From Deinococcales bacterium (lineage in GTDB: Bacteria; Deinococcota; Deinococci; Deinococcales; JAAFIG01), in contig JAAFIG010000002.1 of assembly GCA_013298595.1 (NCBI GenBank), positions 1-64,000 of the forward strand: 64,000 nucleotides of DNA. Reading direction: 5' to 3'. Made by a program: the position numbers and the translations under genes. Below are positions 1-64,000 of this stretch, one piece after another; position 1 is the first letter of the stretch, and the number at the start of each line of letters is the position of its first letter. The notes under the pieces are model-generated. The model searched no databases. It saw only the letters and a list, made by a program, of their open reading frames with translations, and had not been told where the DNA came from.

Positions 1-893
1 TTGGATTGATTGACGATGATCGAACGGTGTGTCTCGAGTGAAATATGCTTTCCCACACTGATATTATCATGATGAGATAAGCGTTTTAGGGCAGCCCAAT
101 CGCCAAGGTCATCCCACCCAAAGCAAACAGGTATTACTTGAATGTCGCTGGTGTGTTCAATAATGGCGTAGTCTAAACTGATTTTTGGTAATTTTGCGTA
201 GACTTCTGGCAATTCTGGTGTATCGAAAGCTGCAGCGAGTTTTGCATATAGGTCAGGCGCATGTTGCTTGAATAAATTGAGCATTGTCGTTGTGGTAAAA
301 AAGAACATACCTGCATTCCAAAGGTAACAACCAGCTGCTAGCATTGCTTCAGCTCGAGCTTGATTGGGTTTTTCAACGAAACGTTGGACTGGATAGCTTG
401 CTTGTGATTGCTTAGTTTGGGCAACTTCGATATAACCATAACCTGTGGCTGCATGGGTTGGTTGAATACCAAAAGTGACAATACCCCCTTCTTTTGCTGT
501 TGCTACAGCTACTTGTACAGCATCAGTAAAAGCAGCGTGGTCAGTAATGCTGTGATCGCTAGGAAAAATACCAACAACTGCATCTCCATGGTATTTATGA
601 ATTTGTAACGTGGTCAATAACACAGCAGCAGCAGTATCTCGAGCACATGGCTCGAGCAGTAATTGTTGATGAGTTAAATCTGGTAAGTGCTGCCGTACAA
701 GGTTTTCTTGTTGGGCTTGTGTCACAATCAGGCGTTGTTCTGGTGGACATACATCTGACATACGTTGCCAAGTAGCTTGGAGCAAACTTATTTGTCCATC
801 GAGTTTGAGAAATTGCTTAGGGTGATCTTGTCGTGACCAGGGCCAGAAGCGTTCGCCGCTGCCACCAGCTAGTATAGCTGTTATGAATTTCAT
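1..893 (-). CDS. manC: Mannose-1-phosphate guanylyltransferase, C-terminus cut by window edge
   Basis: Makes GDP-mannose from mannose-1-phosphate and GTP in the cytoplasm, a precursor for mannose-containing exopolysaccharide. The minus-strand frame starts at an ATG at 893 with an AAGGAGA ribosome site and runs open to the window edge. The N-terminus shows the pyrophosphorylase signature GGSGERFWPWSR followed by PKQF. An FVEKP motif and the GWDDLGDWAAL stretch typical of the family follow, then the start of a left-handed-helix-like region (NISVGKHISLET). The gene begins 10 bp after the GGDEF-EAL gene, so the two are probably one operon. About 297 residues are visible, so the end is missing. 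Family assignment is secure; mannose specificity is inferred from family resemblance. Confidence 0.9.
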   Translation of the reverse strand, partial: MKFITAILAGGSGERFWPWSRQDHPKQFLKLDGQISLLQATWQRMSDVCPPEQRLIVTQAQQENLVRQHLPDLTHQQLLLEPCARDTAAAVLLTTLQIHKYHGDAVVGIFPSDHSITDHAAFTDAVQVAVATAKEGGIVTFGIQPTHAATGYGYIEVAQTKQSQASYPVQRFVEKPNQARAEAMLAAGCYLWNAGMFFFTTTTMLNLFKQHAPDLYAKLAAAFDTPELPEVYAKLPKISLDYAIIEHTSDIQVIPVCFGWDDLGDWAALKRLSHHDNISVGKHISLETHRSIIVNQS

Positions 894-903
894 GGGTTTC
901 TCC

Positions 904-2547
904 TTAGGTAAAATGTGTGCGGTTGCGTTGTAGGAATGTTTCTGCCAGCATTGGTTCGGAAAGTAAGAAGCCTTGGACTATTTGGCAGTTGTGTTGTTTT
1001 AGCCAGCTAAGTTGTTGTTGGGTTTCGATACCTTGGGCGACGACTTCAATTGCGAATTGTTGAGCGATGTAAAGCATTGTTTGTAATAGGATTTGTTTTT
1101 CTGGTTGTTCGAGATTGTTTATGAATTGACGATGGATTTTGAGGCGTTTTACAGCAAGCTGTTGTAATTGCAATAAATTGCTGGTACCAATACCAAAATC
1201 GTCAAGGGCAACAGCTACGCCAAGTTTTCCTAGGGCTTGGATTGTGTGGGTGTTTATTTGTTGTTTTTCTAATGCAGTTTCTGAAACTTCGAGCCATAAG
1301 GATTGGGGTTGGATTGTGTGTTGTTCAAGTAAGTTTTCTATGGTGCTGAGTAATTCTGGTTGGGCGAAGGTTTGTCCAGAGATATTGATTGAGAGTTGTA
1401 ATTGGTTTTCGATTTTTTGCCAATTGGCGCAACGTTGAATGACTTGGCTTATGACCCATTGATCTATCTGGGTTGTTAAACCAAGGCTGTGAAGTATTGG
1501 TAAGAAATGTATTGGTGTTAGCAATCCCAGTCTTGGGTGTTGCCAACGGAGCAAAGCTTCGTATCCGCAGACTCGGTTGGTTTCGAGATTGATTTGTGGT
1601 TGGTAGTAAAGTTCAAAGGTTTTATTTGTAAAGGCTTGTTTGAGTTCTTCGATAAACGTGCTGCGTTCTTGGCTATGTTGTTGTAATTCTCGAGTAAACC
1701 ATTGGCTTTGTTTCTTACCATTTTGTTTGCTGTGTAGTAAGGCGAGATCGGCAGCCCGTAGCAGTGTTTCGTAGTCTTGTCCATCTTCGGGAAACATACT
1801 GATGCCAATTGAAATACTGATTTGTACTGGATGCTCGAGTGTAAATGGTTTTTGTAAGCAGCGCTGCAAGCGTTCGGCAATGCTTTGGACTGTTTCTCGG
1901 CTGAGTAATTCTGGTAAAACAATGACAAATTCGTCACCCCCCCACCGGCTGAGTAAGTCTTGTGGGCGTAGGTTGTTGCGTAAACGTTCGGCAACAGCTT
2001 TGAGTAATGTGTCGCCAAATTGATGTCCCCATGTATCGTTGAGTTGCTTGAAATGATCTACATCTACAAATAATACGGCTAGTTGTTTATTTTCTGGTGT
2101 GTATTGGTGAATCCAATGGCTGATTTGTTGTTCAAAAAATTCACGGCGTGGTAATTGGGTTAGTGGGTCTATCATGCCTTCACTCAGTTCTGTTTGGTAT
2201 TCATGGTGTTTGTATTGTTCTATTTGTAAGGCTTTGGCAAGTAGGTCTGAGAAATGCTCGAGTTGTTCAGGAGCGATGTTGTGTTCGTCGGACAGCCAGT
2301 CTAATAAGTAAAGTGTGCCGAAGATTTCTTGTTTGTGATTACGTAATTGACTCGTGGTGGTGAAGCGTACATCTTCGAGTTCAAGGTAAGTATTGTGGTC
2401 TTTGGAGCGTCTTTGTGGATGTTTGGGTTCTTCGTTGAGTGTGAAGGTTACAACTCCGACACCAAAGAATTGTTCAGCGTGACGTAGTAAACCTTCGATG
2501 AGTGGTGGGGTATCAAACGGTTGTGGGAAAGCTGTTTGTGTCAACAT
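904..2547 (-). CDS. GGDEF-EAL c-di-GMP protein
   Basis: A cytoplasmic 547-residue protein with a GAF-like or unclassified N-terminus (1-115), a GGDEF domain (about 120-285) and an EAL domain (about 300-540). The diguanylate cyclase motif RWGGDEF is intact, and an RPQD inhibitory I-site lies five residues before it, so synthesis with product feedback is expected. In the EAL domain the EALLRW, NIS, LEVSE, DDFG and QGF motifs are present, but the usual AEGVET loop reads AQGIET and LKID reads LKIH. This may weaken phosphodiesterase activity. The start follows an AAGGAG site. It leads an operon with manC and has the GTGCTAGCAC-type element just upstream. Confidence 0.93.
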   Translation of the reverse strand: MLTQTAFPQPFDTPPLIEGLLRHAEQFFGVGVVTFTLNEEPKHPQRRSKDHNTYLELEDVRFTTTSQLRNHKQEIFGTLYLLDWLSDEHNIAPEQLEHFSDLLAKALQIEQYKHHEYQTELSEGMIDPLTQLPRREFFEQQISHWIHQYTPENKQLAVLFVDVDHFKQLNDTWGHQFGDTLLKAVAERLRNNLRPQDLLSRWGGDEFVIVLPELLSRETVQSIAERLQRCLQKPFTLEHPVQISISIGISMFPEDGQDYETLLRAADLALLHSKQNGKKQSQWFTRELQQHSQERSTFIEELKQAFTNKTFELYYQPQINLETNRVCGYEALLRWQHPRLGLLTPIHFLPILHSLGLTTQIDQWVISQVIQRCANWQKIENQLQLSINISGQTFAQPELLSTIENLLEQHTIQPQSLWLEVSETALEKQQINTHTIQALGKLGVAVALDDFGIGTSNLLQLQQLAVKRLKIHRQFINNLEQPEKQILLQTMLYIAQQFAIEVVAQGIETQQQLSWLKQHNCQIVQGFLLSEPMLAETFLQRNRTHFT

Positions 2548-2570
2548 AGTGGATGACTCCTTTTGGGTAA

Positions 2571-2606
2571 CTCGAGATAAATGATGCTAGCACTATTTAT
2601 CTCGAG
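2571..2606. promoter_or_regulatory. 36-bp CTCGAG-bounded palindrome over the GTGCTAGCA core
   Basis: The sequence begins CTCGAGATAAAT and ends ATTTATCTCGAG around a TGCTAGCA centre. It is an almost perfect palindrome, with mismatches only beside the core. It lies 24 bp upstream of the GGDEF-EAL start and includes the core of the bipartite element listed separately. A dimeric regulator site is the likely role; a terminator is unlikely because no T-tract follows. Confidence 0.6.
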
Positions 2607-2625
2607 TTCTTGTGCAAAACCCACA
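2585..2625 (-). promoter_or_regulatory. Bipartite TGTG-N7-CACA / GTGCTAGCA element upstream of the GGDEF-EAL gene
   Basis: On the minus strand TGTG-N7-CACA (2625-2611) is followed, 32 nt from its start, by GTGCTAGCA (2593-2585). The same pair occurs before four other genes in the window. Probable regulator site or promoter for the GGDEF-EAL/manC operon. Confidence 0.6.
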
Positions 2626-2637
2626 TCGTCTAAAAAT

Positions 2638-4923
2638 TCAAGGTAGGACAGTGGTAAAAAGCTTGCTTCCATCACGATAATTTGGCAAATTGCGATACCA
2701 ATCCTTGGACTGCACACCACTGCTTGTAGCCCAAGGATTAAATTCTAAGTAGGCTCCACGAATATCTTGCCCTAAGCTGACCCATCCATTTGTTTGGTTC
2801 AAAACCTCTTTTAAGTGCGTAAATTTTGTTGGCAAATGTAATGCCCACGGGCGATTATCACCATCTTTGTAATAACGACCTTGTGAAACATTGGTGGTGT
2901 CATCAGCCGTACCAAATAGACTTGCGTCAGCTTTTTGGGTTGGGGCAAAACCAGCCAAATGAACTTCAATACCTCGAGTACGGTTAATGATAAATTCGTC
3001 ATTAACAAAACTGACAGGGTTGACAACAATAAATGGGTTATATGGCACATTACCAACAGCACTTAAAGCCAAAGGGCTACTAAGATCAATAGTTACCACA
3101 ACCTTACCTGGAATCTTAGTCGGTTCGTTATCAGCTACATTACTGTAAAACGGACGGCTAGCAAGTGCCGGAGGTGTCACATCATAACCATCCTCGAAAA
3201 CAATGACCGTTGCTTTATTTTGACCTGCCTCGAGACCATTGCTGGCGTAACTGATGGCTCCATAACGTGGGGGGGTACCTGCTTGGACGACCCCCATTTT
3301 TTCCCAATTATACGAAACCGCTGACACTTGGCTTGGCGATAAATTAGTTTGGAAAGCAAAACCGTTATGATAACCACCACCAAGGGCTTTCACTGTGTAC
3401 TCGGCTTTAATTTGAACTAATTCGTTATCAGCATTGGTCACATGAATCACGTTGTAATCAATCACCATGTCATTGAAGTCGTAATCACCACGTTTAGGAA
3501 ATAAATCCTCGAATAGCAATGTGCCGTAATCATTCTTGGCTGGAAAATAGTTATTTAAGGCTTTGTTTGGATCGTTTGGATAATCATCAAATGGGTCAGA
3601 AACACCGTCTCCATCAGCATCGGCAGCTTGTGGATCATTGACTGGTGAAAGTGGAACATTACGAACCACATCTGGATTTTCTGGATCTCGAGTTGGGACT
3701 GTACTAGCAACAGCGGTTGGTGGGTTGGCTTGAATGATTAAAATGGCATCATTGAAATCTTGATCGCCTCCTTGATAACGAAGAATATCCTCAAAACCAA
3801 GTATCATACTTTTTTTACCATCTACATCAGTGTTATTATCAAGCAGTACAGTTTGGGCACTTTTTTCGACAGTCATTGCCGCATTACTTTTATAAAGTTG
3901 GTAATTGATAACCTGATCCGAAAAAACTGTTTGCTGTGTGCTGCGTTCAACCACAGTTGTGCCATTCCAGCCATTGGCGACCAAAAACCAACCAATACCT
4001 GTCCCTGCAGGAAATGTGGTGCTCCATTGCTCATTGCTGGGTTTGGTTGGGTCATAATACTGCAATTGTACTCGTTTTCCTGTGGTCAGACCTCCACCAG
4101 AACCCGAAAAAGAAGCATTTGGTAATGCCATGACCATGCGGTTACTGATGTCGTTGACACTGTGTGGAGGATTGGCGGCATCGTAGAGGTAATAACCTAC
4201 CGAGTTTTTATAACCAGCACCCTCGTGCACAAAGGTCATCCAAACTTCGCCATTTTGTGCCATTACCAAATTGCTGCTGGCTCCTCGAGCAATATAGTTT
4301 TTGAGGTTAGCATTATTGGGTAGTGGTGTACCTTCAGGTAAACTGGCATTGATGGTTTGTAAGAGACTTGGGGTGACGGTAAAATTAGTGGTGAAATAAT
4401 TGGGGATCCCACCATTTGAACCAGTATTAAATGTGCCAAAGTACTTAAAAGTTGTGCCAATTGGTAAGGTTTGTGGTTTTAGGTTTGTTCTTGGTGTTTG
4501 TAATGCCGTTTTGAGCTGTGTTGCTCGTTGGTCATTGAGGTTGAGTTGAATTTTTCCTTGTTGAATTGGGACTTCAATAAGTTCGCTGGTTAATCCAATG
4601 TAATTCACTTTGATATAGAGCTTCGTTAAATCGGCTGGCACACTGATTTTTTGGATGTATTCACCTTGGCTGTTCGTTGTGCCACGCATGATTTCTTGGC
4701 TGCCAATTTCTTGGATACTATCGCCAAAATCAGTCGCTTGTTTATTTTGGTAAATCACCAATGGTGCAGTATTAACCACTGCACCAGCAGCTTTAGCCCG
4801 AATCGTAACTTGTACTTCTTGGGTGGTTGAGTAATTAAAGACACTGGTGGGTATGGTTGCTTGTTGACAGGCAATTAAACCAAAACTCAGCGTCAAACAC
4901 GAAATAACAATCTTCTTTTTCAT
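2638..4923 (-). CDS. LruC-domain and DUF4114 lipoprotein
   Basis: A predicted exported lipoprotein of 761 residues. The start at 4923 is chosen because AAGGAGA precedes it and it yields a clean signal peptide (MKKKIVISC...) ending in the lipobox LIAC. An upstream in-frame ATG at 4977 lacks these features. A beta-rich N-terminal half is followed by a DUF4114-like segment near residues 375-400 (GFEDI...DQDFNDAIL). A calcium-loop-like DADGDGVSD lies near 436, and an LruC/DUF4842-type C-terminal domain starts with FEDL and DYDFNDM near 470-485. Such proteins sit on the surface or in the envelope; the function is not established. Its promoter region carries the same element as the c-di-GMP and polysaccharide genes, which suggests a matrix or surface role. 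Confidence 0.85.
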   Translation of the reverse strand: MKKKIVISCLTLSFGLIACQQATIPTSVFNYSTTQEVQVTIRAKAAGAVVNTAPLVIYQNKQATDFGDSIQEIGSQEIMRGTTNSQGEYIQKISVPADLTKLYIKVNYIGLTSELIEVPIQQGKIQLNLNDQRATQLKTALQTPRTNLKPQTLPIGTTFKYFGTFNTGSNGGIPNYFTTNFTVTPSLLQTINASLPEGTPLPNNANLKNYIARGASSNLVMAQNGEVWMTFVHEGAGYKNSVGYYLYDAANPPHSVNDISNRMVMALPNASFSGSGGGLTTGKRVQLQYYDPTKPSNEQWSTTFPAGTGIGWFLVANGWNGTTVVERSTQQTVFSDQVINYQLYKSNAAMTVEKSAQTVLLDNNTDVDGKKSMILGFEDILRYQGGDQDFNDAILIIQANPPTAVASTVPTRDPENPDVVRNVPLSPVNDPQAADADGDGVSDPFDDYPNDPNKALNNYFPAKNDYGTLLFEDLFPKRGDYDFNDMVIDYNVIHVTNADNELVQIKAEYTVKALGGGYHNGFAFQTNLSPSQVSAVSYNWEKMGVVQAGTPPRYGAISYASNGLEAGQNKATVIVFEDGYDVTPPALASRPFYSNVADNEPTKIPGKVVVTIDLSSPLALSAVGNVPYNPFIVVNPVSFVNDEFIINRTRGIEVHLAGFAPTQKADASLFGTADDTTNVSQGRYYKDGDNRPWALHLPTKFTHLKEVLNQTNGWVSLGQDIRGAYLEFNPWATSSGVQSKDWYRNLPNYRDGSKLFTTVLP

Positions 4924-5009
4924 GGTGTTCTCCTTTGGCGTAGCAACCAAACAAAATGTTGTGTTGAAATTGCACAAGCATTCTTGAAAAAATCGGGTAC
5001 GCTTCTATA

Positions 5010-5051
5010 GTGCTAGCACTTAACTTCAAGCAAAGATGTGCAAAAACCACA
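5010..5051 (-). promoter_or_regulatory. Bipartite TGTG-N7-CACA / GTGCTAGCAC element between divergent genes
   Basis: On the minus strand TGTG-N7-CACA (5051-5037) precedes GTGCTAGCAC (5019-5010) by 32 nt start to start, the same spacing as at 2585-2625. The orientation fits the lipoprotein gene at 4923, but the site may also control the divergent gene at 5091. Confidence 0.6.
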
Positions 5052-5090
5052 TTGACCTCTCGAATCTCACGCCAAGGGTGGTTATTTATA

Positions 5091-6224
5091 ATGGGTTTTT
5101 TATTCGTCTTAAACGCGGGACTTTATCTCGTCTTGACCCCGAATCTAATTCCGCGTCAGCAACCCACCCTGCCTTACTGGGATTTACTCGAGCGACCAAA
5201 TTTAGATTGGTTGAGTCTTGGCAAAAATCCAGAACTCGAGACAGGGCAATGGCGAGCTACCCAGTATCAGCAAGCACAATTACCAATTTCACTTTTACCA
5301 AATGAACATTATCAAATCTCAGCAGAGATTAAACCTTCTTACAACGGAGTTTTTGAGCTTTGGTTTAACACCCAACAAATGCTGCAATTTCGTAAAACCC
5401 AAATGGTTAAAGTAGAGGTTTATCCTAATGGTATTGCCTTGACAGCTTGGGTTTATAACCGTTTTGCAGTAGCTCAGATTCTCGAGCGTGCTGAAATAGC
5501 TTTAACCACAACTATTAATTTAGAAATTTTTGTGGCAATACGGCACTTTGCAGTTTATGTCAATCAAAAATACCTATTCAGTGCACCCTTGCAATACCTT
5601 GGAGGCATTCCAGGCATCGGAATTGAAAAAATGGTTCTAGAGGAAATCCGCGTTCAAGCAACCCACGTCAAAATTCCAAAACCACAACCTTGGTTCGGAC
5701 TCGAATCAACCGCTTGGCAAGCCATTCGTGGTACATGGCGGGTCAATCACGGACTGGAGCAACTTGACACTCGAGCCTTTGATCAATTTGCGGTTTACCA
5801 AAAAAAGATTCCCGCATTACAAGAACTTGACCTCGAGCTAAAAGGGGTAGGAGCAGGACTAGTTTTTGCCATGCCAGAAGCGAAAAATCTAGCTTTAGCT
5901 TTTATGGTACGACTAAGTAACGATGGGCATTCAATATTTTGGGGATATTTTAATCAACAAAACATTTTTATTGGTCGTGGCTACCAAAAGATTAAACCTG
6001 CTGTTCAACACAAGCTAAAACTGCGTTTTTTAAAGCAAAAATATGCACTCTATTTGGATAAACAATTGCTGGTAAATAACATTGCCTTTACCCCTCGAGC
6101 AGGTTTTGTTGCATTAACCACATCGCAAAGCAGTGCTAAATTTCTTCAATTTCAAGTCAATCAACAATCAGTATTGCCTCAGGAAGGTAAGAAATCGACA
6201 TTACTTCAAGAAGGTAAAAAATGA
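5091..6224 (+). CDS. Membrane-anchored beta-rich protein of unknown function
   Basis: Not recognised. A 377-residue protein with one N-terminal hydrophobic segment (MGFLFVLNAGLYLVL) and a beta-rich exterior. Two similar halves (about 30-190 and 205-360) resemble laminin-G or concanavalin-like sugar-binding folds by pattern only, for example GVFELWFN and GLVFAMPEAKNLALAF. It ends in a duplicated QEGKK motif. I chose the ATG at 5091, after AAGGGTGG, because the longer frame would begin with a GTG inside the GTGCTAGCAC regulatory palindrome. A TTG at 5052 is another option. The stop overlaps the start of the mannosyltransferase-like gene by 4 bp, so the two are coupled. Confidence 0.6.
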   Translation: MGFLFVLNAGLYLVLTPNLIPRQQPTLPYWDLLERPNLDWLSLGKNPELETGQWRATQYQQAQLPISLLPNEHYQISAEIKPSYNGVFELWFNTQQMLQFRKTQMVKVEVYPNGIALTAWVYNRFAVAQILERAEIALTTTINLEIFVAIRHFAVYVNQKYLFSAPLQYLGGIPGIGIEKMVLEEIRVQATHVKIPKPQPWFGLESTAWQAIRGTWRVNHGLEQLDTRAFDQFAVYQKKIPALQELDLELKGVGAGLVFAMPEAKNLALAFMVRLSNDGHSIFWGYFNQQNIFIGRGYQKIKPAVQHKLKLRFLKQKYALYLDKQLLVNNIAFTPRAGFVALTTSQSSAKFLQFQVNQQSVLPQEGKKSTLLQEGKK

Positions 6225-7318
6225 ATTGGTTTTCTCGCATTCAGAATTGGTTTTTTCGCATTCATCCTTGGCAATTTGTGCTGCTCATATTTCTTTCAAG
6301 TCGAGTGCTTGTGAGTGTTGCTGCTGTTTTAGCGCAGCTCTGGCTACCAATGCCTAATAGTGGCGAATTTTATCGAATCCACCCAGATTTTCCGCTACTA
6401 GATGCGGTTGCGCGTTGGGATAGTGGCTTTTATCTCGAGATTGCCAAGTATGGGTATGCTTTTTCTCTCAACGAGATATCAAATGTTGCATTTTTCCCGT
6501 TGTACCCACTGCTGTTAGCCATATTCACCCCAGTCTTTGGTGATGCTGTAATCGCAGGTACAATCATTAGCCATGCTTGCCTATTTGCAGCCCTGTTCTA
6601 CTTAGAAGCTTTAACTCGAGAACAACTAAGTGTGGCAACAGCTCGTGTTGCCCTAACAACACTCTGTTTTTTTCCAACAACATTTTTTTTTAGTGCTGTG
6701 TATACCGAATCGCTATTTTTTCTTTGTGTAGTTGCCACTTTTTATTATGCTCAACGACAAGCTTTTGCACTGGCAAGCCTTACTGCCTTACTTGCCAGCA
6801 GTACACGCTTAATTGGTGTGGTGCTCTGTGTTGTTTTATGGCTTGAACTTTGGTCATCTGGTAGAAAACAATGGCACTGGATGTTTGTGCCGCTGCTTGC
6901 CGTAGTATCCTATGCTATTTTTTTGCAGCATCTCTTTGCTGACCCAATTGCATTTTGGACAGTACAACCTGCTTTCGGTAGACAAGGATTTAATCCAATT
7001 CTAGCAATATATACTGATCTCGAGCCGTTTTTTCAAGGGCAGATTCCTTGGAATACTGTACTTGATTTAAGTGCTTTGTTTTTGGTTTTAGGTTTAATAC
7101 CACAGCTTTGGAAAATTCGTCCAAGTTATGCTGTCTATAGCGCTCTAAGTGTCATCATACCACTACTTAGCGGCACAGGGAGTTTATCGCGGTATGTATT
7201 GGTTTTATTTCCTATTTTTTTGCTCCAAAGACGTGTTTCATGGTGGATGCTCATCAGTTCGATTGGGCTTTTGATGTACTTAACAGCTTTATTTGCTACT
7301 TGGAAATTTGTGGCTTAG
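6221..7318 (+). CDS. PIG-V-like integral membrane mannosyltransferase
   Basis: A 365-residue protein with roughly eight to ten membrane segments. The first extracytoplasmic loop carries RWDSGFYLEIAKYGY (near 65-80) followed by AFFPLYPLL, the hallmark of the PIG-V/GT-C mannosyltransferase family, which uses lipid-linked sugar donors. The Asp of WDS is the likely catalytic residue in this family. The gene overlaps the preceding gene by 4 bp. With manC nearby, transfer of mannose to a surface glycan is plausible. The acceptor cannot be read from sequence. Family confidence is good, substrate confidence low. Confidence 0.78.
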   Translation: MNWFSRIQNWFFRIHPWQFVLLIFLSSRVLVSVAAVLAQLWLPMPNSGEFYRIHPDFPLLDAVARWDSGFYLEIAKYGYAFSLNEISNVAFFPLYPLLLAIFTPVFGDAVIAGTIISHACLFAALFYLEALTREQLSVATARVALTTLCFFPTTFFFSAVYTESLFFLCVVATFYYAQRQAFALASLTALLASSTRLIGVVLCVVLWLELWSSGRKQWHWMFVPLLAVVSYAIFLQHLFADPIAFWTVQPAFGRQGFNPILAIYTDLEPFFQGQIPWNTVLDLSALFLVLGLIPQLWKIRPSYAVYSALSVIIPLLSGTGSLSRYVLVLFPIFLLQRRVSWWMLISSIGLLMYLTALFATWKFVA

Positions 7319-7321
7319 CCA

Positions 7322-7906
7322 TTAGCTTAAAATTAATTTCATAATATCTTCAATATGCTCAGCAATAATCGGTTTACTAAGAATCAAATAAGGGCATTGT
7401 TTAGTACCTAATAATGGGGTTAAATCTGAAGGGAAACCCGTCAATGCTGCTAAAGGTAACTCAGGCATCTGTGTACGCACTTGACGAATAAAGCCGATAC
7501 CATCTTTTTTATCAGGCATTCGCACATCGCTAATGACTAAAGAAACGGTGTGTTGCTCGAGTAATGTTAAACCTTCTTTAGGTGAAGCTGCTTCAATTAC
7601 TTCGCAATTGAGTGCTTGCAATTCAAGGCGAAGAATTTCTCGAATCTCAGGGTCATCATCTGCGATCAGAATTTTAGCACGATATTTAGACCGCACATAA
7701 GTACCCCGACCTTGTTCTCGAGAGATCAAGCCTTCGGCTTCCAATACCGAGAGCACATGACGAGCTGTGAGTGATGCCACGCCAAAATCCTTAGCGAGTT
7801 CGATGTGTGGTGGTAGTTTTGTGCCAATAGGTAATTTGCCTGAACGAATTTGTTCACGCAGGGTTTCGGCGACTTTTCCGGCTTTCGTACCTAGTTGATA
7901 AATCAT
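7322..7906 (-). CDS. GntR-type winged-helix fused to a response-regulator receiver
   Basis: A 194-residue cytoplasmic regulator. Residues 1-70 form a GntR-type winged helix (SGKLPIGTKLPP, then SREQGRGTYV). Residues 78-194 form a complete receiver: acidic pocket DDD, phospho-acceptor Asp in VISDVRMP (about 125), the Thr of AALTG and the Lys of LSKP. Receivers normally precede the DNA-binding domain, and GntR helices normally precede ligand-binding domains, so this order is unusual. AAAGGATAT precedes the ATG. It is convergent with the mannosyltransferase-like gene (3 bp apart) and divergent from the acetylation operon. No partner kinase is adjacent. It is a candidate regulator of the neighbouring surface genes. 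Confidence 0.88.
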   Translation of the reverse strand: MIYQLGTKAGKVAETLREQIRSGKLPIGTKLPPHIELAKDFGVASLTARHVLSVLEAEGLISREQGRGTYVRSKYRAKILIADDDPEIREILRLELQALNCEVIEAASPKEGLTLLEQHTVSLVISDVRMPDKKDGIGFIRQVRTQMPELPLAALTGFPSDLTPLLGTKQCPYLILSKPIIAEHIEDIMKLILS

Positions 7907-7956
7907 CTATATCCTTTAACTAATTTTAACACATGTAGGTGAGCGTTTTTGAGTGC

Positions 7957-7997
7957 TGTGAAAATTGACCATCTATAAAATTATATTGTGCTAGCAT
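7957..7997 (+). promoter_or_regulatory. Bipartite TGTG / GTGCTAGCAT element upstream of the MBOAT operon
   Basis: TGTGAAAATTGACCA starts at 7957 and GTGCTAGCAT at 7988, 31 nt later; a TTTATAATT follows. Same element pair as upstream of the GGDEF-EAL, LruC-domain and HD-GYP genes. Confidence 0.6.
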
Positions 7998-8052
7998 TAT
8001 TTATAATTCAAGCAGTACACTAAGCATCAAACAAGAACTGAGGTGAAACACA

Positions 8053-9408
8053 ATGAATTTTCAATCATACGCCTTTATATTTATGTTCTTACCCCTGACA
8101 TTGCTGGTTTTTTTCTTTGTACCAAAACATTGGCGCTTTTTACCATTGCTACTTTCAAGCATCATTTTTTATAGCTTACTCGAGATTAAAGCGGTATTTT
8201 TACTTTGGTCAGTCATTGTCATAACATTTTTGATTGCCAAAAAAGTAGCTCAAGGACAGCATAGGCGTACTTGGTTTTGGCTAGGAATCACTTTAAATTT
8301 GGCTTTTTTGGCTTTATTCAAATATGCCACTTTTGCCTTAGATACATTACAGCTCTTGACACCTCTTTTGCCAGCAAAAGTCGATTTTCAGCTACTATTA
8401 CCAATTGGTTTGAGTTTCTATATTTTTAATGCAATTGCATACCTGAGCGATGTTTACCGTAAGGAAATTCCTGCCAGTCTAGATTTTTGGCATTTTGCCA
8501 CTGGGATGTCGTTTTTTGCATCATTATTAAATGGTCCTTTACTGCGACAATCAAGTATCGCAGCTCAGTTTAAAAATCTGCATTTTGATGCTAATGGTTT
8601 TAGTATTGGTGCACAACGTTTTATGCAAGGATTTTGCAAAAAGGTCTTACTGGCTGATGCACTTGCACCATTGGCTCGAGAATGCTTTGTGGGTACACCA
8701 AGCAGCGCCAATTTGGTGTTTGGATCAGTACTGTATAGTTTACAATTATTTTTTGATTTTAGTGGTTATAGCGATATGGCAATTGGTATAGCCCGTATGT
8801 TTGGTATTTATTTACCCGAGAATTTTAATCAACCATACAGCGCAACGAGTTTGAGTCAATTTTGGCAGCGTTGGCATATGAGTTTATCAGGATTTTTAAA
8901 GCAATATGTTTACATCCCACTTGGTGGCAATCGCTACGGCGAATTCCGTACTGGGCTGAACTTGGTTTTAACCATGACACTTGGGGGGTTATGGCATGGT
9001 GCAAATTGGACTTTTATTTGTTGGGGTGTATGGAACGGTATTTTTTTATTACTCGAGCGAATGTTTCAACAGCCTTTTCCCTTACCTAAATGGTTAGCCA
9101 TTCCAAGAACTCTAGTGGTCATCCTGCTTGGCAGACTATTTTTTGTCGCTCCAGATGTGCAGACCGCTTTGACCTATTTTACTTCTTTATTTTTAGGTAA
9201 TACTTGGCAACTCAGTCAAAATGTTTTGCTTTTGGCAACACCAGAACGAATGCTAGTTGCATGTATCGCTATCTTAGGCTGTTTGCCATTGCAACTCAAG
9301 CCAATCTGGATAAAACACAGCCGTTTAGTATGGCTACCACTGTTTTGGGTAGCTATTGCTTTTGTAGCAGCAAGAACAGCTGAGCCTTTTTTATATTACA
9401 AATTTTAG
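8053..9408 (+). CDS. algI: MBOAT O-acyltransferase, AlgI-like
   Basis: A polytopic membrane protein of 451 residues that, in the AlgI family, moves acetyl groups across the inner membrane for polysaccharide O-acetylation. Visible family motifs are FDFSGYSDMAIG, FNQPYSATSLSQFWQRWH and the catalytic GGLWHGANW with the invariant His near residue 315. The length is typical. The ATG follows GAGGTGA. It is the first gene of an operon with two AlgJ/AlgX-like proteins, an AlgF-like protein and a glycosidase, which is the composition of an acetylation module. The polymer itself is unknown: no alginate polymerase gene is visible, so the acetylated glycan may not be alginate. Confidence 0.92.
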   Translation: MNFQSYAFIFMFLPLTLLVFFFVPKHWRFLPLLLSSIIFYSLLEIKAVFLLWSVIVITFLIAKKVAQGQHRRTWFWLGITLNLAFLALFKYATFALDTLQLLTPLLPAKVDFQLLLPIGLSFYIFNAIAYLSDVYRKEIPASLDFWHFATGMSFFASLLNGPLLRQSSIAAQFKNLHFDANGFSIGAQRFMQGFCKKVLLADALAPLARECFVGTPSSANLVFGSVLYSLQLFFDFSGYSDMAIGIARMFGIYLPENFNQPYSATSLSQFWQRWHMSLSGFLKQYVYIPLGGNRYGEFRTGLNLVLTMTLGGLWHGANWTFICWGVWNGIFLLLERMFQQPFPLPKWLAIPRTLVVILLGRLFFVAPDVQTALTYFTSLFLGNTWQLSQNVLLLATPERMLVACIAILGCLPLQLKPIWIKHSRLVWLPLFWVAIAFVAARTAEPFLYYKF

Positions 9409-9416
9409 GAGAAAAA

Positions 9417-10472
9417 ATGATTGTGTTAAAATCAACTCAAGCCAAGTATCAAAGCAATTGGATCAGTATTGGTTTTGTTGGTACGCTGTTTTTAGGCTTT
9501 TTGTTTTGCCTATTTGTTTTGCCACAAATTTATTTAGCCCAAGGTACAATACAAAACAAAGTAGCTACAGCATTACCATTGACTCAAGCAGCTGTTGGTT
9601 TTGTTAATGCTTGGCGCTATCGTTTTTTGGGTTCGACCGATGATCAAGTACAGATTGGCAAAGATGGTTGGTTATTTATCAGCCAGGATCTCTACTTAGC
9701 AACTCAGCCGCTAGAAAATATGCAGGCTCGAGCTAAAGCTGTGATTACTTTAGCCAAAGCATTACGTTCCCAAGGTATTCAATTAATGGTGGCTGTTGTA
9801 CCTAGTAAAGCTCGGATTCAAGCAAGTTCTTTAAGAACAGCATTCCCAACAGTCTTACAAAACGGGTACAGGGATTTTATCGACTTACTCGAGACAAGTG
9901 GTGTGACTGCACCTCGATTAGATGTACCATTGCTGGCAGCTGCGCAACAACAAGCTGTGTTTTTAAAAACAGATACCCATTGGAACATCAAAGGTGCCAA
10001 GATAGCAGCGCAAACTGTTGCCCAAGCGGCACTACCACTTCAACTCGAGTTACCAGTGGCACGCTTTCAAACAATACAAAGCGCCATACCACAAGAAATT
10101 AGTGGAGACTTGATTCATTTAATGGGTTTAGAAGATGTTGCAGTACCATTTCGTCCAGAAAATGATGTCGATTATAGTCAACAAACCCAGAATCTCGAGA
10201 ATTCTAATAGCGGTTTGCTCGGCGCACCGAGTAGTGCAGTGGTGTTGGTAGGGACTTCATATTCATTGCGAAGCAATTTTCTAGGAGCACTCGAGCAATC
10301 TCTTGGCACAAGGGTTCTAAGTGTGGCACGGGAAGGTTCTGGGTTTGAAGGAAACATGACCATATTTCTCGAGGATATAAAACGCTCAAAAGCTTTGCCC
10401 AAACTCTTAATTTGGGAGTTCAATGAGCGCTTTTTGTATTTGCCAATCACAAAAAAGTTGCCGCCTATATGA
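9417..10472 (+). CDS. AlgJ/AlgX-like SGNH acetyltransferase, first copy
   Basis: A 351-residue protein with one N-terminal membrane anchor (about 17-40) and an extracytoplasmic SGNH-like domain. The family motif TDTHWNIKGA lies near residues 183-192 and a Ser-containing GTSYS near 278, matching the Asp-His and Ser elements of AlgJ, AlgX and DHHW proteins. These place acetyl groups on exported polysaccharide after AlgI delivers them. It follows the MBOAT gene by 8 bp with AGGAG before the start. It resembles the second copy at 11104 but is shorter and lacks its C-terminal extension. Confidence 0.82.
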   Translation: MIVLKSTQAKYQSNWISIGFVGTLFLGFLFCLFVLPQIYLAQGTIQNKVATALPLTQAAVGFVNAWRYRFLGSTDDQVQIGKDGWLFISQDLYLATQPLENMQARAKAVITLAKALRSQGIQLMVAVVPSKARIQASSLRTAFPTVLQNGYRDFIDLLETSGVTAPRLDVPLLAAAQQQAVFLKTDTHWNIKGAKIAAQTVAQAALPLQLELPVARFQTIQSAIPQEISGDLIHLMGLEDVAVPFRPENDVDYSQQTQNLENSNSGLLGAPSSAVVLVGTSYSLRSNFLGALEQSLGTRVLSVAREGSGFEGNMTIFLEDIKRSKALPKLLIWEFNERFLYLPITKKLPPI

Positions 10473-10501
10473 ATGTTTTAGTTATGAATACAAGGAGGAT
10501 T

Positions 10502-11107
10502 ATGAAACAATTTTTTGCTCTATTCTTGGTTTGTGGTTTAGCTGGCGCATTAGCTTCGCCTCTGTATGCTCCTGCACCGCCACCTGATTCGGCATTTTTG
10601 CGCTTAGTCAATGCAACAATGGTTGTATCGCAAGTTGCTATTGGTAGTGTTGTATTCCCTTTGCCTTGGGCAGAAACCACAAAATACCGAGTGGTTAAGG
10701 AAGGGTCACGGGTTTTGCGTGTTGGTATAAATAATACATCTGTGCAACTTGAGGCGGGGAATTTTTATACAGCTGTACTGTTTGCTGGGAAATGGTGGCT
10801 TAATCTGGATCGTACTCACTCGAGTTTATTACAAGCACGAATTGCTGTTTACAACGCTTCGAGCCTTGGTGTGGCGATCAAAACAGCCGATGGTCAACTG
10901 AGCTTGTGGGAGAAACTCGAGACGAAAACGTACCAAATGCGAGCTGTTAATGCTGTGAAAGTGCGTTTAGCTGTCTTTGTCGGAGAAAAAAAATGGTTGC
11001 TCCCAGAAACGCAACTTGAAGCGAATATGGCTTACAGCATTTTTATTTTTGGTGATGCGAAAAATTTCAAAGCTATTTGGTTGCGAAATACCACAGAGGT
11101 TCTATGA
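10502..11107 (+). CDS. algF: AlgF-like exported acetylation adaptor
   Basis: A 201-residue exported protein. The start at 10502 is chosen over two earlier in-frame ATGs because a strong AAGGAGG precedes it and it gives a proper signal peptide (MKQFFALFLVCGLAGALA). The mature part is beta-rich and begins with an AlgF-like segment (FLRLVNATMVV...). AlgF is a periplasmic partner of AlgI, AlgJ and AlgX. The gene sits between the two AlgJ/AlgX-like genes and overlaps the next one by ATGA, so translation is coupled. The family call rests on sequence pattern and position. Confidence 0.7.
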   Translation: MKQFFALFLVCGLAGALASPLYAPAPPPDSAFLRLVNATMVVSQVAIGSVVFPLPWAETTKYRVVKEGSRVLRVGINNTSVQLEAGNFYTAVLFAGKWWLNLDRTHSSLLQARIAVYNASSLGVAIKTADGQLSLWEKLETKTYQMRAVNAVKVRLAVFVGEKKWLLPETQLEANMAYSIFIFGDAKNFKAIWLRNTTEVL

Positions 11108-12777
11108 AACAGCTAATTGTGATGATTCTTTTGACAACGGCTGCTTTTGCAGCTTCGTTCACTAGTTTTCTTGATACAGGTGTGAGTCAAGGGCAACGTG
11201 GTTGGTTATTTCATGTAGCTGAATACGGTGCCTACCAACAAGAACAGTCTCGAGATATTGAAGATAAGCTACGTTTTATTGCTGGTATCAGTCAAGCCTT
11301 TAAAGAACAAGGCGTACAGTTATTGGTGGCACTCGTACCTGGTAAAATTCACTTGTACGAATCAGAACTATCGTCGGATTTCCCCCTCACAGATACCATT
11401 CGTTCGCGTTATACCCGAGCACTACAAATGTTGCAGACAAGCGGTGTGCAAACCGTGGATTTATTAACACCAATGAGTGTAGCGCAACGCAGCCCTGAAG
11501 AAAAAACTTATCCGATCTATCAGAAACTCGATCATCATTTCTCAAGTCGAGGCGCCTTAGTTGCCGCTAAAGCTGTGGCAGATAGTGTGCGAAAAATAAT
11601 ACCAGCCGCTGATTTGCCAGTTAGTAAATTCATGTTAAAGCCACAACCCAAGGAGTATTACGAGGAATCAAGTTTATTACAGCGTTTGCCAAAATCTGAG
11701 CAAGCTAAATATCCAAAAGAAGCTTTTATTCCTTACGAACTTGAGCGTAGTGGTAATAGTTTATTTTCGAGCCAAACAGCCAATGTGGTTTTGGTTGGTT
11801 CTTCGGCTTCTAAAGGTGGGCGTTTATGGGCATTTGAGTATGGTATTCCTTTCTATTTGGCTTCAGAAGTGGTTAATGCCGCTCAAATTGGGCGTGGTCC
11901 ATGGTTGCCACTGGAAGATTATCTCACTGATCCAAGTTATCAAAACAACAAACCAAAAGTCATCATTTGGCAGTTATGGGAAGCCTTTTTACTTGATGTG
12001 GATCAAGCTATGTTACCTGAGGATTGGGCTGCTCGGCTTGGAGCATTAATCGCTGATGGAAGCCCCTTACCAAAATTAGCATTACCAAGTGCCAATTTGG
12101 AAATTAGTGTACCAAGTGAGGCTCGCGCCACCGATTCAATGTTACTCGAGGTCAGTAGTCCAAGCCTTGAACGGCTCAAACTTGAAGTGATTGGTTTAAA
12201 AAGTCAAAAGCTTTTGACTTTGCGATTAGGGGCAATTGGGCAACGGTACCGTTTAAAAATCCCCTTGGCACTTGCGGGTGATACCGCACAGCGTATTCGT
12301 TTGTTGGCAAATACTAAAACTTTACAAGTATTTAAAGTGCAGCGTATGGCATTATCAAGTGCTATGCAAAAGTTACTTGCACCGTTGGGGGAACAAAATC
12401 TTTTAGCCCGTACCGACCGTTTTGCTTTGCGTGGTTTTGCTGACCTTGAATCAAATGGGGTGCGTTGGGCACTCGGGGCATCAACCAGTGTGGGGTTTTG
12501 GAGCTTAGACACAAAACCGATTCAACTTGAAGTTGATGTTTATAATCCAATTGAAAAACAAGAAGTGACTTGGCTACTTAATGGTGCACCACTCGAAATA
12601 TGGCGTGACTTAAAAGCCGAAGAGAATAAACAACGAACATTCACTTTTACTCCATTGAGTGGTAAGAATATTCTTGAGATGCGGGTGAAATCATTTAATG
12701 GTAACGGCAGTGAATTTGCTAAAACTGATGCCAGACCATTATCGGTGATGTTTAATCGCTTTTCATTGATTTTTTAA
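11104..12777 (+). CDS. AlgX/AlgJ-like SGNH acetyltransferase with C-terminal beta domain
   Basis: A 557-residue exported protein with signal sequence MKQLIVMILLTTAAFA. The catalytic-type motifs are LDHHFSSRGAL near 140 and VGSSASKGG near 231. Residues from about 330 to the end form a beta-rich part, possibly carbohydrate-binding as in AlgX. The ATG at 11104 overlaps the AlgF-like stop and has AGAGG before it; the longer in-frame start lies within that gene and is not needed. It is probably the periplasmic acetyltransferase acting on the same polymer as the first copy, with the extra domain holding the substrate. Confidence 0.78.
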   Translation: MKQLIVMILLTTAAFAASFTSFLDTGVSQGQRGWLFHVAEYGAYQQEQSRDIEDKLRFIAGISQAFKEQGVQLLVALVPGKIHLYESELSSDFPLTDTIRSRYTRALQMLQTSGVQTVDLLTPMSVAQRSPEEKTYPIYQKLDHHFSSRGALVAAKAVADSVRKIIPAADLPVSKFMLKPQPKEYYEESSLLQRLPKSEQAKYPKEAFIPYELERSGNSLFSSQTANVVLVGSSASKGGRLWAFEYGIPFYLASEVVNAAQIGRGPWLPLEDYLTDPSYQNNKPKVIIWQLWEAFLLDVDQAMLPEDWAARLGALIADGSPLPKLALPSANLEISVPSEARATDSMLLEVSSPSLERLKLEVIGLKSQKLLTLRLGAIGQRYRLKIPLALAGDTAQRIRLLANTKTLQVFKVQRMALSSAMQKLLAPLGEQNLLARTDRFALRGFADLESNGVRWALGASTSVGFWSLDTKPIQLEVDVYNPIEKQEVTWLLNGAPLEIWRDLKAEENKQRTFTFTPLSGKNILEMRVKSFNGNGSEFAKTDARPLSVMFNRFSLIF

Positions 12778-12780
12778 GCT

Positions 12781-14331
12781 ATGTGGCATTCTCGAGTATG
12801 GTGGTTTTTATTTGCTACGCTCATTTTTATCTTGGCTTTTGGCGTGTGGTTTTTTCTACCGCGCTGGCAGCTGGTTAGCCGTACTGAACAAGCACTGAGC
12901 AGCCTTGCTATGCAGCAAAAATCCCCAGGACTTTGGCGTTGGACGAATACCCAATTGCCTTTGCCAAGGCTATTTGAACTTTCTCGTCAGGATGAAATTA
13001 CTAGTCACTACCAAGCCGCATTACTCGAGTTAGGGTATGCCACGCAAAGCTCTGATCGTAGTGGGTTACGTACCTACTTTCAAGAAGCGGCTCTTGAGGA
13101 TGCGAAATTAGCAGCCATGTCAGTTTCGGCTCAAGCCAGTTGGGATCATCAAATGAAGTTACGTTTTTACGCTCCTGATGGTGCAACTGTTGCATTTACG
13201 GATTCAGCTTGGTTAGGATTTATCATTGGTGATGCTTTTGAAATACGTTATCAAGTCCTTGATGTTGTGATGCGCTTATCGGATGGTAATTGGCGAATTA
13301 TTCATTGGCGAATCATCCAGCGCTCCAAACCAAAAATACAAGCAGACTCGAGACTGACAGCCGTAAATATAGACCAGTTGCGAGGGGTCAATTATGTAGG
13401 GCGTTCACATCCTTTTGCTGATTTTTGGGATAACTGGAACAGCGCTGAAGTTCAAGCCGATTTTCGGCTGGCAAAGGCTTTGCAATTACCAGTGATTCGA
13501 TTTTTTATTCCATTTCCAACGTCTGAAGCTGTATATCAGAATTTGCCAATCATGCTCGAATTAGCTAAAACTACAGGAGTACAGTTGCTGCCGACTTTAC
13601 TGGATTCGTACACGCAGTATCGGCTCGAGGATATCCCCGCAATTCATGCTTCGATCACAAGGCTTTTACCGTTCCTAAAGCATACAAGTGTACTCGCAAT
13701 TGATATTAAAAACGAAGCCGAGCGCGATGTGAAAACCGCCTCTTGGCGCAATATTCGCGGCGTGCTGGGCTTTTTAGCGGTTTGGCTGCGAAAAAATACT
13801 TCAAAGCCAATCACAGCTGGTCTTAGTCAACCCGATTCGATCTTAGCTCAATCACTCGATTTTGTGACCGTTCATCATTATGGTTCGTTGGTGCAACTCG
13901 ATCAGCATTTAGTTGCCGCTAAGACCACAAATAAACCAGTTTTACTTGAGGAATTTGGTTTTCATACGCAGACCAATGCTTTGCCTGATCCACATACGGA
14001 AGCTGAACAAAGCCAGTATTTTGCGGCAGTTCTGGCGCTGTGTGCACGGCTCAAGGTTGGTTTTTTGGTGTGGAATTTACATGATTTTACGGCTGGGAAC
14101 ATGCCTGCTGGACGTGAGGTGGAACGTCATTTGGGTCTAATTCGTACCGATGGTTCACTCAAGCCTGTAACCGCAGTTCTACGCGGCGAGAAGATAGAAA
14201 ATACTCCTTGGTGGGATCGTTTTTTAAAAGTAAAAGCACTATTTTCTGTGTGGTGGTTAGGGTTGATATTCTTTTGTATTTGGTGGTTTCGACGCGGTTT
14301 CAGTACAAGAAAAAATAATAATACTTATTAG
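12781..14331 (+). CDS. Membrane-anchored GH5-like glycoside hydrolase
   Basis: A 516-residue protein with a membrane segment at each end (about 7-28 and 480-500) and an extracytoplasmic middle. Residues 60-180 look like an NTF2-like domain. Residues 190-460 look like a TIM barrel of the GH5/GH39 clan: a KNEAER stretch near 310 with the probable acid/base Glu, VHHYG near 364, and LLEEFGF near 389 with the probable nucleophile Glu. Polysaccharide operons often carry such an enzyme to trim or clear polymer in the periplasm. It starts 3 bp after the AlgX-like gene. The substrate is unknown. Confidence 0.75.
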   Translation: MWHSRVWWFLFATLIFILAFGVWFFLPRWQLVSRTEQALSSLAMQQKSPGLWRWTNTQLPLPRLFELSRQDEITSHYQAALLELGYATQSSDRSGLRTYFQEAALEDAKLAAMSVSAQASWDHQMKLRFYAPDGATVAFTDSAWLGFIIGDAFEIRYQVLDVVMRLSDGNWRIIHWRIIQRSKPKIQADSRLTAVNIDQLRGVNYVGRSHPFADFWDNWNSAEVQADFRLAKALQLPVIRFFIPFPTSEAVYQNLPIMLELAKTTGVQLLPTLLDSYTQYRLEDIPAIHASITRLLPFLKHTSVLAIDIKNEAERDVKTASWRNIRGVLGFLAVWLRKNTSKPITAGLSQPDSILAQSLDFVTVHHYGSLVQLDQHLVAAKTTNKPVLLEEFGFHTQTNALPDPHTEAEQSQYFAAVLALCARLKVGFLVWNLHDFTAGNMPAGREVERHLGLIRTDGSLKPVTAVLRGEKIENTPWWDRFLKVKALFSVWWLGLIFFCIWWFRRGFSTRKNNNTY

Positions 14332-14349
14332 AGAGCGTTTCACATTTCG

Positions 14350-14404
14350 TGTGATTTTTGACCAAGATACACTGGTAAATCAAAGTATAGTGCTAGCACT
14401 ATAC
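14350..14404 (+). promoter_or_regulatory. Bipartite TGTG / GTATAGTGCTAGCACTATAC element upstream of the PAS-GAF-HD-GYP gene
   Basis: TGTGATTTTTGACCA starts at 14350. Forty nt downstream lies GTGCTAGCAC inside a perfect 20-bp palindrome (14385-14404). The site at 17199 has the same 40-nt spacing. Likely operator or promoter of the gene at 14470. Confidence 0.65.
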
Positions 14405-14469
14405 GATACTGGTTTGGGAGAATCACATCTTTGGTCAAACCATTATAAATAGTAAAAATGGAGGATTTT

Positions 14470-17190
14470 ATGCTGACTCATGATGTATTTGCACATTTGG
14501 AAACCCCGAGTCTACTCTCGGCAACTCGGATTCAAGACATCCAAGAATTCCCTAATAACCAGCCAGAAACGAAAACCCTCGAACATTACGAGCGTAACCT
14601 AGTGACTTTGCTCGAAAATCTACCTGATATCATTGCTCGTTTTGATCAGGAATGTCGCTACTTGTACATCACACCAAATTACGAAGTGTGGAGCGGTTTG
14701 AAGCAACACCAAGTGATAGGTCGAGCTATGGCGGAGTTGCCAGTACCAAAGCGTTTATTGTACCTATGGCAAAAAGCAATTCGGCAAGTTTTTACAACCG
14801 GACAAGCCACCACCATCGAATACGAAAACCAATATGGGCGCGAACAACGCTTTTTTGAAACTCGTTTACTACCCGAATTTGACGCAATGGATTTAGTTGA
14901 ATCAGTGCTGACCTGCACTCGAGAAATCACACAGACAAAATCCTTAATGACTCTACTCGAAACTCGAGAACGGCGGTTACGGGCTTTAATTGAACACAGT
15001 GCCGATGCTATGACACTATTTGATGCAGAAGGAAATATTATTTATGCTAGCCCTGCCTCGAGTCGTTTACTCGGTGTAGTCCTCGAGAAATTTGTTGGTA
15101 TCAATGCCCTAGATTTTATTCACCCAGAAGATGTGATGCTTGCGCGAACTGCTTTTCGTAAATCATTGGCTCAGTCTAATATTGGTGTACCAACAGAGGT
15201 GCGTGTGCGGCGGCATGACGGTAGTTGGTGTTGGGTAGCAGGTACGTTCACCAATTTACTTGCTGACCCTGATGTGATGGCTGTGCTAGCCAATTATGGC
15301 GATAGCAGTGAACGCCGAATGCAAAATGAATTGATCCAAAAACGTGAAGAACAATATCGAACCATTATCGAAAATCTACCCGACGCAATGGTAGCTCAGA
15401 TTGACCTAGATATGCGTTTTTCTTTTGTTGGTGGTAAATTATTGCAAAATTGGGGACGCGATAATGCAGAACTCGAGAACTGCCGACTCGAAGATTGCGA
15501 GCAAAAATATTTATTACAAGCTAGCGCCTTGTACCGTGAAGCGTTCACTGGCGTTCGAGTCGAACGTGAGATTCAGTATCATGGTAAGAATGTCAAAATT
15601 TATGTGATTCCGACTTTTGATAAGCAACAAAGAGTAACCGGAGCCAATATCCTAGCTTTGGATGTGACTGATATTCACACCACTAAAGCAGCTTTGCAAA
15701 CAAGCCAAAAATTATTTCAAGCGGCTTTTGAGCAATCACAAATTGGAATGGCTATTTTAGATTTAAGTGGTAGCTGGCAGCAAATTAATCCAGCCTTAGC
15801 TAATATGCTTGGCTATACTATTGAAGAGCTGCAACGAAAAACCGTTTCAGAAGTTTCGCATCCACAAGAATATCACACCATGAAATGTGCAACCGAACTC
15901 CTAGAAGTAGGGCAAGCTCAGTATGAAAAACGCTATCTTCATAAGCATGGATATGAGATTTGGGCACGAGTACATGTCACATTAGTCAATGACGGTGTTA
16001 AACAGTATGCCTTTAAGCAAATTGAGAATATCAGTAGCGAAAAATATCATGAAATACAAATTCAGGAACTCAATACTGCCCTCGAGCAGCGCTTACAACG
16101 TTTACAGGCATTACGACAAATTGATAATGCTTTAAACTCGAGCTTGGATTTATCTTTGACTTTGGGTTTGGTGGTTGAACAAATCCGAACGCAACTGGAT
16201 GCACAAGCCGCTGCTGTATTACTGTATTACCCTGAATCCCTGAGTTTTCGTTATTTTACGGGGCGTGGCTTTAAAACTGAAGCGGCTAAAAGCTTTTCGG
16301 TGCGTTTAGGACAACCACTGGGTGGGATTGTTGGTTTAGATCGTATGGCTTTGGTGGTACCTGATGTTTTTCAAGTGGATTTACCACCTAGTCATGAAGA
16401 TTTTTTGCGACGTGAAGGTGTTGGTTCGTTTATTGGTTTGCCATTGTTGGCAAAAGGTGAATTGCTTGGTGTGATTGAAATTTATCATCATCAAGCATTG
16501 CAAGTTTCCTCGGATACTATGGATTACCTTGAGATGCTGGTTGGTCAAGCAGCCCTAGCCATTGAAAATACTCGAGTCTTACGGGCATTGCAATATTCCA
16601 ATACCGAGTTAGCAATGGCATATGATGAAACTATTGAAGGTTGGTCAAGGGCACTTGATTTACGGGATAAAGAAACTGAAGGGCATAGCCGTCGTGTGAC
16701 TGAAATGACGGTGCGTTTAGCTCGAGCGATGAACTTACCTGAATCGGAAATCATTCATATGCGTCGTGGTGCTTTGTTACATGATATCGGGAAAATGGGT
16801 GTGCCTGACGAAATTCTTTTAAAGCCAGGAAAATTGACTGACGATGAATGGGTTGCAATGCGTAAACATCCAGATTTTGCTTATGAGTTGCTTGCTCCTA
16901 TTGGCTTTCTTGGTGCAGCTTTGGATATTCCATATGCACATCACGAAAAATGGGACGGGACTGGTTATCCACGTGGCTTAAAGGGGTCTTGTATTCCGTT
17001 AGCTGCCCGAATCTTTGCTGTAGTTGATGTGTGGGATGCTTTGAAATCTGATCGCCCATATCGTCCAGGTTGGACAACTGAACGTGTGATTGAACATATT
17101 AGGGCTTCGGCAAGTACCCATTTTGATCCTCAGGTTGTAGAAGTTTTTCTCAGTGTTTTGGCGACAACAACTGACGAATTAGCTATCTGA
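14470..17190 (+). CDS. Multi-PAS, GAF, HD-GYP sensor phosphodiesterase
   Basis: A 906-residue cytoplasmic protein. About four PAS domains (about 30-530) are followed by a short coiled region, a GAF domain (about 550-700) and an HD-GYP domain (about 715-890). The catalytic motifs are intact: HSRR, LLHDIGKMG near 770, HHEKWDGTGYP near 825-833, and VVDVWDAL. HD-GYP proteins degrade c-di-GMP, so this should lower it in response to signals sensed by PAS or GAF. The start at 14470 is preferred to 14458 because GGAGG lies six bases before it. It stands between two copies of the GTGCTAGCAC element and is probably monocistronic. Confidence 0.93.
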   Translation: MLTHDVFAHLETPSLLSATRIQDIQEFPNNQPETKTLEHYERNLVTLLENLPDIIARFDQECRYLYITPNYEVWSGLKQHQVIGRAMAELPVPKRLLYLWQKAIRQVFTTGQATTIEYENQYGREQRFFETRLLPEFDAMDLVESVLTCTREITQTKSLMTLLETRERRLRALIEHSADAMTLFDAEGNIIYASPASSRLLGVVLEKFVGINALDFIHPEDVMLARTAFRKSLAQSNIGVPTEVRVRRHDGSWCWVAGTFTNLLADPDVMAVLANYGDSSERRMQNELIQKREEQYRTIIENLPDAMVAQIDLDMRFSFVGGKLLQNWGRDNAELENCRLEDCEQKYLLQASALYREAFTGVRVEREIQYHGKNVKIYVIPTFDKQQRVTGANILALDVTDIHTTKAALQTSQKLFQAAFEQSQIGMAILDLSGSWQQINPALANMLGYTIEELQRKTVSEVSHPQEYHTMKCATELLEVGQAQYEKRYLHKHGYEIWARVHVTLVNDGVKQYAFKQIENISSEKYHEIQIQELNTALEQRLQRLQALRQIDNALNSSLDLSLTLGLVVEQIRTQLDAQAAAVLLYYPESLSFRYFTGRGFKTEAAKSFSVRLGQPLGGIVGLDRMALVVPDVFQVDLPPSHEDFLRREGVGSFIGLPLLAKGELLGVIEIYHHQALQVSSDTMDYLEMLVGQAALAIENTRVLRALQYSNTELAMAYDETIEGWSRALDLRDKETEGHSRRVTEMTVRLARAMNLPESEIIHMRRGALLHDIGKMGVPDEILLKPGKLTDDEWVAMRKHPDFAYELLAPIGFLGAALDIPYAHHEKWDGTGYPRGLKGSCIPLAARIFAVVDVWDALKSDRPYRPGWTTERVIEHIRASASTHFDPQVVEVFLSVLATTTDELAI

Positions 17191-17198
17191 AGACTTAG

Positions 17199-17248
17199 TG
17201 TGATTTTTGCACACGAGATATCAAAAAAACACTATATAGTGCTAGCAC
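17199..17248 (+). promoter_or_regulatory. Bipartite TGTG-N7-CACA / GTGCTAGCAC element upstream of the 17-27 kb operon
   Basis: TGTG-N7-CACA spans 17199-17213 and GTGCTAGCAC spans 17239-17248, 40 nt start to start. It is the only intergenic signal before ten closely packed genes, so it probably controls the whole polysaccharide and partner-switch operon. Confidence 0.65.
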
Positions 17249-17279
17249 AATTAAAATACTAGATCCAAAAGGAGTCCAT

Positions 17280-17906
17280 ATGGAATACCAACAAGCAACC
17301 GTCGGCGCTTTTTTCCTCCCAGAGCATGGTTATTTTGCCCAGAATGCTATCACTCAATTAGCAATCGAACTCGAGGAACGCGGCTTAGAACCTCAGGGAC
17401 ATACCCAACGAATTGTCCGTTTGTGTGAATCTATCGGCAATATGCTTGGTTTACATAACGAAAGCATGGAAGCTTTGATTCATGCTGCCTACCTACACGA
17501 TATTGGCAAAATGATGTTACCTACAAAACTACTGCTCAAACCCGATACCCTTGAGCCAGCCGAATGGGACATCATCAAAACCCATGCAAAATGGAGTGCT
17601 ATTATTGCAGCTGCCATACCCAGTGTACATCCTCGAGCTGTTGCAGCTGTTTTGCATCATCATGAACGCTGGGACGGTACAGGCTATCCATCGTATTTGA
17701 GTGGTGAACAAATCCCTATCGAATCTCGAGTTCTAGCTGTGTGCGATGTATATGACACATTGGTTTCTAAGCGTGCTTACAGCCGAGCATGGTCTCCACA
17801 TAATGCCTTAGCCGAAATTCAATCACGCCGAGGTGAGCACTTTGACCCAAAAGTTGTGGATGCTTTCTTAGAGCGTGCATTGGGTAAATTCACTTTTGCA
17901 AGTTAG
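17280..17906 (+). CDS. Stand-alone HD-GYP phosphodiesterase
   Basis: A 208-residue cytoplasmic protein that is little more than an HD-GYP domain. YLHDIGKMM (near 73) and HHHERWDGTGYPS (near 125-136) are complete, as is VCDVYDTL. It should hydrolyse c-di-GMP, or act as a binding and signalling module, without its own sensor. AAGGAG precedes the ATG. It is the first gene of a ten-gene operon that continues with a flippase and glycosyltransferases, linking c-di-GMP removal directly to polysaccharide assembly genes. It resembles the HD-GYP part of the gene at 14470. Confidence 0.92.
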   Translation: MEYQQATVGAFFLPEHGYFAQNAITQLAIELEERGLEPQGHTQRIVRLCESIGNMLGLHNESMEALIHAAYLHDIGKMMLPTKLLLKPDTLEPAEWDIIKTHAKWSAIIAAAIPSVHPRAVAAVLHHHERWDGTGYPSYLSGEQIPIESRVLAVCDVYDTLVSKRAYSRAWSPHNALAEIQSRRGEHFDPKVVDAFLERALGKFTFAS

Positions 17907-17917
17907 GGGATATTAGT

Positions 17918-19063
17918 ATGCCATACGCTGCCTTACGTTTTATTGCCGTCCAAGTAGGTATCCAAATTGCAACATACTTGTACTATGCACTGTTAGCACG
18001 CACACTCGAGCCAAATGAAGTATCGCACTATATTACGCTGACCGCTTGTGTTTCGGTTTACAGTGTGCTCGGTATCGCTGTGCAACAATTTGCAGCCAAA
18101 TCAGCTTTAAAACCAATCATTATTTCAAGACGAGTTTTTATCACTGCACTATGGATCGGTATCTTTTGTATTCCGTTGTTACAATTTTTTGTGCACATTG
18201 CTTGGTTTTGGACATTGGCATTGACCTGCTGTATTCCTTGTTATATGGCATTATCTGCTTGGCGTGGTGTGCAATTAGCTCACGGAAATGTGCAGCTCGA
18301 ACATAATTTTTTAATCGAGCACGGCAGTAAATTTTTAATTACACCATTTTTGTTTTTGTTTTTAGCCCCATTACAGGCTGCTGCGTTTGCAATTCCAGCT
18401 TCGCTGTTGCTGGCATGGGTTCATGCCAGATTTTTAACGAAATGGCAAGTAACACAGTATGTAGGATTAGCGCCGAGCAATCCTTTCTTCATCAGCAGTT
18501 TATGGCAGTTACTTTCAAGTAATCTTGATGTCTTAATGGCACAAGCTTTACTCGAGCCAAGCCAAGCTATTTTGTACACCCATGCAGCTTTACTGGCTCG
18601 AGTGATGCTATTTTTTGGGCAAGCATTGATCCAAGCCCATACAAAGCAACTGTTAGAACGGCGTTTTTTTGTTATTCCACTTGGTTTGGTGTTGTTATTA
18701 TGTGGGGTTTTTTATGTATTTAGTATTGGTGTTTTTGGGCAATTTGTTTGGTTTTTTATTTATGGTCAGCAACCTGATTCCACTGGACTTTGGGTAGTTT
18801 TGGTTGTTGCCGCAACTATGTTTTCGCTTGGCGGATTATGGGTGCAAACACATTTGTTATATGGCAAAAACCAAGTGGCATGGGCTTGGTTAGTTGGTTT
18901 GACTTGCCAGAGTATATCTATTTTTTATTGGCACAGTTCAGCAATGCAATTAGCCATTGCCCAATGTGGTGCAATTGTGTTCTGGCTTGCGTTATGCAGT
19001 ATTTGGCAATTCTTACAAAAAATAGTCGAACCAACCAGTAAAGGAGCAACATATGTCTTATGA
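17918..19063 (+). CDS. Wzx-like polysaccharide flippase
   Basis: A 381-residue integral membrane protein with about 10-11 hydrophobic segments. The start (AVQVGIQIATYLYYALLARTLEPNEVSHY) matches the first helices of polysaccharide transport proteins of the MATE/MOP type. These move lipid-linked oligosaccharides across the inner membrane. It follows the HD-GYP gene by 11 bp, with GGGGA before the ATG, and its 3' end overlaps the next glycosyltransferase by 11 bp. The length is slightly short for Wzx. No Wzy polymerase is certain nearby. Confidence 0.72.
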   Translation: MPYAALRFIAVQVGIQIATYLYYALLARTLEPNEVSHYITLTACVSVYSVLGIAVQQFAAKSALKPIIISRRVFITALWIGIFCIPLLQFFVHIAWFWTLALTCCIPCYMALSAWRGVQLAHGNVQLEHNFLIEHGSKFLITPFLFLFLAPLQAAAFAIPASLLLAWVHARFLTKWQVTQYVGLAPSNPFFISSLWQLLSSNLDVLMAQALLEPSQAILYTHAALLARVMLFFGQALIQAHTKQLLERRFFVIPLGLVLLLCGVFYVFSIGVFGQFVWFFIYGQQPDSTGLWVVLVVAATMFSLGGLWVQTHLLYGKNQVAWAWLVGLTCQSISIFYWHSSAMQLAIAQCGAIVFWLALCSIWQFLQKIVEPTSKGATYVL

Positions 19064-19838
19064 AAAGTTTTTATTATGGCGAGAAACACCTGTCAAAAAA
19101 CCAATACTTTCAGTTGTTGTACCAACCTATAATGAAGTCTTACGAATTCTACCAACTCTAGCTAGTATTGCCGTGGTCGTTTCTGGTCTCGAACAAAACT
19201 GGGAACTCCTTGTTTCAGATGACGGTAGCTCGGACAGCACAGTGCGTTTGGTTGAAGAATTGGCTTGGGCAAATCTGCGGGTTTTAGCCCACACTAATAC
19301 TGGCAAAGGGGGCGCAGTGCGACGCGGCATGTTAGCAGCCCAAGGACAGTATTTATTATTCACTGATGCTGATAACAGCACACCAATCGAAGAATTACCG
19401 AAGTTACTAGCTTCTTTAAAAAGTCAAGCTGATATTGCAATTGGCTCAAGAGCCATGAGTGGTGCGTCTGAAAGCCATAAAAACCCGATTCGGGTATTGG
19501 CTTCTCGAGGGATTCGTGGTTTGGTACGGCGTGGACTTGGTTTAACTATTGAAGATACACAATGTGGTTTTAAGTTATTACGGCGTAGCAGTGCACGGCA
19601 ATTATGTACCTTGCAACGTATGGAAGGGTTTTCCTTTGATCTCGAGTGGTTGTATTTAGCTCGTAAACTTGGTTTACGCGTAGTCGAAATGCCTGTGCAT
19701 TGGTACGATGCACCTGGCAGTAAAGTTCAGGGTCTACGCGATGGTCTGCGGTTTCTACGCGATATCGGCAAAATATTATTCAACGATCTTTTAGGTTTAT
19801 ATCGTTTAGGAGGACAACATGCACCTGGCTATCGTTAG
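19053..19838 (+). CDS. GT2 glycosyltransferase, dolichyl-phosphate-glucose-synthase-like
   Basis: A 261-residue family 2 glycosyltransferase, probably acting at the inner face of the membrane. It has SVVVPTYNE at the start, SDDGSSDST, the metal-binding FTDADNSTP near 104 and DTQCGFKL near 170, all typical of the group that transfers a sugar to polyprenyl phosphate. There are no clear membrane helices. It overlaps both neighbours (11 bp and 20 bp), so it is translationally linked in the operon. Donor and acceptor are not determined. Confidence 0.88.
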   Translation: MSYEKFLLWRETPVKKPILSVVVPTYNEVLRILPTLASIAVVVSGLEQNWELLVSDDGSSDSTVRLVEELAWANLRVLAHTNTGKGGAVRRGMLAAQGQYLLFTDADNSTPIEELPKLLASLKSQADIAIGSRAMSGASESHKNPIRVLASRGIRGLVRRGLGLTIEDTQCGFKLLRRSSARQLCTLQRMEGFSFDLEWLYLARKLGLRVVEMPVHWYDAPGSKVQGLRDGLRFLRDIGKILFNDLLGLYRLGGQHAPGYR

Positions 19839-20994
19839 TACATTACCACCGAGTCTTGGTACACTCACCGAATATGGACAGCATTTAGTGCAGGCTTTTG
19901 CAGAGAAAACCAGTATCAGCAAAATCAGTGTCCTTACCGATCAAACCGTTTTGCCTGAGACACTCGCGATACCTCGAACTGAAATTCATCGGATTTGGCG
20001 TTTTAATGACCCTCTCAACCCGATTAAGATTATGCAAAAATTGCGTCAATTAAAACCTGATGCCGTTTTATTTAATTTGCAATTTGCTACTTTTGGGAGT
20101 GGTCATTTTGCGGCAGCTAGTGGTTTAAGCACACCCGCTCTAGCTCGAGCCAGTGGTTTTCCAAGTATTGTTTTACTACATAACTTAATGGACACGATTG
20201 ACTTACAACAAGCTGGTTTTGCTAGTTCTGCATTACTCGAGCAAATTATTCGTGGTGCTGGACATATTTTAACCAGAGTTTTGTTGCAAAGCCATCGTCT
20301 GGCTGTGACCATGCCAGAGTATCAACAAATTTTGCAAAATAAATATGCAGCCAAAAATGTTTTTCATGCACCACACGGCACATTCGCTAAACGCCAAGCT
20401 AAGCCTTTACCATTGCAACGTACCATTTTAACTTTTGGTAAATTTGGCACGTATAAAAAACTTGAGCCTTTGATTGAAGCTCATCAACAATTACTTGACC
20501 ACGATACTAATTTACGATTAGTGATTGCAGGTACAGATTCACCCAATGCAGCTGGGTATTTAGCTTCACTCAAAGAACGATACGCTAATGCTCAACAAAT
20601 TGAGTACACCGGCTATGTACCAGAAGAAGCTGTACCAGATTTATTTGAAAACTCGAGTGTAGTGGCGTTTCCATATGTCGCTACGACAGGTTCAAGTGGT
20701 GTACTGCATCAAGCAGGTGAATTTGCTCGAGCCGCTGTGATGCCTGCCATTGGTGATCTCGAAGGCTTGGTGAAAAGTGAAGGTTATCAAGCTGAATTTT
20801 TTACTGCTGATGATGTTAGTAGTTTACGTGATGCGCTATGGCGGGTTTTATCGGATCGGGAATACGCTACAAAACTGGGGTTAGACAATCAGAAAGCCTC
20901 GAGTGGATTATTGATTTCCGAGGTGGCAGATTTATATCTAGCCCAGTTTGCACACCTGCAAATGCAACAAAAGCAGGTACGTTATGGATATTAA
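19819..20994 (+). CDS. GT4 glycosyltransferase
   Basis: A 391-residue GT-B-fold enzyme. The N-terminus (AIVSTLPPSLGTLTEYGQHL) and the C-terminal half, with LTFGKFGTYKKLEPLIEA, VIAGTD, EYTGYVPEE and a FPYVATTGSSGVL loop, fit family 4 glycosyltransferases that use nucleotide sugars. It starts within the GT2 gene after TAGGAGG and overlaps the STAS gene by 11 bp. It probably extends the repeat unit made by this operon. Substrate unknown. Confidence 0.85.
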   Translation: MHLAIVSTLPPSLGTLTEYGQHLVQAFAEKTSISKISVLTDQTVLPETLAIPRTEIHRIWRFNDPLNPIKIMQKLRQLKPDAVLFNLQFATFGSGHFAAASGLSTPALARASGFPSIVLLHNLMDTIDLQQAGFASSALLEQIIRGAGHILTRVLLQSHRLAVTMPEYQQILQNKYAAKNVFHAPHGTFAKRQAKPLPLQRTILTFGKFGTYKKLEPLIEAHQQLLDHDTNLRLVIAGTDSPNAAGYLASLKERYANAQQIEYTGYVPEEAVPDLFENSSVVAFPYVATTGSSGVLHQAGEFARAAVMPAIGDLEGLVKSEGYQAEFFTADDVSSLRDALWRVLSDREYATKLGLDNQKASSGLLISEVADLYLAQFAHLQMQQKQVRYGY

Positions 20995-21280
20995 AGTTGA
21001 ATCGGCGTTTCGGGTTTCAACCATATTTTTAACTGGACGCTTTGATGCTCACACCACTGAGGCATTTCGGGCAGCCGTTGGAACAATTCAAGATGGACAA
21101 TTAACCATTGATTTAGCCGAAGTAACTTTTATTGATTCGCGTGGTTTGGCGGCTCTGATTAATGTTTATCATCGTTTTGGCTCAGCCTTAAAGTTGCGTT
21201 CACCTCAAGATGCAGTCAAACTGATTTTTGAAGTCACAAATCTTGATCAGGTTTTTCCATTTGAAAGTCTGACCCCATGA
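20984..21280 (+). CDS. STAS-domain anti-sigma-factor antagonist-like protein
   Basis: A 98-residue single STAS domain. The phosphorylatable serine is in FIDSRGLAAL near residue 50. Starting at 20984 gives a normal domain; the longer frame adds a Cys-rich tail lying inside the glycosyltransferase gene. It overlaps that gene by 11 bp and the PP2C gene by 4 bp. With the phosphatase and kinase-like genes that follow, it forms a partner-switching set: the kinase phosphorylates the serine, the phosphatase removes the phosphate, and the unphosphorylated form binds the kinase. Confidence 0.88.
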   Translation: MDIKVESAFRVSTIFLTGRFDAHTTEAFRAAVGTIQDGQLTIDLAEVTFIDSRGLAALINVYHRFGSALKLRSPQDAVKLIFEVTNLDQVFPFESLTP

Positions 21281-22422
21281 ATAACAGTGTTGATCACAAC
21301 CTTGAAATTAGTGCTTTGGCAAATACACTTGCCGATAGTTTTGACCAGCTTGTTTTCTTAGAAAAAGCTGTTAAACACATTAGCGCATGTCAATCACTTG
21401 AGGATACTTTACCGATCCTTGAAGAAGCGCGACGGGTTTTTGGTGCAAAACAAGCCGCCTTATCTGTGGCTGGGAAAAGCTTAACCCCTATTCCAAAATG
21501 GCTGGCTGAACTGGCTGAACACCGTGTGATTATGACTCAGCCAGCTTTGATTGTGCCATTTGAGCAAGGATGGAGTGCATTTTGGGATCGTGACCGCGAA
21601 TTTGGTACACCTGAATTAAAAATTGCTGAAACCCTTGGGCGCTTAATGACAACGTTGCAGCAAAATCTTGAGCAACGCGAGAAACAACAAAAAATGCTGC
21701 TCGAGCAACATGAGCAACACTTAGCCGCGCAATTGTGGCGTACCCTGATGATAGAACGCCAAGGGCAATTATCAGAACATCGGTGGCAAGCTTGGTACGA
21801 ACCTGCGCGAGATGTTGGTGGTGATTTTTACCTTGCTGAACGTGAATGGGTTGTCATTGGTGATATCAGCGGTAAGGGTTTATCAGCCGCTGTTTTATCG
21901 GGGATGTTCCAAGTGGCAACCCGGCTAGCATTGCAACAACCTCAACCGGTACATGCTCTCGAGCAGGCTTTATTGGCAGATTTTACGCGAACTGGTATGT
22001 TTTGTACTGTTTTTGCAGCAAAATTTCTTGGACATGGCGAGCTTGGCTATTTAAATATGGGACATCCAGCAGCTCTGATTTTTCGCACTTCAGGTGAAGT
22101 ACAACGCTTACCTGCAACCACCATTCCTTTTGGTGTCTTAGCCCAAGGTCATCTCGAGTTACAACGTGCCTATTTACAAGCCAATGATATGCTTGTGATG
22201 GTCACAGATGGTGTAACCGAAGCCACTCGACTGAGTACATTGTATGGACAAGAACGATTAGTGGATTTACTTTTAGGATCGCAGAACCCACAAGAAGTGA
22301 TTGCTCGAGTGCGTACTACCTTGCGTGATTGGGAAATCGAAGACGACGTGTGTGTCATGGCGGTGCAGTATATTCCTGAGATGCTAGTCCGCGATACAGC
22401 AGATAGGCGGGTTTTATCTTGA
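21277..22422 (+). CDS. SpoIIE/RsbU-type PP2C serine phosphatase
   Basis: A 381-residue protein with a GAF-like or unclassified N-terminus (1-130), a short coiled coil rich in Gln and Glu (130-160) and a PP2C-SpoIIE domain. Motifs are DVGGDFY near 180, VIGDISGKGLSAA, GHPAAL, VTDGVTEA and EDDVC, so the metal-binding Asp residues are present. It should dephosphorylate the adjacent STAS protein. It overlaps the STAS gene (ATGA) and the following RsbW-like gene (TTGA). Confidence 0.9.
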   Translation: MNNSVDHNLEISALANTLADSFDQLVFLEKAVKHISACQSLEDTLPILEEARRVFGAKQAALSVAGKSLTPIPKWLAELAEHRVIMTQPALIVPFEQGWSAFWDRDREFGTPELKIAETLGRLMTTLQQNLEQREKQQKMLLEQHEQHLAAQLWRTLMIERQGQLSEHRWQAWYEPARDVGGDFYLAEREWVVIGDISGKGLSAAVLSGMFQVATRLALQQPQPVHALEQALLADFTRTGMFCTVFAAKFLGHGELGYLNMGHPAALIFRTSGEVQRLPATTIPFGVLAQGHLELQRAYLQANDMLVMVTDGVTEATRLSTLYGQERLVDLLLGSQNPQEVIARVRTTLRDWEIEDDVCVMAVQYIPEMLVRDTADRRVLS

Positions 22423-22811
22423 TACCGCGAACCACCAGCCAATTCAATCAGGTTTTTAGTCAAACCTTTCCTGCTCAGACCAAATATCTCGAGTCATTAG
22501 CAACGTTTTTGCAACAAGCTGGTGTCAATCATCCACAAGTCATTTTGGCAATTCATGAATTTATGGTCAATGCGATACGCCACGGGCAGGCAAGTTTTTT
22601 GCAAGTCAAAGTGGTTCAAACAAGTTTGGGTTGGCAATTAACAACCTGTGACGATGGACTTGAATTTGATTTAACACGTTTGCCAACAATCGAGCGTCAG
22701 CCATTTCAAGAAGGTGGTTTTGGTTTACAAATCATTACAAAATTTGCTAACCGAATTCAGTATTGGCGTATAGATCAGCAGAATTGTTATGTTTTTGATT
22801 TTAGAAAATAA
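22419..22811 (+). CDS. RsbW/SpoIIAB-like serine kinase (HATPase)
   Basis: A 130-residue GHKL ATPase domain. The N-box reads HEFMVNAIRHG near 50, the G1 box DDGLEF near 86 and the G2 box GGFGLQII near 100. Proteins of this size and fold phosphorylate STAS partners and often sequester a sigma factor. It uses a TTG start overlapping the stop of the phosphatase gene. No sigma factor gene is seen in the window, so its output target may be a polysaccharide protein or a distant sigma factor. Confidence 0.85.
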   Translation: MIPRTTSQFNQVFSQTFPAQTKYLESLATFLQQAGVNHPQVILAIHEFMVNAIRHGQASFLQVKVVQTSLGWQLTTCDDGLEFDLTRLPTIERQPFQEGGFGLQIITKFANRIQYWRIDQQNCYVFDFRK

Positions 22812-22814
22812 ATC

Positions 22815-23177
22815 ATGCATCTTAAAAATATCATTTTTGTTCTTGACGATGACATCAGCATTCGCTTACTGATGCGTCATATCATTGAATCATTTGGCTA
22901 CAAAGTCGAAGTATTTGATGATGCTAAAAAAGCGATTGAAGCCTTACACGAAGGTGTCTTTCTTATTTTTACTGATCTCAACATGCAGCCCATGAGCGGT
23001 TTACATTTTAGTAAAATTGTTCGCCAACACTCAAGTATTCCAATTGTGATGATTACAGCTCAAGGTGAACAGTCCAGCGAAATTTATGCTCGAGCTTTAG
23101 GAGTCAATGGGTTTTTAACCAAACCTTTTTCTCGAGAGCAATTATTCACCGAAATAGAAAAGTATGACCAAGCCTAA
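22815..23177 (+). CDS. Single-domain response regulator receiver
   Basis: A 120-residue CheY-like receiver: acidic pocket DDD, phospho-acceptor Asp in FTDLNM near 53, Thr in MITAQ and Lys in LTKPF near 103. There is no output domain. It starts 3 bp after the RsbW-like gene and overlaps the next gene by 14 bp, so it belongs to the same operon. It probably passes a phosphorylation signal into the partner-switching set or to the large membrane protein downstream. No partner kinase is next to it; the kinase at 27417-29051 lies near on the other strand. Confidence 0.9.
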   Translation: MHLKNIIFVLDDDISIRLLMRHIIESFGYKVEVFDDAKKAIEALHEGVFLIFTDLNMQPMSGLHFSKIVRQHSSIPIVMITAQGEQSSEIYARALGVNGFLTKPFSREQLFTEIEKYDQA

Positions 23178-26100
23178 ATTAGAAACAATAATCACACTTA
23201 GATTGCCTATACTTGCAGGTTTTTTAATGCTGCTGCTTCATGGTACTTTGTTAGTGAATCAAAGTTTTTACCGTACATACGATGCACTGATTCATATATT
23301 TTTTGCTTCACACTATGCACAAAGTTGGTTTGATCCGTGGGAACCTCGTTGGTACACTGGTTTTACCGTTTTTTCGTACCCACCATTAGCCCATCAACTG
23401 ATCGCAGCTCTAAGTTGGTTAGTTGGTTTACAATTTGCTTTTGTCGTTGTGCAAATTCTGGCGCTGTTGTTACTGACACTCGGTGTTTACCGGTTCTCGA
23501 GTTTACTGGTTTCTTCAAAAGCCGCTGGTTATGCCACATTGCTTTTGGTGATTTCGAGTAGCGTGATCGAAACGGTTCATGTTTTTGGGCAGTTACCAAC
23601 CATTTTATCACTTGGGTTTCTCCTCAATGCGTTGCCCTTTGCAATGCAGTACTTGCGTTCTGGTCAGCGTTTTGATTTGTATAAAGCCCTAAGTTTACTG
23701 GCGATTACCACCACCGCGCATCATGTTACGACTCTTTTTGGCACTGTTTTTTTTCTGCTGCCTTTGGTTGCGACAGTTGCATGGCAAGCACGAATAACCA
23801 CTCGACCACTCGAGCCAGATGCTTGGTGGCGGGTTATGTACCGAATCACCCCAAGCATTTACCGTTCTGGCTTACTGCTGGGTGTGGCAAGTGTTTTGTT
23901 GGTGTTGATGGTGCTACCCTATTGGTTGTGGGTACAAAACGATCCACTTGTGCAAACTCCGATTCCTCATGCTAGTCGGGATAATTTTTTGCAAAACCCC
24001 AATGCAGGCATGATGTTTTTTGTTTTGCCTTGGTTTAGTACACTGATGTTTTTACCTTATGCAATTTTCCAAACTCGCACCACTTGGCGTTGGGCTTTTG
24101 GTCTGAGTTTATGCTTACTCTTATTGCTAGGAACAGGCAGTACTACGCCACTGCCAAAACTATTATTACGAGGAGCTTTTGATGTACTCACCTTGGAGCG
24201 TTTTACATTCTGGGCGACCATCATGATTTTACCATTTGCTGGTATGGCACTCGAGACTATGCTACATGGTCATTTTGCAGTCTGGCTCAAATTACGTATC
24301 AGCTTGAGATTGCGTTTGGTATTGTTTGGAAGCAGTCTACTTATCTTGATTGGTATGGCGATATTTATTTCTAACATGTCCCGCCTGAGACAGTTTCAGC
24401 CCGAACCAATAACCATGAAACCTGTGGTGCAGTTCCTCGAGAAAGACGAACACTGGCGTTATCGGTATTTGACTCTTGGATTTGGTGATCAGATGGCGTG
24501 GTTGTCAGCCAATACCAAGGCGCTAACTCCAGATGGTAATTATCATTCGGCAAGGCGTTTAATTGAATTAACCAGCACCCCTGTGGAACGGCTTGATGGT
24601 GCAAAATACAAAGGTGTTCCAGGTTTAGGGAGTCTCGAGGATTTCCTCAGTAATCCGCAGCGTTTTTTCTTAAAATTTATTTTTTCTAATGATACTTTTT
24701 ATGATCCACTGCTTTTTTTTCATGGCTGGCATCAAGTGGTTCGACTCGAGAATAACGTAGTTGTTTGGGAACGTGAAGATATTTCACCACTGCCAGAAAG
24801 ATTACCGCGTCCAGCGATAGCATTATGGCAACGCCTTGCTTGGGGTTGTCTGCCATTTTTTGCACTTTTGATCGCAGCTTGGGTATTGCTGCAACCCGCT
24901 GATATCACCGCAAAAGTGTTGTTTTGGCATCGCTATGATTTAGGACAAAAAATCCTTAGGCTCTTACAACCAGACGTTGTTTACGCATTTTCACTTGAGA
25001 CTCCGCAAGTACTGCAATTAACACCTTGGAAGTGGTTGTTTAGGGCAGTCGCCTTTTGTGTCTTTATCAGTGCGGGTGCTATTTTCTATGGGTTTCACTC
25101 AGCTCGAGTCACTCCTGAAAAAACAGTGCAACAATACTGGAATGATCTGGATTTTGGACGTTTTGCAGAGTCGTACCGTTTTGTCTTACCTCAAAATGGC
25201 TTGACCCTCGAGCGGTACTTACTTGACCGTTCAGTCCAAGGTGGCTTACTGACAAACTATGCCAAACTTGAGGGTATTACCACAAAAATTCTTGGGCTAA
25301 CAGCTTCTCAAGCAACGGTTCAAGCAAATTTAACTTGGTTAACCAGCCTTGGTTCGTTTTCGCAAACCACAGTTCACCAATTGGTGTTATCAAATCAGGG
25401 TTGGCGTATTCAAGGGTCACCCAGTAACAATCCGCGTCCACCCGTGCGTTTTCAAACCGAGGCAGTACAAAATTACTACCGTGCCCCTCGGCGTTTAACA
25501 ACCGCTATCAGCGATGCTCGAGATATTTTGGATCGCCCACAATTACGGGTTTTGCAGCAGCGTTTGGTGCGTTGGTATCACCAAGGGCAGATTGTTTACT
25601 CAGTGATTGGAGAGCTTGAGAATGTGGATGCTCGACCAGCGGATTGTACTGTTACAGCTATCTTGCGAGACGCTAAAAATCAGGTCTTAGCCGAAAGTAA
25701 TGTTGGTTCACTAATGCTGCATAAACTCTTACCTGGTGAGCGAACAGCTTTTCGTGTGGATTTTTTTGGACGAGATACAGTCAAAACTCCTGAACGTCTC
25801 GCCAGCTTTGAAGTGCTTGCCAAGGCAGTGGTAACACAATTTGATTTGCAACGACCGCTGGCAACTTGGGCAAAGCCTCAAGCCAAGGTGCTGGACGTAA
25901 AAATTAGTAATATCTCGGCACAAAGTACCATGATTCCTCGAGTTTTCCTGAGTTTATACGACAACAAAGGACTTGCTTGGCTCGAGGTACAACCTATTAA
26001 ACAACAAATTGTGCCACGTCAAACCATTGAAAGTCAGGTATTATTGGTACTACCAAAGGGCTATGTTAACTTGCCAATCAAAAATGTCAGTTCCGATGCA

Positions 26101-26217
26101 GACGTGGTTTTTGATGCCTTAGGAAAAGCCCGCCTGCAACCATTGACAGCGCCACTCGAGCTATCACAGCTCAAAGCTTTTCGCATTCAGATGCAAGCTT
26201 TTATGGGATCGCCATGA
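23164..26217 (+). CDS. Large GT-C/PTPS-related-like membrane protein with exported C-terminal domains
   Basis: A 1017-residue protein. Residues 1-400 contain about ten membrane helices. The first loop (DALIHIFFASHYA, then PRWYTGFTVFSYPPL) fits the family annotated as 6-pyruvoyl-tetrahydropterin-synthase-related membrane proteins, whose architecture resembles GT-C glycosyltransferases. More helices follow near 550 and 625. The part after about 650 is soluble, with an NTF2-like region (TPEKTVQQYWNDLDFGRFAESY) and a beta-sandwich tail. Its position in the operon suggests a role in glycan transfer or export. The biochemical role is unproven. Confidence 0.6.
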   Translation: MTKPKLETIITLRLPILAGFLMLLLHGTLLVNQSFYRTYDALIHIFFASHYAQSWFDPWEPRWYTGFTVFSYPPLAHQLIAALSWLVGLQFAFVVVQILALLLLTLGVYRFSSLLVSSKAAGYATLLLVISSSVIETVHVFGQLPTILSLGFLLNALPFAMQYLRSGQRFDLYKALSLLAITTTAHHVTTLFGTVFFLLPLVATVAWQARITTRPLEPDAWWRVMYRITPSIYRSGLLLGVASVLLVLMVLPYWLWVQNDPLVQTPIPHASRDNFLQNPNAGMMFFVLPWFSTLMFLPYAIFQTRTTWRWAFGLSLCLLLLLGTGSTTPLPKLLLRGAFDVLTLERFTFWATIMILPFAGMALETMLHGHFAVWLKLRISLRLRLVLFGSSLLILIGMAIFISNMSRLRQFQPEPITMKPVVQFLEKDEHWRYRYLTLGFGDQMAWLSANTKALTPDGNYHSARRLIELTSTPVERLDGAKYKGVPGLGSLEDFLSNPQRFFLKFIFSNDTFYDPLLFFHGWHQVVRLENNVVVWEREDISPLPERLPRPAIALWQRLAWGCLPFFALLIAAWVLLQPADITAKVLFWHRYDLGQKILRLLQPDVVYAFSLETPQVLQLTPWKWLFRAVAFCVFISAGAIFYGFHSARVTPEKTVQQYWNDLDFGRFAESYRFVLPQNGLTLERYLLDRSVQGGLLTNYAKLEGITTKILGLTASQATVQANLTWLTSLGSFSQTTVHQLVLSNQGWRIQGSPSNNPRPPVRFQTEAVQNYYRAPRRLTTAISDARDILDRPQLRVLQQRLVRWYHQGQIVYSVIGELENVDARPADCTVTAILRDAKNQVLAESNVGSLMLHKLLPGERTAFRVDFFGRDTVKTPERLASFEVLAKAVVTQFDLQRPLATWAKPQAKVLDVKISNISAQSTMIPRVFLSLYDNKGLAWLEVQPIKQQIVPRQTIESQVLLVLPKGYVNLPIKNVSSDADVVFDALGKARLQPLTAPLELSQLKAFRIQMQAFMGSP

Positions 26218-27431
26218 AACAGACTTGGATATTTTATTTTCTCAGTATCTTTTTTTTGTGTTTGCTGTCTGGGTTTTGGTTCTTAGCTCCGTGGCAATCA
26301 CCAATTGTTGAAACATCACTCGGTTTTATGCCACAAAGTCAAATCCATTTAACCCCAAAAGGCGTTGAACTGCGTTTAATAGCTCCAAAAAATAAATTTT
26401 TCCCAATAAATACTGTTATAACAGCTTGGCTCGAAACACCAGCTGGTATATTGGTGCAAGAAATCCGTAGTCAGGCACGTTCTCAGCAGACTATTTTTTT
26501 TTCGTATCGCCGTGCAGGTTTGTGTTTGTATCAAGTAAAGCTCGCTAATCAAACCCTTCATGGTGAATTCAGACGTATGCCACAAAAAGCTGTTCACCCC
26601 TTGCAGCTCAATGTTGGTGCTCGGGCAGTGCGTTTAGATACTAAGCGTCTACCTGCTTTGGTGATGCACCCAGTGGATGCCTTGGGGAATGTTGCTGATA
26701 CACCAATTATAGTTCGTACCCGTTCCCCAGATGGCAAAGTGCAAAAACAAAGCATTCAAGCACAACATTTACTGGCTTGGACTTGGTTGCCTGTTGGCAG
26801 ACAAACAGGGTTGCTTCACATCTCATCTCAAACCAGTGATGCTTTTGCAGAACGTAGCGAAGTGGATTTACTAGCGGGCGCAACCCAAGTGGCTAGGCTA
26901 CAAACTTCAACAAAAATCATCAATACAAGCTCTCGAGATGAGCTGGGAATAGTATTTCTTGAGGCTCAAGATCGATTTGGCAATCCTGCCATCGAAGGGG
27001 CAGCTGTTGAATTCTCGAGTAGTGCTGCTTTGGGCTGGCATTTATTTATGACCAGACCACTGGTACGTTCAACTGCTAGTGTCTTTATCCCAATTGATTT
27101 ACCAGCAAGTCAGATCACTATGAAAGCGCAAAGTGAGCAATTTGAGATTGTTAGTCAAAACCTCGAGATTCAAAGACCAAACCCAAAGCAATGGCGTATT
27201 TGGTTTGTGCAGCAAAAACTTTATAGTTCCGTGATCCAAGATAATCTAGGCGCAATGCTTGATGATGGAACACCTGTATCCATTCAAATATGGACAACCC
27301 AACAAACTCTGAGCAGTCAAACAACTTTAAAAAATGGGCAGCTTCAGTGGCGAATGCCAACAATAAATGGAGTATTGAAAAAAGTGAGAGTCGAAATCGC
27401 TAATACAACCCAAGTATTACGCATCCGTTAA
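26214..27431 (+). CDS. Exported protein with Ig-like repeats, last gene of the polysaccharide operon
   Basis: Not recognised by family. A 405-residue protein with one N-terminal hydrophobic segment (WIFYFLSIFFLCLLSGFWFL), then several beta-sandwich stretches resembling Ig or invasin-like repeats, for example DELGIVFLEAQDRFGNPAIEGAAVEFSS near 240-270. It overlaps the preceding gene by 4 bp (ATGA), so the two products may act together at the outer face of the membrane. Its 3' end overlaps the convergent kinase gene by 15 bp. Confidence 0.6.
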   Translation: MKQTWIFYFLSIFFLCLLSGFWFLAPWQSPIVETSLGFMPQSQIHLTPKGVELRLIAPKNKFFPINTVITAWLETPAGILVQEIRSQARSQQTIFFSYRRAGLCLYQVKLANQTLHGEFRRMPQKAVHPLQLNVGARAVRLDTKRLPALVMHPVDALGNVADTPIIVRTRSPDGKVQKQSIQAQHLLAWTWLPVGRQTGLLHISSQTSDAFAERSEVDLLAGATQVARLQTSTKIINTSSRDELGIVFLEAQDRFGNPAIEGAAVEFSSSAALGWHLFMTRPLVRSTASVFIPIDLPASQITMKAQSEQFEIVSQNLEIQRPNPKQWRIWFVQQKLYSSVIQDNLGAMLDDGTPVSIQIWTTQQTLSSQTTLKNGQLQWRMPTINGVLKKVRVEIANTTQVLRIR

Positions 27432-29051
27432 TGCTTCAACTTCTGATTTAGTCAGCGGAAACCAAATAAATACTCTGAATTCATCATCAGATTCAAGCCA
27501 GACTCGAGCACCATAGCGCTCGAGAATTCGTTTGACAATGGTTAAACCCAAACCCATACCTTGGGTTGAATTGGTGGTAAAAAATAGTTCAAACAAACGT
27601 GCTAACTGTTCAGAAGCTATTGGTAAAGCATTGTTTTTAATCTCGAGCCAAATACCAGCTTCGTTCTGCATGGCTGAAATTGAAATCCAAGCTGGTTTTT
27701 GGTCATTACCTGCAAATTTCATGGCATTTTGCACAATATTTTGTAAAACCTGATATAACTCTGTCTGACTAAAAGCAATTCGTAAATGTGTCATATTAAC
27801 ATGTAATTGAATGCCACGGATCTGTATTTCAGATTCAAAATTAGCGATCACTTGTTGTACAATTTCAAATAAATCCACCGTGCCAACAGCTTCTGCGTTT
27901 TCACCGCGTACCAAATCAAGCATTCCATTAAGCATTTCATTCATCCGTGTGGCAGCATTTTGTACCGAATCGGCAATGCGGACTAATTGCTGCGAATCTG
28001 TTTGGTTATTTCGTATTTGACGACTTGCTGATAACATCACACTCAGCGGTGCTCGTAAATCATGCGAGGCTGAATGCACAAAAGCTTCGAGTTCCAAAGC
28101 ATGAGTGCGTAATTCCTCGGTGCGTTTAGCCACTTGCTGCTCGAGGCTTTGATTTAGATTTTGTAATTCAGTAAATAACTGAATGCGTGAAATTGTCTGG
28201 GCAATGATTTCGGTGAGGGTAACCAATAAGACTCGGTCTTGGGTTGCGCGTTCGGGTTGATAATGATAAAAGCCAAGCTGTAATTCACCAAATACTCCAA
28301 ATCTTGTGATCAATGGTAAGTAAATAGCGTGTTCTATTTGATTGTTTTGAAACCAGCTTTTTTGGAATGAAGTTAAATCCATCGAATTATCAATGACCAC
28401 TGGTTGTTTGGTTTGTAAAACTAGATTACTTGGTGAATCTGGTTCTAGTTTCCAAAATTGTCCAATAGGTAAAGTGGATTTATGCACTGCTATAACTTCA
28501 AAGTGATCAGGTCCAATCAACCGAGATAACTGCATCATTTGGCAACCAAATATCTTAGGAATAGCCACACTAATATCTTGGCAGACATCACGTAGTGTCA
28601 GCATAGCTGCAAGCTGTAGGGCAACATCTTGCATCAAAATTAACTGTTGTTGCACTCGTTGCGATTCTAAAAAAATAGCTCGGCGTTCGTGAATATCGGT
28701 GTTTGTGCCAATCCAACTGCAAACCACTCCTTGTTGCACAATGGGTTTAGCGAGTATCCGAAACCAGCGCCATTGCCCATGCAACGATTTCAAACGAACA
28801 TCTAAATCCAATGGTTTTTTAGTTATTGTTGCATGGCGCAATTGGGTTTGAAAACGTTCTATATCTTCTGGATGTAACCACTCTAAATCTTGTTGCATCG
28901 AAATACCGCGCTGTTGTAAGCCTGTATAATCTTTCCAGTGCTGATTAAAATAGACAATATCTCGAGCAATATCTGGAATAAACCAAGCATGATGTGGGAT
29001 TGTTTCAAAAATCTCGAGGTTTGGGTTTAAGAAATTTGTTTGCAAGGACAA
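27417..29051 (-). CDS. PAS-GAF sensor histidine kinase
   Basis: A cytoplasmic 544-residue kinase. A PAS domain (about 10-130) is followed by a GAF domain (about 150-300), a short coiled coil, a HisKA domain with the phospho-acceptor His in SASHDLRAPLS near 328, and a HATPase domain with N-box NIVQNAMKFAG near 440 and the MGLGLTIVKR G-box. No membrane segments. The frame opens with a TTG directly after an in-frame TGA and has no clear ribosome site, so the exact start is uncertain (29045 is also possible). It is convergent with the polysaccharide operon, whose lone receiver at 22815 is a possible partner. Confidence 0.88.
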   Translation of the reverse strand: MSLQTNFLNPNLEIFETIPHHAWFIPDIARDIVYFNQHWKDYTGLQQRGISMQQDLEWLHPEDIERFQTQLRHATITKKPLDLDVRLKSLHGQWRWFRILAKPIVQQGVVCSWIGTNTDIHERRAIFLESQRVQQQLILMQDVALQLAAMLTLRDVCQDISVAIPKIFGCQMMQLSRLIGPDHFEVIAVHKSTLPIGQFWKLEPDSPSNLVLQTKQPVVIDNSMDLTSFQKSWFQNNQIEHAIYLPLITRFGVFGELQLGFYHYQPERATQDRVLLVTLTEIIAQTISRIQLFTELQNLNQSLEQQVAKRTEELRTHALELEAFVHSASHDLRAPLSVMLSASRQIRNNQTDSQQLVRIADSVQNAATRMNEMLNGMLDLVRGENAEAVGTVDLFEIVQQVIANFESEIQIRGIQLHVNMTHLRIAFSQTELYQVLQNIVQNAMKFAGNDQKPAWISISAMQNEAGIWLEIKNNALPIASEQLARLFELFFTTNSTQGMGLGLTIVKRILERYGARVWLESDDEFRVFIWFPLTKSEVEALTDA

Positions 29052-29165
29052 TCACCCGAGGAGGATTCACATACCGAAATGATTGATGATGCTCTTTTCG
29101 GTGAAAAGAACATACCCTTAGTTCACTGAGAACTCACTGAAAACTCATAAATTAACAATAAATCA

Positions 29166-31094
29166 TCAATTCAGCACAGGAATTGATTGTTCCAAAACAA
29201 TAAGCTCAGCTGGAATCTCATCAAATTCGCTAAGGAAACGATGTTGAATCCGTACCAAAGCTCGTTTTGCGGCTAACTCACCATCCATAGCTAATGTTGC
29301 ATTGACCAAATACTCGGCTAAACCAACATCCAAATCAATTTCAAGTAAACGCTCGGCTAAGTGAACACATTTTTGATGTTCACCAGCTAAAGACCACTTT
29401 CTTAGGGTTTGTAAACCAACCTTTGCAATAGACCAAGACAAATTCGCCCGTTCTCCTTCTGCCCATTCACTGGTGGCTTCAGGCAAGAATTTACCCCCAA
29501 ATTGCTCGAGGGCAACCACAACTCTATCATCCGTATCTGTACTGAGAAGTTGCTGAAGTTGCCGCACGTCCCACACAAAACTTTCACTTTGGCAATGCAA
29601 AGCATAGCTTTTACGACCAGCCGAATACTCAATGCGAATAATTTTAGCGTTGTCATTCAAATACTTTTTGGCTTGATGAAAATAATCCGTAGCCCGTTTA
29701 GGATCGGTATCTGGAAATAAAGCTGATAGAATTTGATCGCGTTGACTATGAGGATGAATCAGCAGATATGCCATAATTTCAATCGTGCGAGTCATATCCA
29801 AACGAATACACTGACCATTAATTCGCAATTCAGCCCGACCAATCGTCAAAAGTTCGACTGTATCAGTAACGGGTAAAACAGCATTATCAAAAGCAATCAC
29901 ATGGGCTGTATGACCAGGCTCGAGTGAACGAATATGATTACATAACAATGGTAAACCAGTCATTTCGATAATTGTGCTCTTAGAATCCACTGCAAATGCC
30001 ATGCGAGCTGCAAATTTCAGTAAATTCGGTACAAACTCGAGTTGTCCAAAGCGCAAATGAGCTTCGATCCGATGCAACAACGCCCAAAGCTCCTCGCGTG
30101 AAGCCTGCAACCGAGCAAATTCAGCTTGGGCGTGTTCAAGAAGGTCAAATCCTTCAGGATCACCTTCTCGAGCCAATAAAGCACCACTCCGCAAAGCAAA
30201 ATACGCATTATCTCGAGCATTGATACTCTGCAAATGGCGTTTAGCTCGAGCTAAATGCAAATGCCCATACTCAAGTTCTCCTATTGTAGTACAAACAGCC
30301 ACTAAACTTAGTTCGGCATAAAAAGCCGTATCCGAATCAAGTGCTTGACGTGCAAGTTCGTCTGATTTTTGCAAAGCAGCCTTTGCTGTTACCCAATCGC
30401 TTTTCGCTCGAGCTAATGTTCCCAGCACATACTCGAGCGTTGCTGCCAGAGTTGGAGTTTCAGATAGACCAATTTTAGCTTGGGCAAGGTCTTGAGCAGC
30501 TGCATCCAAATGACCAAGATTAATTCGGCATAACCCCCGATAAGTCAAAAGCCGAGAACGTCGCCCAATTGGTGTGGTTGTTAGGCATAACGAAAAGTAA
30601 TGTATAGCTTGCTGGTATTGTTGAAGGCTATTGTGAATCATACCTAAAACATTTGCTAAACCGCCTTGTAAACGCTTAGTGGTGTCATTGAGTATGCTGA
30701 TACCCCAAGCTTTCTCGAGACTTGAAATGGCTTCTTCTTGATTGCCACGCAAGTGGGCTTGTAAACCATGCTCGCGTAAAAAAAAGATTTGGTCAACTTG
30801 ATTAAGTTGTGATTCAACAAGCTCTCTTAACATTTCTCGTGATTGTTTCTGCTCTCCCATAAAGCGATAAGCAATAGCTAATTCAATTGTAGCTTCTTTA
30901 CAACCGCGCTTTTTAGCTTGAATTAGCAGTTCTTTAGCTGTGACGCTTCTTTGCTGATTCAATAGACAGAAACCTGCCCAGCGATCATCTTCGGCTGACG
31001 GAGTATTTAAGGAGAAATAGAAATCTAAACCAGCTTGCTCCTCCCCATTGAGCAGCAACTCGAGAATTGGATTGAGATTGGGCTGTTTCCTCAT
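29166..31094 (-). CDS. TPR-BTAD transcriptional regulator without ATPase domain
   Basis: A 642-residue protein. Residues 1-400 consist of TPR-type helical repeats. A winged-helix domain of OmpR type (about 415-500, starting LLTIGRAELRINGQ) and a BTAD helical domain (about 505-640) follow. The effector is C-terminal, the reverse of classical SARPs. There is no Walker A motif, unlike the two large paralogues at 44096 and 57329. TPR regulators often bind peptides or proteins. A 41-residue secreted prepeptide lies divergently 79 bp upstream. It may bind the CGTTAC direct repeats found through the window. GAGGGC precedes the ATG. Confidence 0.85.
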   Translation of the reverse strand: MRKQPNLNPILELLLNGEEQAGLDFYFSLNTPSAEDDRWAGFCLLNQQRSVTAKELLIQAKKRGCKEATIELAIAYRFMGEQKQSREMLRELVESQLNQVDQIFFLREHGLQAHLRGNQEEAISSLEKAWGISILNDTTKRLQGGLANVLGMIHNSLQQYQQAIHYFSLCLTTTPIGRRSRLLTYRGLCRINLGHLDAAAQDLAQAKIGLSETPTLAATLEYVLGTLARAKSDWVTAKAALQKSDELARQALDSDTAFYAELSLVAVCTTIGELEYGHLHLARAKRHLQSINARDNAYFALRSGALLAREGDPEGFDLLEHAQAEFARLQASREELWALLHRIEAHLRFGQLEFVPNLLKFAARMAFAVDSKSTIIEMTGLPLLCNHIRSLEPGHTAHVIAFDNAVLPVTDTVELLTIGRAELRINGQCIRLDMTRTIEIMAYLLIHPHSQRDQILSALFPDTDPKRATDYFHQAKKYLNDNAKIIRIEYSAGRKSYALHCQSESFVWDVRQLQQLLSTDTDDRVVVALEQFGGKFLPEATSEWAEGERANLSWSIAKVGLQTLRKWSLAGEHQKCVHLAERLLEIDLDVGLAEYLVNATLAMDGELAAKRALVRIQHRFLSEFDEIPAELIVLEQSIPVLN

Positions 31095-31173
31095 AACACG
31101 CCCTCAGTGTACGCCTCAGAATTGGCAAAGTGCTAGTTTTTTAATGTCTTGGCAACCTTAAAGGAGGTTGCTT

Positions 31174-31299
31174 ATGAAAAAAGTTATTCGTCTAATAGCA
31201 GCAATGTTACTTCTTGGAGTATGCAGCACAGCAGTCTTTGCCGACCCAGGCACAGGCGCAGGTACAGGTGCAGGTAATGGCATCACAACAAAACCATAG
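31174..31299 (+). CDS. Small secreted prepeptide, candidate signal
   Basis: A 41-residue ORF with a strong AAGGAGG eight bases before its ATG. Residues 1-23 form a textbook signal peptide (MKKVIRLIAAMLLLG... VFA). The predicted mature part is only 18 residues and reads DPGTGAGTGAGNGITTKP, a Gly/Thr/Ala-rich peptide with a repeated TGAG. It is divergent from the TPR-BTAD regulator, the arrangement seen in peptide-sensing regulator pairs. It could also be a small surface peptide. Strong translation signals and a coherent signal sequence make a real gene likely; the signalling role is inference. Confidence 0.75.
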   Translation: MKKVIRLIAAMLLLGVCSTAVFADPGTGAGTGAGNGITTKP

Positions 31300-31382
31300 T
31301 TAATCTGAATTATCAGACTTTGTTTAATTTCTAAAGAAACCGGCTAGGAGAAAATAACAAACTTTGGGGGTAATAATATAGA

Positions 31383-31425
31383 CAGTTCATAATACCTTAG
31401 GGTCTACCTGAGGTATTATGAACTG
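31383..31425. terminator. Perfect 15-bp inverted repeat between prepeptide and beta-barrel genes
   Basis: CAGTTCATAATACCT at 31383-31397 pairs perfectly with AGGTATTATGAACTG at 31411-31425 around a 13-nt loop. It lies between two genes pointing toward each other, so it probably ends both. It lacks a clean T-tract, so an operator or processing site is also possible. Confidence 0.5.
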
Positions 31426-31450
31426 CTTCTGCACTCACTAAATTTACTTG

Positions 31451-31906
31451 TTAAACACGAAAATTAATTCCTACTGCACCTGCAACACTAAAACCACTGT
31501 CACCAAAACCCACAGGACGTGTTTCGACAAAAAAGCTAATGCTATTATTCAGCAGTAACTCCAAACCCAATACTAAGTGAATATCAAAGGCAGGTTCGTT
31601 ACGACTGGTACGAATCCCAATAGCTGCTCCAGCTCCAACGTAAACATCTAAATCAATACTTGATCCTCGAGTTGGGATTGTAAAATAGCCTAATACATCT
31701 GCACCAACCAGCACACCGTTACTCGCAAAAGCAAAATCTAAGGTTAATCTGCCACCAATGTTACGAGCGAATATGTTGGTACTACCGATTTGCACTCCAA
31801 CTTCTGGGAAACCTAAACGAATACCGAAGTAATTTCGGGCACTTTGTGCATTGGCGAAACTCGAGCTAACGAGCAGAACGATGATAATGGTCACTATTTT
31901 TCTCAT
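31451..31906 (-). CDS. Predicted outer-membrane beta-barrel protein
   Basis: A 151-residue exported protein. Starting at 31906 (GGAGGA before ATG) gives a clear signal peptide (MRKIVTIIIVLLVSSSFANA). The mature part alternates polar and hydrophobic residues in short strands with Gly-rich turns (GADVLGYFT, DVYVGAGAAIGI, GDSGFSVAGAVGINFRV) and ends in an aromatic/valine strand, typical of small 8-stranded barrels. This supports a diderm envelope. The predicted promoter lies at 32146-32179, leaving a leader of about 230 nt containing a structured, locally GC-rich element. Confidence 0.7.
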   Translation of the reverse strand: MRKIVTIIIVLLVSSSFANAQSARNYFGIRLGFPEVGVQIGSTNIFARNIGGRLTLDFAFASNGVLVGADVLGYFTIPTRGSSIDLDVYVGAGAAIGIRTSRNEPAFDIHLVLGLELLLNNSISFFVETRPVGFGDSGFSVAGAVGINFRV

Positions 31907-31928
31907 GTCTTCCTCCATGTGCAGTGTG

Positions 31929-32116
31929 GAATAACACCGTTTTGGACTATGTACGCTCCATTTCGCAAAAAACAGCGAAAATTACACGTACTCCGTCCAA
32001 AACGGGGGTTCTCACGCGCTTGTCGCGCCCATGGCTGGACTGGTAGTACACAGGAGCGAAGCGCGGTTTTAACGCGAGGCGTAAGCCTCACATTAAAACG
32101 GAATTGGTATAACACC
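31929..32116. repeat. Structured GC-rich element with nested inverted repeats
   Basis: About 190 bp bounded by GGAATAACACC and GGTATAACACC. Inside are CCGTTTTGGAC (31937-31947) and its exact reverse complement (near 31994-32004), a TTTCGC...GCGAAA hairpin, and a GAGGCGTAAGCCTC hairpin flanked by GTTTTAA and TTAAAAC. It holds no convincing ORF and looks richer in GC than its surroundings. It may be a MITE-like repeat or a cis-acting RNA in the leader of the beta-barrel gene. Only one copy is visible here. Confidence 0.5.
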
Positions 32117-32145
32117 CTTTGATGGTTGTTTAACGCTGCATTCGG

Positions 32146-32179
32146 AGATTACCTTGGGTCGAGTAACGTCCATGTAACG
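32146..32179 (-). promoter_or_regulatory. CGTTAC direct-repeat promoter reading toward the beta-barrel gene
   Basis: Minus strand: CGTTAC (32179-32174), 5 nt, CGTTAC (32168-32163), 11 nt, TAATCT (32151-32146). Exact match to the common architecture. Its transcript would begin near 32139 and include the structured element. Confidence 0.65.
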
Positions 32180-32286
32180 TTTCGGCGGCTGTTTATGAAA
32201 GCTTTGCACCCCAATTTTTTACCTTGTTTTAACTCGAGTTTTAAGTTGTGTGGATTCAACTTGTGCTGCACGGCTTAGATTCTTCG

Positions 32287-32320
32287 CGTTACACTAACGT
32301 TACTGGGGGTAGCGCAACAT
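32287..32320 (+). promoter_or_regulatory. CGTTAC direct-repeat promoter of the LuxR-type gene, predicted leaderless
   Basis: CGTTAC at 32287, CGTTAC at 32298, 11 nt, then CAACAT at 32315-32320. The ATG at 32327 falls where transcription should begin, so the mRNA is probably leaderless; no ribosome site is seen. Confidence 0.65.
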
Positions 32321-32326
32321 GATTGC

Positions 32327-32893
32327 ATGACAGAGTTCAGACAATCAGAACAGCCACGTAACTACTTACTGCATGTAGTGCCAACAGTTCAATCTCAGAG
32401 TATAGCAATGACGTTTCGAGAATGTAACGCTGGTGAGGCATGGTATCAACTGAAGCAACAAACAACAGCCATTCGTCGTGGCACTGTCGTTATTACGGCT
32501 AACCCATGCCCTGAGTACGCACTGGATTTACTCGAGTTAGGTGTTTGTGCGGTTTTACAAATTGGTATTTCAGAACAAGCCGAAGCAACAGCTTTAGAAT
32601 TTGCTAAACGAGGAGCGCTGTATAGCTCCCCTCAGCATTTCCCTTCTTGTATGAGCAAAAAAGAACGAGAAGTTTTGCAATATGTCATTCGTGGCATGAG
32701 CAACCACCAAATTGCTCGGCAATTGCGTAAATCCATGCCAACGGTACGAAATCATTTGAATCAGATGCTAAACATGCTTGGTTTACAAAACCGCACACAA
32801 CTTGCCATGTATTACTTAGGGCATTGGCAATTTCTAGGACGATCTATCAGTAATTTTCAACAAACAGATTCAGTGTTAGCTCGAGTGGATTAA
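32327..32893 (+). CDS. LuxR-type helix-turn-helix regulator with degenerate receiver-like N-terminus
   Basis: A 188-residue regulator. Residues 105-175 are a GerE/LuxR-type HTH (SKKEREVLQYVIRGMSNHQIARQL...TVRNHLNQMLNMLGLQNRTQL). The N-terminal part resembles a shortened receiver (ALDLLELGVCAVLQIG, like the end of response regulators) but lacks the acidic pocket and phospho-acceptor Asp, so it is probably not controlled by phosphorylation. The ATG coincides with the predicted transcription start, hence leaderless. It is divergent from the promoter of the beta-barrel gene and followed after 33 bp by the HemF-like gene. Confidence 0.82.
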   Translation: MTEFRQSEQPRNYLLHVVPTVQSQSIAMTFRECNAGEAWYQLKQQTTAIRRGTVVITANPCPEYALDLLELGVCAVLQIGISEQAEATALEFAKRGALYSSPQHFPSCMSKKEREVLQYVIRGMSNHQIARQLRKSMPTVRNHLNQMLNMLGLQNRTQLAMYYLGHWQFLGRSISNFQQTDSVLARVD

Positions 32894-32926
32894 GCCCAAG
32901 ATTAACTGGTTTTTACGGGAGTTACT

Positions 32927-33613
32927 ATGAAAGAAGTTAATGATTATTTTTTGCAGTTACAACAAGAAATCTCGAGTTTATTACAACAAATGGATGGGCA
33001 TACATTTACCACTACTAATTGGGATTACTTCGCTGGTGGCGGAGGACAAACTCGGGTTTTACGGGACGGCTTTATTTTTCGAGATGTCACAGTTAATGCT
33101 CGAAGTATTACCGGTAAAATTCCTGCAACAACAACGCAGGTACTCCCTTTTTCGCAGAATAAATTTTACTCCTCGGGTATTGATGTGTTGGTGAAACCAA
33201 TAGATGTTCTTGCTCCGATGATTTACTGTCATTTTCATTACGTGGAATTACACAATCGCTTTGGTGATATCCAAGATGCTTGGTTCACAGCTTGTATTGC
33301 ATTAAATGCCACCGAACCAATGCCCGAAGCAAGTGCTTGTATTTATCGGTTTCTCGAGTCTGCTTTGAACGTACTAGATGCCTCAGTAAAGCAAATGCCA
33401 CAACCCGCCAGTGCAATGTTTTTTTTGGGTGGTTTGAATGTCGAATTGCGTCGAGATTTTGCCAAGAATTTTTCGTGCATTAAAGCACTTGGTCAGATTA
33501 CAACTGAAGTTTATGTCCCTATTTTAGAAGATTATTTGGATTCAACCCAAGCGCATAAACGCGTTGTATTGGAATCTCAGCGCCAAGCAAAACTCGAGGT
33601 GCTAGAAGTGTAA
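32927..33613 (+). CDS. HemF-like protein, short form
   Basis: A 228-residue cytoplasmic protein resembling oxygen-dependent coproporphyrinogen III oxidase. GGGGQTRVLRDGFIFRDVTVN near 38-58 matches the family's glycine-rich and substrate-binding stretch, and a valine-rich segment with a C-terminal VYVPILEDYL follows. It is shorter than usual (about 300 residues) and I do not see the conserved GGGADLTP-type segment, so it may be a divergent paralogue rather than the housekeeping haem enzyme. A GGGAG site precedes the ATG. The window also holds ccmAB and cytochrome genes, consistent with haem metabolism. Confidence 0.5.
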   Translation: MKEVNDYFLQLQQEISSLLQQMDGHTFTTTNWDYFAGGGGQTRVLRDGFIFRDVTVNARSITGKIPATTTQVLPFSQNKFYSSGIDVLVKPIDVLAPMIYCHFHYVELHNRFGDIQDAWFTACIALNATEPMPEASACIYRFLESALNVLDASVKQMPQPASAMFFLGGLNVELRRDFAKNFSCIKALGQITTEVYVPILEDYLDSTQAHKRVVLESQRQAKLEVLEV

Positions 33614-33644
33614 TTTTGATTGGATGAGTGAACGGTTTTTGAAA

Positions 33645-33678
33645 TGTAACAGCAACGTTACTAGGTCTCGAGTACGGT
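33645..33678 (+). promoter_or_regulatory. CGTTAC-type direct-repeat promoter of lipoprotein 1
   Basis: TGTAAC at 33645, CGTTAC at 33656, 11 nt containing CTCGAG, then TACGGT at 33673-33678. GGAGG and the lipoprotein ATG follow within 30 bp. Confidence 0.72.
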
Positions 33679-33702
33679 AGCCGAGTGACAACGGAGGTAC
33701 TT

Positions 33703-34992
33703 ATGAAATTAGGAAAATATTTGGTGCTGGTCGGTTTGAGTTTAATCGTGGCGTGTGGGAATCCACCAACAACCGTGACTTTAACCTCGAGTGAATTAAA
33801 CCCAGTATTTGGCTCGAGTGTGACATTCACAGCAACAGCAACACCCGCGAGTAAAATTGTGAAACTCGAGTTGCTGGAAGGTACAACCATTCAAAAAACC
33901 GTGGAAAACACAGCCAACCTCGAGCAAAACGTTTTGATGGATGTTGCTGGTAAGCGTTCTTTTAAGGCTCGAGTGACCGATTCGGCTGGGGTTGTGGCAA
34001 GTAGTGCTGTGGTTGAAGTAGAGACTAAAATTCCGCCAGCGCCAGTGGTCACGCTGAGTGCAACACCAAACCCTGTTGTGATTGGAAGCTCGAGTAAACT
34101 GACCGCTTCCGTGGTTTCTGGTAGAGGTGTGAGTAAAGTAGAATTTTTTGATGGCATAACTTTGTTGGGGTCAGATTCAAGCACGCCATTTACAATTGTT
34201 GTTGATGATTTTTCGTTGGCTGGTTCTCGAGATTTCAGAGCGGTAGCCACGGATAATAATGGTTTGAAAGGTGAAGGTTTAGTTACAGTTACTGTTGTAG
34301 ATCGTATTCCAACAAGTTTTAAGTTTGAATCCGATGATTTGGTATGTTCTGGAGGTTTTCAATTTTGTACTTTATTATCACCAGATGCCGCAAAAATAAC
34401 AGCAGAGTACGAATTGGGTACAGTTTCAAAGCGAACAAATTGGATCATCTTAAAAGATGATGGTATAACGCCTGCACCAACCGATGGGAGTTTTGGAACA
34501 ATAACCGCTATTGCAGGTGATCCCGATGGTTTACTCTCTTCTCGAGTGCAGTACATACCTTCAAATTTTACTGATTTTAATCAAAGGTTTATAATTTTCA
34601 TTCAAGCTACCAGCGTGCAAGACCCTGGAGAATTCCGATTTTTTCGACTCATTGTTTCAAAAAAAGGAACTGTAGAGCGAATCGAATTAGCAGCTTCTCA
34701 AAACAGCACAATAAACGTGGGTGTAACAACAAATATCGGTTTTAATAGGTTCGGGGTAGTTGGGAATAGCTATAATTTAGTAGAAATAAAACTTTCAGAT
34801 TTGAATAATATCGGAAAACTCGAGTGCGAACAAGGTTCTCCTTGTAGGTTGACATCCGATAGCATTATTGGTTTTCAGTTTAAGTTTACAGGGCTTCAAC
34901 CTGGCAATGTCACTTTACTTGCGACCAGCCTGGATGTTAAACCAGATGGCAGTCACCCAACGGATACACTCAAACTGACCGTTAATCCTTAA
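33703..34992 (+). CDS. Ig-like modular lipoprotein 1
   Basis: A predicted 429-residue lipoprotein: signal peptide MKLGKYLVLVGLSLIV with lipobox IVAC. Two Ig-like beta-sandwich modules follow (about 24-110, with SSELNP and VKLELLEG; about 115-205, with VSKVEFFDG and FRAVATDNNG). A C-terminal region of about 210 residues, containing PAPTDGSFGT, SVQDP and LDVKPDGSHPTD, is shared with the copy at 41255. The start at 33703 is set by GGAGG. It is the first member of a paralogous group with near-identical promoters and 5' ends. The function is unknown; a surface adhesin or envelope role is inferred. Confidence 0.8.
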   Translation: MKLGKYLVLVGLSLIVACGNPPTTVTLTSSELNPVFGSSVTFTATATPASKIVKLELLEGTTIQKTVENTANLEQNVLMDVAGKRSFKARVTDSAGVVASSAVVEVETKIPPAPVVTLSATPNPVVIGSSSKLTASVVSGRGVSKVEFFDGITLLGSDSSTPFTIVVDDFSLAGSRDFRAVATDNNGLKGEGLVTVTVVDRIPTSFKFESDDLVCSGGFQFCTLLSPDAAKITAEYELGTVSKRTNWIILKDDGITPAPTDGSFGTITAIAGDPDGLLSSRVQYIPSNFTDFNQRFIIFIQATSVQDPGEFRFFRLIVSKKGTVERIELAASQNSTINVGVTTNIGFNRFGVVGNSYNLVEIKLSDLNNIGKLECEQGSPCRLTSDSIIGFQFKFTGLQPGNVTLLATSLDVKPDGSHPTDTLKLTVNP

Positions 34993-35005
34993 TCACTATC
35001 TTTCT

Positions 35006-35048
35006 CCCTCGAGCTTTCAATCTCGAGGGGTTCTTCGTTTTGGTTTTT
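35006..35048 (+). terminator. CTCGAG-stem terminator after lipoprotein 1
   Basis: CCCTCGAG (35006-35013) and CTCGAGGG (35022-35029) form a hairpin, followed by a T-rich stretch. Confidence 0.7.
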
Positions 35049-35103
35049 CAAAAATGCTTTTCCTGACAAGTAAATCTCGAGTATAAGAACAACCCGCTCG
35101 AAA

Positions 35104-35137
35104 TATAACAGCAACGTTACTGGGTCTCGAGTACGGT
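35104..35137 (+). promoter_or_regulatory. CGTTAC-type direct-repeat promoter of lipoprotein 2
   Basis: TATAAC at 35104, CGTTAC at 35115, 11 nt containing CTCGAG, TACGGT at 35132-35137. Probably drives the three-gene run 35161-39778, since no terminator separates them. Confidence 0.72.
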
Positions 35138-35160
35138 AACCAAGCTATTTGGAGGTACTT

Positions 35161-36534
35161 ATGAAAATACTAAGTTATTTGCTGCTACTCGGTCTGAGTT
35201 TTATGGTGGCTTGTGCCAATCCACCTGTGCCAGATACAACTTTACCAACAGTGGTTTTGAGTATTAATCCTGTTGCACCTGTTGCGGGTGGGAGTATTAT
35301 TCTGAAAGCAGTTGCACTTGATAATGTGGGTGTTGTTCAGGTTAAATTTTTTCTGGGCAGCACCAGTTTAGGCGTGGATTTCTCGAGTCCTTATGAACTA
35401 ATTGTGCCTGCCAATCTTGTCTCGAGTGGCGATCAAGAATTTAAGGCAGTGGCTGCGGATGCGGCTGGGAATGTGCAAGAAACAAAACTTGTTGTCGCGG
35501 TGGCGGTTGCCGATGCTACACCGCCAACGCTTACATTGGGTATTGATAAACCAATTCTTTTTGTTGGTAATACTGCGTTGTTAACCGCAGACGCAACCGA
35601 CAATGTTGGTGTTAAACAAGTTCAATTTTTTATCAACGAAACCAGTTTGGGCATTGATACCTCAGCCCCGTTTGAACAAACTGTGGCTGCCACAAACATT
35701 GTGGAGGGTTTTGCGACCTTTAAGGCGATTGCCACCGATGCCATTGGTCTCTCGAGCGAAACGCGGCTTGGCGTAGTTGTAAATTTGGTGGATACAACAC
35801 CACCAATTGTTGGTTTACGCACCAGCAGCACTGCGCCGCTTGTTGGTCAGGCTTTTAAGTTGTTAGCCGATGCTGAAGATGATGTTGCCATGCGACAAGT
35901 CGAATTTTTGAATGGCGATACCAGTTTGGGTGTGGATACCACAGCCCCATTTGAACAAGAAATTACGGCGGTTCAAGCCACCGTTGGTGTAAAGGCATTT
36001 AAGGCTGTTGCCACGGATGCCAATGGCAACACAGATGTGAGTGCCTTAAATGTTGAAGTAGTTGTCCCAAATATCAGTTTTACAGTCAAGTTGAAACAAA
36101 TCACGATTGCCAACAGAAGCCCAGATGAATTCGATCAAACGTTGCAAATCGTGGGGAGTTTTAAGGCGCAACTTCAATTGACAACGGGTGGTGTTCAAGA
36201 TGAAAAAGTGACCCTCAGTATTCCCAGTGTCTTGCAACCGATTATTCTTCGGGCTGGTTTGAACACTTTTGATAACCCTCAAGTGCTCCAAGGAACGAAT
36301 TTACCGAACAGCAAAATCGTAATGCTTGGCGAGGTATTTGAAAAAGATTCAAATACCTTACTGCATAAGTTCAGTCAGGTCATTGGCAGCCCAGCTATAC
36401 CGTTAAGTGCTGTGGTCAACGCCACGGCTCAAAATCCAGCCGTATTGCAATTTCAACTCAATACACAAGTTGGAACATCGCAAGCAGAGAACGATTCGAT
36501 TTTGGTTTTTTTTGAGATTTTTAGAAATCCGTAA
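35161..36534 (+). CDS. Ig-like modular lipoprotein 2 (three repeats)
   Basis: A predicted 457-residue lipoprotein with lipobox MVAC. Three Ig-like modules of about 95 residues follow, each with the pattern D-VGV-QV-FF-TSLG-D then a FKAVATDA-like strand (near 30-120, 125-215 and 220-305). The last 150 residues form a separate domain starting VPNISFTVKLKQI, which also ends the lipoprotein at 61968. TTGGAGG precedes the ATG. It is followed after 32 bp by an RCC1-type lipoprotein and is probably co-transcribed with it. Confidence 0.8.
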   Translation: MKILSYLLLLGLSFMVACANPPVPDTTLPTVVLSINPVAPVAGGSIILKAVALDNVGVVQVKFFLGSTSLGVDFSSPYELIVPANLVSSGDQEFKAVAADAAGNVQETKLVVAVAVADATPPTLTLGIDKPILFVGNTALLTADATDNVGVKQVQFFINETSLGIDTSAPFEQTVAATNIVEGFATFKAIATDAIGLSSETRLGVVVNLVDTTPPIVGLRTSSTAPLVGQAFKLLADAEDDVAMRQVEFLNGDTSLGVDTTAPFEQEITAVQATVGVKAFKAVATDANGNTDVSALNVEVVVPNISFTVKLKQITIANRSPDEFDQTLQIVGSFKAQLQLTTGGVQDEKVTLSIPSVLQPIILRAGLNTFDNPQVLQGTNLPNSKIVMLGEVFEKDSNTLLHKFSQVIGSPAIPLSAVVNATAQNPAVLQFQLNTQVGTSQAENDSILVFFEIFRNP

Positions 36535-36566
36535 CTCGAGTGATACCCATTTCTTTTGGAGGTTGT

Positions 36567-38126
36567 ATGAAGTATTTTTGGCAATTGCCTGTCGTTTGTA
36601 TTCTTGGAGCGCTGGTCGCTTGCGGCGCTCCACCACAACCAGTGCCAGTCAAACCAGGCGCAGCAGTGACTTTAACCTCGAGCCAGTTCAATCCAGAATT
36701 GAACAGTGCCATCACCTTAACGGTGAAAGCCTTACCCGCAGACCAGATTGCTAAACTCGAGATTTTAGAAGGTGTCAAAGTGCTGGAGAGAGTGCAGAAC
36801 AAAGCCGAATATAAATTGGATTTGCTAATGAATAAGGCTGGGTCTCGGGTTTTTACGGCTCGAGTGGTGACGCTGGACAATGTGGTGCAAAGCAGTGCTG
36901 CTGTCCTTGTGCAAACCAAAACCAAACCACCTGCGCTGGCAGTGGTTGCCAATCCTGTGCTGCAAATCGTGGCGGGCAAAGCGCACACTTGTGTGCTGTT
37001 GCAAGACAAAACAGTGCGTTGCTGGGGCGACAATTCGTCGGGGCAACTTGGGCTTGGTGATACGCGTTCTCGAGGTGCGAACGAAGCCATTCGGGATGTT
37101 CCCGCGTTGCAATTTGGCACTGGTTTTGTGCCCGTCAAACTTGTTGCCAGTGCCGTGCAGACCTGTGCTATTTCCGAAACAGGAGATGCAAAATGCTGGG
37201 GTGCTCAAAGTTCTTTAAAGCCAGATCAGGTTTTAAATTTAATTGATTTTTTGAATGAAAAAGTCAAAGATATTGTCTCGAACAGTTTGGCTTCGCATTT
37301 CTGTGCGATTCTCGAGTCTAACAAAGTCCAATGTTGGGGTGATAATCCTTTTGGTCAACTGGGTGATCGGAGTTTGGTATCTCGTCCCTTGCCAAGTGGT
37401 GTGCCAATTCAACTCAGTTCGGAGGCGGGGGTGCAAATCAGTGTTGGTGGTCAACACACTTGCGCTTTATTGGCAGATAAAAGCCTGCATTGCTGGGGGC
37501 GAAACGCTCGAGGACAACTGGGGTACGGCGACACCAATACCTTTGGTTTTGCCGCCACACACATCCTCGATTCTCGAGTTGTGCCCGTCACCGATGCGGC
37601 GCAAGTGATAACTGGTTTTGACCATACGTGCATCATCACCACCAATCGTAAATTGCGTTGTTGGGGTGGTGCAGCCGAAGGACAACTTGGCTACGGCAAC
37701 ACCCTTGATATTGGAACAACACCAAGCACCTTGCCAGAATCGGTGGGATTTGTTGAACTTGGCGCGGAAGTCAGTCAAATGGTGGCTGGTGGGCAATTCT
37801 CCTGTGCTTTACTGACCAACAACACTGTTAAATGCTGGGGCAATGGTACAAACGGGCAACTGGGTTATGGCAACCCGAACGACATTGGCGATGATGAATT
37901 GCTTGGCGGTGTTGGCTTGGTCAGCATCAACACAGACCCACGCCAAGGCAAAATCATGCAGCTTGTCGCAGGTGCAGCCCATGCCTGCGCTTTGCTCGAG
38001 AGTGGCAACATCGTCTGTTGGGGCGATGGCAGCAGCGGACAACTTGGCTACGGCATTGCTGGCAACACCAGCAACCTTGGCGATAACGAATTGCCGTCCA
38101 CCCAAGGCGTTGTGCCGTTGTTCTAA
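36567..38126 (+). CDS. RCC1-like propeller lipoprotein 1
   Basis: A predicted 519-residue lipoprotein (lipobox LVAC) with one N-terminal Ig-like module (about 30-125, with SSQFNPELNS and AKLEILEG). About seven RCC1-type repeats follow, each with a HTCALL-like strand, a CWG motif and usually GQLGYG, giving a likely seven-bladed beta-propeller. The second repeat is degenerate (CWGAQSSLKPD). Such propellers bind proteins or act as scaffolds; the target here is unknown. It starts after GGAGG and is followed after 44 bp by a second RCC1 lipoprotein. Confidence 0.85.
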   Translation: MKYFWQLPVVCILGALVACGAPPQPVPVKPGAAVTLTSSQFNPELNSAITLTVKALPADQIAKLEILEGVKVLERVQNKAEYKLDLLMNKAGSRVFTARVVTLDNVVQSSAAVLVQTKTKPPALAVVANPVLQIVAGKAHTCVLLQDKTVRCWGDNSSGQLGLGDTRSRGANEAIRDVPALQFGTGFVPVKLVASAVQTCAISETGDAKCWGAQSSLKPDQVLNLIDFLNEKVKDIVSNSLASHFCAILESNKVQCWGDNPFGQLGDRSLVSRPLPSGVPIQLSSEAGVQISVGGQHTCALLADKSLHCWGRNARGQLGYGDTNTFGFAATHILDSRVVPVTDAAQVITGFDHTCIITTNRKLRCWGGAAEGQLGYGNTLDIGTTPSTLPESVGFVELGAEVSQMVAGGQFSCALLTNNTVKCWGNGTNGQLGYGNPNDIGDDELLGGVGLVSINTDPRQGKIMQLVAGAAHACALLESGNIVCWGDGSSGQLGYGIAGNTSNLGDNELPSTQGVVPLF

Positions 38127-38170
38127 ATGCGGTTCGTAATCTCGAGGAACGATGTACCATTGGAGGTTTT

Positions 38171-39778
38171 ATGAAATACACTTGGAAAGCTATTTTAATG
38201 ATCATTTTATTGATGGCAAGTGCCTGTAATCGGGTCGAGCCACCACCCATTGTAGACCCACCACCGATAGAACAACCACCCGTAGACCCACCACCAACAG
38301 ACCCACCGCCACCACCAGCGGTGGTGACCTTAAAAGCCAATCAAACAACTGTAGAATTTGGTGAAACCATTCAATTCACGGTCAGCACAACCAAAACAGG
38401 CTTAAAGAAAATCGAATTGTTTGAAGACAGCACCAACCTGACCAGCGCCAACAATGCAGACACCCTGCAATTTGATTTAACCATGCAGCGCGTTGCCAAA
38501 CGGCGTTTTACGGCAAAAATTACCGATGCCACAAACACGGTTAGCTCGAGTGCAGTGCTGGAAATCACCACCAAAATTATTCCTGTTATTCAAATTGCAG
38601 CCCTGACATCCAATACCTGCGTGTTGTTCAAAAACGGAACGGTGCGATGCTGGGGCGCGAATACGTTTGGACAACTGGGCTTAGGCAACTTAACCAATAT
38701 TGGCGATAACGAATTTGTGTTTACCAGCCCAGTCATTCGCTTGGGTTTTAAAGCCAAACAAATTTCTGTTGGTGTAAATTTTGCCTGTGCCTTGTCCGAA
38801 GCGGGACAAGTGAAATGCTGGGGAGATTCTGGCGACGGAAAACTTGGTTATGGCAACACCACCGTCATTGGTGATAACGAACACCCAGACGAAATTGATT
38901 TTGTGGACGTGGCAGGCACAACCAAAGTCACACAAATCTCCTCGGGAGCAAGTCATACTTGTGCCTTACTCGAGACTGGTAAGGTGCGTTGCTGGGGTCG
39001 AAATACCGACGGGCAACTTGGTTACGGCAACACCAACAACATTGGAGACAACGAAGTACCATCGGTGGCAGGAGACATTGACCTTGGTGCAAATACAAAC
39101 GTAAAACAAATTATTGCAGGCATCCGACACACTTGTGCTTTGCTGACCAGCAACCAAACGATCTGCTGGGGAAACAACGAATTTGGACAACTTGGTTACG
39201 GCAACACCAACACCATCAATAAGCCAAGCACCCCAAATTTAATCGTGGATGTGGCACAAATCGGTTTAGGTTCTCAGCATACTTGCGCCATCACACTCGA
39301 GGGTAAAGTGCGCTGTTGGGGCAAAAGCTTCAATGGTCAACTTGGTTACGGCGATATACTCGTTAATGGCGATACCACCGACCCCAATGTAAAAGGATTT
39401 GTCAACCTTGGCGTGGTGGGAGCGGCAAAACAAATTGTTTCGGGCGATCTATTCAACTGTGCTTTATTGGCAACGGGCAAAGTCAAATGCTGGGGTTCAA
39501 ACAATTCTGGGCAACTTGGTTACGGTGACACCCTCACCATTGGCGACGATGAACTCCCCAAAACAGTGGGCTTTGTGAACGTCAGTGCTGACAATATCAA
39601 AGTGACTCAATTGGCGGCTGGATTCTTGCATACCTGCGCCTTACTCGAGACGGGTGATGTGAGTTGTTGGGGTTTTAATGGCTTTGGGCAACTTGGGTTT
39701 GGAAATACGTTGTCGGTTGGTACAACACCACAAGAACTACCTGCGTTTATGGGCACTGTGCAACTGTTTCCGCAATAG
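38171..39778 (+). CDS. RCC1-like propeller lipoprotein 2
   Basis: A predicted 535-residue lipoprotein (lipobox ASAC). A Pro-rich linker of repeated DPPP/PPP units (about 20-48) leads to an Ig-like module (about 50-140) and seven RCC1-type repeats, each with HTCALL, CWG and GQLGYGN, forming a complete seven-bladed propeller. The linker could span peptidoglycan or lift the propeller off the membrane. GGAGG precedes the ATG. It is a paralogue of the gene at 36567 and probably the last gene of the unit begun at 35161, since a hairpin terminator follows directly. Confidence 0.87.
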   Translation: MKYTWKAILMIILLMASACNRVEPPPIVDPPPIEQPPVDPPPTDPPPPPAVVTLKANQTTVEFGETIQFTVSTTKTGLKKIELFEDSTNLTSANNADTLQFDLTMQRVAKRRFTAKITDATNTVSSSAVLEITTKIIPVIQIAALTSNTCVLFKNGTVRCWGANTFGQLGLGNLTNIGDNEFVFTSPVIRLGFKAKQISVGVNFACALSEAGQVKCWGDSGDGKLGYGNTTVIGDNEHPDEIDFVDVAGTTKVTQISSGASHTCALLETGKVRCWGRNTDGQLGYGNTNNIGDNEVPSVAGDIDLGANTNVKQIIAGIRHTCALLTSNQTICWGNNEFGQLGYGNTNTINKPSTPNLIVDVAQIGLGSQHTCAITLEGKVRCWGKSFNGQLGYGDILVNGDTTDPNVKGFVNLGVVGAAKQIVSGDLFNCALLATGKVKCWGSNNSGQLGYGDTLTIGDDELPKTVGFVNVSADNIKVTQLAAGFLHTCALLETGDVSCWGFNGFGQLGFGNTLSVGTTPQELPAFMGTVQLFPQ

Positions 39779-39785
39779 ACTTTTA

Positions 39786-39815
39786 AGCCCCTCGAGATTG
39801 AAGGCTCAAGGGGCT
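39786..39815 (+). terminator. CTCGAG-containing terminator hairpin after the RCC1 genes
   Basis: AGCCCCTCGAG pairs with CTCAAGGGGCT with one mismatch, then TTTAC. Ends the 35161-39778 unit. Confidence 0.6.
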
Positions 39816-39873
39816 TTACAAAAATGCCTTCTCTGACAACGAAATCTCGAGCACGAGAAAACTCGTTTTGAAA

Positions 39874-39907
39874 CGTTACATGGACGTTACTGGGTGTGTT
39901 GCAAACT
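39874..39907 (+). promoter_or_regulatory. CGTTAC direct-repeat promoter upstream of the lipoprotein at 40119
   Basis: CGTTAC at 39874, CGTTAC at 39885, 11 nt, CAAACT at 39902-39907. The leader to the ATG at 40119 is about 200 nt. It holds a GGAGG-preceded micro-ORF (TTG, 40031-40045) and a 26-codon ORF (40042-40122) overlapping the lipoprotein start; neither is certain. Nothing else is seen in this gap. Confidence 0.6.
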
Positions 39908-40118
39908 ATTTTTTGTACCCCGAATTGTACTGGGTTATTGCAAAGCACAAACCATTTCTGTGGGTGTATCGAGTGTAGCTCGAGTCAATTGGCAACAGGG
40001 AATTGCAAGTGCTTTCGGATTGGAGGTTCGTTGAGTGCGAAATGAATTCAAATGTGCTGGTTGACAAAGTTCTAGTGCAGACACGTGTTGGTGGCTGCAA
40101 AGCTAAAAGAGAGGCTGT

Positions 40119-40835
40119 ATGAAAAAATTATTCCGCACCACGATTTCCATGTTTGCTCTGGCACTTCCTGTTCTGCTTGCCTCGTGTGGTACAAGCCCTG
40201 TGCCATCAGCAAGGATGCTCGAGAGCAGTAAGTCGGTAAAATCGGAATCGGCTTTGTTTGTAGCTAAGGTTGCAGACTCGAGTACGTATATTGTCATTAT
40301 CAATCAAGATCGAAACATGGCTGCTTATACTTACGACAACAATGCCAAAACCACAACTTGGTTTACGGGAATGTTACAGGATGGCAATTTCTTTGGCACA
40401 GCCAAGAATGGCTCGAGTATAATTGCAACCCTCAAAGATGGAATAATTTCAGGAAAGTTAAACGCAGCCAATCGCTCGAGTCTGAATTTTACGGCTTTAC
40501 CAGCCCAGACACTAGAAACAGATGCGTGGCAAGCGGCAAGCAAAGGTTTGTTTGCGTGGTTGGGTTCATTAGATGGAATGCAAACTTATAAATTGCACGA
40601 AGATGTAACCGAAGAAACACCCGATCCGACTGACCCTGTTCCGAGCGATGGGACGCAAGAACTAAGTCGTACTCAAAAAAAACATATTTGCGTTTTAATA
40701 GCACAATATTGGGTGGATATTGGTTCTGTTGCTTCCGCGCCTCATTACATACTACGCTCAACTCTTCTGGGGTTGTTTTATAAAGGAGGTTGTAGCGAAT
40801 TTGGACTTCATTACCAAGTTGACATTTGGAAGTAG
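40119..40835 (+). CDS. Lipoprotein sharing a domain with the zinc-ribbon protein at 60500
   Basis: A predicted 238-residue lipoprotein (lipobox LASC). Residues about 40-135 form a beta-rich domain of the same type as residues 125-215 of the protein at 60500: a VAIV-like strand, AYxxD, TxWFxG, then NGxxxxxTLKxG and a FTALPAQ-like end. The C-terminal 60 residues include a short acidic/proline linker (TPDPTDPVPSDG) and a Cys-containing tail. Function unknown. GAGAGG precedes the ATG. A decayed paralogue fragment of the Ig-lipoprotein family lies just downstream. Confidence 0.7.
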   Translation: MKKLFRTTISMFALALPVLLASCGTSPVPSARMLESSKSVKSESALFVAKVADSSTYIVIINQDRNMAAYTYDNNAKTTTWFTGMLQDGNFFGTAKNGSSIIATLKDGIISGKLNAANRSSLNFTALPAQTLETDAWQAASKGLFAWLGSLDGMQTYKLHEDVTEETPDPTDPVPSDGTQELSRTQKKHICVLIAQYWVDIGSVASAPHYILRSTLLGLFYKGGCSEFGLHYQVDIWK

Positions 40836-40844
40836 CCAGTAACA

Positions 40845-41088
40845 ATTCTTAGTAGTTCTGTTGGTAATTTTGGTGATATTGACAACAATCAAGTTTGGAG
40901 TTTAACAGACCCAATTTCTGGGACATTTGTGTGTCTACCTAATACTTTTTGCCGCTTCACGGAACAGGGCGGTATTGTAGCTAATCGGGTTCTATTCACG
41001 CCGCTTAAACTAAGGTGTAGTCAGCATAAATGCAATAAGCTTACACAATGGAGCTTTTTTTATACTTGATTTAACCGTTATTCCGTAA
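40845..41088 (+). pseudogene. Decayed 3' fragment of an Ig-like lipoprotein gene
   Basis: Translation gives GDIDNNQVWSL, SGTFVCLPN, RFTEQGGIVANRVLFTPLKL, close to the C-terminal 80 residues of the lipoproteins at 42707 and 55755. After FTPLKL an extra base shifts the frame. The original stop context (ATTCCGTAAAACATCCTTTAA), shared with those genes, is still present. No start or upstream half remains. It is a remnant left by recombination between tandem paralogues. Confidence 0.8.
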
Positions 41089-41100
41089 AACATCCTTTAA

Positions 41101-41126
41101 TCCCTCGAGCCTTCAATCTCGAGGGA
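41101..41126 (+). terminator. CTCGAG-stem terminator after the lipoprotein fragment
   Basis: TCCCTCGAG and CTCGAGGGA form a perfect 9-bp stem around CCTTCAAT. The T-tract is weak. Confidence 0.55.
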
Positions 41127-41196
41127 CTTGAATTTGGAGCTTCAAAAAACCTTCTCTGACAGCGAAATCTCGAGTATGAGAAAACTCGTTTTGAAA

Positions 41197-41230
41197 CGTT
41201 ACACGGACGTTACCGCACCTCAAGTACGGT
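41197..41230 (+). promoter_or_regulatory. CGTTAC direct-repeat promoter of lipoprotein 3
   Basis: CGTTAC at 41197 and 41208, 11 nt, TACGGT at 41225-41230; GGAGG and the ATG follow. Confidence 0.72.
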
Positions 41231-41254
41231 AGCCGAGTAACAATGGAGGTTCTT

Positions 41255-42541
41255 ATGAAAATACTAAGATATTTGGTGCTGGTCGGTCTAAGTTTAATCG
41301 TGGCGTGTGGTCAACCACCACTCACCGTGACTTTAACCTTGAGCGAATTAAACCCAGCGTTTGGCTCGAGTGTGACGTTTACAGCAACCGCAACACCCGT
41401 GAGTAAAATTGTGAAACTCGAGTTGCTGGAAGGAACAATTGTTAAGAAAACCGTGGATAACACCGCGAACCTCGAGCAAAACGTTTTGATGGATAAGGCT
41501 GGTAAGCGTTCTTTTACAGCTCGAGTGACCGATTCGGCTGGAGTGGTGGCAAGCAGTGCTGTGGTTGAAGTGAGTACCAAAGCACTGACAATACCAGTTG
41601 TAACGCTGAGTGCGTCACGCAATCCAGTGATTATTGGAGGCTCGAGTACACTGACCGCTTCGGTAGTTGCTTCCAGTGGTGTCAAAGAAGTCGAATTTTT
41701 TGAGGGCATAACGCCATTGGGTAAAGATTCAAGCGCACCATTTGAATTGGTGGTCAATGATTTTACAAGTGTTGGTTCTCGAGATTTTAAGGCAGTTGCT
41801 ACGGATAATAATGGTTTACAAGGTGAGGGTTTAGTTACAGTTACTGTTGTAGATCGTATTCCAACAAGTTTTGAGCTAAAATCCAATCTTCTTGAATGTT
41901 TTAGTAAAAGTTCATGTCTGTTACGTTCCCCAGACATTGCGAAAATAAATGCAGATTACGGTGTGAATGTAAATTCACAACAAACAAATTGGGTTATTTT
42001 AAAAGACGATGGCAGTCCTGCACCAACTGATGGAAGTTTCGGAACATTCAAGGCTCTTGAAGGTGCTCCTGACGGCTTACTTTTCCCACAAATATTTTAT
42101 GTACCTCCAAATCTTCCTGATTTTAGCCAAAAGCTCAACATTGTTATTCAAGCTACCAGTGTGCAAGACCCTACACAGCAACAATCTTTTCAGATTAGAG
42201 TTACTAAAAAGGGGACTGTGGAGGGAATCGAGATAGTGGCTTCTCCAAGCAGAACCGTAAAAGTAAATCAAAGCATAACTCTCTCTGCTAACATGATTGA
42301 AAGCATTGGATTTGTAGGTGCTTTTATAGAAATACAATTTGGACTGCTGGGTGACATTGGAAAACTCGAGTGTGTGGAAGATACTTTTTGCACATTGATT
42401 CCTGGTATTGGCATCGTCAGTACAAAATTCAAGGTTACAGGGCTTAAACCTGGTATTATACGTTTTCTTGTAACTAGCTTAGATGTTAAACCAGATGGTA
42501 GTCATCCCACCGATACATTTAATCTGACTGTTACTCCTTAG
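41255..42541 (+). CDS. Ig-like modular lipoprotein 3
   Basis: A predicted 428-residue lipoprotein (lipobox IVAC), the closest relative of the gene at 33703: two Ig-like modules (about 22-110 and 115-205) and the same C-terminal region with PAPTDGSFGT, SVQDP and LDVKPDGSHPTD. The first 190 codons are nearly the same at DNA level across the family, while residues beyond about 205 diverge, a sign of gene conversion at the 5' end or selection for variation at the 3' end. The start follows GGAGG. Confidence 0.8.
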   Translation: MKILRYLVLVGLSLIVACGQPPLTVTLTLSELNPAFGSSVTFTATATPVSKIVKLELLEGTIVKKTVDNTANLEQNVLMDKAGKRSFTARVTDSAGVVASSAVVEVSTKALTIPVVTLSASRNPVIIGGSSTLTASVVASSGVKEVEFFEGITPLGKDSSAPFELVVNDFTSVGSRDFKAVATDNNGLQGEGLVTVTVVDRIPTSFELKSNLLECFSKSSCLLRSPDIAKINADYGVNVNSQQTNWVILKDDGSPAPTDGSFGTFKALEGAPDGLLFPQIFYVPPNLPDFSQKLNIVIQATSVQDPTQQQSFQIRVTKKGTVEGIEIVASPSRTVKVNQSITLSANMIESIGFVGAFIEIQFGLLGDIGKLECVEDTFCTLIPGIGIVSTKFKVTGLKPGIIRFLVTSLDVKPDGSHPTDTFNLTVTP

Positions 42542-42552
42542 TCCTATCTTTC

Positions 42553-42578
42553 TCCCTCGAGCCTTCAATCTCGAGGGA
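42553..42578 (+). terminator. CTCGAG-stem terminator after lipoprotein 3
   Basis: TCCCTCGAG and CTCGAGGGA perfect stem, loop CCTTCAAT; nearly identical in sequence to the one at 41101. Confidence 0.6.
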
Positions 42579-42648
42579 CTTGAATTTGAAGCTTTAAAAA
42601 ACCTTCTCTGACAGCGAAATCTCGAGTATGAGAAAACTCGTTTTGAAA

Positions 42649-42682
42649 CGTTACACGGACGTTACCGCACCTCAAGTACGGT
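42649..42682 (+). promoter_or_regulatory. CGTTAC direct-repeat promoter of lipoprotein 4
   Basis: CGTTAC at 42649 and 42660, 11 nt, TACGGT at 42677-42682. Nearly identical to the site at 41197 over more than 60 bp. Confidence 0.72.
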
Positions 42683-42706
42683 AGCCCAGTGACAATGGAG
42701 GTTCTG

Positions 42707-43969
42707 ATGAAATTAGGAAAATATTTGGTGCTGGTCGGATTAAGTTTCATGGTGGCGTGTGGTCAACCACCACTAACCGTGACTTTAAGCTCGAGTGAAT
42801 TAAACCCAGTATTTGGCTCGAGTGTGACGTTCACAGCAACCGCAACACCCGCGAGTAAAATTGTGAAACTCGAGTTGCTGGAAGGTACAATTGTTAAAAA
42901 AACTGTGAATAATGCAGCCAACCTCGAGCAAAATATTGTGATGGATAAGGCTGGAAAGCGTTCTTTTACGGCTCGAGTGACCGATTCGGCTGGAGTAGTG
43001 GCAAGCAGTGCTGTGGTTGAAGTGGATACCAAATTACCACCAGCACCTGTTGTTACCCTAAAAGCATCTCAAACTGAGGTTTTTGTTGATGGTTTGAGTA
43101 CCTTAACCGCTTCGGTGGTGGCAAGCAGTGGAGTCAGTGAAGTAGAGTTTTTTGAAGGAACAAAGTCTTTAGGTAAAGACTCGAGTGTTCCATTTGAATT
43201 GGTGGTTACTGATTTTACAAGTGTTGGTTCTCGAGTTTTTAAGGCAGTAGCAACGGATAACAATGGACTTAAAGGCGAGGCTTTAACTTCGATTACTGTT
43301 TTGACGAGTCAACCAACCAGTTTTCAGTTGCTCACAAACCTGAGTCCAATACCAGAAGTTTTTATTCTTTCACCTGACGTGGTTGAATTAGAAGCCAAGT
43401 ACGAAGCTGGTGTGGTTTCAAAACAAACGAAATGGACGTTACAAACAAGCAATGGCAGTCCTGCGCCTACGGATGGAAGTTTAGGAACAATTGTTGCTAT
43501 TCCTGGCGACCCCAATGGGTTACGTTCCTCTAAAGTGCGATATGTTCCTCCTACGTTTGCCAATTTTAATGACAAAAGTCGCGCTTTAGTTAATGTAAAT
43601 AGTGTACAAGACCCTAATCAAACAGTTCAATTAGGGTTAAAAAGTATTAAAAAAGGAACACAAACAGGAATTAACCTAGTTCAATCTCCAGTCAATGCTT
43701 CATCAAAGCTTAATGTGCCATTGCAAATTAACCTTGAACCAGTTGGTTCTGTTGGAAATATTGATAACACTGGAGTCTGGAGTCTCCCAGATTCGAGTTC
43801 TGGGACATTTGCGTGCGTACCCAATTTTCCTTGTGCCTTCAACACACAAGGTCAGATTGTAACTAATCGGGTTCTGTTCACGCCTCTTAAACTAGGTGCA
43901 GTCAGCATAATTGCAGGTAGCTTACATGATGGAGCAGGTTTCAAACTTGATTTAACCGTCGTTCCGTAA
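42707..43969 (+). CDS. Ig-like modular lipoprotein 4
   Basis: A predicted 420-residue lipoprotein (lipobox MVAC). Two Ig-like modules are followed by a C-terminal domain that matches the gene at 55755 rather than its neighbour at 41255 (KKGTQTGI, LPDSSSGT, RVLFTPLKLGAVSI). Its second module (EVFVDGLSTLTASVVASSG) is almost identical to the third module of 55755. This mosaic pattern suggests module exchange between paralogues. The start at 42707 follows GGAGG. Confidence 0.8.
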   Translation: MKLGKYLVLVGLSFMVACGQPPLTVTLSSSELNPVFGSSVTFTATATPASKIVKLELLEGTIVKKTVNNAANLEQNIVMDKAGKRSFTARVTDSAGVVASSAVVEVDTKLPPAPVVTLKASQTEVFVDGLSTLTASVVASSGVSEVEFFEGTKSLGKDSSVPFELVVTDFTSVGSRVFKAVATDNNGLKGEALTSITVLTSQPTSFQLLTNLSPIPEVFILSPDVVELEAKYEAGVVSKQTKWTLQTSNGSPAPTDGSLGTIVAIPGDPNGLRSSKVRYVPPTFANFNDKSRALVNVNSVQDPNQTVQLGLKSIKKGTQTGINLVQSPVNASSKLNVPLQINLEPVGSVGNIDNTGVWSLPDSSSGTFACVPNFPCAFNTQGQIVTNRVLFTPLKLGAVSIIAGSLHDGAGFKLDLTVVP

Positions 43970-43980
43970 AACATCCTTTA

Positions 43981-44008
43981 ATCCCTCGAGAATCGCTGCT
44001 CGAGGGAT
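43981..44008 (+). terminator. CTCGAG-stem terminator after lipoprotein 4
   Basis: ATCCCTCGAG and CTCGAGGGAT, perfect 10-bp stem with an 8-nt loop. Confidence 0.65.
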
Positions 44009-44095
44009 TCTTCAAGAACACTTTTTTCTATCGTTGGTTATGCTATTTGTGTTGCCAAAACCGCTTTCATAACGCTGGTGTACCATAAAGGAATT

Positions 44096-47000
44096 ATGAT
44101 TGATTCGCTCGAGCAAATGCTTTCCAGTTTGGCTTCAAGACGCAACGGTCTTGCCATTTGCTTGGTTGGTCATGCTGGCATTGGCAAAACCCACACTGCC
44201 GAGTTGTTGCTGAAAAAATTGCCTTTGCGAAGCTGTAAACTCCATGCGACGGTCACCACCGAACAATTCTTAAAACTTGTCCCTCGAGCGGCTCGTTTGC
44301 CCAGTTGGGTTGCCACCACCGTGCAGCGTTTAGAACGCAACGAGGTGGCGTTGCCTAGTGCGGCAAATGCGGTGGCGGCTTGGTTTATTGGTCTTGCCCC
44401 GTTTGTGCTGCATCTCGAGGATGTTCATGAAGCCAGTGCCGAACAAAAAACGTTTTGGAATGCCGTGGCAAAGGACATTAAAGCGGCTCGAGGCGTGGGG
44501 ATTGTTGCCACCAGCCGAGGTGTTTTGCCCTCAGAATTCGAGGCATTACCGCTCGAGGTGCTGAGTTCAGATGCCAGCGAAGCATTGCTTGTGGCTAAAC
44601 TTGGGTCAGCCATGCCAAGGGCGGCGCTGGACTGGATTTTACCTCGGGCGGGTGGCAATCCACTTTTTTTACTCGAGTTCTTAAAATTGTTAATGCGTCA
44701 AGGTTCGTTGTGGAACGATGGTGCGGTTTGGCATTGGCGTGTTCCAGATACCGATACCATGCCCAGAAGCCTCGAGGCATTGATTGAGAACATGCTGCAA
44801 CCTGTTGTGATGGACGAAGTGGTGTCTCGGGTGTTGGCGTTGCGAATTTTAATCGAGGATCAACTCGAGTTGTGGCAACCCGCCAGTCAATTGCTCAACG
44901 AAGCTTTTGACAAGGCGTGTTTGTTTTTGCAAACAAATGGGGTGCTGAATGCCAACTTAGCCGTTTCGCATCCTTTGTTTTCCGAGGTGTTTTGTCAGAC
45001 GCAACCGCAAAGTTTGCAATTTGCTGCCCGAAGATTGTTGCAAATTGCGCCGCCAAGCATGACTGCCAACTTACTGGTTTTGGCGCGTTTGGAAACAGAA
45101 GAAGCCCGAGGGATGCTGGAAAAAGCGATAGCCGAACTCGAGGAGCATAATCTGGTACGGCAAGCCTTGTACTTAAAAGTGCAGGTGCTCGAGTTGATGA
45201 AAAGCCCTGAACGGGCAAGGTTGGCGTTTGATTTGGCGTTGGTATTGGTGTTGCATGATCCCAAAGCCGCCATTGGACTTTTGGACATGGCGATTGAAGC
45301 CCCCGATGTGATGGTCGAGGCACTGCTGAAAAAAGCGAGCTGGTTGGCGACACTTGGTTTATTTGATGATGCCAAAAGAACACTCGAGTTGTTGCCGAAG
45401 AATTTAACACCTGAACAATCGGGGCATAAAATTCTGGCAGAGATTGGTGTTTGGTTTGCCAGACGAGATGTGGTGGCTTTTCGTCACACGGTTGAGCTTT
45501 GGGAAAATCATCCTGAAGTTCATGATGTTGCCAATGCTTCTGAGTTCAGAATTGTTACACAAGCGTATATGTACTTAGGGAATACCGAATTGGCTTGGCA
45601 TTGGATTCGAGTTGCCGAGTCTTTACCTGCCAATTCTTTGACTGCCCAAGCCATTATTTTGAATTCCATTTGCAATTTACATAAAGAAGAAAAGCAATAC
45701 CAAAAAGCCATCGAAGTGGCAAAACGTGGCATTGCTTTGCTCGAGCCTCAGGTTGAAGCTGGTCTAGCCGACGCAAACGAATTACGGCAATGCGAGGCAT
45801 TATGGGGAAACTTAGCCAGTGCTTATGTCTGGGAAAATCAATTTGGGCAAGCAATTTTTGCTGCTCAGAAAGCCATTGACCTGAGCGTTCGGTTTGATCT
45901 TGGTGACACGATGGTCAGTGAACTGAATCTTGCCGCAGCGTTTAGGCGATTGGGTCAGTTTGACCAAGCTGAACATTATTTTCTCGAGCATTTACCAACA
46001 ATTTTAATCAGTCATGCTGTTTTTTTACCACATCTCTATTTGCACTTGACCATGTTGTACAGCCAACGCGCAGGGTCTTTGGATGAAATGTTAGCCATGA
46101 AATACGCTCGAGAAACCATCCGAACCGCCAGTACAGATTCCGATGATTACAAGCTGGCAAAACGCAAGTTAATCGAACTCGAGGCTCGTTTTGGCAACCT
46201 CGAGACGGCTGAAAAATTGGTCGAAGAAATTGAACTCGAGACAGGTTTTATCCCGTGGCAACACGCCTTTATTCTCGAGCGAGAAAATTCTCAGGGTGCA
46301 GCCGTAAAAGCTTTACTTGAAGCTCAGAATGAACCGCATTTTATTGAAGAAAAAGAAGAAATCGAACTCGAGTTGGTCAGATTAACCCAAGACCAAACAC
46401 TGGCACTTGACCTCGAGCAACGCCTAAAAAATAAGGAACTGGGTGGTTTATTGTTTGTGCTTCATCGCTACATGCCCGAACTCGAGCAGACCAAACCCGT
46501 CCCAAGTGTTGCTGCCACTTTTCGCATTGCCAATTTGGGTTCGTTACAATTTGAACGCAACGGTGTGAACATCAAATACAAAGCCGAAAAAGGACGGGAT
46601 TTGCTGGGCTTACTGTCCGAATTGCGCTTGGTTAAACAATCGGAAATCAGTCAACTCGAGTTGCTGGATTTACTCTACCCAAACCTCGAGGAAAGCGCTG
46701 CGATCAGTGCCTTGCAACAACTGATTTACCGTTTACGCACCAGCCTTGGGCAAGAAGTGATTGTGCGAACACCCACGGGCTACGCTTTGGGCGCAGAGGT
46801 GCAAACCGATGCCGAAACGTTTTTGCAAACCGCCGATTCAAACCTCTGGCGCGGTGTCTGGCTTGCCGATGTTGGCGGTGGACGCGATTCGATGGCACGA
46901 AACCGTATTTATCAGGCGCTAACCGCCTTTATCGAAAATTCAATCCTCAAAATGCCCTTAGAAGCAGCGCGGTTGGCTCTCATTTGGCTCGAGGCTGAAC

Positions 47001-47158
47001 CATACGAAGTCGAAGCAGTGATGTTCGCCAGAGATGCCATGCTTGCGGCTGGGGATACACTCGGAGCAGAACGGATGTACAGCGAAGCGCAAGTGCGTTT
47101 TCATGAAGTGGGTGTGCAATTAAATCCGCTCGAGCCAAAAACCACAAATCACCGTTAG
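44096..47158 (+). CDS. STAND ATPase-TPR regulator with C-terminal winged helix and BTAD
   Basis: A 1020-residue cytoplasmic signalling protein. An AAA/STAND ATPase comes first: Walker A GHAGIGKT near 23-30 and Walker B FVLHLEDVHEA near 103-113. Long TPR-type repeats follow (about 330-780), then a winged-helix DNA-binding domain (about 810-900) and a BTAD domain (about 905-1015). The architecture is MalT-like but with a SARP-type effector at the C-terminus. ATP and an unknown ligand presumably switch oligomerisation and DNA binding. The start at 44096 is set by AAAGGA. It is a paralogue of the gene at 57329. It sits among the lipoprotein genes, whose 11-bp-spaced direct repeats suit this regulator type. 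Confidence 0.87.
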   Translation: MIDSLEQMLSSLASRRNGLAICLVGHAGIGKTHTAELLLKKLPLRSCKLHATVTTEQFLKLVPRAARLPSWVATTVQRLERNEVALPSAANAVAAWFIGLAPFVLHLEDVHEASAEQKTFWNAVAKDIKAARGVGIVATSRGVLPSEFEALPLEVLSSDASEALLVAKLGSAMPRAALDWILPRAGGNPLFLLEFLKLLMRQGSLWNDGAVWHWRVPDTDTMPRSLEALIENMLQPVVMDEVVSRVLALRILIEDQLELWQPASQLLNEAFDKACLFLQTNGVLNANLAVSHPLFSEVFCQTQPQSLQFAARRLLQIAPPSMTANLLVLARLETEEARGMLEKAIAELEEHNLVRQALYLKVQVLELMKSPERARLAFDLALVLVLHDPKAAIGLLDMAIEAPDVMVEALLKKASWLATLGLFDDAKRTLELLPKNLTPEQSGHKILAEIGVWFARRDVVAFRHTVELWENHPEVHDVANASEFRIVTQAYMYLGNTELAWHWIRVAESLPANSLTAQAIILNSICNLHKEEKQYQKAIEVAKRGIALLEPQVEAGLADANELRQCEALWGNLASAYVWENQFGQAIFAAQKAIDLSVRFDLGDTMVSELNLAAAFRRLGQFDQAEHYFLEHLPTILISHAVFLPHLYLHLTMLYSQRAGSLDEMLAMKYARETIRTASTDSDDYKLAKRKLIELEARFGNLETAEKLVEEIELETGFIPWQHAFILERENSQGAAVKALLEAQNEPHFIEEKEEIELELVRLTQDQTLALDLEQRLKNKELGGLLFVLHRYMPELEQTKPVPSVAATFRIANLGSLQFERNGVNIKYKAEKGRDLLGLLSELRLVKQSEISQLELLDLLYPNLEESAAISALQQLIYRLRTSLGQEVIVRTPTGYALGAEVQTDAETFLQTADSNLWRGVWLADVGGGRDSMARNRIYQALTAFIENSILKMPLEAARLALIWLEAEPYEVEAVMFARDAMLAAGDTLGAERMYSEAQVRFHEVGVQLNPLEPKTTNHR

Positions 47159-47225
47159 TAAGGTGTTAGTCCAAAGCGCCAATGCTATTGCATATGGTTT
47201 GGCAATTACGTTGGCTTGGGGCTGC

Positions 47226-47867
47226 ATGAGTTTGGTTTTGAATTTGCAGGGTGTTGTTCATCGGTTTCAATCTTCGTATGTGTTACGTGGCGCTCATTTG
47301 GTATTATCGGCACAACAAATTCTGGCTTTGTATGGTGCTAATGGCGCAGGGAAAACAACTTTATTAAAAATCATTGCTTCCAGTGTTGTTGCCACTCGAG
47401 GTTCGGGTACTATTCTGGGTTTTGATTTGCAGCAGCGTTTTCAGATTCGGCAACGGGTGCAATTGGTTTCGCATTCCTTAGGGTTTTACCCCGATTTAAC
47501 GGGTTTGGAAAACTTAGAATTTGCCCTGACCATGCACGGTAAAACCGCCGATATTGGGGCAGCACTAAACCGAGTGGGCTTGCATACTCAAAACCGAGTT
47601 CGCGGCTATTCTAGCGGCATGAGGAAGCGTTTGGCATTGGCAAAAATGCTGTTGCTTCAACCAGACCTGATTTTATTAGACGAACCGTTTGCGGCTTTAG
47701 ACCCAAGCGGTAAGAACTTGGTCGAACAACTGATTTTTGAACAACAAAACCGAGGGGCAACCATTATTGTGGCTTCGCACGAACCCGAACGCACCAACCA
47801 AATAGCCACCAGTATTGCCACCCTCGAGCATGGGTTGTTGCATATTTCGGAAATCCCAAAACCATGA
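47226..47867 (+). CDS. ccmA: Haem exporter ATP-binding protein CcmA
   Basis: A 213-residue ABC ATPase that powers the CcmAB complex used in cytochrome c maturation. Walker A GANGAGKTT is near 37-45, the signature YSSGMRKRL near 130, and Walker B LILLDEPFAALDP follows. The ATG at 47226 gives a normal N-terminus; the longer in-frame start at 47163 would add 21 residues unlike the family. It overlaps ccmB by 4 bp. The other ccm genes are not in the window. Haem attachment fits the CXXCH lipoprotein encoded at 49583. Confidence 0.85.
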   Translation: MSLVLNLQGVVHRFQSSYVLRGAHLVLSAQQILALYGANGAGKTTLLKIIASSVVATRGSGTILGFDLQQRFQIRQRVQLVSHSLGFYPDLTGLENLEFALTMHGKTADIGAALNRVGLHTQNRVRGYSSGMRKRLALAKMLLLQPDLILLDEPFAALDPSGKNLVEQLIFEQQNRGATIIVASHEPERTNQIATSIATLEHGLLHISEIPKP

Positions 47868-48541
47868 GGCAAGCTTGGCGAATTATTTTGACCATTGCCT
47901 TAAAAGATTGGAAGGTCGAAGGTCGTGCTCGAGACATTCTGGCAGCTACTTTATTTTTTGCTGTGCTGGTTGTCACTATTCTGGCATTTGCTTTTGGTCC
48001 TGAAACCACTAAATTGCGTCAAGCCAGCCCTGGAATCCTTTGGGTCGCCATTGCTTTTTCCAGTATTTTAGCGGCTTCTCGGGCTTTTGCTTCCGAATCC
48101 GAAGATGGCGCACTCGAGACATTACTGTTGTACCCTGTGTCTCACGAATGTATTTATTTAGGAAAGTTACTAGGTAATTTAGGTTTAATGCTGGTCTTGG
48201 CGTTGGTGATAGCCCCGTTTACCTTGCTGTTGTACGGCATTAGTATTTCTGGGCGAGAATTGCTTTTTGCAATCACCGTTTTTTTTGGTGTTCTGGGTTT
48301 TAGTATTGTCTCGAGTTTTCAGAGTGCTTTAACCATGAATTTACGATCTCGAGAAAGCCTGATGCCGGTGCTGATTTTTCCAATTGTTGTTCCTGTAATT
48401 ATTGCTTGTGTCAAAGCAACTGTAGGTTTAATCACCCTTGATCAATCCATAGATGTCTCGGGTTGGATTCGGTTATTAATTGGTTTTGATTTGGTTTACG
48501 TTGTGATTTGTACCTTGGTTTTTCCGTATGCTGTCGAATAA
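47864..48541 (+). CDS. ccmB: Haem exporter membrane protein CcmB
   Basis: A 225-residue membrane protein with six hydrophobic segments. The N-terminus (ALKDWKVEGRARDILAATLFF) and SESEDGALETLLLYPV match CcmB, the permease partner of CcmA. The start overlaps the ccmA stop as ATGA. With CcmA it functions at the inner membrane in the cytochrome c maturation pathway. The length is typical for the family. Confidence 0.9.
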   Translation: MRQAWRIILTIALKDWKVEGRARDILAATLFFAVLVVTILAFAFGPETTKLRQASPGILWVAIAFSSILAASRAFASESEDGALETLLLYPVSHECIYLGKLLGNLGLMLVLALVIAPFTLLLYGISISGRELLFAITVFFGVLGFSIVSSFQSALTMNLRSRESLMPVLIFPIVVPVIIACVKATVGLITLDQSIDVSGWIRLLIGFDLVYVVICTLVFPYAVE

Positions 48542-48557
48542 TTAATAACGATATTTT

Positions 48558-49454
48558 TCATTGACTGAGCTTGGAGGGGTTGCGTATTGCTACCAAGGCA
48601 AGTATCGAAATCAGAGCTATCAGCCCAAAAGCAACCACGTAGGCTATTGGCAAAGGCTTACCCGTCCAGAGGTTGATTAAACCAGCCGCGAAGACCCCAA
48701 GCCCATACATTGAATTGGTCAGTAGCGTTAATGTGGTGCGCTCGAGCGACCGCAGACTGTACAACGATGTTATACCAATGGTGAAAAGCATCGCTGCGAT
48801 CAAACGGCTGGTGAGTAGGTCGCCGCGCCAAGCCCAGATTAGTGGACTTGACCCTTGATCTGTCACAGCTAAAGCAAGCGCCCAAGGCAGGCATATACAA
48901 CTGGTCAAGATCAAGCAGATGCGTACCCACCTTGCAATGGACGTGGTGTTTCTAAGCTCGAGTTGTTGCAAAGCAGCAGATGGGGCGATCAGCAACCATA
49001 ATGCAGCCAGTGCCATGCCAAGTGTGACGAAAAAAAATCCATACGTGATGGGGTTGGTAAAATCAAAACGCTCGAGATGAGTTGTTACGACAAACAACGC
49101 AATGGGAATAAGATAAACAACAATTGCTAACAAAACCAACGAAATCCCAGCCCAAGTCAGGCGTTGTAATGCCCTGAACGAAAGCAGCGCAAACGCCCAC
49201 CCAGCCGCGCCCAACATACGACTTGCCAGTGGTGGAAGATCCCAAGCAAAACTGCGCGGGTCATCGCTAAACCAACCAATACCGCCAATACCGCCACCAA
49301 ATAAGGTCAGCAATAACAAAAAAAGTGTTACCTGTCCTTTGCGGTCAAGCCAAGTGTATGGTCGAACAAATCGGTTCCAACCAAACCAGATTCCACTACC
49401 AAGCACAAAAAAACCAAAGAAACTTTGCACCACCAAATCAGGAAAGTTAAACAT
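48558..49454 (-). CDS. Polytopic membrane protein of unknown function
   Basis: Not recognised. A 298-residue protein with about eight hydrophobic segments and short Arg/Lys-bearing loops, such as WNRFVRPYTWLDRKGQ near 25-40. It may be a DUF-type membrane protein. It is convergent with ccmB (16 bp apart), and its promoter is of the CGTTAC type with the -10 ending eight bases before the ATG, so the mRNA is probably leaderless. This places it in the same predicted regulon as the lipoprotein genes. Confidence 0.6.
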   Translation of the reverse strand: MFNFPDLVVQSFFGFFVLGSGIWFGWNRFVRPYTWLDRKGQVTLFLLLLTLFGGGIGGIGWFSDDPRSFAWDLPPLASRMLGAAGWAFALLSFRALQRLTWAGISLVLLAIVVYLIPIALFVVTTHLERFDFTNPITYGFFFVTLGMALAALWLLIAPSAALQQLELRNTTSIARWVRICLILTSCICLPWALALAVTDQGSSPLIWAWRGDLLTSRLIAAMLFTIGITSLYSLRSLERTTLTLLTNSMYGLGVFAAGLINLWTGKPLPIAYVVAFGLIALISILALVAIRNPSKLSQ

Positions 49455-49461
49455 GATGCAA

Positions 49462-49495
49462 ATGGTAACAATGCCTCGGTAACGTTAGGATAACA
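49462..49495 (-). promoter_or_regulatory. CGTTAC-type direct-repeat promoter of the membrane protein, predicted leaderless
   Basis: Minus strand: TGTTAT (49495-49490), CGTTAC (49484-49479), 11 nt, TACCAT (49467-49462). Transcription should start at about 49455, one base before the ATG at 49454. Confidence 0.65.
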
Positions 49496-49534
49496 AAAGT
49501 ATTTTGACCCTCGAGATTACATGGGATTTTGATC

Positions 49535-49564
49535 CTCAAAAAACCCTCCACAATTTGTGGAGGG
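49535..49564 (-). terminator. Rho-independent terminator of the di-haem lipoprotein gene
   Basis: CCCTCCAC and GTGGAGGG form a perfect 8-bp stem around AAATT, followed on the minus strand by TTTTTTGAGG. The most canonical terminator in the window. Confidence 0.85.
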
Positions 49565-49582
49565 TCTGGCAGGAACACGAAT

Positions 49583-51952
49583 TTAATTAAAAGTTGTTGG
49601 GCATTTATCGGCTTGGGCTGGTAAGGTAATTTCGGGGGTTTTAGCATCTATCGAGAATAAGAAATTCTCGAGGTCAGTAGCATCTGTGCCACTCAGGGCA
49701 AAATCTACTTTACCTGCGGTTAAGTGCTTTGCCCACCTAGGGTCGGTCAGTAAATCTTTAAGGGTTTTGGCTTGACCATGATGCAAGTATGGTGCTCCAA
49801 CACTTAAACCATACAAACTTGGCACGTTGTACCCACTAAAATTACCTTGGGCAACAGTTTCATCTTGTTTGGTCTCGAGGTCTGGATTATCGGCTGAGTT
49901 TAACGCACCAAAAGTATCTACGTTGCGAAGCACACAAGCCATTTGTGCTGGTTTTATGGCTTCACCACCAGTCTGTTCGGTTTGCACCATTTTGGTTTGA
50001 TTTCCAAAACCATCATTGGTTATATCGAGCGCTGCGAGGGCATTATTATTATCCACACTCGGTGTGAAGAACCGTCTCGAGATAGTCCAACCTGCTCCTC
50101 CGTGGCAACTTTGGCAATTGCCTGCTTGGAAAACTGCCAGCCCTTTAGAGACCGATGCGGCACTCGAGAAGCGTTTAGCACTTGGCGGACGGAAGGTTTT
50201 GACCAGTGCTTCGATTGAATCAAAGTCCTTGACAATCGAAGGTGTTTCATCCTGAATGACTTTTACTGGAATACCAAGATTGACTTGTAAGCCGTTTTTA
50301 TCATTTCCTCGATTAGTAGGATTCAAATCAATTTGTGATTGAAACGCTAAATTAATGATATTACCAGTAACAACCGCTCCTAAACCATTAGAGACGGTGC
50401 GGGTGTTGCGTTCAAAATCGTGGATTTCGTCAAAAATACCAGTCCAATTGAGAATACGTTGCTTCTGAGTACCTGCTCCATGACTGAACGTTCCATCCAT
50501 GCTGGTACTTTGGCGCGGACCGGATGTGAAACTCCAAGTCATATTGTCGGACAAACCATCTGGGTGGCAACTGCTGCAACTGCTCCAAGTCTCTTTGCTC
50601 CACCTGGCTCGAGCTGTAAAGTAATCGCGCCTGCCCTTATTGATGTCGGCATCTGCGCCAGCGGCTGGTGCTGTGGTTGCAGCAATTTTAATGGTTGGTA
50701 CTTGCTTGTTCAAATCCACCACAGTGGTGGTACGACTAACCCAGCAATTAACGTACATATTGGTGTTGACACTTAAATCTACGGGTACAACTAAACCAAT
50801 TGGGTTTTGACAACCAATTTTTGCAGTTGCACTGCCTGGCTCGAGGGCTTCTAGCAATTCGATTTGCTTGTTGGTTACATCGTTCTTACCCAACGTTAAA
50901 GTATTCGTGGCAGTATCCAAGATAGCGCGTTGAACCGCATCTGCACCACGTCCAAGCAAGTACATGGTGTTTTCACCAATTACGTCTATATCAAATAAAT
51001 CTGCCATGAAATTCTTGGTTTCAGGAGTAACAACCTGACTTTTAATAGCAGAGGCAACACTAATTGTCGCAATTTTCTTAGCAGTGCTGATAGTACCAAT
51101 CAACACAAACGGAAAAACATTTTGATTAAACGAAGGCACACCATCAGGCGCAGAAGCCACAGCCGTAGCAAAGAATTTATCGCCACTAATGGCAACACTG
51201 GCTAATTGATTCGGCGATGCTAATAAAGTCGGAGAGAAATCCCCTGGGTTAATTGCATCAAAAACCACTTCGCCAGCATCGGATAAACCCTCGAGATTAA
51301 GGATATTCACCACACCACTACGGCTATTATCGGTGGCTTCTTTACCTGTAATCCGACCATAGAATTGCGTTACCACCACTTTTTCATCCGAATCGAGTTG
51401 ATCAAAATTGTTGGTAATAGCCACAGCTCGAGGATTAGGGATATTGGCAAAATTGGTTAAAGTCATGTTGGTGGTGTTAATAACCGAAACACGCCCTTCG
51501 GCAAATTCTGCCACCACCAATTTCTCACCTCGAGGTGACAAAGCAATACCTGTTGGTTCAGAACCCACTAAAACCGTGCCCGAAACCGTAGGATTATCGG
51601 TATCTATACCCGATATTTTTGTGATACTACCATCGGCTTTGTTTGCTACAAAAGCTGTTTTGTTATCTGGATGAATCACCACCGAAACAGGTTCATTACC
51701 CACTTTTAATTCCGAACGCTTGGCATTATTGAGTAATTTAATAACACTGATTGAATCGGTTTCGGGATTGACTTGCACCACGTACTTGTTATCTCCAGAC
51801 ATAGCAATAGCACCAGATTTAGAAGCTCTGGTCAAGATAGCAGCCTCGGGTGGAGTCACAGGGTTATTACAACTAACTAAACCTGTAAATAAAGTAAAAC
51901 AACCAACACCACGTAGAATCCATTGCTTACGGCGATCATCTATTTGTCTCAT
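49583..51952 (-). CDS. Beta-propeller/di-haem cytochrome c lipoprotein
   Basis: A predicted 789-residue lipoprotein (lipobox LVSC). Residues 45-420 carry YVTN/YNCE-type propeller repeats (for example SVVIHPDNKTAFVANKADG near 84-102). A C-terminal cytochrome region has two haem-binding CXXCH motifs, CSSCH near 459 and CQSCH near 614, and a GAPYLHHGQ stretch near 715-723 typical of MauG/cytochrome c peroxidase relatives. It may act as an electron-transfer or peroxidase-like protein at the outer face of the inner membrane. The nearby ccmAB genes fit its need for covalent haem. AAGGAAAGG precedes the ATG. Confidence 0.85.
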   Translation of the reverse strand: MRQIDDRRKQWILRGVGCFTLFTGLVSCNNPVTPPEAAILTRASKSGAIAMSGDNKYVVQVNPETDSISVIKLLNNAKRSELKVGNEPVSVVIHPDNKTAFVANKADGSITKISGIDTDNPTVSGTVLVGSEPTGIALSPRGEKLVVAEFAEGRVSVINTTNMTLTNFANIPNPRAVAITNNFDQLDSDEKVVVTQFYGRITGKEATDNSRSGVVNILNLEGLSDAGEVVFDAINPGDFSPTLLASPNQLASVAISGDKFFATAVASAPDGVPSFNQNVFPFVLIGTISTAKKIATISVASAIKSQVVTPETKNFMADLFDIDVIGENTMYLLGRGADAVQRAILDTATNTLTLGKNDVTNKQIELLEALEPGSATAKIGCQNPIGLVVPVDLSVNTNMYVNCWVSRTTTVVDLNKQVPTIKIAATTAPAAGADADINKGRRDYFTARARWSKETWSSCSSCHPDGLSDNMTWSFTSGPRQSTSMDGTFSHGAGTQKQRILNWTGIFDEIHDFERNTRTVSNGLGAVVTGNIINLAFQSQIDLNPTNRGNDKNGLQVNLGIPVKVIQDETPSIVKDFDSIEALVKTFRPPSAKRFSSAASVSKGLAVFQAGNCQSCHGGAGWTISRRFFTPSVDNNNALAALDITNDGFGNQTKMVQTEQTGGEAIKPAQMACVLRNVDTFGALNSADNPDLETKQDETVAQGNFSGYNVPSLYGLSVGAPYLHHGQAKTLKDLLTDPRWAKHLTAGKVDFALSGTDATDLENFLFSIDAKTPEITLPAQADKCPTTFN

Positions 51953-52100
51953 ATAACCTTTCCTTGCACAAAGAAATTTACGAACAACGCATCAAACCAA
52001 AAACCGATCTACTTGAACGCTCCTTTTCGTTCTTAACCCCAGTAGGGACAAGGCTTGCACTGACTAGCCATAAAAATCCTTTCTGCGTTTTCGCAATTCC

Positions 52101-52134
52101 AATATGACTTACCCCCAGTAACGTGGCTGTTATA
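52101..52134 (-). promoter_or_regulatory. CGTTAC-type direct-repeat promoter of the di-haem lipoprotein
   Basis: Minus strand: TATAAC (52134-52129), CGTTAC (52123-52118), 11 nt, CATATT (52106-52101). Leader to the ATG at 51952 is about 140 nt. Confidence 0.65.
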
Positions 52135-52171
52135 AAACAATTCAAGCTGTCAATAACAACTTAGATTTATT

Positions 52172-52205
52172 TGTTATGCTCGCGTTACTGATACTCGAGT
52201 AGCTT
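52172..52205 (+). promoter_or_regulatory. CGTTAC-type direct-repeat promoter without an obvious gene
   Basis: TGTTAT at 52172, CGTTAC at 52183, 11 nt containing CTCGAG, TAGCTT at 52200-52205. A 52-codon frame starts at 52228 but has no ribosome site. The transcript may be non-coding. Confidence 0.5.
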
Positions 52206-52399
52206 CTGGTAGCGGTTCTGAGCAAAAATGAGGCACAGCCATAGAACATGTAATGACAAAGCCTTTTACAAAGTGCTATTCGATATTTTTGGCTCGAGGA
52301 AAGATAAACTACAGTATTCTCGAGTCAAACCAGAACGACTCGAAATAGGCATTATTTTTTGTTCAAAGCATCAACGGTTCTCATAAATGTGGCTCGAAA

Positions 52400-52433
52400 A
52401 ATAACAGCCACGTTACTGGGCTTAGGGCAGAAT
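52400..52433 (+). promoter_or_regulatory. CGTTAC-type direct-repeat promoter of a candidate small RNA
   Basis: AATAAC at 52400, CGTTAC at 52411, 11 nt, CAGAAT at 52428-52433. A hairpin with GC stem and T-tract ends a candidate transcript 100 nt later. Confidence 0.55.
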
Positions 52434-52439
52434 AAGAAT

Positions 52440-52540
52440 TGCAACGGTGAGTATTTTTTCACAATTAAATCTAAGCGTTGCAGCACAAGGCACTGCTCGA
52501 GCAATGAATTGGTTTTCTACCCGAGCAGTGCTGTTTTAGC
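52440..52540 (+). ncRNA. Candidate 100-nt structured small RNA
   Basis: Lies between a CGTTAC-type promoter and a hairpin formed by GCACTGCTCG (52490-52499) and CGAGCAGTGC (52522-52531) followed by TGTTTT. Inside, GCAACG and CGTTGC can pair around a GTGA...TCAC hairpin. There is no convincing ORF. Alternatively this is a leader fragment or the relic of a former lipoprotein gene. The role is unknown. Confidence 0.4.
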
Positions 52541-52566
52541 TAGGCTCAAGGATTTTGTTCTTGAAA

Positions 52567-52600
52567 TATAACAGCAACGTTAAGGCATTTGAGTTGACAA
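52567..52600 (+). promoter_or_regulatory. CGTTAC-type direct-repeat promoter of lipoprotein 5 (degenerate)
   Basis: TATAAC at 52567, CGTTAA at 52578, 11 nt, TGACAA at 52595-52600. The spacing is kept, but the second repeat and -10 are weaker than in the paralogues; GGAGG follows. Confidence 0.5.
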
Positions 52601-52611
52601 CGGAGGTTCTG

Positions 52612-54432
52612 ATGAAATTACTAAAATATTTGGTGCTGGTCAGTTTAAGTTTAATTGTGGCGTGTGGTGAATCACCTAAACCACCTGAACTATTAACTGT
52701 TACTTTAACCTCGAGTGAATTAAACCCAGCTTTGAACTCGAGTGTGACGTTCACAGCAACAGCAACGCCCACAGGTAAAATTGTGAAACTCGAGTTGCTG
52801 GAAGGAACAACTGTTAAAAAAATTGTGAATAATGCAGCGAACCTCGAGCAAAACGTTTTGATGGATGTTGCTGGTAAGCGTTCTTTTACCGCTCGAGTGA
52901 CCGATTCGGCTGGAGTGGTGACGAGTAGTGCAGTGGTTGAAGTTGTAACTGCGCCTGCGCCTATTGCTGTTACACTGACCCCAACTTTTTTAGAAACAAC
53001 TGCTTTTTCTCGGCTGCAATTCCGTGTCACTGCTGCCCCAGCCAATAAAGTCAAAAAACTCGAGTTGCTAGAGGGAGCAACAATTCTTAAGGCTGTAGAT
53101 AACGCTGCAACTTTCGATTTTGCAATTACTTTGGGCGGTGTAGGTAAGCAGTCTTTTAAAGCGAGAGCAACTACTACTGATGACGTGGCGGTAAACAGTG
53201 CTGTTGTTGAAATTAATGTTACACAACCAATCAATGCTTTGGTGCTAAAAGGAGGAATAGGTCGCTCGGGTTTTATGGCTACTGGTGATCTATCTGAAAT
53301 TTCTGCAACTGTTACATTTAACAATCCAGCGTCTGTGATTCAGGAAATCGAGTTTTTTGACGAAACAGGTTCACTAGGTAAGGATATAAGTCAGCCAATA
53401 GCACTTGATTTCCCACTGACTTTTACCACCATTGGTGTTCGCAATTTTCGAGCAGTTGCCAAAGATCAATTCGGTACAACAGTTGAAGGTTCTGTTCAAA
53501 TAAAAGTCGTTGAGGCTTTTGGTTTTTTACGTGCAAATCCACAAGAAATAGGAGTGGGTGACCCAACTACACTGGTGTTAGAACAAAGCCTTGGGAATGG
53601 CAGAATTACCAAAGTAGAATTCTTTGAAGGTACAACCCTTTTAGGTACGGATTCCAGAGAACCATTTGAACTGGTGGTTGATAATTTCACAACAGTTGGT
53701 TCTCGAGATTTTAAGGCTGTTGTAACCGATTCAAGTGGTCTAAAAAGCGAAAGTTCTACTTCTGTAAAAACATTACCCTTTGTACTTAATGTCTCAAATG
53801 ACCGTTTTAACGATTTACTTTCTCCAGATACAGCCATTTTTACAGCAAAATACACAGGTAACACTTTTGGATTGGATTTAGCAACGAACTTTAGCATTCT
53901 TAAATCCGATGGCAGTCCAGCACCAACCGATGGGAGTTTGGGGAAATTAGAAATTATTCCCCAAGGAGCTATCAATGAAATTAGGAAAATGCGTTATGTG
54001 CCACCAACCATTGCTACAGATGATGTAGATTTAAGGATCAAAATTAAAGCAACATCCGTACTTGATCCGAGTCAAAGCATCGAAACTGATTTACGAATTC
54101 GGAAAAAGGGAACGGTTTTTGGCATTCAAGTTTTTACTGATCCTGTAGCACCTCTAAGAGTTAATCGACCTGCAATAGTCGGTGCTAACCTATTAGGAAC
54201 TGAGGGAAATGTAACTAACAAAATCCTTTTTACACTTTCAGATTTTACTCGCCTTGGAACAGTTGCGTGTGCACCACCTGAACAGTGTGCCATCGATATT
54301 GAATCTGATACCATTATCGCTAGAAAATTCCTTTTCACACCAACGAAAACGGGTACTCTTCAATTCAGTGGACAAAGTGTAATGAATGCGGGGACTGGTA
54401 ATCCTTCTAACCCCATCCAAATCCTGCCGTAG
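52612..54432 (+). CDS. Ig-like modular lipoprotein 5 (long form)
   Basis: A predicted 606-residue lipoprotein (lipobox IVAC), the longest of the family. It has four Ig-like modules: the shared first module, a second copy of the same type (VTLTPTFLETTAFS..., about 120-210), then two FEGTTLLG/FKAVVTDS-type modules. The shared C-terminal region with PAPTDGSLGK, DPSQS and RKKGTVFG follows. The extra modules look like duplication of the first. GGAGG precedes the ATG at 52612; the longer frame from 52555 spans the promoter and is not used. Confidence 0.8.
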   Translation: MKLLKYLVLVSLSLIVACGESPKPPELLTVTLTSSELNPALNSSVTFTATATPTGKIVKLELLEGTTVKKIVNNAANLEQNVLMDVAGKRSFTARVTDSAGVVTSSAVVEVVTAPAPIAVTLTPTFLETTAFSRLQFRVTAAPANKVKKLELLEGATILKAVDNAATFDFAITLGGVGKQSFKARATTTDDVAVNSAVVEINVTQPINALVLKGGIGRSGFMATGDLSEISATVTFNNPASVIQEIEFFDETGSLGKDISQPIALDFPLTFTTIGVRNFRAVAKDQFGTTVEGSVQIKVVEAFGFLRANPQEIGVGDPTTLVLEQSLGNGRITKVEFFEGTTLLGTDSREPFELVVDNFTTVGSRDFKAVVTDSSGLKSESSTSVKTLPFVLNVSNDRFNDLLSPDTAIFTAKYTGNTFGLDLATNFSILKSDGSPAPTDGSLGKLEIIPQGAINEIRKMRYVPPTIATDDVDLRIKIKATSVLDPSQSIETDLRIRKKGTVFGIQVFTDPVAPLRVNRPAIVGANLLGTEGNVTNKILFTLSDFTRLGTVACAPPEQCAIDIESDTIIARKFLFTPTKTGTLQFSGQSVMNAGTGNPSNPIQILP

Positions 54433-54468
54433 TTCATACCCATAGCTCGAGCTTTATCAAGCTAAGTA

Positions 54469-54492
54469 TCCCCTCGAGATTGAAAGTTCGAG
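54469..54492 (+). terminator. Imperfect CTCGAG terminator hairpin after lipoprotein 5
   Basis: CCCCTCGAG followed by ATTGAAAG and TTCGAG. The stem is only partial compared with the copies at 41101 and 55597. Confidence 0.3.
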
Positions 54493-54498
54493 TTGAAA

Positions 54499-54532
54499 CG
54501 TTACAAGGTCGTTATCACAGCGCAAGTAGCGT
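54499..54532 (+). promoter_or_regulatory. CGTTAC-type direct-repeat promoter of lipoprotein 6
   Basis: CGTTAC at 54499, CGTTAT at 54510, 11 nt, TAGCGT at 54527-54532; GAGG and the ATG follow. Confidence 0.65.
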
Positions 54533-54556
54533 TTGGTTGTGCTGATAGAGGTTCTT

Positions 54557-55561
54557 ATGAAATTACTAAAATATTTGGTGCTGGTCTGTTTGAGTTTAAT
54601 CGTGGCGTGTGGAAAACCACCAACTGTTGGGATACCAGACTCAACACCGCCAATAGTTACACTCGAGGCAGCCCCAGTCGTGTTAACAGCTTTAGGTGTA
54701 ACCACTTTAACTGTGGCGGCTGTTGATTTAGAAAGTGGTATTGCTAAAGTTGTTTTTTCAGAAGTGAAAACCACGGGCAATGAAATTCTAAGTGAAGACA
54801 CAACTGCACCTTTTACATTGGATGTGACATTCACTGAATTTACGACCAGAAATTTTTTAGTTACTGCTTTCAATAGGAATGAACAAACTTTAACTGCTAA
54901 AGCCTCAATAGCAGTAACAGCAACAACAGAAGTACCAACCACGCCAGTTGTGACGCTCGTAGCAACGCCTGACCGTGTAATTGTTGGGAGTCCAATTACA
55001 AAAATTACACTAAAAGCAAAAGCCGAAGCGATTGGTGGCATTAAACAAGTGCAGTTTTTTGCTTTGGATGCCACAGGTTTTATTTCACTTGGTACGGATT
55101 TTGATGCGCCTTTTGAATTAATAACTTCAGCAGGTTCTCAAGTTGGTTTTCAATCCTTCAAGGCAGTGGCAACCCATAAATTAAATGCCAATTTAACTGG
55201 CGAGGGTATTACAACCATTACACGAGTTGCCGAAAAACCATTTACAGCCGACGTTCTTTTTGGATTAGCCATACCTGGAGAAATTGGTTTTGTTGCTGGT
55301 CATACTTTGAGGTTTAATTTCAACATCTTGGATGAATTCGGACAATCTGTTGGTAGTCCAGAAACTGGTGTGCAAAAAGTGGAATGGTTTCAGAATCCAG
55401 ATACCCTCATCGGTTCAAAAACCAGTGCGCCATTTGAAATACTACATTCCCTACCAATACAAGGCACAGGAATGACTACTCGAACTTATAGGGTGCGAAT
55501 AACAAGCAATGCAGGTCAAGTTGTTGAATCTGCACCTAAGGGCATACAAGTTACGAACTAA
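54557..55561 (+). CDS. Ig-like modular lipoprotein 6 (short, divergent)
   Basis: A predicted 334-residue lipoprotein (lipobox IVAC). The promoter and signal peptide are shared with the family, but the modules differ: three Ig-like units (about 28-125, 130-235 and 240-334), the last with VQKVEWFQNPDTLIGSKTSAPFEIL. It lacks the large shared C-terminal region. This shows that the 5' end is a common cassette attached to different exported domains. GAGG precedes the ATG at 54557. Confidence 0.78.
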   Translation: MKLLKYLVLVCLSLIVACGKPPTVGIPDSTPPIVTLEAAPVVLTALGVTTLTVAAVDLESGIAKVVFSEVKTTGNEILSEDTTAPFTLDVTFTEFTTRNFLVTAFNRNEQTLTAKASIAVTATTEVPTTPVVTLVATPDRVIVGSPITKITLKAKAEAIGGIKQVQFFALDATGFISLGTDFDAPFELITSAGSQVGFQSFKAVATHKLNANLTGEGITTITRVAEKPFTADVLFGLAIPGEIGFVAGHTLRFNFNILDEFGQSVGSPETGVQKVEWFQNPDTLIGSKTSAPFEILHSLPIQGTGMTTRTYRVRITSNAGQVVESAPKGIQVTN

Positions 55562-55596
55562 CCGCAATTTTGAGAACACTATTTTGCTTGTTCTAA

Positions 55597-55627
55597 ATCC
55601 CCTCGAGATTTACAGGCTCGAGGGGAT
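55597..55627 (+). terminator. CTCGAG-stem terminator after lipoprotein 6
   Basis: ATCCCCTCGAG and CTCGAGGGGAT, a perfect 11-bp stem around ATTTACAGG, followed by TAAATTT. Confidence 0.65.
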
Positions 55628-55697
55628 TAAATTTGGAGTTTTAAAAAATACTTTCTCTGACTGTTAAATCTCGAGTATGAGAATACTTTTCTCGAAA

Positions 55698-55731
55698 TGT
55701 AACAGCAACGTTACTGGGTCTCGAGTACGGT
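55698..55731 (+). promoter_or_regulatory. CGTTAC-type direct-repeat promoter of lipoprotein 7
   Basis: TGTAAC at 55698, CGTTAC at 55709, 11 nt containing CTCGAG, TACGGT at 55726-55731. Nearly identical to the site at 33645. Confidence 0.72.
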
Positions 55732-55754
55732 AGCCGAGTGACAACGGAGGTCTT

Positions 55755-57287
55755 ATGAAATTAGGAAAATATTTTGTGCTGGTCGGATTAAGTTTAATCG
55801 TGGCGTGTGGAAAACCACCCGAATCACTAACCGTTACTTTAACCTCGAGTGAGTTAAACCCAGCTTTTAACTCGAGTGTGACGTTCACAGCAACAGCAAC
55901 ACCCGCGAGTAAAATTGTGAAACTCGAGTTGCTAGAAGGGACAACTGTTAAAAAAACCGTGAATAATGCAGCGAACCTCGAGCAAAATATTGTCATGAAT
56001 ATAGCTGGTAAACGCTCTTTTACGGCTCGAGTGACCGATTCGGCTGGGGTGGTGGCAAGCAGTGCAGTAGTTGAAGTGAATACCAAAGCACCACCAGTGG
56101 TCACGCTAACCGCATTTCCCAATACAATAGCGGTTAACACCACAAGCGTTTTAATCGCTTCGGTTGTTTCAAATAATGGGATTAAAGAAGTTGAATTTTT
56201 TGAAGGAACAAAATCTTTGGGTAAAGATTTAGTATCACCATTTGAAATGCCTGTCAATGATTTTGTGAGTTCTGGTCTTCGGGAATTTAAGGCTGTTGCA
56301 ACAGATAATTTCGGGCTGATAGGTCAAGCAGGTGCTTCTGTTACCGTTGTGAGTAGCAGTTTACCTTTTGTTACCCTAAAAGCATCTCTAAAAGAGGTTT
56401 TTGTTGATGGTTTAAGTACCTTAACCGCTTCGGTAGTGGCAAGCAGTGGTGTTAGTGAAGTCGAATTTTTTGAAGGAACAAAATCTTTAGGCAAGGACTC
56501 GAGTGTTCCGTTTGAATTGGTAGTTACTGATTTTACAAGTGTCGGTTCTCGAGTTTTTAAGGCAGTCGCAACGGATAACAATGGACTTAAAGGCGAGGCT
56601 TTAACTTCGATTGCTGTTTTAGCGAGTAAGCCAACCAGTTTCAAGTTGTTTGCAGATAAATTTTTGGTGCGTTCTGGGACCGTTACTTTAAATCTTTCAC
56701 CTGATGTACTTGAATTAGAAGTCAAATACGAAGTTGGTACTGTTTCAAAACAAACAACATGGACATTGACTGTACTTGATAGCAATATTGATGGAGATTT
56801 TGGAACAATTGTTGCTGTGCCTGGTGACCCCAATGGGTTGCGTTCTTCTAAAGTACGATATGTGCCTCCTGCATTTCCAGATTTTGATGGTTTTATTAAT
56901 ATTTTGATAGAAGCAAAAAGTGTGCAAGACCCTAACCAAACCGCTCGTGCTTTGTTCCCAGTCCGTAAAAAAGGAACACAAACAGGAATTATCTTGGTTA
57001 CATCTCCAGCTAATGCTTCACCAAAGCTTAATGTACCAATCTCAATTAACATACGAACAGTTGATCAGGTTGGAATTGTTAAAAACCAAGGGATTTGGAA
57101 CTTCCCAGATTCGAGTTCTGGGACTCTCTCGTGCGATCCTTCCGTGGATTGTTTCTTCACAGAACAGGGTGAAATTGTAAGTCCACGGGTTCTGTTCACG
57201 CCACTAAAACTAGGTGCAGTCAGCATAACCGCAAACAGTTTACACGATGGAGCATTTGCCAAACTTGATTTAACCGTTGTTCCGTAA
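55755..57287 (+). CDS. Ig-like modular lipoprotein 7
   Basis: A predicted 510-residue lipoprotein (lipobox IVAC) with three Ig-like modules: the shared first unit, a unit with GIKEVEFFEGTKSLG, and a third unit almost identical to the second module of the gene at 42707. The C-terminal region is shared with 42707 and with the fragment at 40845 (KKGTQTGI, PDSSSGT, RVLFTPLKLGAVSI). It is the clearest example of module shuffling in the cluster. It ends 42 bp from the convergent STAND-BTAD gene, with a terminator hairpin between. Confidence 0.82.
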   Translation: MKLGKYFVLVGLSLIVACGKPPESLTVTLTSSELNPAFNSSVTFTATATPASKIVKLELLEGTTVKKTVNNAANLEQNIVMNIAGKRSFTARVTDSAGVVASSAVVEVNTKAPPVVTLTAFPNTIAVNTTSVLIASVVSNNGIKEVEFFEGTKSLGKDLVSPFEMPVNDFVSSGLREFKAVATDNFGLIGQAGASVTVVSSSLPFVTLKASLKEVFVDGLSTLTASVVASSGVSEVEFFEGTKSLGKDSSVPFELVVTDFTSVGSRVFKAVATDNNGLKGEALTSIAVLASKPTSFKLFADKFLVRSGTVTLNLSPDVLELEVKYEVGTVSKQTTWTLTVLDSNIDGDFGTIVAVPGDPNGLRSSKVRYVPPAFPDFDGFINILIEAKSVQDPNQTARALFPVRKKGTQTGIILVTSPANASPKLNVPISINIRTVDQVGIVKNQGIWNFPDSSSGTLSCDPSVDCFFTEQGEIVSPRVLFTPLKLGAVSITANSLHDGAFAKLDLTVVP

Positions 57288-57299
57288 AACATCCTTTAG

Positions 57300-57325
57300 C
57301 CCCTCGAGCCTTCAATCTCGAGGGG
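57300..57325. terminator. CTCGAG-stem terminator between convergent genes
   Basis: CCCCTCGAG and CTCGAGGGG, perfect 9-bp stem around CCTTCAAT. Palindromic and placed between converging genes, so it can serve both directions. Confidence 0.6.
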
Positions 57326-57328
57326 GAG

Positions 57329-60300
57329 TTAATCAAGAAAATCTTGCCATGTGGCTGGTAATTCAACACCAATCTCGGCTTGTTTAACCTTACCAAGGTT
57401 GTAAATGTGCAACATGGTTGTGACCTGATTTAAGTCCTGAAAAATACGTAAACCCAAACGCAGAAACTCGAGGTTATACGCATCCATTTCCAGTAAAATA
57501 CGGGTTAATTTAGGGGTGTGTTCGTTACGATTTTTTTGGAATTCCAAAATATCTTGGTGTAATGTTTGAATTAATTTCTCTCGGATACTCGAGGGGTGTT
57601 CGTTACCTAAATCGTGAATGTAAGCTCCTCGCCATAATTCTGGGTTGTGGTGCTTTAAGTAATGTTCGACATCGGTTTGAATGTCTTTGAGCACATACCC
57701 ATGTTCGGTGCGCAAAATAATGTCGTTACCAAATAATCCACGAACGCGGTAGATCAGTTGTTTTAAGGCGGCATTGGCTTGGTTCTCTTCGATGCTTGGG
57801 TAGAGTACACGGATTAATTCGTGGTTTTGTAAAGCAGGGTGTTGTTCTATTTTGACTTCGAGCAGTAACACCAGCAGTTCTTTGGCTTTGCGTCCGCGTT
57901 CACCTAAAGCTTTGCCTTGCCAGCGCATTTCGCCTAGCACTTCTAAAATTGGTTTGTAATTGGGTTGGGCTGCACCAAAGTAACGGTGGTGTAATTGTAC
58001 TAACCAGCCTTGTTCGGTTTTTTCGAGGTGTTGCCGAAGTTTTTCGGTATTGCTGGTGTTGTTAAAACGCGTGTGTTCAAGTGCAACTAAATCTGGGCTG
58101 AATTCAAAGTACATTGGGTTTTTCATGGCTAAAGCTGTTTGGAATAGAATTTCGGCTCGAGATTTTTGTCCTAATTTTTCGCAAGCCAAAGCATGAATTA
58201 ATTCGCTTCGACTATTATTTTTGCCCCTGATTTGGATGAGTTGGACTCGTAACTCGAGGGCTTTGCTGGGTAAGCCAAGGGTTGCTTCGATAAAGGCTAA
58301 GGTGTGCATCGCGCCGCTTAACAATTGGTTGTCTTGGCTTTGCGTTGCGCGTTGTATGGCTTGTTCTGCGTGGTACAAAGCGGTGCTGTAATCTTGGTGT
58401 TGCCAGTGTAGCAAGGCGGTGAATCGCTCGAGGTAACAGCAGTAATGGATTTGTTGGTTGCGTTCGAGTACCAGTCTGGCTTCGCGTAGCAAGTGTTCGG
58501 CTTGGGTTGGGTTGCCGTGTTGCAAAGTGTAATACCCCAGCTCGGATTGGCGTTGGGCGTACAAAACAGCCTGACCTGATTGCGCTAGTAATTGTAGGCT
58601 CTGTTGAATATCGCTAATGGCTGCTTTAGGGTTTCCTAAGGCGCTGTGGGCGTAAGCCCTGAGCTGATGCGCTCCTTCGAGCAAATCTGGGTATGCGGTG
58701 GTAGTAGCAATAAAAGCTGTGCATTGGTCAATGGCTGTTTGCCATTGGTGTTGGGCATGAACAATAAATAAAGCGGCGTATTGCAATTGGGCTAATTCGT
58801 ACTGGCTTAAAAACCCGAGGGCTAAACCTTGGTTAATCACGTTTTGGGCTTGTTCAAAAGCAGCCTCATGCACACTGGCTCGAGCTACGGCTCTGGCTAC
58901 AGTGGCAGTGGGTATTTGTTGTTGCATGGTGGTTTGCCAAAAAATCAGTAATTCGTTGTGTTGTAATCCTCGGTGCAGCACAATGATCTGGCTTTCATGC
59001 CAGATTTCGGTTTTGGGCTGCATGGCAAGTAAGGCTTTTGCTTCGATGTTTTTACCAAGCCGTGCCAGAATTTCGATGTGCAATTGCACAATTTCTGTTC
59101 TATCGGGTGCGTATAAAGTGGCTTGTTGGATCATACTCAGGGCTTCGGATAATTGATATGGTTGTACCCATTTGGCAGCAATAAATAATAAATCGGCTGG
59201 TGATTGCTTTAACAAGGCAACTTCGGCTTTGGCTTGGGCTGTGCTGACCAATTGCATTTGTAACCGAGCCGCACTTAACCAATCTTGTAATTCAACAGCT
59301 TTTACCACGGCTTCTTCGAGATGAGCTAAATGCGTGGCAGCATCTAAAGCAGCCCATTGTAAAAGGTCAGCAGCGGCTATTGGGTCTTGGTTTTTGAGGA
59401 TTGCAAATATTTGCTGAGCTAAACTGGTGCGCTCGGTCGTATCCGCTATTTCCAGAATCACTTCACGGAATAATGGATGGGCAAATTGGGCTTGTCTGAG
59501 AATACCTAAACGCTCAAGTTGCTGAGTGACACTGGTCATTTTGTGTTTACTTAACCCACTGCTTGTTTGCCAAATATCATTGCGTATTTGCGAACCAAGT
59601 AATGCTGCGCTGCATAAAGCTTGGCACATGACAGGGTCTCGCATGGCGGGTTCTAAGGCTTGTTCGATCAGCACTTCGACTCGAGTTGGCAATTTTGCAT
59701 CATTGGGTTCTCGCCAATGCCAAGTGTGTGTGTCGTTCCAGAGATGCCCAAAACGAATTAGCCATTTAAAAAATTCGAGTGTAAATAATGGATTACCAGC
59801 CGTTCGGGCATAAATCCATTGACTCGCAGCACTCGGTACTAACCAGCCCATTTCTTTCTCGAGCAAGGCTTGGGTCGAGGTTTGGTTTAAGCGTGGCACC
59901 GCAATGGTGTTTATTGCAAAATCAGGTGGTACTCGGCTGCTGATGACCACACCAATACCTTGGTTTTTTTGTATTTCTGTGCTTAGTCTTTGCCAAAAAA
60001 TTTGTTGCGCTGCACTGGCTTCATGAATATCTTCGATCACAAAAAGACAGGGTGATAACTCGAGTAAAACAGCGATTAAACTCTGAATCAGAGCTTCTTC
60101 GTTGTTTTGCTTGGTTATTAGCACCGACCAAGCGGGTTGTAGCACTTGCGGTAGTACCTCGAGTAATTGTGTGGCTTTGTTTTTTGTGGCATGAACCCGA
60201 AAGCAACGGTATGGCAATAACCGAATTGTTTCGGTTATTAAAAATGATTTCCCTACACCTGCTTCGCCCCACAGCCAAACCACTTGACTTGGATCGGTTT

Positions 60301-60334
60301 TAGTTAAACCTTGTAACCCTTGGATCAAATTCAT
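57329..60334 (-). CDS. STAND ATPase-TPR regulator with C-terminal winged helix and BTAD, second copy
   Basis: A 1001-residue paralogue of the gene at 44096 with the same domain order. Walker A GEAGVGKS is near 23-30 and Walker B FVIEDIHEA near 98-106. Sensor-like ATPase and helical regions are followed by TPR-type repeats (about 330-780), a winged helix (about 795-885) and BTAD (about 890-1000). The two copies bracket the lipoprotein, ccm and di-haem genes from 47 to 57 kb. No ribosome site is seen before the ATG. It is divergent from the zinc-ribbon gene. It may control the same CGTTAC sites in response to a different ligand. Confidence 0.87.
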   Translation of the reverse strand: MNLIQGLQGLTKTDPSQVVWLWGEAGVGKSFLITETIRLLPYRCFRVHATKNKATQLLEVLPQVLQPAWSVLITKQNNEEALIQSLIAVLLELSPCLFVIEDIHEASAAQQIFWQRLSTEIQKNQGIGVVISSRVPPDFAINTIAVPRLNQTSTQALLEKEMGWLVPSAASQWIYARTAGNPLFTLEFFKWLIRFGHLWNDTHTWHWREPNDAKLPTRVEVLIEQALEPAMRDPVMCQALCSAALLGSQIRNDIWQTSSGLSKHKMTSVTQQLERLGILRQAQFAHPLFREVILEIADTTERTSLAQQIFAILKNQDPIAAADLLQWAALDAATHLAHLEEAVVKAVELQDWLSAARLQMQLVSTAQAKAEVALLKQSPADLLFIAAKWVQPYQLSEALSMIQQATLYAPDRTEIVQLHIEILARLGKNIEAKALLAMQPKTEIWHESQIIVLHRGLQHNELLIFWQTTMQQQIPTATVARAVARASVHEAAFEQAQNVINQGLALGFLSQYELAQLQYAALFIVHAQHQWQTAIDQCTAFIATTTAYPDLLEGAHQLRAYAHSALGNPKAAISDIQQSLQLLAQSGQAVLYAQRQSELGYYTLQHGNPTQAEHLLREARLVLERNQQIHYCCYLERFTALLHWQHQDYSTALYHAEQAIQRATQSQDNQLLSGAMHTLAFIEATLGLPSKALELRVQLIQIRGKNNSRSELIHALACEKLGQKSRAEILFQTALAMKNPMYFEFSPDLVALEHTRFNNTSNTEKLRQHLEKTEQGWLVQLHHRYFGAAQPNYKPILEVLGEMRWQGKALGERGRKAKELLVLLLEVKIEQHPALQNHELIRVLYPSIEENQANAALKQLIYRVRGLFGNDIILRTEHGYVLKDIQTDVEHYLKHHNPELWRGAYIHDLGNEHPSSIREKLIQTLHQDILEFQKNRNEHTPKLTRILLEMDAYNLEFLRLGLRIFQDLNQVTTMLHIYNLGKVKQAEIGVELPATWQDFLD

Positions 60335-60445
60335 TGGTTTAAGTCTACTGTTTGAAGCTAATAATTAGGTGATTTCTCATCTTAGCTATTTAGTCGCGGT
60401 GCAAAACCCTTACAAAAAATGTGTCTATAACAAGTCCAATCAAAA

Positions 60446-60479
60446 TATAACAGCAACGTTACTGGCACTCGTTTAGGCT
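60446..60479 (+). promoter_or_regulatory. CGTTAC-type direct-repeat promoter of the zinc-ribbon gene
   Basis: TATAAC at 60446, CGTTAC at 60457, 11 nt, TAGGCT at 60474-60479. AAGGAG and a GTG start follow. Confidence 0.68.
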
Positions 60480-60499
60480 CTGACCAAGGAGCTAATGCC

Positions 60500-61318
60500 G
60501 TGCAACCACAACCCGCTGTTCAATACCGAATCTGTCCTTTATGCGCTCGAGCAGTGCCGATGACTTCCACCGAGCATCATTGTATCAACGATGGGACAAA
60601 ACTGCTTGAAGCCTGTCCGCGTTGTCAAACCAGTATTCATTCGCCATACACGCTGCATTGTGGTTCGTGTGGTTTTGAATTCGCCCAAGCCGAAAAGAGT
60701 TTTGCACCGTTTGATGTTTTGCCACCGATTGTAGCTAAACCTAAACCTCGGCGCATTCGGGTGGTACTGACAATAACGACTTGTTTTGCTGTGCTGATTG
60801 GTATTTGGGGTTTAACAAATTTTGAATTTGTGCCACAAAATCTGAAAACAGTTTTTGTTGGTCGAATACCCACTTCCGATGCCCTGATTGCTATCGCTAC
60901 CCAAGAACAACGGGTGATTGCTTATGTCTGCGATGGCAAAACCATTAACGAATGGTTCAAAGGCAAAATCAATACCGATAATAGCCTCGAGTTACATTCT
61001 AAAAATGGGGCAACTTTAACTTTGCAATTAAATCAAAAATCGGCTCAGGGAACACTTGAACTAAGCTCAGGCAATTACGTTTTTAGTGCTTTACCCGCTC
61101 GAGAAAAAGCGGCTTTTTATCGTAGCGAAGGTACAAATCGTGTGGCTGGTTGGGTGATTTTACCCAATGGCACCACCAAATCAGCTATTCGGATAAATCA
61201 AAAAATTTTTGCTGCCCCAGAAATCAACACACCTAACACCATTTTGCAATTACAGCAATTAAATCTTCAACCTGCTGTGCAAATTAATCCTAGCCTTCCA
61301 AACAGTTACCCATTTTAG
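60500..61318 (+). CDS. Zinc-ribbon membrane protein with an exported beta domain
   Basis: A 272-residue protein. The cytoplasmic N-terminus has two zinc-ribbon-like modules: CPLC with a later HHC, then CPRC with CGSCG. One membrane helix follows (about 88-105). An extracytoplasmic domain (about 125-215) is shared with the lipoprotein at 40119, with VIAYVCDGKTINEWFKG and a FSALPA end. The start is a GTG after AAGGAG; an out-of-frame ATG at 60495 gives only a short peptide. The layout suggests a sensor or assembly protein linking cytoplasm and periplasm. Function unknown. Confidence 0.7.
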   Translation: MQPQPAVQYRICPLCARAVPMTSTEHHCINDGTKLLEACPRCQTSIHSPYTLHCGSCGFEFAQAEKSFAPFDVLPPIVAKPKPRRIRVVLTITTCFAVLIGIWGLTNFEFVPQNLKTVFVGRIPTSDALIAIATQEQRVIAYVCDGKTINEWFKGKINTDNSLELHSKNGATLTLQLNQKSAQGTLELSSGNYVFSALPAREKAAFYRSEGTNRVAGWVILPNGTTKSAIRINQKIFAAPEINTPNTILQLQQLNLQPAVQINPSLPNSYPF

Positions 61319-61372
61319 TCTTGCCGCCCTCTCAGCCTCTTATTTAGAGGAATACACCACTCGAGGTACAGT

Positions 61373-61840
61373 ATGAAACCCATTAGTCGTCGCACCGCCC
61401 TGAAGCAATTCGAGACCATCGGCACAGCCATTATGCTTAGTCAGGTCATTCCGTTGGCAATGGCTGCCCCAGCTAAAGTCAAAATTACTGGCTTAGATAA
61501 ATTGTTAAAAGACAACACCACAGTTGCTTTTGAATTCGATAATCAAAAAGCACTAGCAGCACGGATTGCTAAACCAAAAGGTGAGAAATTACCAAGTCAT
61601 GTTTTTGAAATAAAAACCAGTGCCGAAACTTTTTATGTCACGGCGTACAACACTGTTTGCACCCACGCAGGTTGCGAAGTGGCAAAACCCAGCACCGACT
61701 ATCACCTCGACTGCCCTTGTCATGGTAGCCGCTTTGCCATAGATGGTTCGGTTGTTGGCGGACCTGCCCGTCAACCTTTGCGGGCTATTGAATTAAAACT
61801 CGAGGGGGACACTTTATACGCTGTTGATTACGTGAAATAA
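61373..61840 (+). CDS. Rieske [2Fe-2S] protein with Tat-like signal
   Basis: A 155-residue exported protein. The N-terminus SRRTALKQF plus a hydrophobic stretch looks like a twin-arginine signal, fitting export of a folded iron-sulfur protein. The cluster-binding pairs CTHAGC near 96-101 and CPCHGS near 114-119 are complete. It would transfer electrons outside the cytoplasm. No cytochrome b gene lies beside it, so it may serve another oxidoreductase rather than a bc1 complex. GAGG upstream of the ATG is distant and weak. Confidence 0.88.
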   Translation: MKPISRRTALKQFETIGTAIMLSQVIPLAMAAPAKVKITGLDKLLKDNTTVAFEFDNQKALAARIAKPKGEKLPSHVFEIKTSAETFYVTAYNTVCTHAGCEVAKPSTDYHLDCPCHGSRFAIDGSVVGGPARQPLRAIELKLEGDTLYAVDYVK

Positions 61841-61869
61841 AAAACTTTTGAACACCTCCGAGGTACACC

Positions 61870-61971
61870 ATGAAAATATGGTTTTTGCAACTCATCGCCA
61901 GCGCATTCGTTTACATTTTAGGGCTTCAAGAATTCCCTAAAAAATCAGGTTACACAAGGATGTACTCATGA
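61870..61971 (+). CDS. 33-residue coupled small ORF before lipoprotein 8
   Basis: ATG at 61870 with a GAGG eight bases upstream. The product is 33 residues, with a hydrophobic N-terminal part (MKIWFLQLIASAFVYILGL) and a basic tail. Its TGA overlaps the lipoprotein ATG as ATGA, so it may be a translationally coupled small membrane peptide or a leader peptide. No homologue is recognised. Confidence 0.45.
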   Translation: MKIWFLQLIASAFVYILGLQEFPKKSGYTRMYS

Positions 61972-63362
61972 AAAAAATTTTACAAATCGGTTTGCTTCTT
62001 GGTTTACTTAGCCTCGCTGCTTGTCAACCATCGGGCGACACCATCGCGCCCGCCGTCAGCCTCAGCCTGAGTAACCCCACCCCAATTGCAGGCACAGCAT
62101 TAACCCTGAGTGCTGTGGCTTCGGATAACATTGGCATCAAACAAGTCGAATTTTTTGCTAATGAAACCAGCCTGAGCGTAGACACCGAAGCACCCTACGA
62201 ACTGCTGCTGACCGCCGCTCAAGTCAGCGCAGCCATAACGTCGTTTAAAGCCGTCGCCTCCGATGCCGCAGGCAACACCAGCCAAGCCGTAGCCGAAGTG
62301 AGCATCACCAGTGACGACACCACCCCGCCCCTGATCAGCCTGAGTGTTAGCCCCAGTGTTCTGATCGCAGGCACTGCCGCCACCCTGAGCGCCCTGACCG
62401 ACGATGATACGTTCGTTTCCCAAGTCGAATTTTTTGATGGGACAACCAGCTTGGGCACAGACATTACCGAACCATTTGAACAAGCATTAACCGCTGAACA
62501 AGTGACCGAAGGATCAAAAGCATTTAGAGCAGTTGCCACCGATACAGGCAACAACACCGCCGAAGCGGTACTGGAAGTGACTGTTAAACCCGCAGGCACA
62601 GTTCCAGTGATCATGACCTTAACCTCGAGCAACCCCAACCCAGTTGTGGGCAAGGATTTTAAACTGACCGCCGAAATTGACAACAATGACGAAGTTGAAT
62701 TTGTTAAATTTTTTAGAAACGATGCTTCACTTTCCTTTTCCTTTGATAACGATGGCGAACCGTATGATACGAAAGTAAGAGGTAATGACCTTGTTGAAGG
62801 AGAAGTAACCTTTACAGCAAAAGCTTTTAAGGAGGGTGTCCAAGTTGGTAGTGTTCCTGTTCCCGATATTTTGATTGCCGAAGCAAGCCTTACGCTGACA
62901 ATTGCACCTGCGCCACCAAATCCAAATGTTAGTTTTACAGTCAAGGTTAAAGACATTAAAATTCTGGCAAAAAGCGCCGACGAAACAGACAATGCTTTGG
63001 AAATCAATGGTGTACTAAGCGCCCAATTTGTAAATGACACCAATACTGTTTTGGATGATACAACGTTTATTGACATTGCTCGTGACGCTGCACCACTGAC
63101 TCTCAGTGACACCACAACTTTTAGCGCCATCAGCAAACAGCTAGATGGCACAAATTTGGCAGGCAACAAAATTCGTATCAACATCAATTTATTTGAACGG
63201 GACAGGTTTGTTGACCGTAGCAGCTTCGGAGCAAAAGAAATTGGTGTTCCAGTCTCAGATTTACTGAACACCACAGCCGCCGCACCATTTGTCAACGACA
63301 CCACTCTGGAAACCGCCGAAGGTGACAGCATCAAAATCAGCTTTGAAATCTTCAAGAATTAA
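61968..63362 (+). CDS. Ig-like modular lipoprotein 8
   Basis: A predicted 464-residue lipoprotein (lipobox LAAC). Two strong Ig-like modules (about 28-118 and 125-215, with QVEFFDGTTSLGTD) are followed by a weaker third (about 220-315). The C-terminal domain starts PNVSFTVKVKDIKI and matches the end of the gene at 35161. The first 650 bp look clearly richer in GC than the rest and lack the CTCGAG palindrome, so that part may have been acquired or strongly codon-biased. AAGGA precedes the ATG, which overlaps the small ORF at 61870. Confidence 0.8.
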   Translation: MKKILQIGLLLGLLSLAACQPSGDTIAPAVSLSLSNPTPIAGTALTLSAVASDNIGIKQVEFFANETSLSVDTEAPYELLLTAAQVSAAITSFKAVASDAAGNTSQAVAEVSITSDDTTPPLISLSVSPSVLIAGTAATLSALTDDDTFVSQVEFFDGTTSLGTDITEPFEQALTAEQVTEGSKAFRAVATDTGNNTAEAVLEVTVKPAGTVPVIMTLTSSNPNPVVGKDFKLTAEIDNNDEVEFVKFFRNDASLSFSFDNDGEPYDTKVRGNDLVEGEVTFTAKAFKEGVQVGSVPVPDILIAEASLTLTIAPAPPNPNVSFTVKVKDIKILAKSADETDNALEINGVLSAQFVNDTNTVLDDTTFIDIARDAAPLTLSDTTTFSAISKQLDGTNLAGNKIRININLFERDRFVDRSSFGAKEIGVPVSDLLNTTAAAPFVNDTTLETAEGDSIKISFEIFKN

Positions 63363-63373
63363 AGCCAATTCAC

Positions 63374-63405
63374 CCCTCGAGATTGAAAACTCGAGGGATT
63401 TTATT
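63374..63405 (+). terminator. CTCGAG-stem terminator after lipoprotein 8
   Basis: CCCTCGAG (63374-63381) and CTCGAGGG (63390-63397) followed by ATTTTATTT. A good rho-independent terminator. Confidence 0.75.
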
Positions 63406-63453
63406 TGCAAGCATTGCTCGAGTCCAGCCACTCATAAAGGAGCATTGATTCAA

Positions 63454-63969
63454 ATGAATTTAAGTACAACGCAACAAGCGTATTTGCAACAAATACTGAT
63501 GGTTACGCAAATCAATCCGCATTTAACTTTAGCCAGTAGACAAAGAGCCTTTGAAATCGAATTTGATATGAATACCGAAGGTGAAACAAATATACCCAAA
63601 GACACCCTGCAAAAAATATTAACCACCAGTATTTGCCGAACACTTTGTGGCGATTCCACTTACGAAGTGGACAGTTCCGATAACGAATCTTTTATCGAGT
63701 ACATCAATGCGATTTGTTCGCACTTAAAAATTTGTTTAGATTGGGGAACAAATAATCCATTCTCAAATGAATTCCTCGAGAAGTACAATGTTGGTAATTT
63801 AATCGAAAAAGCCAGTGCTGAACTTCAAAAATCTGGTTTTACCCTTTGCGAATGCCTAATCAAAAACGATACTCGAGCTGGTCTGATTATTGCAACGCCA
63901 TTAATTTATTATGTTCAAGAATTGGCTTTGCAACTGGGTATTCATTTTGTGCCACGTCTGACGACATGA
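63454..63969 (+). CDS. Unknown cytoplasmic protein, 171 residues
   Basis: Not recognised. A soluble, slightly acidic protein without signal peptide or membrane segment. It has several cysteines (SICRTLCGD, ICSHLKICLDW, FTLCECL), which could bind metal or be structural. The ATG at 63454 lies 11 bases after AAAGGAG; an in-frame TTG at 63445 is too close to that site. The longer frame from 63289 overlaps the lipoprotein gene and its terminator and is rejected. It is followed after 7 bp by another start, so it may begin an operon that leaves the window. Confidence 0.65.
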   Translation: MNLSTTQQAYLQQILMVTQINPHLTLASRQRAFEIEFDMNTEGETNIPKDTLQKILTTSICRTLCGDSTYEVDSSDNESFIEYINAICSHLKICLDWGTNNPFSNEFLEKYNVGNLIEKASAELQKSGFTLCECLIKNDTRAGLIIATPLIYYVQELALQLGIHFVPRLTT

Positions 63970-63976
63970 GGAAAGT

Positions 63977-64000
63977 ATGTCAAAAACCAATAGCAAACAC
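63977..64000 (+). CDS. Start of a further gene, cut by window edge
   Basis: ATG at 63977 preceded by GAGGAAAG; only the first eight codons (MSKTNSKH) are visible. The spacing suggests co-transcription with the gene at 63454. The product cannot be named. Confidence 0.4.

Follow-up and report, generated by a model that had tools for sequence, protein, structure and literature searches.

Composite promoters joining a TGTG box, a fixed predicted −10 and a locus-restricted palindrome at a c-di-GMP and polysaccharide locus of a Deinococcales bacterium

The polysaccharide and c-di-GMP operons of a 27-kb locus were found to be headed by promoters in which a TGTG box stands at a constant distance from a predicted −10 hexamer, while a short palindrome takes up varying positions on or beyond that hexamer. 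The locus lies within a 64-kb window, by which we mean the whole stretch of DNA analyzed (64,000 nt). In the reading that we favor, with a rough probability of 0.62, a general class-II activator would turn the locus on, and a locally encoded protein that joins a GntR-type winged helix to a response-regulator receiver would repress it at the palindrome.

Composite sites at the heads of the operons

The 4.58-Mb genome (G000) was searched for the exact palindrome GTGCTAGCAY, which was present at 6 places. Five of these were sites 1 to 5, clustered inside 14.7 kb (binomial p about 2e-12), and the sixth (G000 C7) lay within a DEAD-box helicase coding sequence. In the same whole-genome search, TAGTGCTAGCAC was confined to sites 2, 4 and 5, and the two-box pattern of TGTG box plus palindrome was confined to sites 1 to 5. 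Neither the exact palindrome nor the two-box pair was found beyond 17.3 kb in the window. Degenerate palindromes with up to 2 mismatches occurred in the window at chance level (86 versus 89 expected), and therefore only the exact or near-exact form was taken as meaningful and used in searches.

The five two-motif sites given in a preliminary description of this DNA were all present, each heading a polysaccharide or c-di-GMP operon. Sites 1 and 2 are read on the − strand and sites 3 to 5 on the + strand. Along the direction of transcription the order of elements was TGTG box, palindrome GTGCTAGCA(C/T) and gene, with box-to-palindrome spacings, start to start, of 32, 32, 31, 40 and 40 nt. Twelve promoters from this species and its congener G001 were aligned on the T of TGTG, and the index positions below are counted from there. 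The features of the sites were as follows.

2611..2625, − strand: site 1 putative activator box TGTGGGTTTTGCACA; the congener counterpart is TGTGATTTTTGCACC, at the same position
2584..2593, − strand: site 1 palindrome GTGCTAGCAT; predicted −10 TAGCAT at 2584-2589, index 36
2571..2606, read on the − strand: site 1 36-bp dyad CTCGAGATAAAT-AGTGCTAGCATC-ATTTATCTCGAG, which surrounds the palindrome and is kept in G001
5037..5051, − strand: site 2 leftward putative activator box TGTGGTTTTTGCACA
5010..5019: site 2 palindrome GTGCTAGCAC, common to two divergent promoters
5010-5015, − strand: site 2 leftward predicted −10 TAGCAC, a poor hexamer
4962..4976, + strand: site 2 second, rightward box TGTTGAAATTGCACA, with the palindrome 48 nt away
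4998..5003, + strand: site 2 rightward predicted −10 TACGCT, index 36; TAGTCT in G001
7957..7971, + strand: site 3 putative activator box TGTGAAAATTGACCA
7988..7997, + strand: site 3 palindrome GTGCTAGCAT; predicted −10 TAGCAT at 7992-7997, index 35
14350..14364, + strand: site 4 putative activator box TGTGATTTTTGACCA; in G001 it is TGTGATTTTGGTCACA, a perfect CRP-type site
14386..14391, + strand: site 4 predicted −10 TATAGT, index 36
14390..14399: site 4 palindrome GTGCTAGCAC, the center of a 20-bp perfect palindrome GTATAGTGCTAGCACTATAC
17199..17213, + strand: site 5 putative activator box TGTGATTTTTGCACA
17235..17240, + strand: site 5 predicted −10 TATAGT, index 36
17239..17248: site 5 palindrome GTGCTAGCAC

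Site 2 is a divergon, and in G001 its rightward box, TGTGAAAATTGCACA, is again 48 nt from the palindrome. Three features go beyond the earlier description: the rightward site 2 promoter, which is a sixth one, the constant place of the −10 hexamer, and the 36-bp dyad that site 1 shares with its congener counterpart.

The target genes are listed below.

904..2547, − strand: GGDEF-EAL protein, then a manC-kind nucleotidyltransferase at 3-893
2638..4977, − strand: DUF4842 (LruC-domain)/DUF4114 protein
5010..7318, + strand: rightward site 2 targets, 5010-6224 without a Pfam family and 6221-7318 PIG-V-like
8053..14331, + strand: alginate-type O-acetylation operon encoding MBOAT, two AlgX-like, AlgF-like and 516-aa proteins
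14458..17190, + strand: PAS-GAF-HD-GYP protein
17280..27431, + strand: operon encoding an HD-GYP protein, a 381-aa protein without a Pfam match, glycosyltransferases, a STAS-SpoIIE-HATPase-REC module and two large proteins

The real start of the 5010-6224 frame probably lies downstream of 5010.

Conservation in related genomes

In G001 all five palindromes were found at syntenic operon heads, and the form TAGTGCTAGCAY occurred at those five places and at none other in that genome. The spacings at sites 1 to 5 were 32, 32, 31, 42 and 40. Five promoters allowed a gap-free comparison of the two species: their palindromes were identical throughout (100%, 50/50 bases), whereas identity was 88% for the boxes, 52% for the linkers, 29% for the upstream flanks and 42% for the downstream flanks. 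The earlier claim of two elements per site is supported. At site 3 the rarer TGACCA right half of the box was retained, and the promoter was still there in front of a different first gene, encoding a dockerin/cohesin-like protein.

A family relative, G003, carries MBOAT/AlgX/AlgF, LruC-like, HD-GYP and manC-like genes in a partly rearranged order, its AlgX-like protein being 57% identical. The GntR-receiver gene was absent from G003, and no TAGTGCTAGCAY was found anywhere in its genome. A box was present upstream of manC with a TATACT hexamer at index 36, and the divergent region matching site 2 had the box TGTGATTTTTGCACA with CATGAT at index 36. Since these boxes occur without the palindrome or the gene, it appears that the box was acquired together with the locus or family and that the palindrome goes with the GntR-receiver gene. 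A palindrome match in G012 was set aside, as it lay within a lipoprotein-like coding sequence.

A candidate regulator encoded in the locus

The protein scan covered 1-31 kb, and a single protein in it had a recognized DNA-binding domain.

7322..7906, − strand: GntR winged-helix plus receiver protein, 194 aa, candidate palindrome-binding regulator

As suggested earlier, it is a good candidate for one of the binding proteins, in that palindrome and gene co-occur. Pfam assigned it PF00392 (7.9e-17), a GntR-type winged helix at the N terminus, and PF00072 (1.2e-16), and the PDB matches were to YvoA, PdhR and FadR-type DNA-binding domains. A C-terminal ligand domain of the FadR, HutC, YtrA or MocR type was not found, residues 79-186 being instead a response-regulator receiver. 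This receiver was intact, with DDD 83-85 (acidic pocket), D127 (phospho-Asp), T156 and K178 invariant in both orthologues; the G001 orthologue is 69% identical. A PAS-GAF-HisKA protein is encoded at 27417-29051, a position that makes it a possible partner kinase.

A search of 111 genomes of the order found the GntR-receiver gene in G000 and G001 alone. The co-occurrence of gene and palindrome, setting two related species against the rest, amounts in effect to one evolutionary event. The palindrome GTGCTAGCAC agrees with the generic GntR consensus, GT-Nx-AC (PMC4494728), which is a loose one, and the link between the protein and the palindrome is one of co-occurrence. No clear further GntR-receiver fusion was found in genome contigs and plasmids, where the matches were mainly receiver-only or GntR-only proteins, and no described GntR-receiver regulator of this kind was found in the open literature (subscription papers being outside the scope).

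From its sequence and distribution, the palindrome is a putative operator private to this locus. It might be bound by a different, unlinked regulator common to G000 and G001, in keeping with the many congener-shared genes that are absent from G003. That reading is unlikely, given that all genuine sites lie within the locus that encodes the GntR-receiver protein, a distribution typical of local regulators, and that wherever the palindrome was absent the GntR-receiver was absent too.

A constant distance from box to predicted −10

A TANNNT hexamer began at index 35 or 36 in 10 of the 12 aligned promoters (p about 1e-9 or lower), and the remaining 2 had TAGCAC at index 35/36. At a spacing of 31/32 the right-hand portion of the palindrome supplied the predicted −10, TAGCAY (TAGCAT/C), and at a spacing of 40 the predicted −10 was TATAGT, overlapping the left (upstream) edge of the palindrome. 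Within the 14-nt word TATAGTGCTAGCAC, TATAGT and TAGCAC both resemble a −10 and lie exactly 8 nt from each other, which accounts for the 8-nt jump in spacing. The distance from box to −10 was thus the constant quantity, and the distance from box to palindrome varied, which corrects a tempting structural reading of the motif spacing.

When the start was taken about 7 nt past the hexamer, the predicted box center fell near −41 and the palindrome center at about −12, −4 or +5, according to spacing class; at the rightward site 2 promoter the palindrome spanned predicted +1 to +10. No conserved −35 was found 17 bp upstream of the index-36 hexamer. TTGACC or TTGCAC within the box was rejected as a classical −35, its distance to the −10 of about 22 bp being too long. 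A leader RNA hairpin was likewise rejected, as at a spacing of 31/32 the palindrome precedes the predicted start of transcription.

The TGTG box outside the locus

The box consensus was TGTGATTTTTGCACA, with a variant ending in TGACCA. When the query TGTGRTTTTTGMMCA was searched across the genome with up to 1 mismatch allowed, 8 of the 25 matches outside the locus had TANNNT at index 35/36 (p 1e-3 to 2e-7, depending on the background). The combined pattern of box, N20-21 and TANNNT gave 17 genome matches, versus 0 for a reversed control, and 4 of the 17 were sites of this locus. Genes following the outside matches, named by inspection of their sequences, encoded a GAF-HD-GYP protein, an OmpR-type regulator, a DUF4388-like protein, a di-haem peroxidase and others. 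A few other combined-pattern matches sit within open frames and may be due to chance. The combined pattern was rarer across the order, with scattered instances such as those before a heparinase-like gene (G005) and a BTAD-type regulator (genus g13 genomes).

In the genome-wide pattern search proposed earlier, the box recurred together with a −10-like hexamer, and the box/palindrome pair was found at these five sites only. The view of the pair as one promoter family was not borne out, the box being genome-wide and the palindrome private to the locus.

Judged by sequence and placement, the TGTG box is a putative class-II-type activator site that takes the place of the −35 and is centered near −41. 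The features of such a site (a center near −41.5, overlap with the −35 region and a fixed −10) were found, as measured from predicted start sites. The box was 15 bp long (GT-N9-AC or its TGACCA variant) in 11 of the 12 promoters. It did not have the TGTGA-N6-TCACA geometry (GT-N10-AC), the canonical 16-bp form occurring only at site 4 of G001 (TGTGATTTTGGTCACA). Four Crp-HTH (CRP/FNR-family) proteins, L050 to L053, are encoded in the genome, and a GTGA-reading recognition helix was found among them; the helix is SRETITR in L050 and VRETVTK, identical to that of SdrP, in L053. The latter is of the DdrI/SdrP type (6e-73 to DdrI of D. radiodurans in the PDB comparison). SdrP has been described as a class-II activator whose in vivo sites overlap the −35, and it needs GT-N10-AC, a 1-bp change of the spacer having abolished binding (PMC8465061). 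The box reader is most likely a general CRP/FNR-family protein. Since 11 of the 12 boxes are 1 bp shorter than SdrP requires, the activator cannot be named with confidence, and it may be another CRP paralogue or a member of another family.

Proposed mechanism and alternatives

In the proposed mechanism, each main transcription unit would begin at a composite promoter made up of an activator box and an operator. With a CRP/FNR-type activator on the box, RNA polymerase would be brought to the −10 at its constant distance. The palindrome GTGCTAGCAC, whose longer form is TAGTGCTAGCAYTA, would serve as an operator placed on the −10, just past it, or at +1 to +10. A GntR-receiver dimer bound there, over −10/+1, would obstruct RNA polymerase, and the block would be lifted or tuned through phosphorylation or dephosphorylation of the receiver domain. 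What the sequences show directly is the motifs, where they lie, how well they are conserved and how they are distributed; from this we infer the identities of the binding proteins, repression rather than activation, and phospho-control alike. The fullest version, in which the GntR-receiver protein is a dedicated phospho-controlled repressor of the whole alginate-like locus, its operator slid in 8-nt steps and TATAGTGCTAGCAC serving as operator plus either −10, is put forward tentatively, at slightly worse than even odds.

Many receiver proteins activate once phosphorylated. Being a receiver protein, the GntR-receiver might activate at the palindrome of the same composite promoter or act jointly with the box protein, and the retention of the palindrome at every promoter of the locus would suit such a role. 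We regard this as quite unlikely, because the palindrome coincides with the −10 or follows it (about −12, −4 and +5), positions at which bound proteins usually block the polymerase; moreover, its position relative to the fixed −10 and the box varies, which leaves no constant contact geometry.

The preliminary description had read the jump in spacing as one helical turn, with the box and palindrome proteins meeting on one face of the DNA, and two conserved motifs at discrete spacings are compatible with that idea. The spacings themselves disagree with it. They are 31/32, 40 (42 once) and 48, in steps of 8 nt rather than 10.5, and 16 bp is a half-turn out of phase; an 8-bp step is about 274 degrees, placing the palindrome on different helix faces. 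Boxes lacking a palindrome were also found at other places in the genome and in G003, and we consider a one-face arrangement highly improbable. Least probable of all is that an alternative sigma factor recognizes GTGCTAGCA itself as a −10 or extended −10 and TGTG...TTG as the −35: TGCTAGCAT can be read as an extended −10 at a spacing of 31/32, but the distance of GTGCTAGCA from the box shifts by 8-16 nt while TANNNT stays at 35/36, the hexamer at a spacing of 40 is TATAGT on the upstream edge of the palindrome, and box promoters elsewhere have an ordinary TANNNT.

If activation through the box and repression by the GntR-receiver protein are as proposed, the GGDEF-EAL, two HD-GYP, acetylation and glycosyltransferase genes would form one private regulon inside a wider activator regulon. 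This would be a testable two-input wiring, a general activator plus a private repressor, for a c-di-GMP and polysaccharide locus in the Deinococcota, a lineage in which such control seems little studied. The analysis also points to one particular protein, unusual in its pairing of domains, as the candidate regulator, and to a precisely delimited putative operator of 10-12 bp.

Comparison with known systems

No described counterpart of this promoter system was found in plasmids, genome contigs and open papers, within their limits. Class-II activator promoters and GntR operators have been described before; the present case would be set apart from them by the pairing of a GntR domain with a receiver, by the 15-bp length of the box and by the proposed sliding of the operator.

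The arrangement resembles the class-II CRP/FNR promoters of T. thermophilus SdrP (TTHA1359) and D. radiodurans DdrI, in which TGTG-type inverted half-sites near −41 replace the −35, and the genome analyzed here encodes a protein of the DdrI/SdrP type. The boxes differ from SdrP/DdrI sites in being 15 bp (GT-N9-AC) rather than 16 bp (GT-N10-AC) in 11 of 12 cases, in often having TGACCA as the right half and in carrying a T-tract in the middle. Like the operators of GntR-family regulators (FadR, HutC and YtrA), the palindrome is a short, perfect GT...AC palindrome with A/T flanks that overlaps the predicted −10/+1 region, and one such putative operator would serve divergent promoters. Its GT and AC are 6 nt apart, however, compared with 2-4 in FadR and HutC operators and a position farther from the center in those of YtrA, and where GntR-family regulators have a ligand domain, the putative regulator has a phospho-receiver. 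The system is also like the pathway-specific local repressors of exopolysaccharide loci, in which the regulator is encoded in the locus and has all its putative sites there, alongside a global activator. It departs from these in that the proposed local regulator combines a GntR domain with a receiver, and in that a GGDEF-EAL protein and two HD-GYP proteins are encoded within the locus itself.

Recurrence of the TGTG box

In the genome containing the window, a TGTG box was also found outside the polysaccharide/c-di-GMP locus (L167, G000:C4, ~38.3 kb), immediately 5' of a GAF-HD-GYP gene and followed by TAGACT at index 35, the offset of the predicted -10 hexamer from the first T of the box. Because this pair precedes a GAF-HD-GYP gene, further c-di-GMP genes probably belong to the regulon of the putative activator. 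Elsewhere in the order, several species of genus g13 (L186-L189 in G025, G019, G037, and G057) have a BTAD/AAA-type regulator gene preceded by the box (TGTGCATTTTGCACA or TGTGCATTTTGACCA), with a conserved -10-like TACCCT/TACTCT at index 36. In another family (L191, G005), TGTGATTTTTGACCA with TAAATT at index 36 lies 5' of a heparinase II/III-like gene. Recurrence of the box and -10-like hexamer in several g13 species suggests that the 15-bp box may be ancient in the order.

Other features of the locus

2571-2606, 36-bp dyad enclosing the site-1 palindrome, with perfect 12-bp arms CTCGAGATAAAT and ATTTATCTCGAG
20948-23177, consecutive genes for a STAS protein, SpoIIE phosphatase, HATPase_c_2 kinase, and single receiver
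27417-29051, minus strand, PAS-GAF-HisKA histidine kinase, at the locus end
L018:11962-13527 (congener G001), dockerin/cohesin-like secreted protein gene

The dyad is also present in G001, despite 57% identity of the encoded protein, and its arms are possibly additional half-sites for the palindrome-binding protein. The STAS-to-receiver set is a partner-switching module within the polysaccharide operon. The histidine kinase, retained in G001, is a candidate partner of the GntR-receiver protein. Only in G001 does the dockerin/cohesin-like gene separate the MBOAT gene from the site-3 promoter.

Across the whole window, CTCGAG was ∼23-fold in excess (261 in 64 kb versus 11 expected). The loci from G001 and the family relative G003 (L018/L019 and L162-L164) contained 167 copies in 39 kb and 292 in 56 kb, respectively. 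This excess in all three resembles the HIP1 iterated palindrome of cyanobacteria.

Follow-up and report, generated by a model that had tools for sequence, protein, structure and literature searches.

The window analyzed here, a 64,000-nucleotide stretch of contig C12 from a Deinococcus-like genome, holds the greater part of a set of promoters built on a CGTTAC repeat. Across the cluster, their putative targets include lipoproteins (Ig-like and RCC1), di-haem enzymes, a zinc-ribbon protein, a GMC oxidoreductase, and LuxR-type and OmpR-type regulators (Table 1). The three BTAD proteins that the initial annotation placed in the window are indeed there, as P0006, P0002 and P0003.

Table 1. Promoter sites and genes of the cluster and its surroundings (sites as first hexamer/second hexamer/-10; C11 and C12 prefixes mark contig coordinates outside the window)
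Feature	Position	Strand	Remarks
P0006, TPR protein, divergent C-terminal winged-helix/BTAD-like region	29166-31094	-	left of cluster; weak candidate
Site CGTTAC-N5-CGTTAC-N11-TAATCT	32146-32179	-	probably for 155-aa protein 31451-31918, leader ~230 nt
Site CGTTAC/CGTTAC/CAACAT	32287-32320	+	leaderless start of LuxR-type gene
P0001, LuxR/GerE HTH protein, 188 aa, degenerate receiver-like N terminus	32327-32893	+	regulon member
Short coproporphyrinogen oxidase (HemF)-like protein	32927-33613	+	operon with P0001 likely
Site TGTAAC/CGTTAC/TACGGT	33645-33678	+	for Ig-like lipoprotein 33703-34992
Site TATAAC/CGTTAC/TACGGT	35104-35137	+	for Ig-like (Big_7) lipoprotein 35161-36534
Site CGTTAC/CGTTAC/CAAACT	39874-39907	+	~205 nt ahead of lipoprotein 40119-40835
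Site CGTTAC/CGTTAC/TACGGT	41197-41230	+	for Ig-like lipoprotein 41255-42541
Site CGTTAC/CGTTAC/TACGGT	42649-42682	+	for Ig-like lipoprotein 42707-43969
P0002, AAA-TPR protein, C-terminal SARP-type winged helix and BTAD-like helices	44078-47158	+	candidate regulator within cluster
ABC ATPase and CcmB-like pair	47163-48541	+	adjoins P0002
Site TGTTAT/CGTTAC/TACCAT	49462-49495	-	leaderless start of 298-aa protein 48558-49454
Di-haem lipoprotein, beta-propeller and RoxA/CCP-like cytochrome domain	49583-51952	-	
Site TATAAC/CGTTAC/CATATT	52101-52134	-	for di-haem lipoprotein, leader ~145 nt
Site TGTTAT/CGTTAC/TAGCTT	52172-52205	+	in tandem with site 52400-52433
Site AATAAC/CGTTAC/CAGAAT	52400-52433	+	for Ig-like lipoprotein 52612-54432
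Decayed site TATAAC/CGTTAA	52567-52600	+	-10 lost
Site CGTTAC/CGTTAT/TAGCGT	54499-54532	+	for Ig-like lipoprotein ending at 55561
Site TGTAAC/CGTTAC/TACGGT	55698-55731	+	for Ig-like lipoprotein 55755-57287
P0003, AAA-TPR protein, C-terminal SARP-type domain	57329-60334	-	candidate regulator
Site TATAAC/CGTTAC/TAGGCT	60446-60479	+	for zinc-ribbon protein 60500-61318
Rieske-domain protein	61373-61840		after zinc-ribbon protein
P0005, OmpR-type response regulator	C12:69296-69988		inside cluster, in lipoprotein operon behind site C12:68894
P0004, candidate SARP-domain regulator	C12:89388-92249		outside window
Off-cluster site	C11:76711		upstream of MauG/CCP-type di-haem gene; real-looking

Shuffling predicts 0.84 matches to CGTTAC-N11-YANNNT in the window, and 14 are present, 13 of them inside the range (32146-60479) for which the initial annotation had listed fifteen sites, 12 on the plus strand and 3 on the minus. 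That list can be reconstructed, and fourteen of its members are intact. Its statement that every site carries CGTTAC was slightly too strong, as thirteen do, and the second hexamer reads CGTTAT at 54499-54532 and CGTTAA at 52567-52600. The latter site, for which TGACAA was given as the -10, has no usable -10. This decayed copy looks like a lipoprotein promoter from which the stretch bearing the -10 was deleted; an intact site lies about 170 nt upstream of it, and a second decayed copy, near C12:64183, has CGTTAA and a -10 that is one base too close. The observation as a whole is confirmed and is larger than first reported: ten more intact sites lie beyond the window, as far as C12:85924, and the rigid spacing originally described (11 bp and 17 nt) is exact in all 25 intact sites on C12.

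The -10 of these promoters is the ordinary YANNNT, often TANNNT, found elsewhere in the genome, and no -35 hexamer was present when one was looked for at the cluster sites. In 291 open reading frames of the same genome, TANNNT peaks 12-13 nt before the ATG (34 and 14 occurrences against about 5), a distance likewise published for Deinococcota (PMC12340547). Three of the regulon genes begin as leaderless mRNAs 12-13 nt past the -10. With the start site fixed in this way, the two 11-bp repeats fall at -40 to -30 and -29 to -19. SARP operators are direct repeats with a period of 11 bp (or 22 bp) and, as in such operators, the box overlaps the -35 region, is centered near -29.5 and stands above a usable -10. 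The repeat unit is longer than the hexamer (A-Y-R-T-W-A-Y / A-C-G-T-T-A-C-T-G-G). In SARP operators the 3' repeat stands 8 bp from the -10; here the gap between the final conserved base of the 3' unit and the -10 is 9 nt, or 8 if the repeat is taken to be the heptamer TTACTGG. Repeat similarity was scored with non-overlapping arms on non-redundant sites; the AACGTT core is self-palindromic and misleads a correlation over all offsets. Among the 16 non-redundant sites, similarity is highest at offset 11, and the best non-overlapping value is 0.61 for a direct repeat versus a similar 0.56 for an inverted one, a reading that covers part of the site. The invariant columns of these sites (T-38, A-36, T-27 and A-25) match the direct-repeat reading.

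The initial annotation's pattern proved to be strongly clustered when it was searched for genome-wide. Twenty-five of its 29 matches fall inside 54 kb of C12, or 1.2% of the genome (P ~1e-44, in a set where many lipoprotein promoters are duplicates; the 16 non-redundant sites are what is left when these are discounted). A match at C3:100538 falls inside the coding sequence of a BTAD paralog and is regarded as fortuitous. None of three family-mates has the strict pattern, it occurs once among 110 relatives from the phylum, and a collection of ~85,000 species genomes contains one exact match. A model of the C12 motif (R1) has no match in 443 kb of relatives' DNA, and a scan for enriched hexamers around P0002-type paralogs in four genomes returned nothing beyond C12.

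P0002, P0003 and P0004, three STAND-TPR proteins encoded within the cluster or next to it, have in common a C-terminal domain that, judging from a family profile and a structure model, appears to be of the SARP type, with an OmpR-type winged helix and, after it, a BTA domain. A profile of this domain family matches only AfsR (1e-8) and EmbR in the PDB. P0002 alone has no match there, nor to Trans_reg_C, and stays below threshold for Pfam BTAD, which is matched by 3 of the 21 family members. A P0002 model of middling confidence (pLDDT 58) gives AfsR and EmbR as its first six Foldseek matches, with modest confidence. The arginine equivalent to R92 of AfsR is present in P0002, P0003 and P0004, as well as in one distant paralog on C6, and is absent, by alignment, from six other near-full-length P0002-type paralogs of the same genome. 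P0006 has no base-contacting arginine and is a poorer candidate for the regulator than the other three. In P0002, P0003 and P0004 the AAA-TPR part comes first and the SARP domain last, which is not the order of large, AfsR-type SARPs, where an N-terminal SARP domain precedes the NOD/AAA part and TPRs come last. No cluster site was found at their own promoters, and in a tree of SARP-domain paralogs the branches that lead to the C12 proteins are long and their placement is weak. Apart from P0002-type proteins, the genome has at least 24 places matching Pfam BTAD, so the regulator gene could sit elsewhere.

The geometry is that of AfsR and the afs box of Streptomyces coelicolor, where two 11-bp repeats occupy -40 to -19 (-40 to -30 and -29 to -19), the -35 is weak or missing, and the invariant T-38 and T-27 are contacted by R92 (PMC10936776). 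AfsR is also like the cluster proteins in joining a SARP winged helix with a T-contacting arginine to STAND ATPase and TPR parts (PMC10936776), although its SARP domain is N-terminal rather than C-terminal. The two systems also differ in repeat sequence, in host, which here is not an actinomycete, and in targets, which here are surface lipoproteins and haem enzymes rather than antibiotic genes; binding is putative in the present case. Deinococcus has a SARP-type response regulator, Deide_19260 (COG3947), that is induced after irradiation and whose targets are given as unknown (PMC3564903). With its receiver-SARP architecture, and with no operator known for it, it is unlike the cluster proteins.

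The SARP-like reading of the initial annotation is thus supported by the 11-bp repeats, their overlap with the -35 region, the ordinary -10, the AfsR/EmbR-like domain and the replicate BTAD loci described below, all of which are features of sequence. We consider it quite probable that SARP-domain proteins situated in the cluster activate a surface-lipoprotein and haem-redox regulon by replacing -35 recognition. Such a regulon would be specific to this genome, with promoters that combine a housekeeping -10 with two tandem 11-bp units in place of a -35. We infer that P0002, P0003 and/or P0004 would be the acting protein, bound to the two units as adjacent head-to-tail partners and activating transcription by providing RNA polymerase with the missing -35 contact, as AfsR does, in response to a signal that is presumably sensed by the AAA/STAND and TPR parts. 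In the PimR-PimM cascade of Streptomyces natalensis, a SARP-LAL protein drives a LuxR-type gene (PMC5930380), and a SARP-type operator precedes a LuxR-type gene here as well, which suggests two tiers. Unlike in that cascade, the same operator would putatively control structural genes too. The LuxR-type and OmpR-type regulators among the targets may therefore constitute a second regulatory tier.

Other private families of 11-bp repeats occupy the same promoter position on C3, C13 and C56, in each case in the neighborhood of BTAD genes. They come from a de novo period-11 scan of ~1.9 Mb of the 4.58-Mb genome, including 0.96 Mb of BTAD-free control DNA, in which families of at least two repeats occurred in 6 of 27 BTAD regions and 0 of 26 control regions (Fisher P 0.02); for families of at least three repeats the counts are 3 of 27 and 0 of 26, which is not significant alone. 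On C3, five promoters with TTGTTGCG repeats, which are unique in the genome and were found only by direct scoring of 11-bp repeats, lie in the 17 kb surrounding a BTAD gene. On C13, two BTAD genes directly adjoin five promoters that carry CAGTCACGC repeats and serve exported proteins; a sixth site, with GTAACGC repeats, is divergent from a third BTAD gene. The BTAD proteins of both loci have the SARP domain at the N terminus, in the AfsR-type order. Most of the repeat codes have T-n-A-C in common at unit positions 4, 6 and 7, and the odd one, TTGTTGCG, pairs with a BTAD protein that seemingly has no T-contacting arginine. One possibility, to which we give even chances, is that SARP-domain proteins have expanded in this Deinococcota lineage, to at least 24 Pfam-BTAD places and some ten AAA-TPR proteins whose SARP domain is C-terminal, and that each of them governs exported proteins encoded nearby by means of a private 11-bp direct-repeat code located where AfsR binds; CGTTAC, CAGTCACGC, AGTTTACGC, GTAACGC and TTGTTGCG would be among these codes.

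Proteins of other families might also read the motif. OmpR-family regulators too bind 11-bp direct repeats adjoining a -10, and at the pho box of PhoB such repeats stand in place of the -35; P0005, encoded in a lipoprotein operon behind a cluster site, might thus bind in the manner of PhoB and autoregulate. We find this quite unlikely. P0005 has a sister copy, a response regulator at C12:233319 that is 76% identical and has a near-identical recognition helix, and relatives of 50-58% across the order. The sister should read the motif too, but the promoter of the sister operon lacks it, as do the rest of the genome (it is confined to the cluster and C11) and the relatives. Moreover, among the genes listed around the five C13 promoters no response regulator was recognized. 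PhoB differs from the SARP-domain candidates in being a response regulator, and P0005, the OmpR-type copy encoded here, is an improbable reader of the cluster motif. That P0001 is the regulator, and autoregulates through the site before its own gene, is unlikely as well. The protein is genome-specific, is encoded at the left edge of the cluster and starts leaderless from a perfect site, and the commoner sites contain a stretch that is readable as the imperfect palindrome CAGCAACGTTACTG. However, the usual targets of LuxR/NarL proteins are inverted repeats near -42, the arms of this palindrome vary between sites, the direct repeat accounts for the invariant T-38 and A-36 whereas the palindrome does not, and at the C3 and C13 regulons BTAD genes are present and no LuxR gene was noticed adjoining. 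Both P0005 and P0001 are less likely as the regulator than the SARP-domain proteins.

Alternatively, the repeats may be repressor operators, since a repressor bound at their position would obstruct RNA polymerase, or they may belong to a promoter for an alternative sigma factor. Either would be very unlikely given that a repressor would have no -35 hexamer to occlude, the -10 is of the kind usual in this genome, and no sigma-factor gene was recognized among the cluster proteins scanned; the exact helical phasing of repeats and -10 in all 25 sites suits an activator that touches polymerase. Finally, about half of the sites have flanks in common with duplicated lipoprotein promoters, as if they were mere copies carried along with these genes and under no common control, but it is hard to credit this for the set, because the 16 non-redundant sites retain the same bases and spacing amid unrelated flanks and genes (LuxR, GMC oxidoreductase, zinc ribbon, di-haem and the C11 MauG).

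To our knowledge, SARPs have been described almost exclusively as switches for antibiotic genes in actinomycetes. In the present case their promoter geometry appears in a Deinococcus-like genome, together with candidate regulators of reversed domain order and with lipoprotein and haem-enzyme genes, and a relative of the SARP activators probably switches on the surface lipoproteins and haem enzymes of this organism. The abundant, functionally unassigned BTAD proteins of the Deinococcus-like group thereby gain a concrete operator to test. Furthermore, several loci with different repeats in one genome are natural variants for how SARP winged helices choose DNA and, if each of these proteins does use a code of its own, they would form a ready-made collection from which the SARP recognition code could be read.

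The CGTTAC-repeat promoter family is certainly real. Shuffling predicts 0.84 copies of the core pattern CGTTAC-N11-YANNNT in the window, which in fact holds 14. Fourteen of the fifteen promoters proposed in the initial annotation are intact; the fifteenth, with TGACAA as its -10, is a decayed copy (52567-52600). The source genome is a 4.58-Mb draft in 68 contigs, with the window at C12:1-64000, and the genome-wide search called for by that annotation bears out the clustering: 25 of the 29 matches to TWAY-N5-CGTTAY-N11-YANNNT lie within C12:32146-85924, and a reversed control pattern gives 5 matches genome-wide. A 45-position sequence model built from 26 sites recovered all 26, together with two decayed copies, one of them that fifteenth site (see table). 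Outside the cluster just one site is convincing: C11:76711, on another contig, lies upstream of a gene whose product is a di-haem protein of the MauG/cytochrome-c-peroxidase type; since this matches the di-haem proteins of the cluster, it favours a functional regulon. Leaderless TANNNT promoters (PMC12340547) and abundant BTAD proteins indicate Deinococcota as the phylum of the source genome. Among 111 genomes of the phylum, the strict form of the motif was found in the source genome and in one occurrence elsewhere, while a scan of ~85,000 species genomes, which possibly did not include the source genome's own records, returned one unrelated match.

The geometry of the sites points to a SARP, that is, a regulator with an OmpR-type winged helix and BTAD. 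The distribution of TANNNT upstream of 291 ORFs of the source genome has its maxima at 12 and 13 nt from the start codon (counts of 34 and 14 versus about 5), which is the leaderless layout reported for the phylum (PMC12340547). Three regulon genes have their start codons at leaderless distances, namely the LuxR gene (12 nt), a 298-aa gene at 49454 (13 nt) and a GMC oxidoreductase gene at C12:75702 (12 nt), which fixes +1 and places the repeats at -40 to -30 and -29 to -19. The Streptomyces AfsR box consists of two 11-bp repeats at these same positions, where R92 of AfsR contacts T-38 and T-27 (PMC10936776). The position of the regulon repeats thus matches that of a SARP box to the base, as the initial annotation had suggested in more general terms, and T-38, A-36, T-27 and A-25 are invariant in 16 non-redundant sites. 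No -35 hexamer is visible at the regulon sites.

Other BTAD genes, too, have this promoter arrangement next to them. A de novo scan scored direct repeats beside a -10, whatever their sequence, in BTAD-gene regions and BTAD-free DNA. Families of at least three copies with a period of 11 were found at three loci in BTAD-gene regions, and none of this size was found in 0.96 Mb of BTAD-free DNA; the one set with another period (9, on C12) was taken as coding repeats. Families of at least two copies occurred in 6 of the 27 BTAD regions and in none of the 26 controls (P 0.02, Fisher test). Contig C3 carries five TTGTTGCG-repeat promoters, the genome's only five, within a 17-kb stretch that surrounds a BTAD gene. 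C13 has five CAGTCACGC-repeat promoters, belonging to genes for exported proteins, immediately next to two BTAD genes, while a third BTAD gene there is divergent from a promoter with GTAACGC repeats; C56 has two AGTTTACGC-repeat promoters, and families on C8 and C10 are tentative. The repeat units of all families except that of C3 share T-n-A-C in the same register. Read by eye, the BTAD protein of C3 seems to carry lysine at the position of AfsR R92, and its repeat lacks the T, a pairing that is a single case.

Repeat promoter families and decayed site copies
Feature	Location	Basis
11-bp repeat promoter family, BTAD neighbourhood, before exported proteins	C3:46855-64114	
11-bp repeat promoter family, BTAD neighbourhood, before exported proteins	C13:12936-35419	
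11-bp repeat promoter family, BTAD neighbourhood, before exported proteins	C56:38507 and 41374	
Decayed site copy	window 52561	45-position model
Decayed site copy	C12:64183	45-position model

Several other features lie in or near the cluster. A short HemF-like protein (window 32927-33613), a CcmB-like ABC pair (47163-48541) and several di-haem proteins give the regulon region a haem theme. A small secreted Gly/Thr-rich peptide ORF (31174-31299, +; MKKVIRLIAAMLLLG...GTGAGTGAGNG) is immediately to its left. Just right of the cluster, TnsB-like transposase, TniB, TniQ, Cas6e, Cas8e, Cas7e and Cas5e genes follow in a row (C12:92938-101353), a candidate type I-E CRISPR-associated transposon in which no Cas3 or adaptation genes were recognised; the 3 kb searched for a CRISPR array contained none. 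CTCGAG is very frequent genome-wide (448 copies in C12:1-104000, 104 kb, versus about 25 expected from length alone) and also falls within many regulon promoters.

Two other regulators encoded in the cluster are less likely to read the repeats. The OmpR-type response regulator P0005 is a copy (76% identical) of a conserved one at C12:233319-234011, with a nearly identical recognition helix, and the motif is absent from the sister regulator's own operon, which adjoins haem-synthesis genes; there the conserved response regulator and a kinase sit beside ferrochelatase and protoporphyrinogen oxidase genes. The LuxR-type protein P0001, which has only distant relatives (best 40%), is a possible regulator of the repeat promoters.

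The AAA-TPR proteins P0002, P0003 and P0004 each end in a winged helix followed by BTAD-like helices, a domain that Pfam missed in P0002. A PDB search with a 21-member family profile matched only AfsR (1e-8) and EmbR, which also make up the top six Foldseek hits of the P0002 domain model (pLDDT 58), and in this region P0004 alone is matched by the AfsR NCBIfam model. All three keep the arginine that corresponds to R92 of AfsR, as does a more distant paralog on C6; in the six other P0002-type paralogs aligned from the source genome it is replaced. Their domain order is the reverse of that of AfsR, and we therefore class the three not as classical large SARPs but as proteins with a SARP domain in a new arrangement. 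From their location and sequence, P0002, P0003 or P0004 is a candidate for the protein that binds the repeats.
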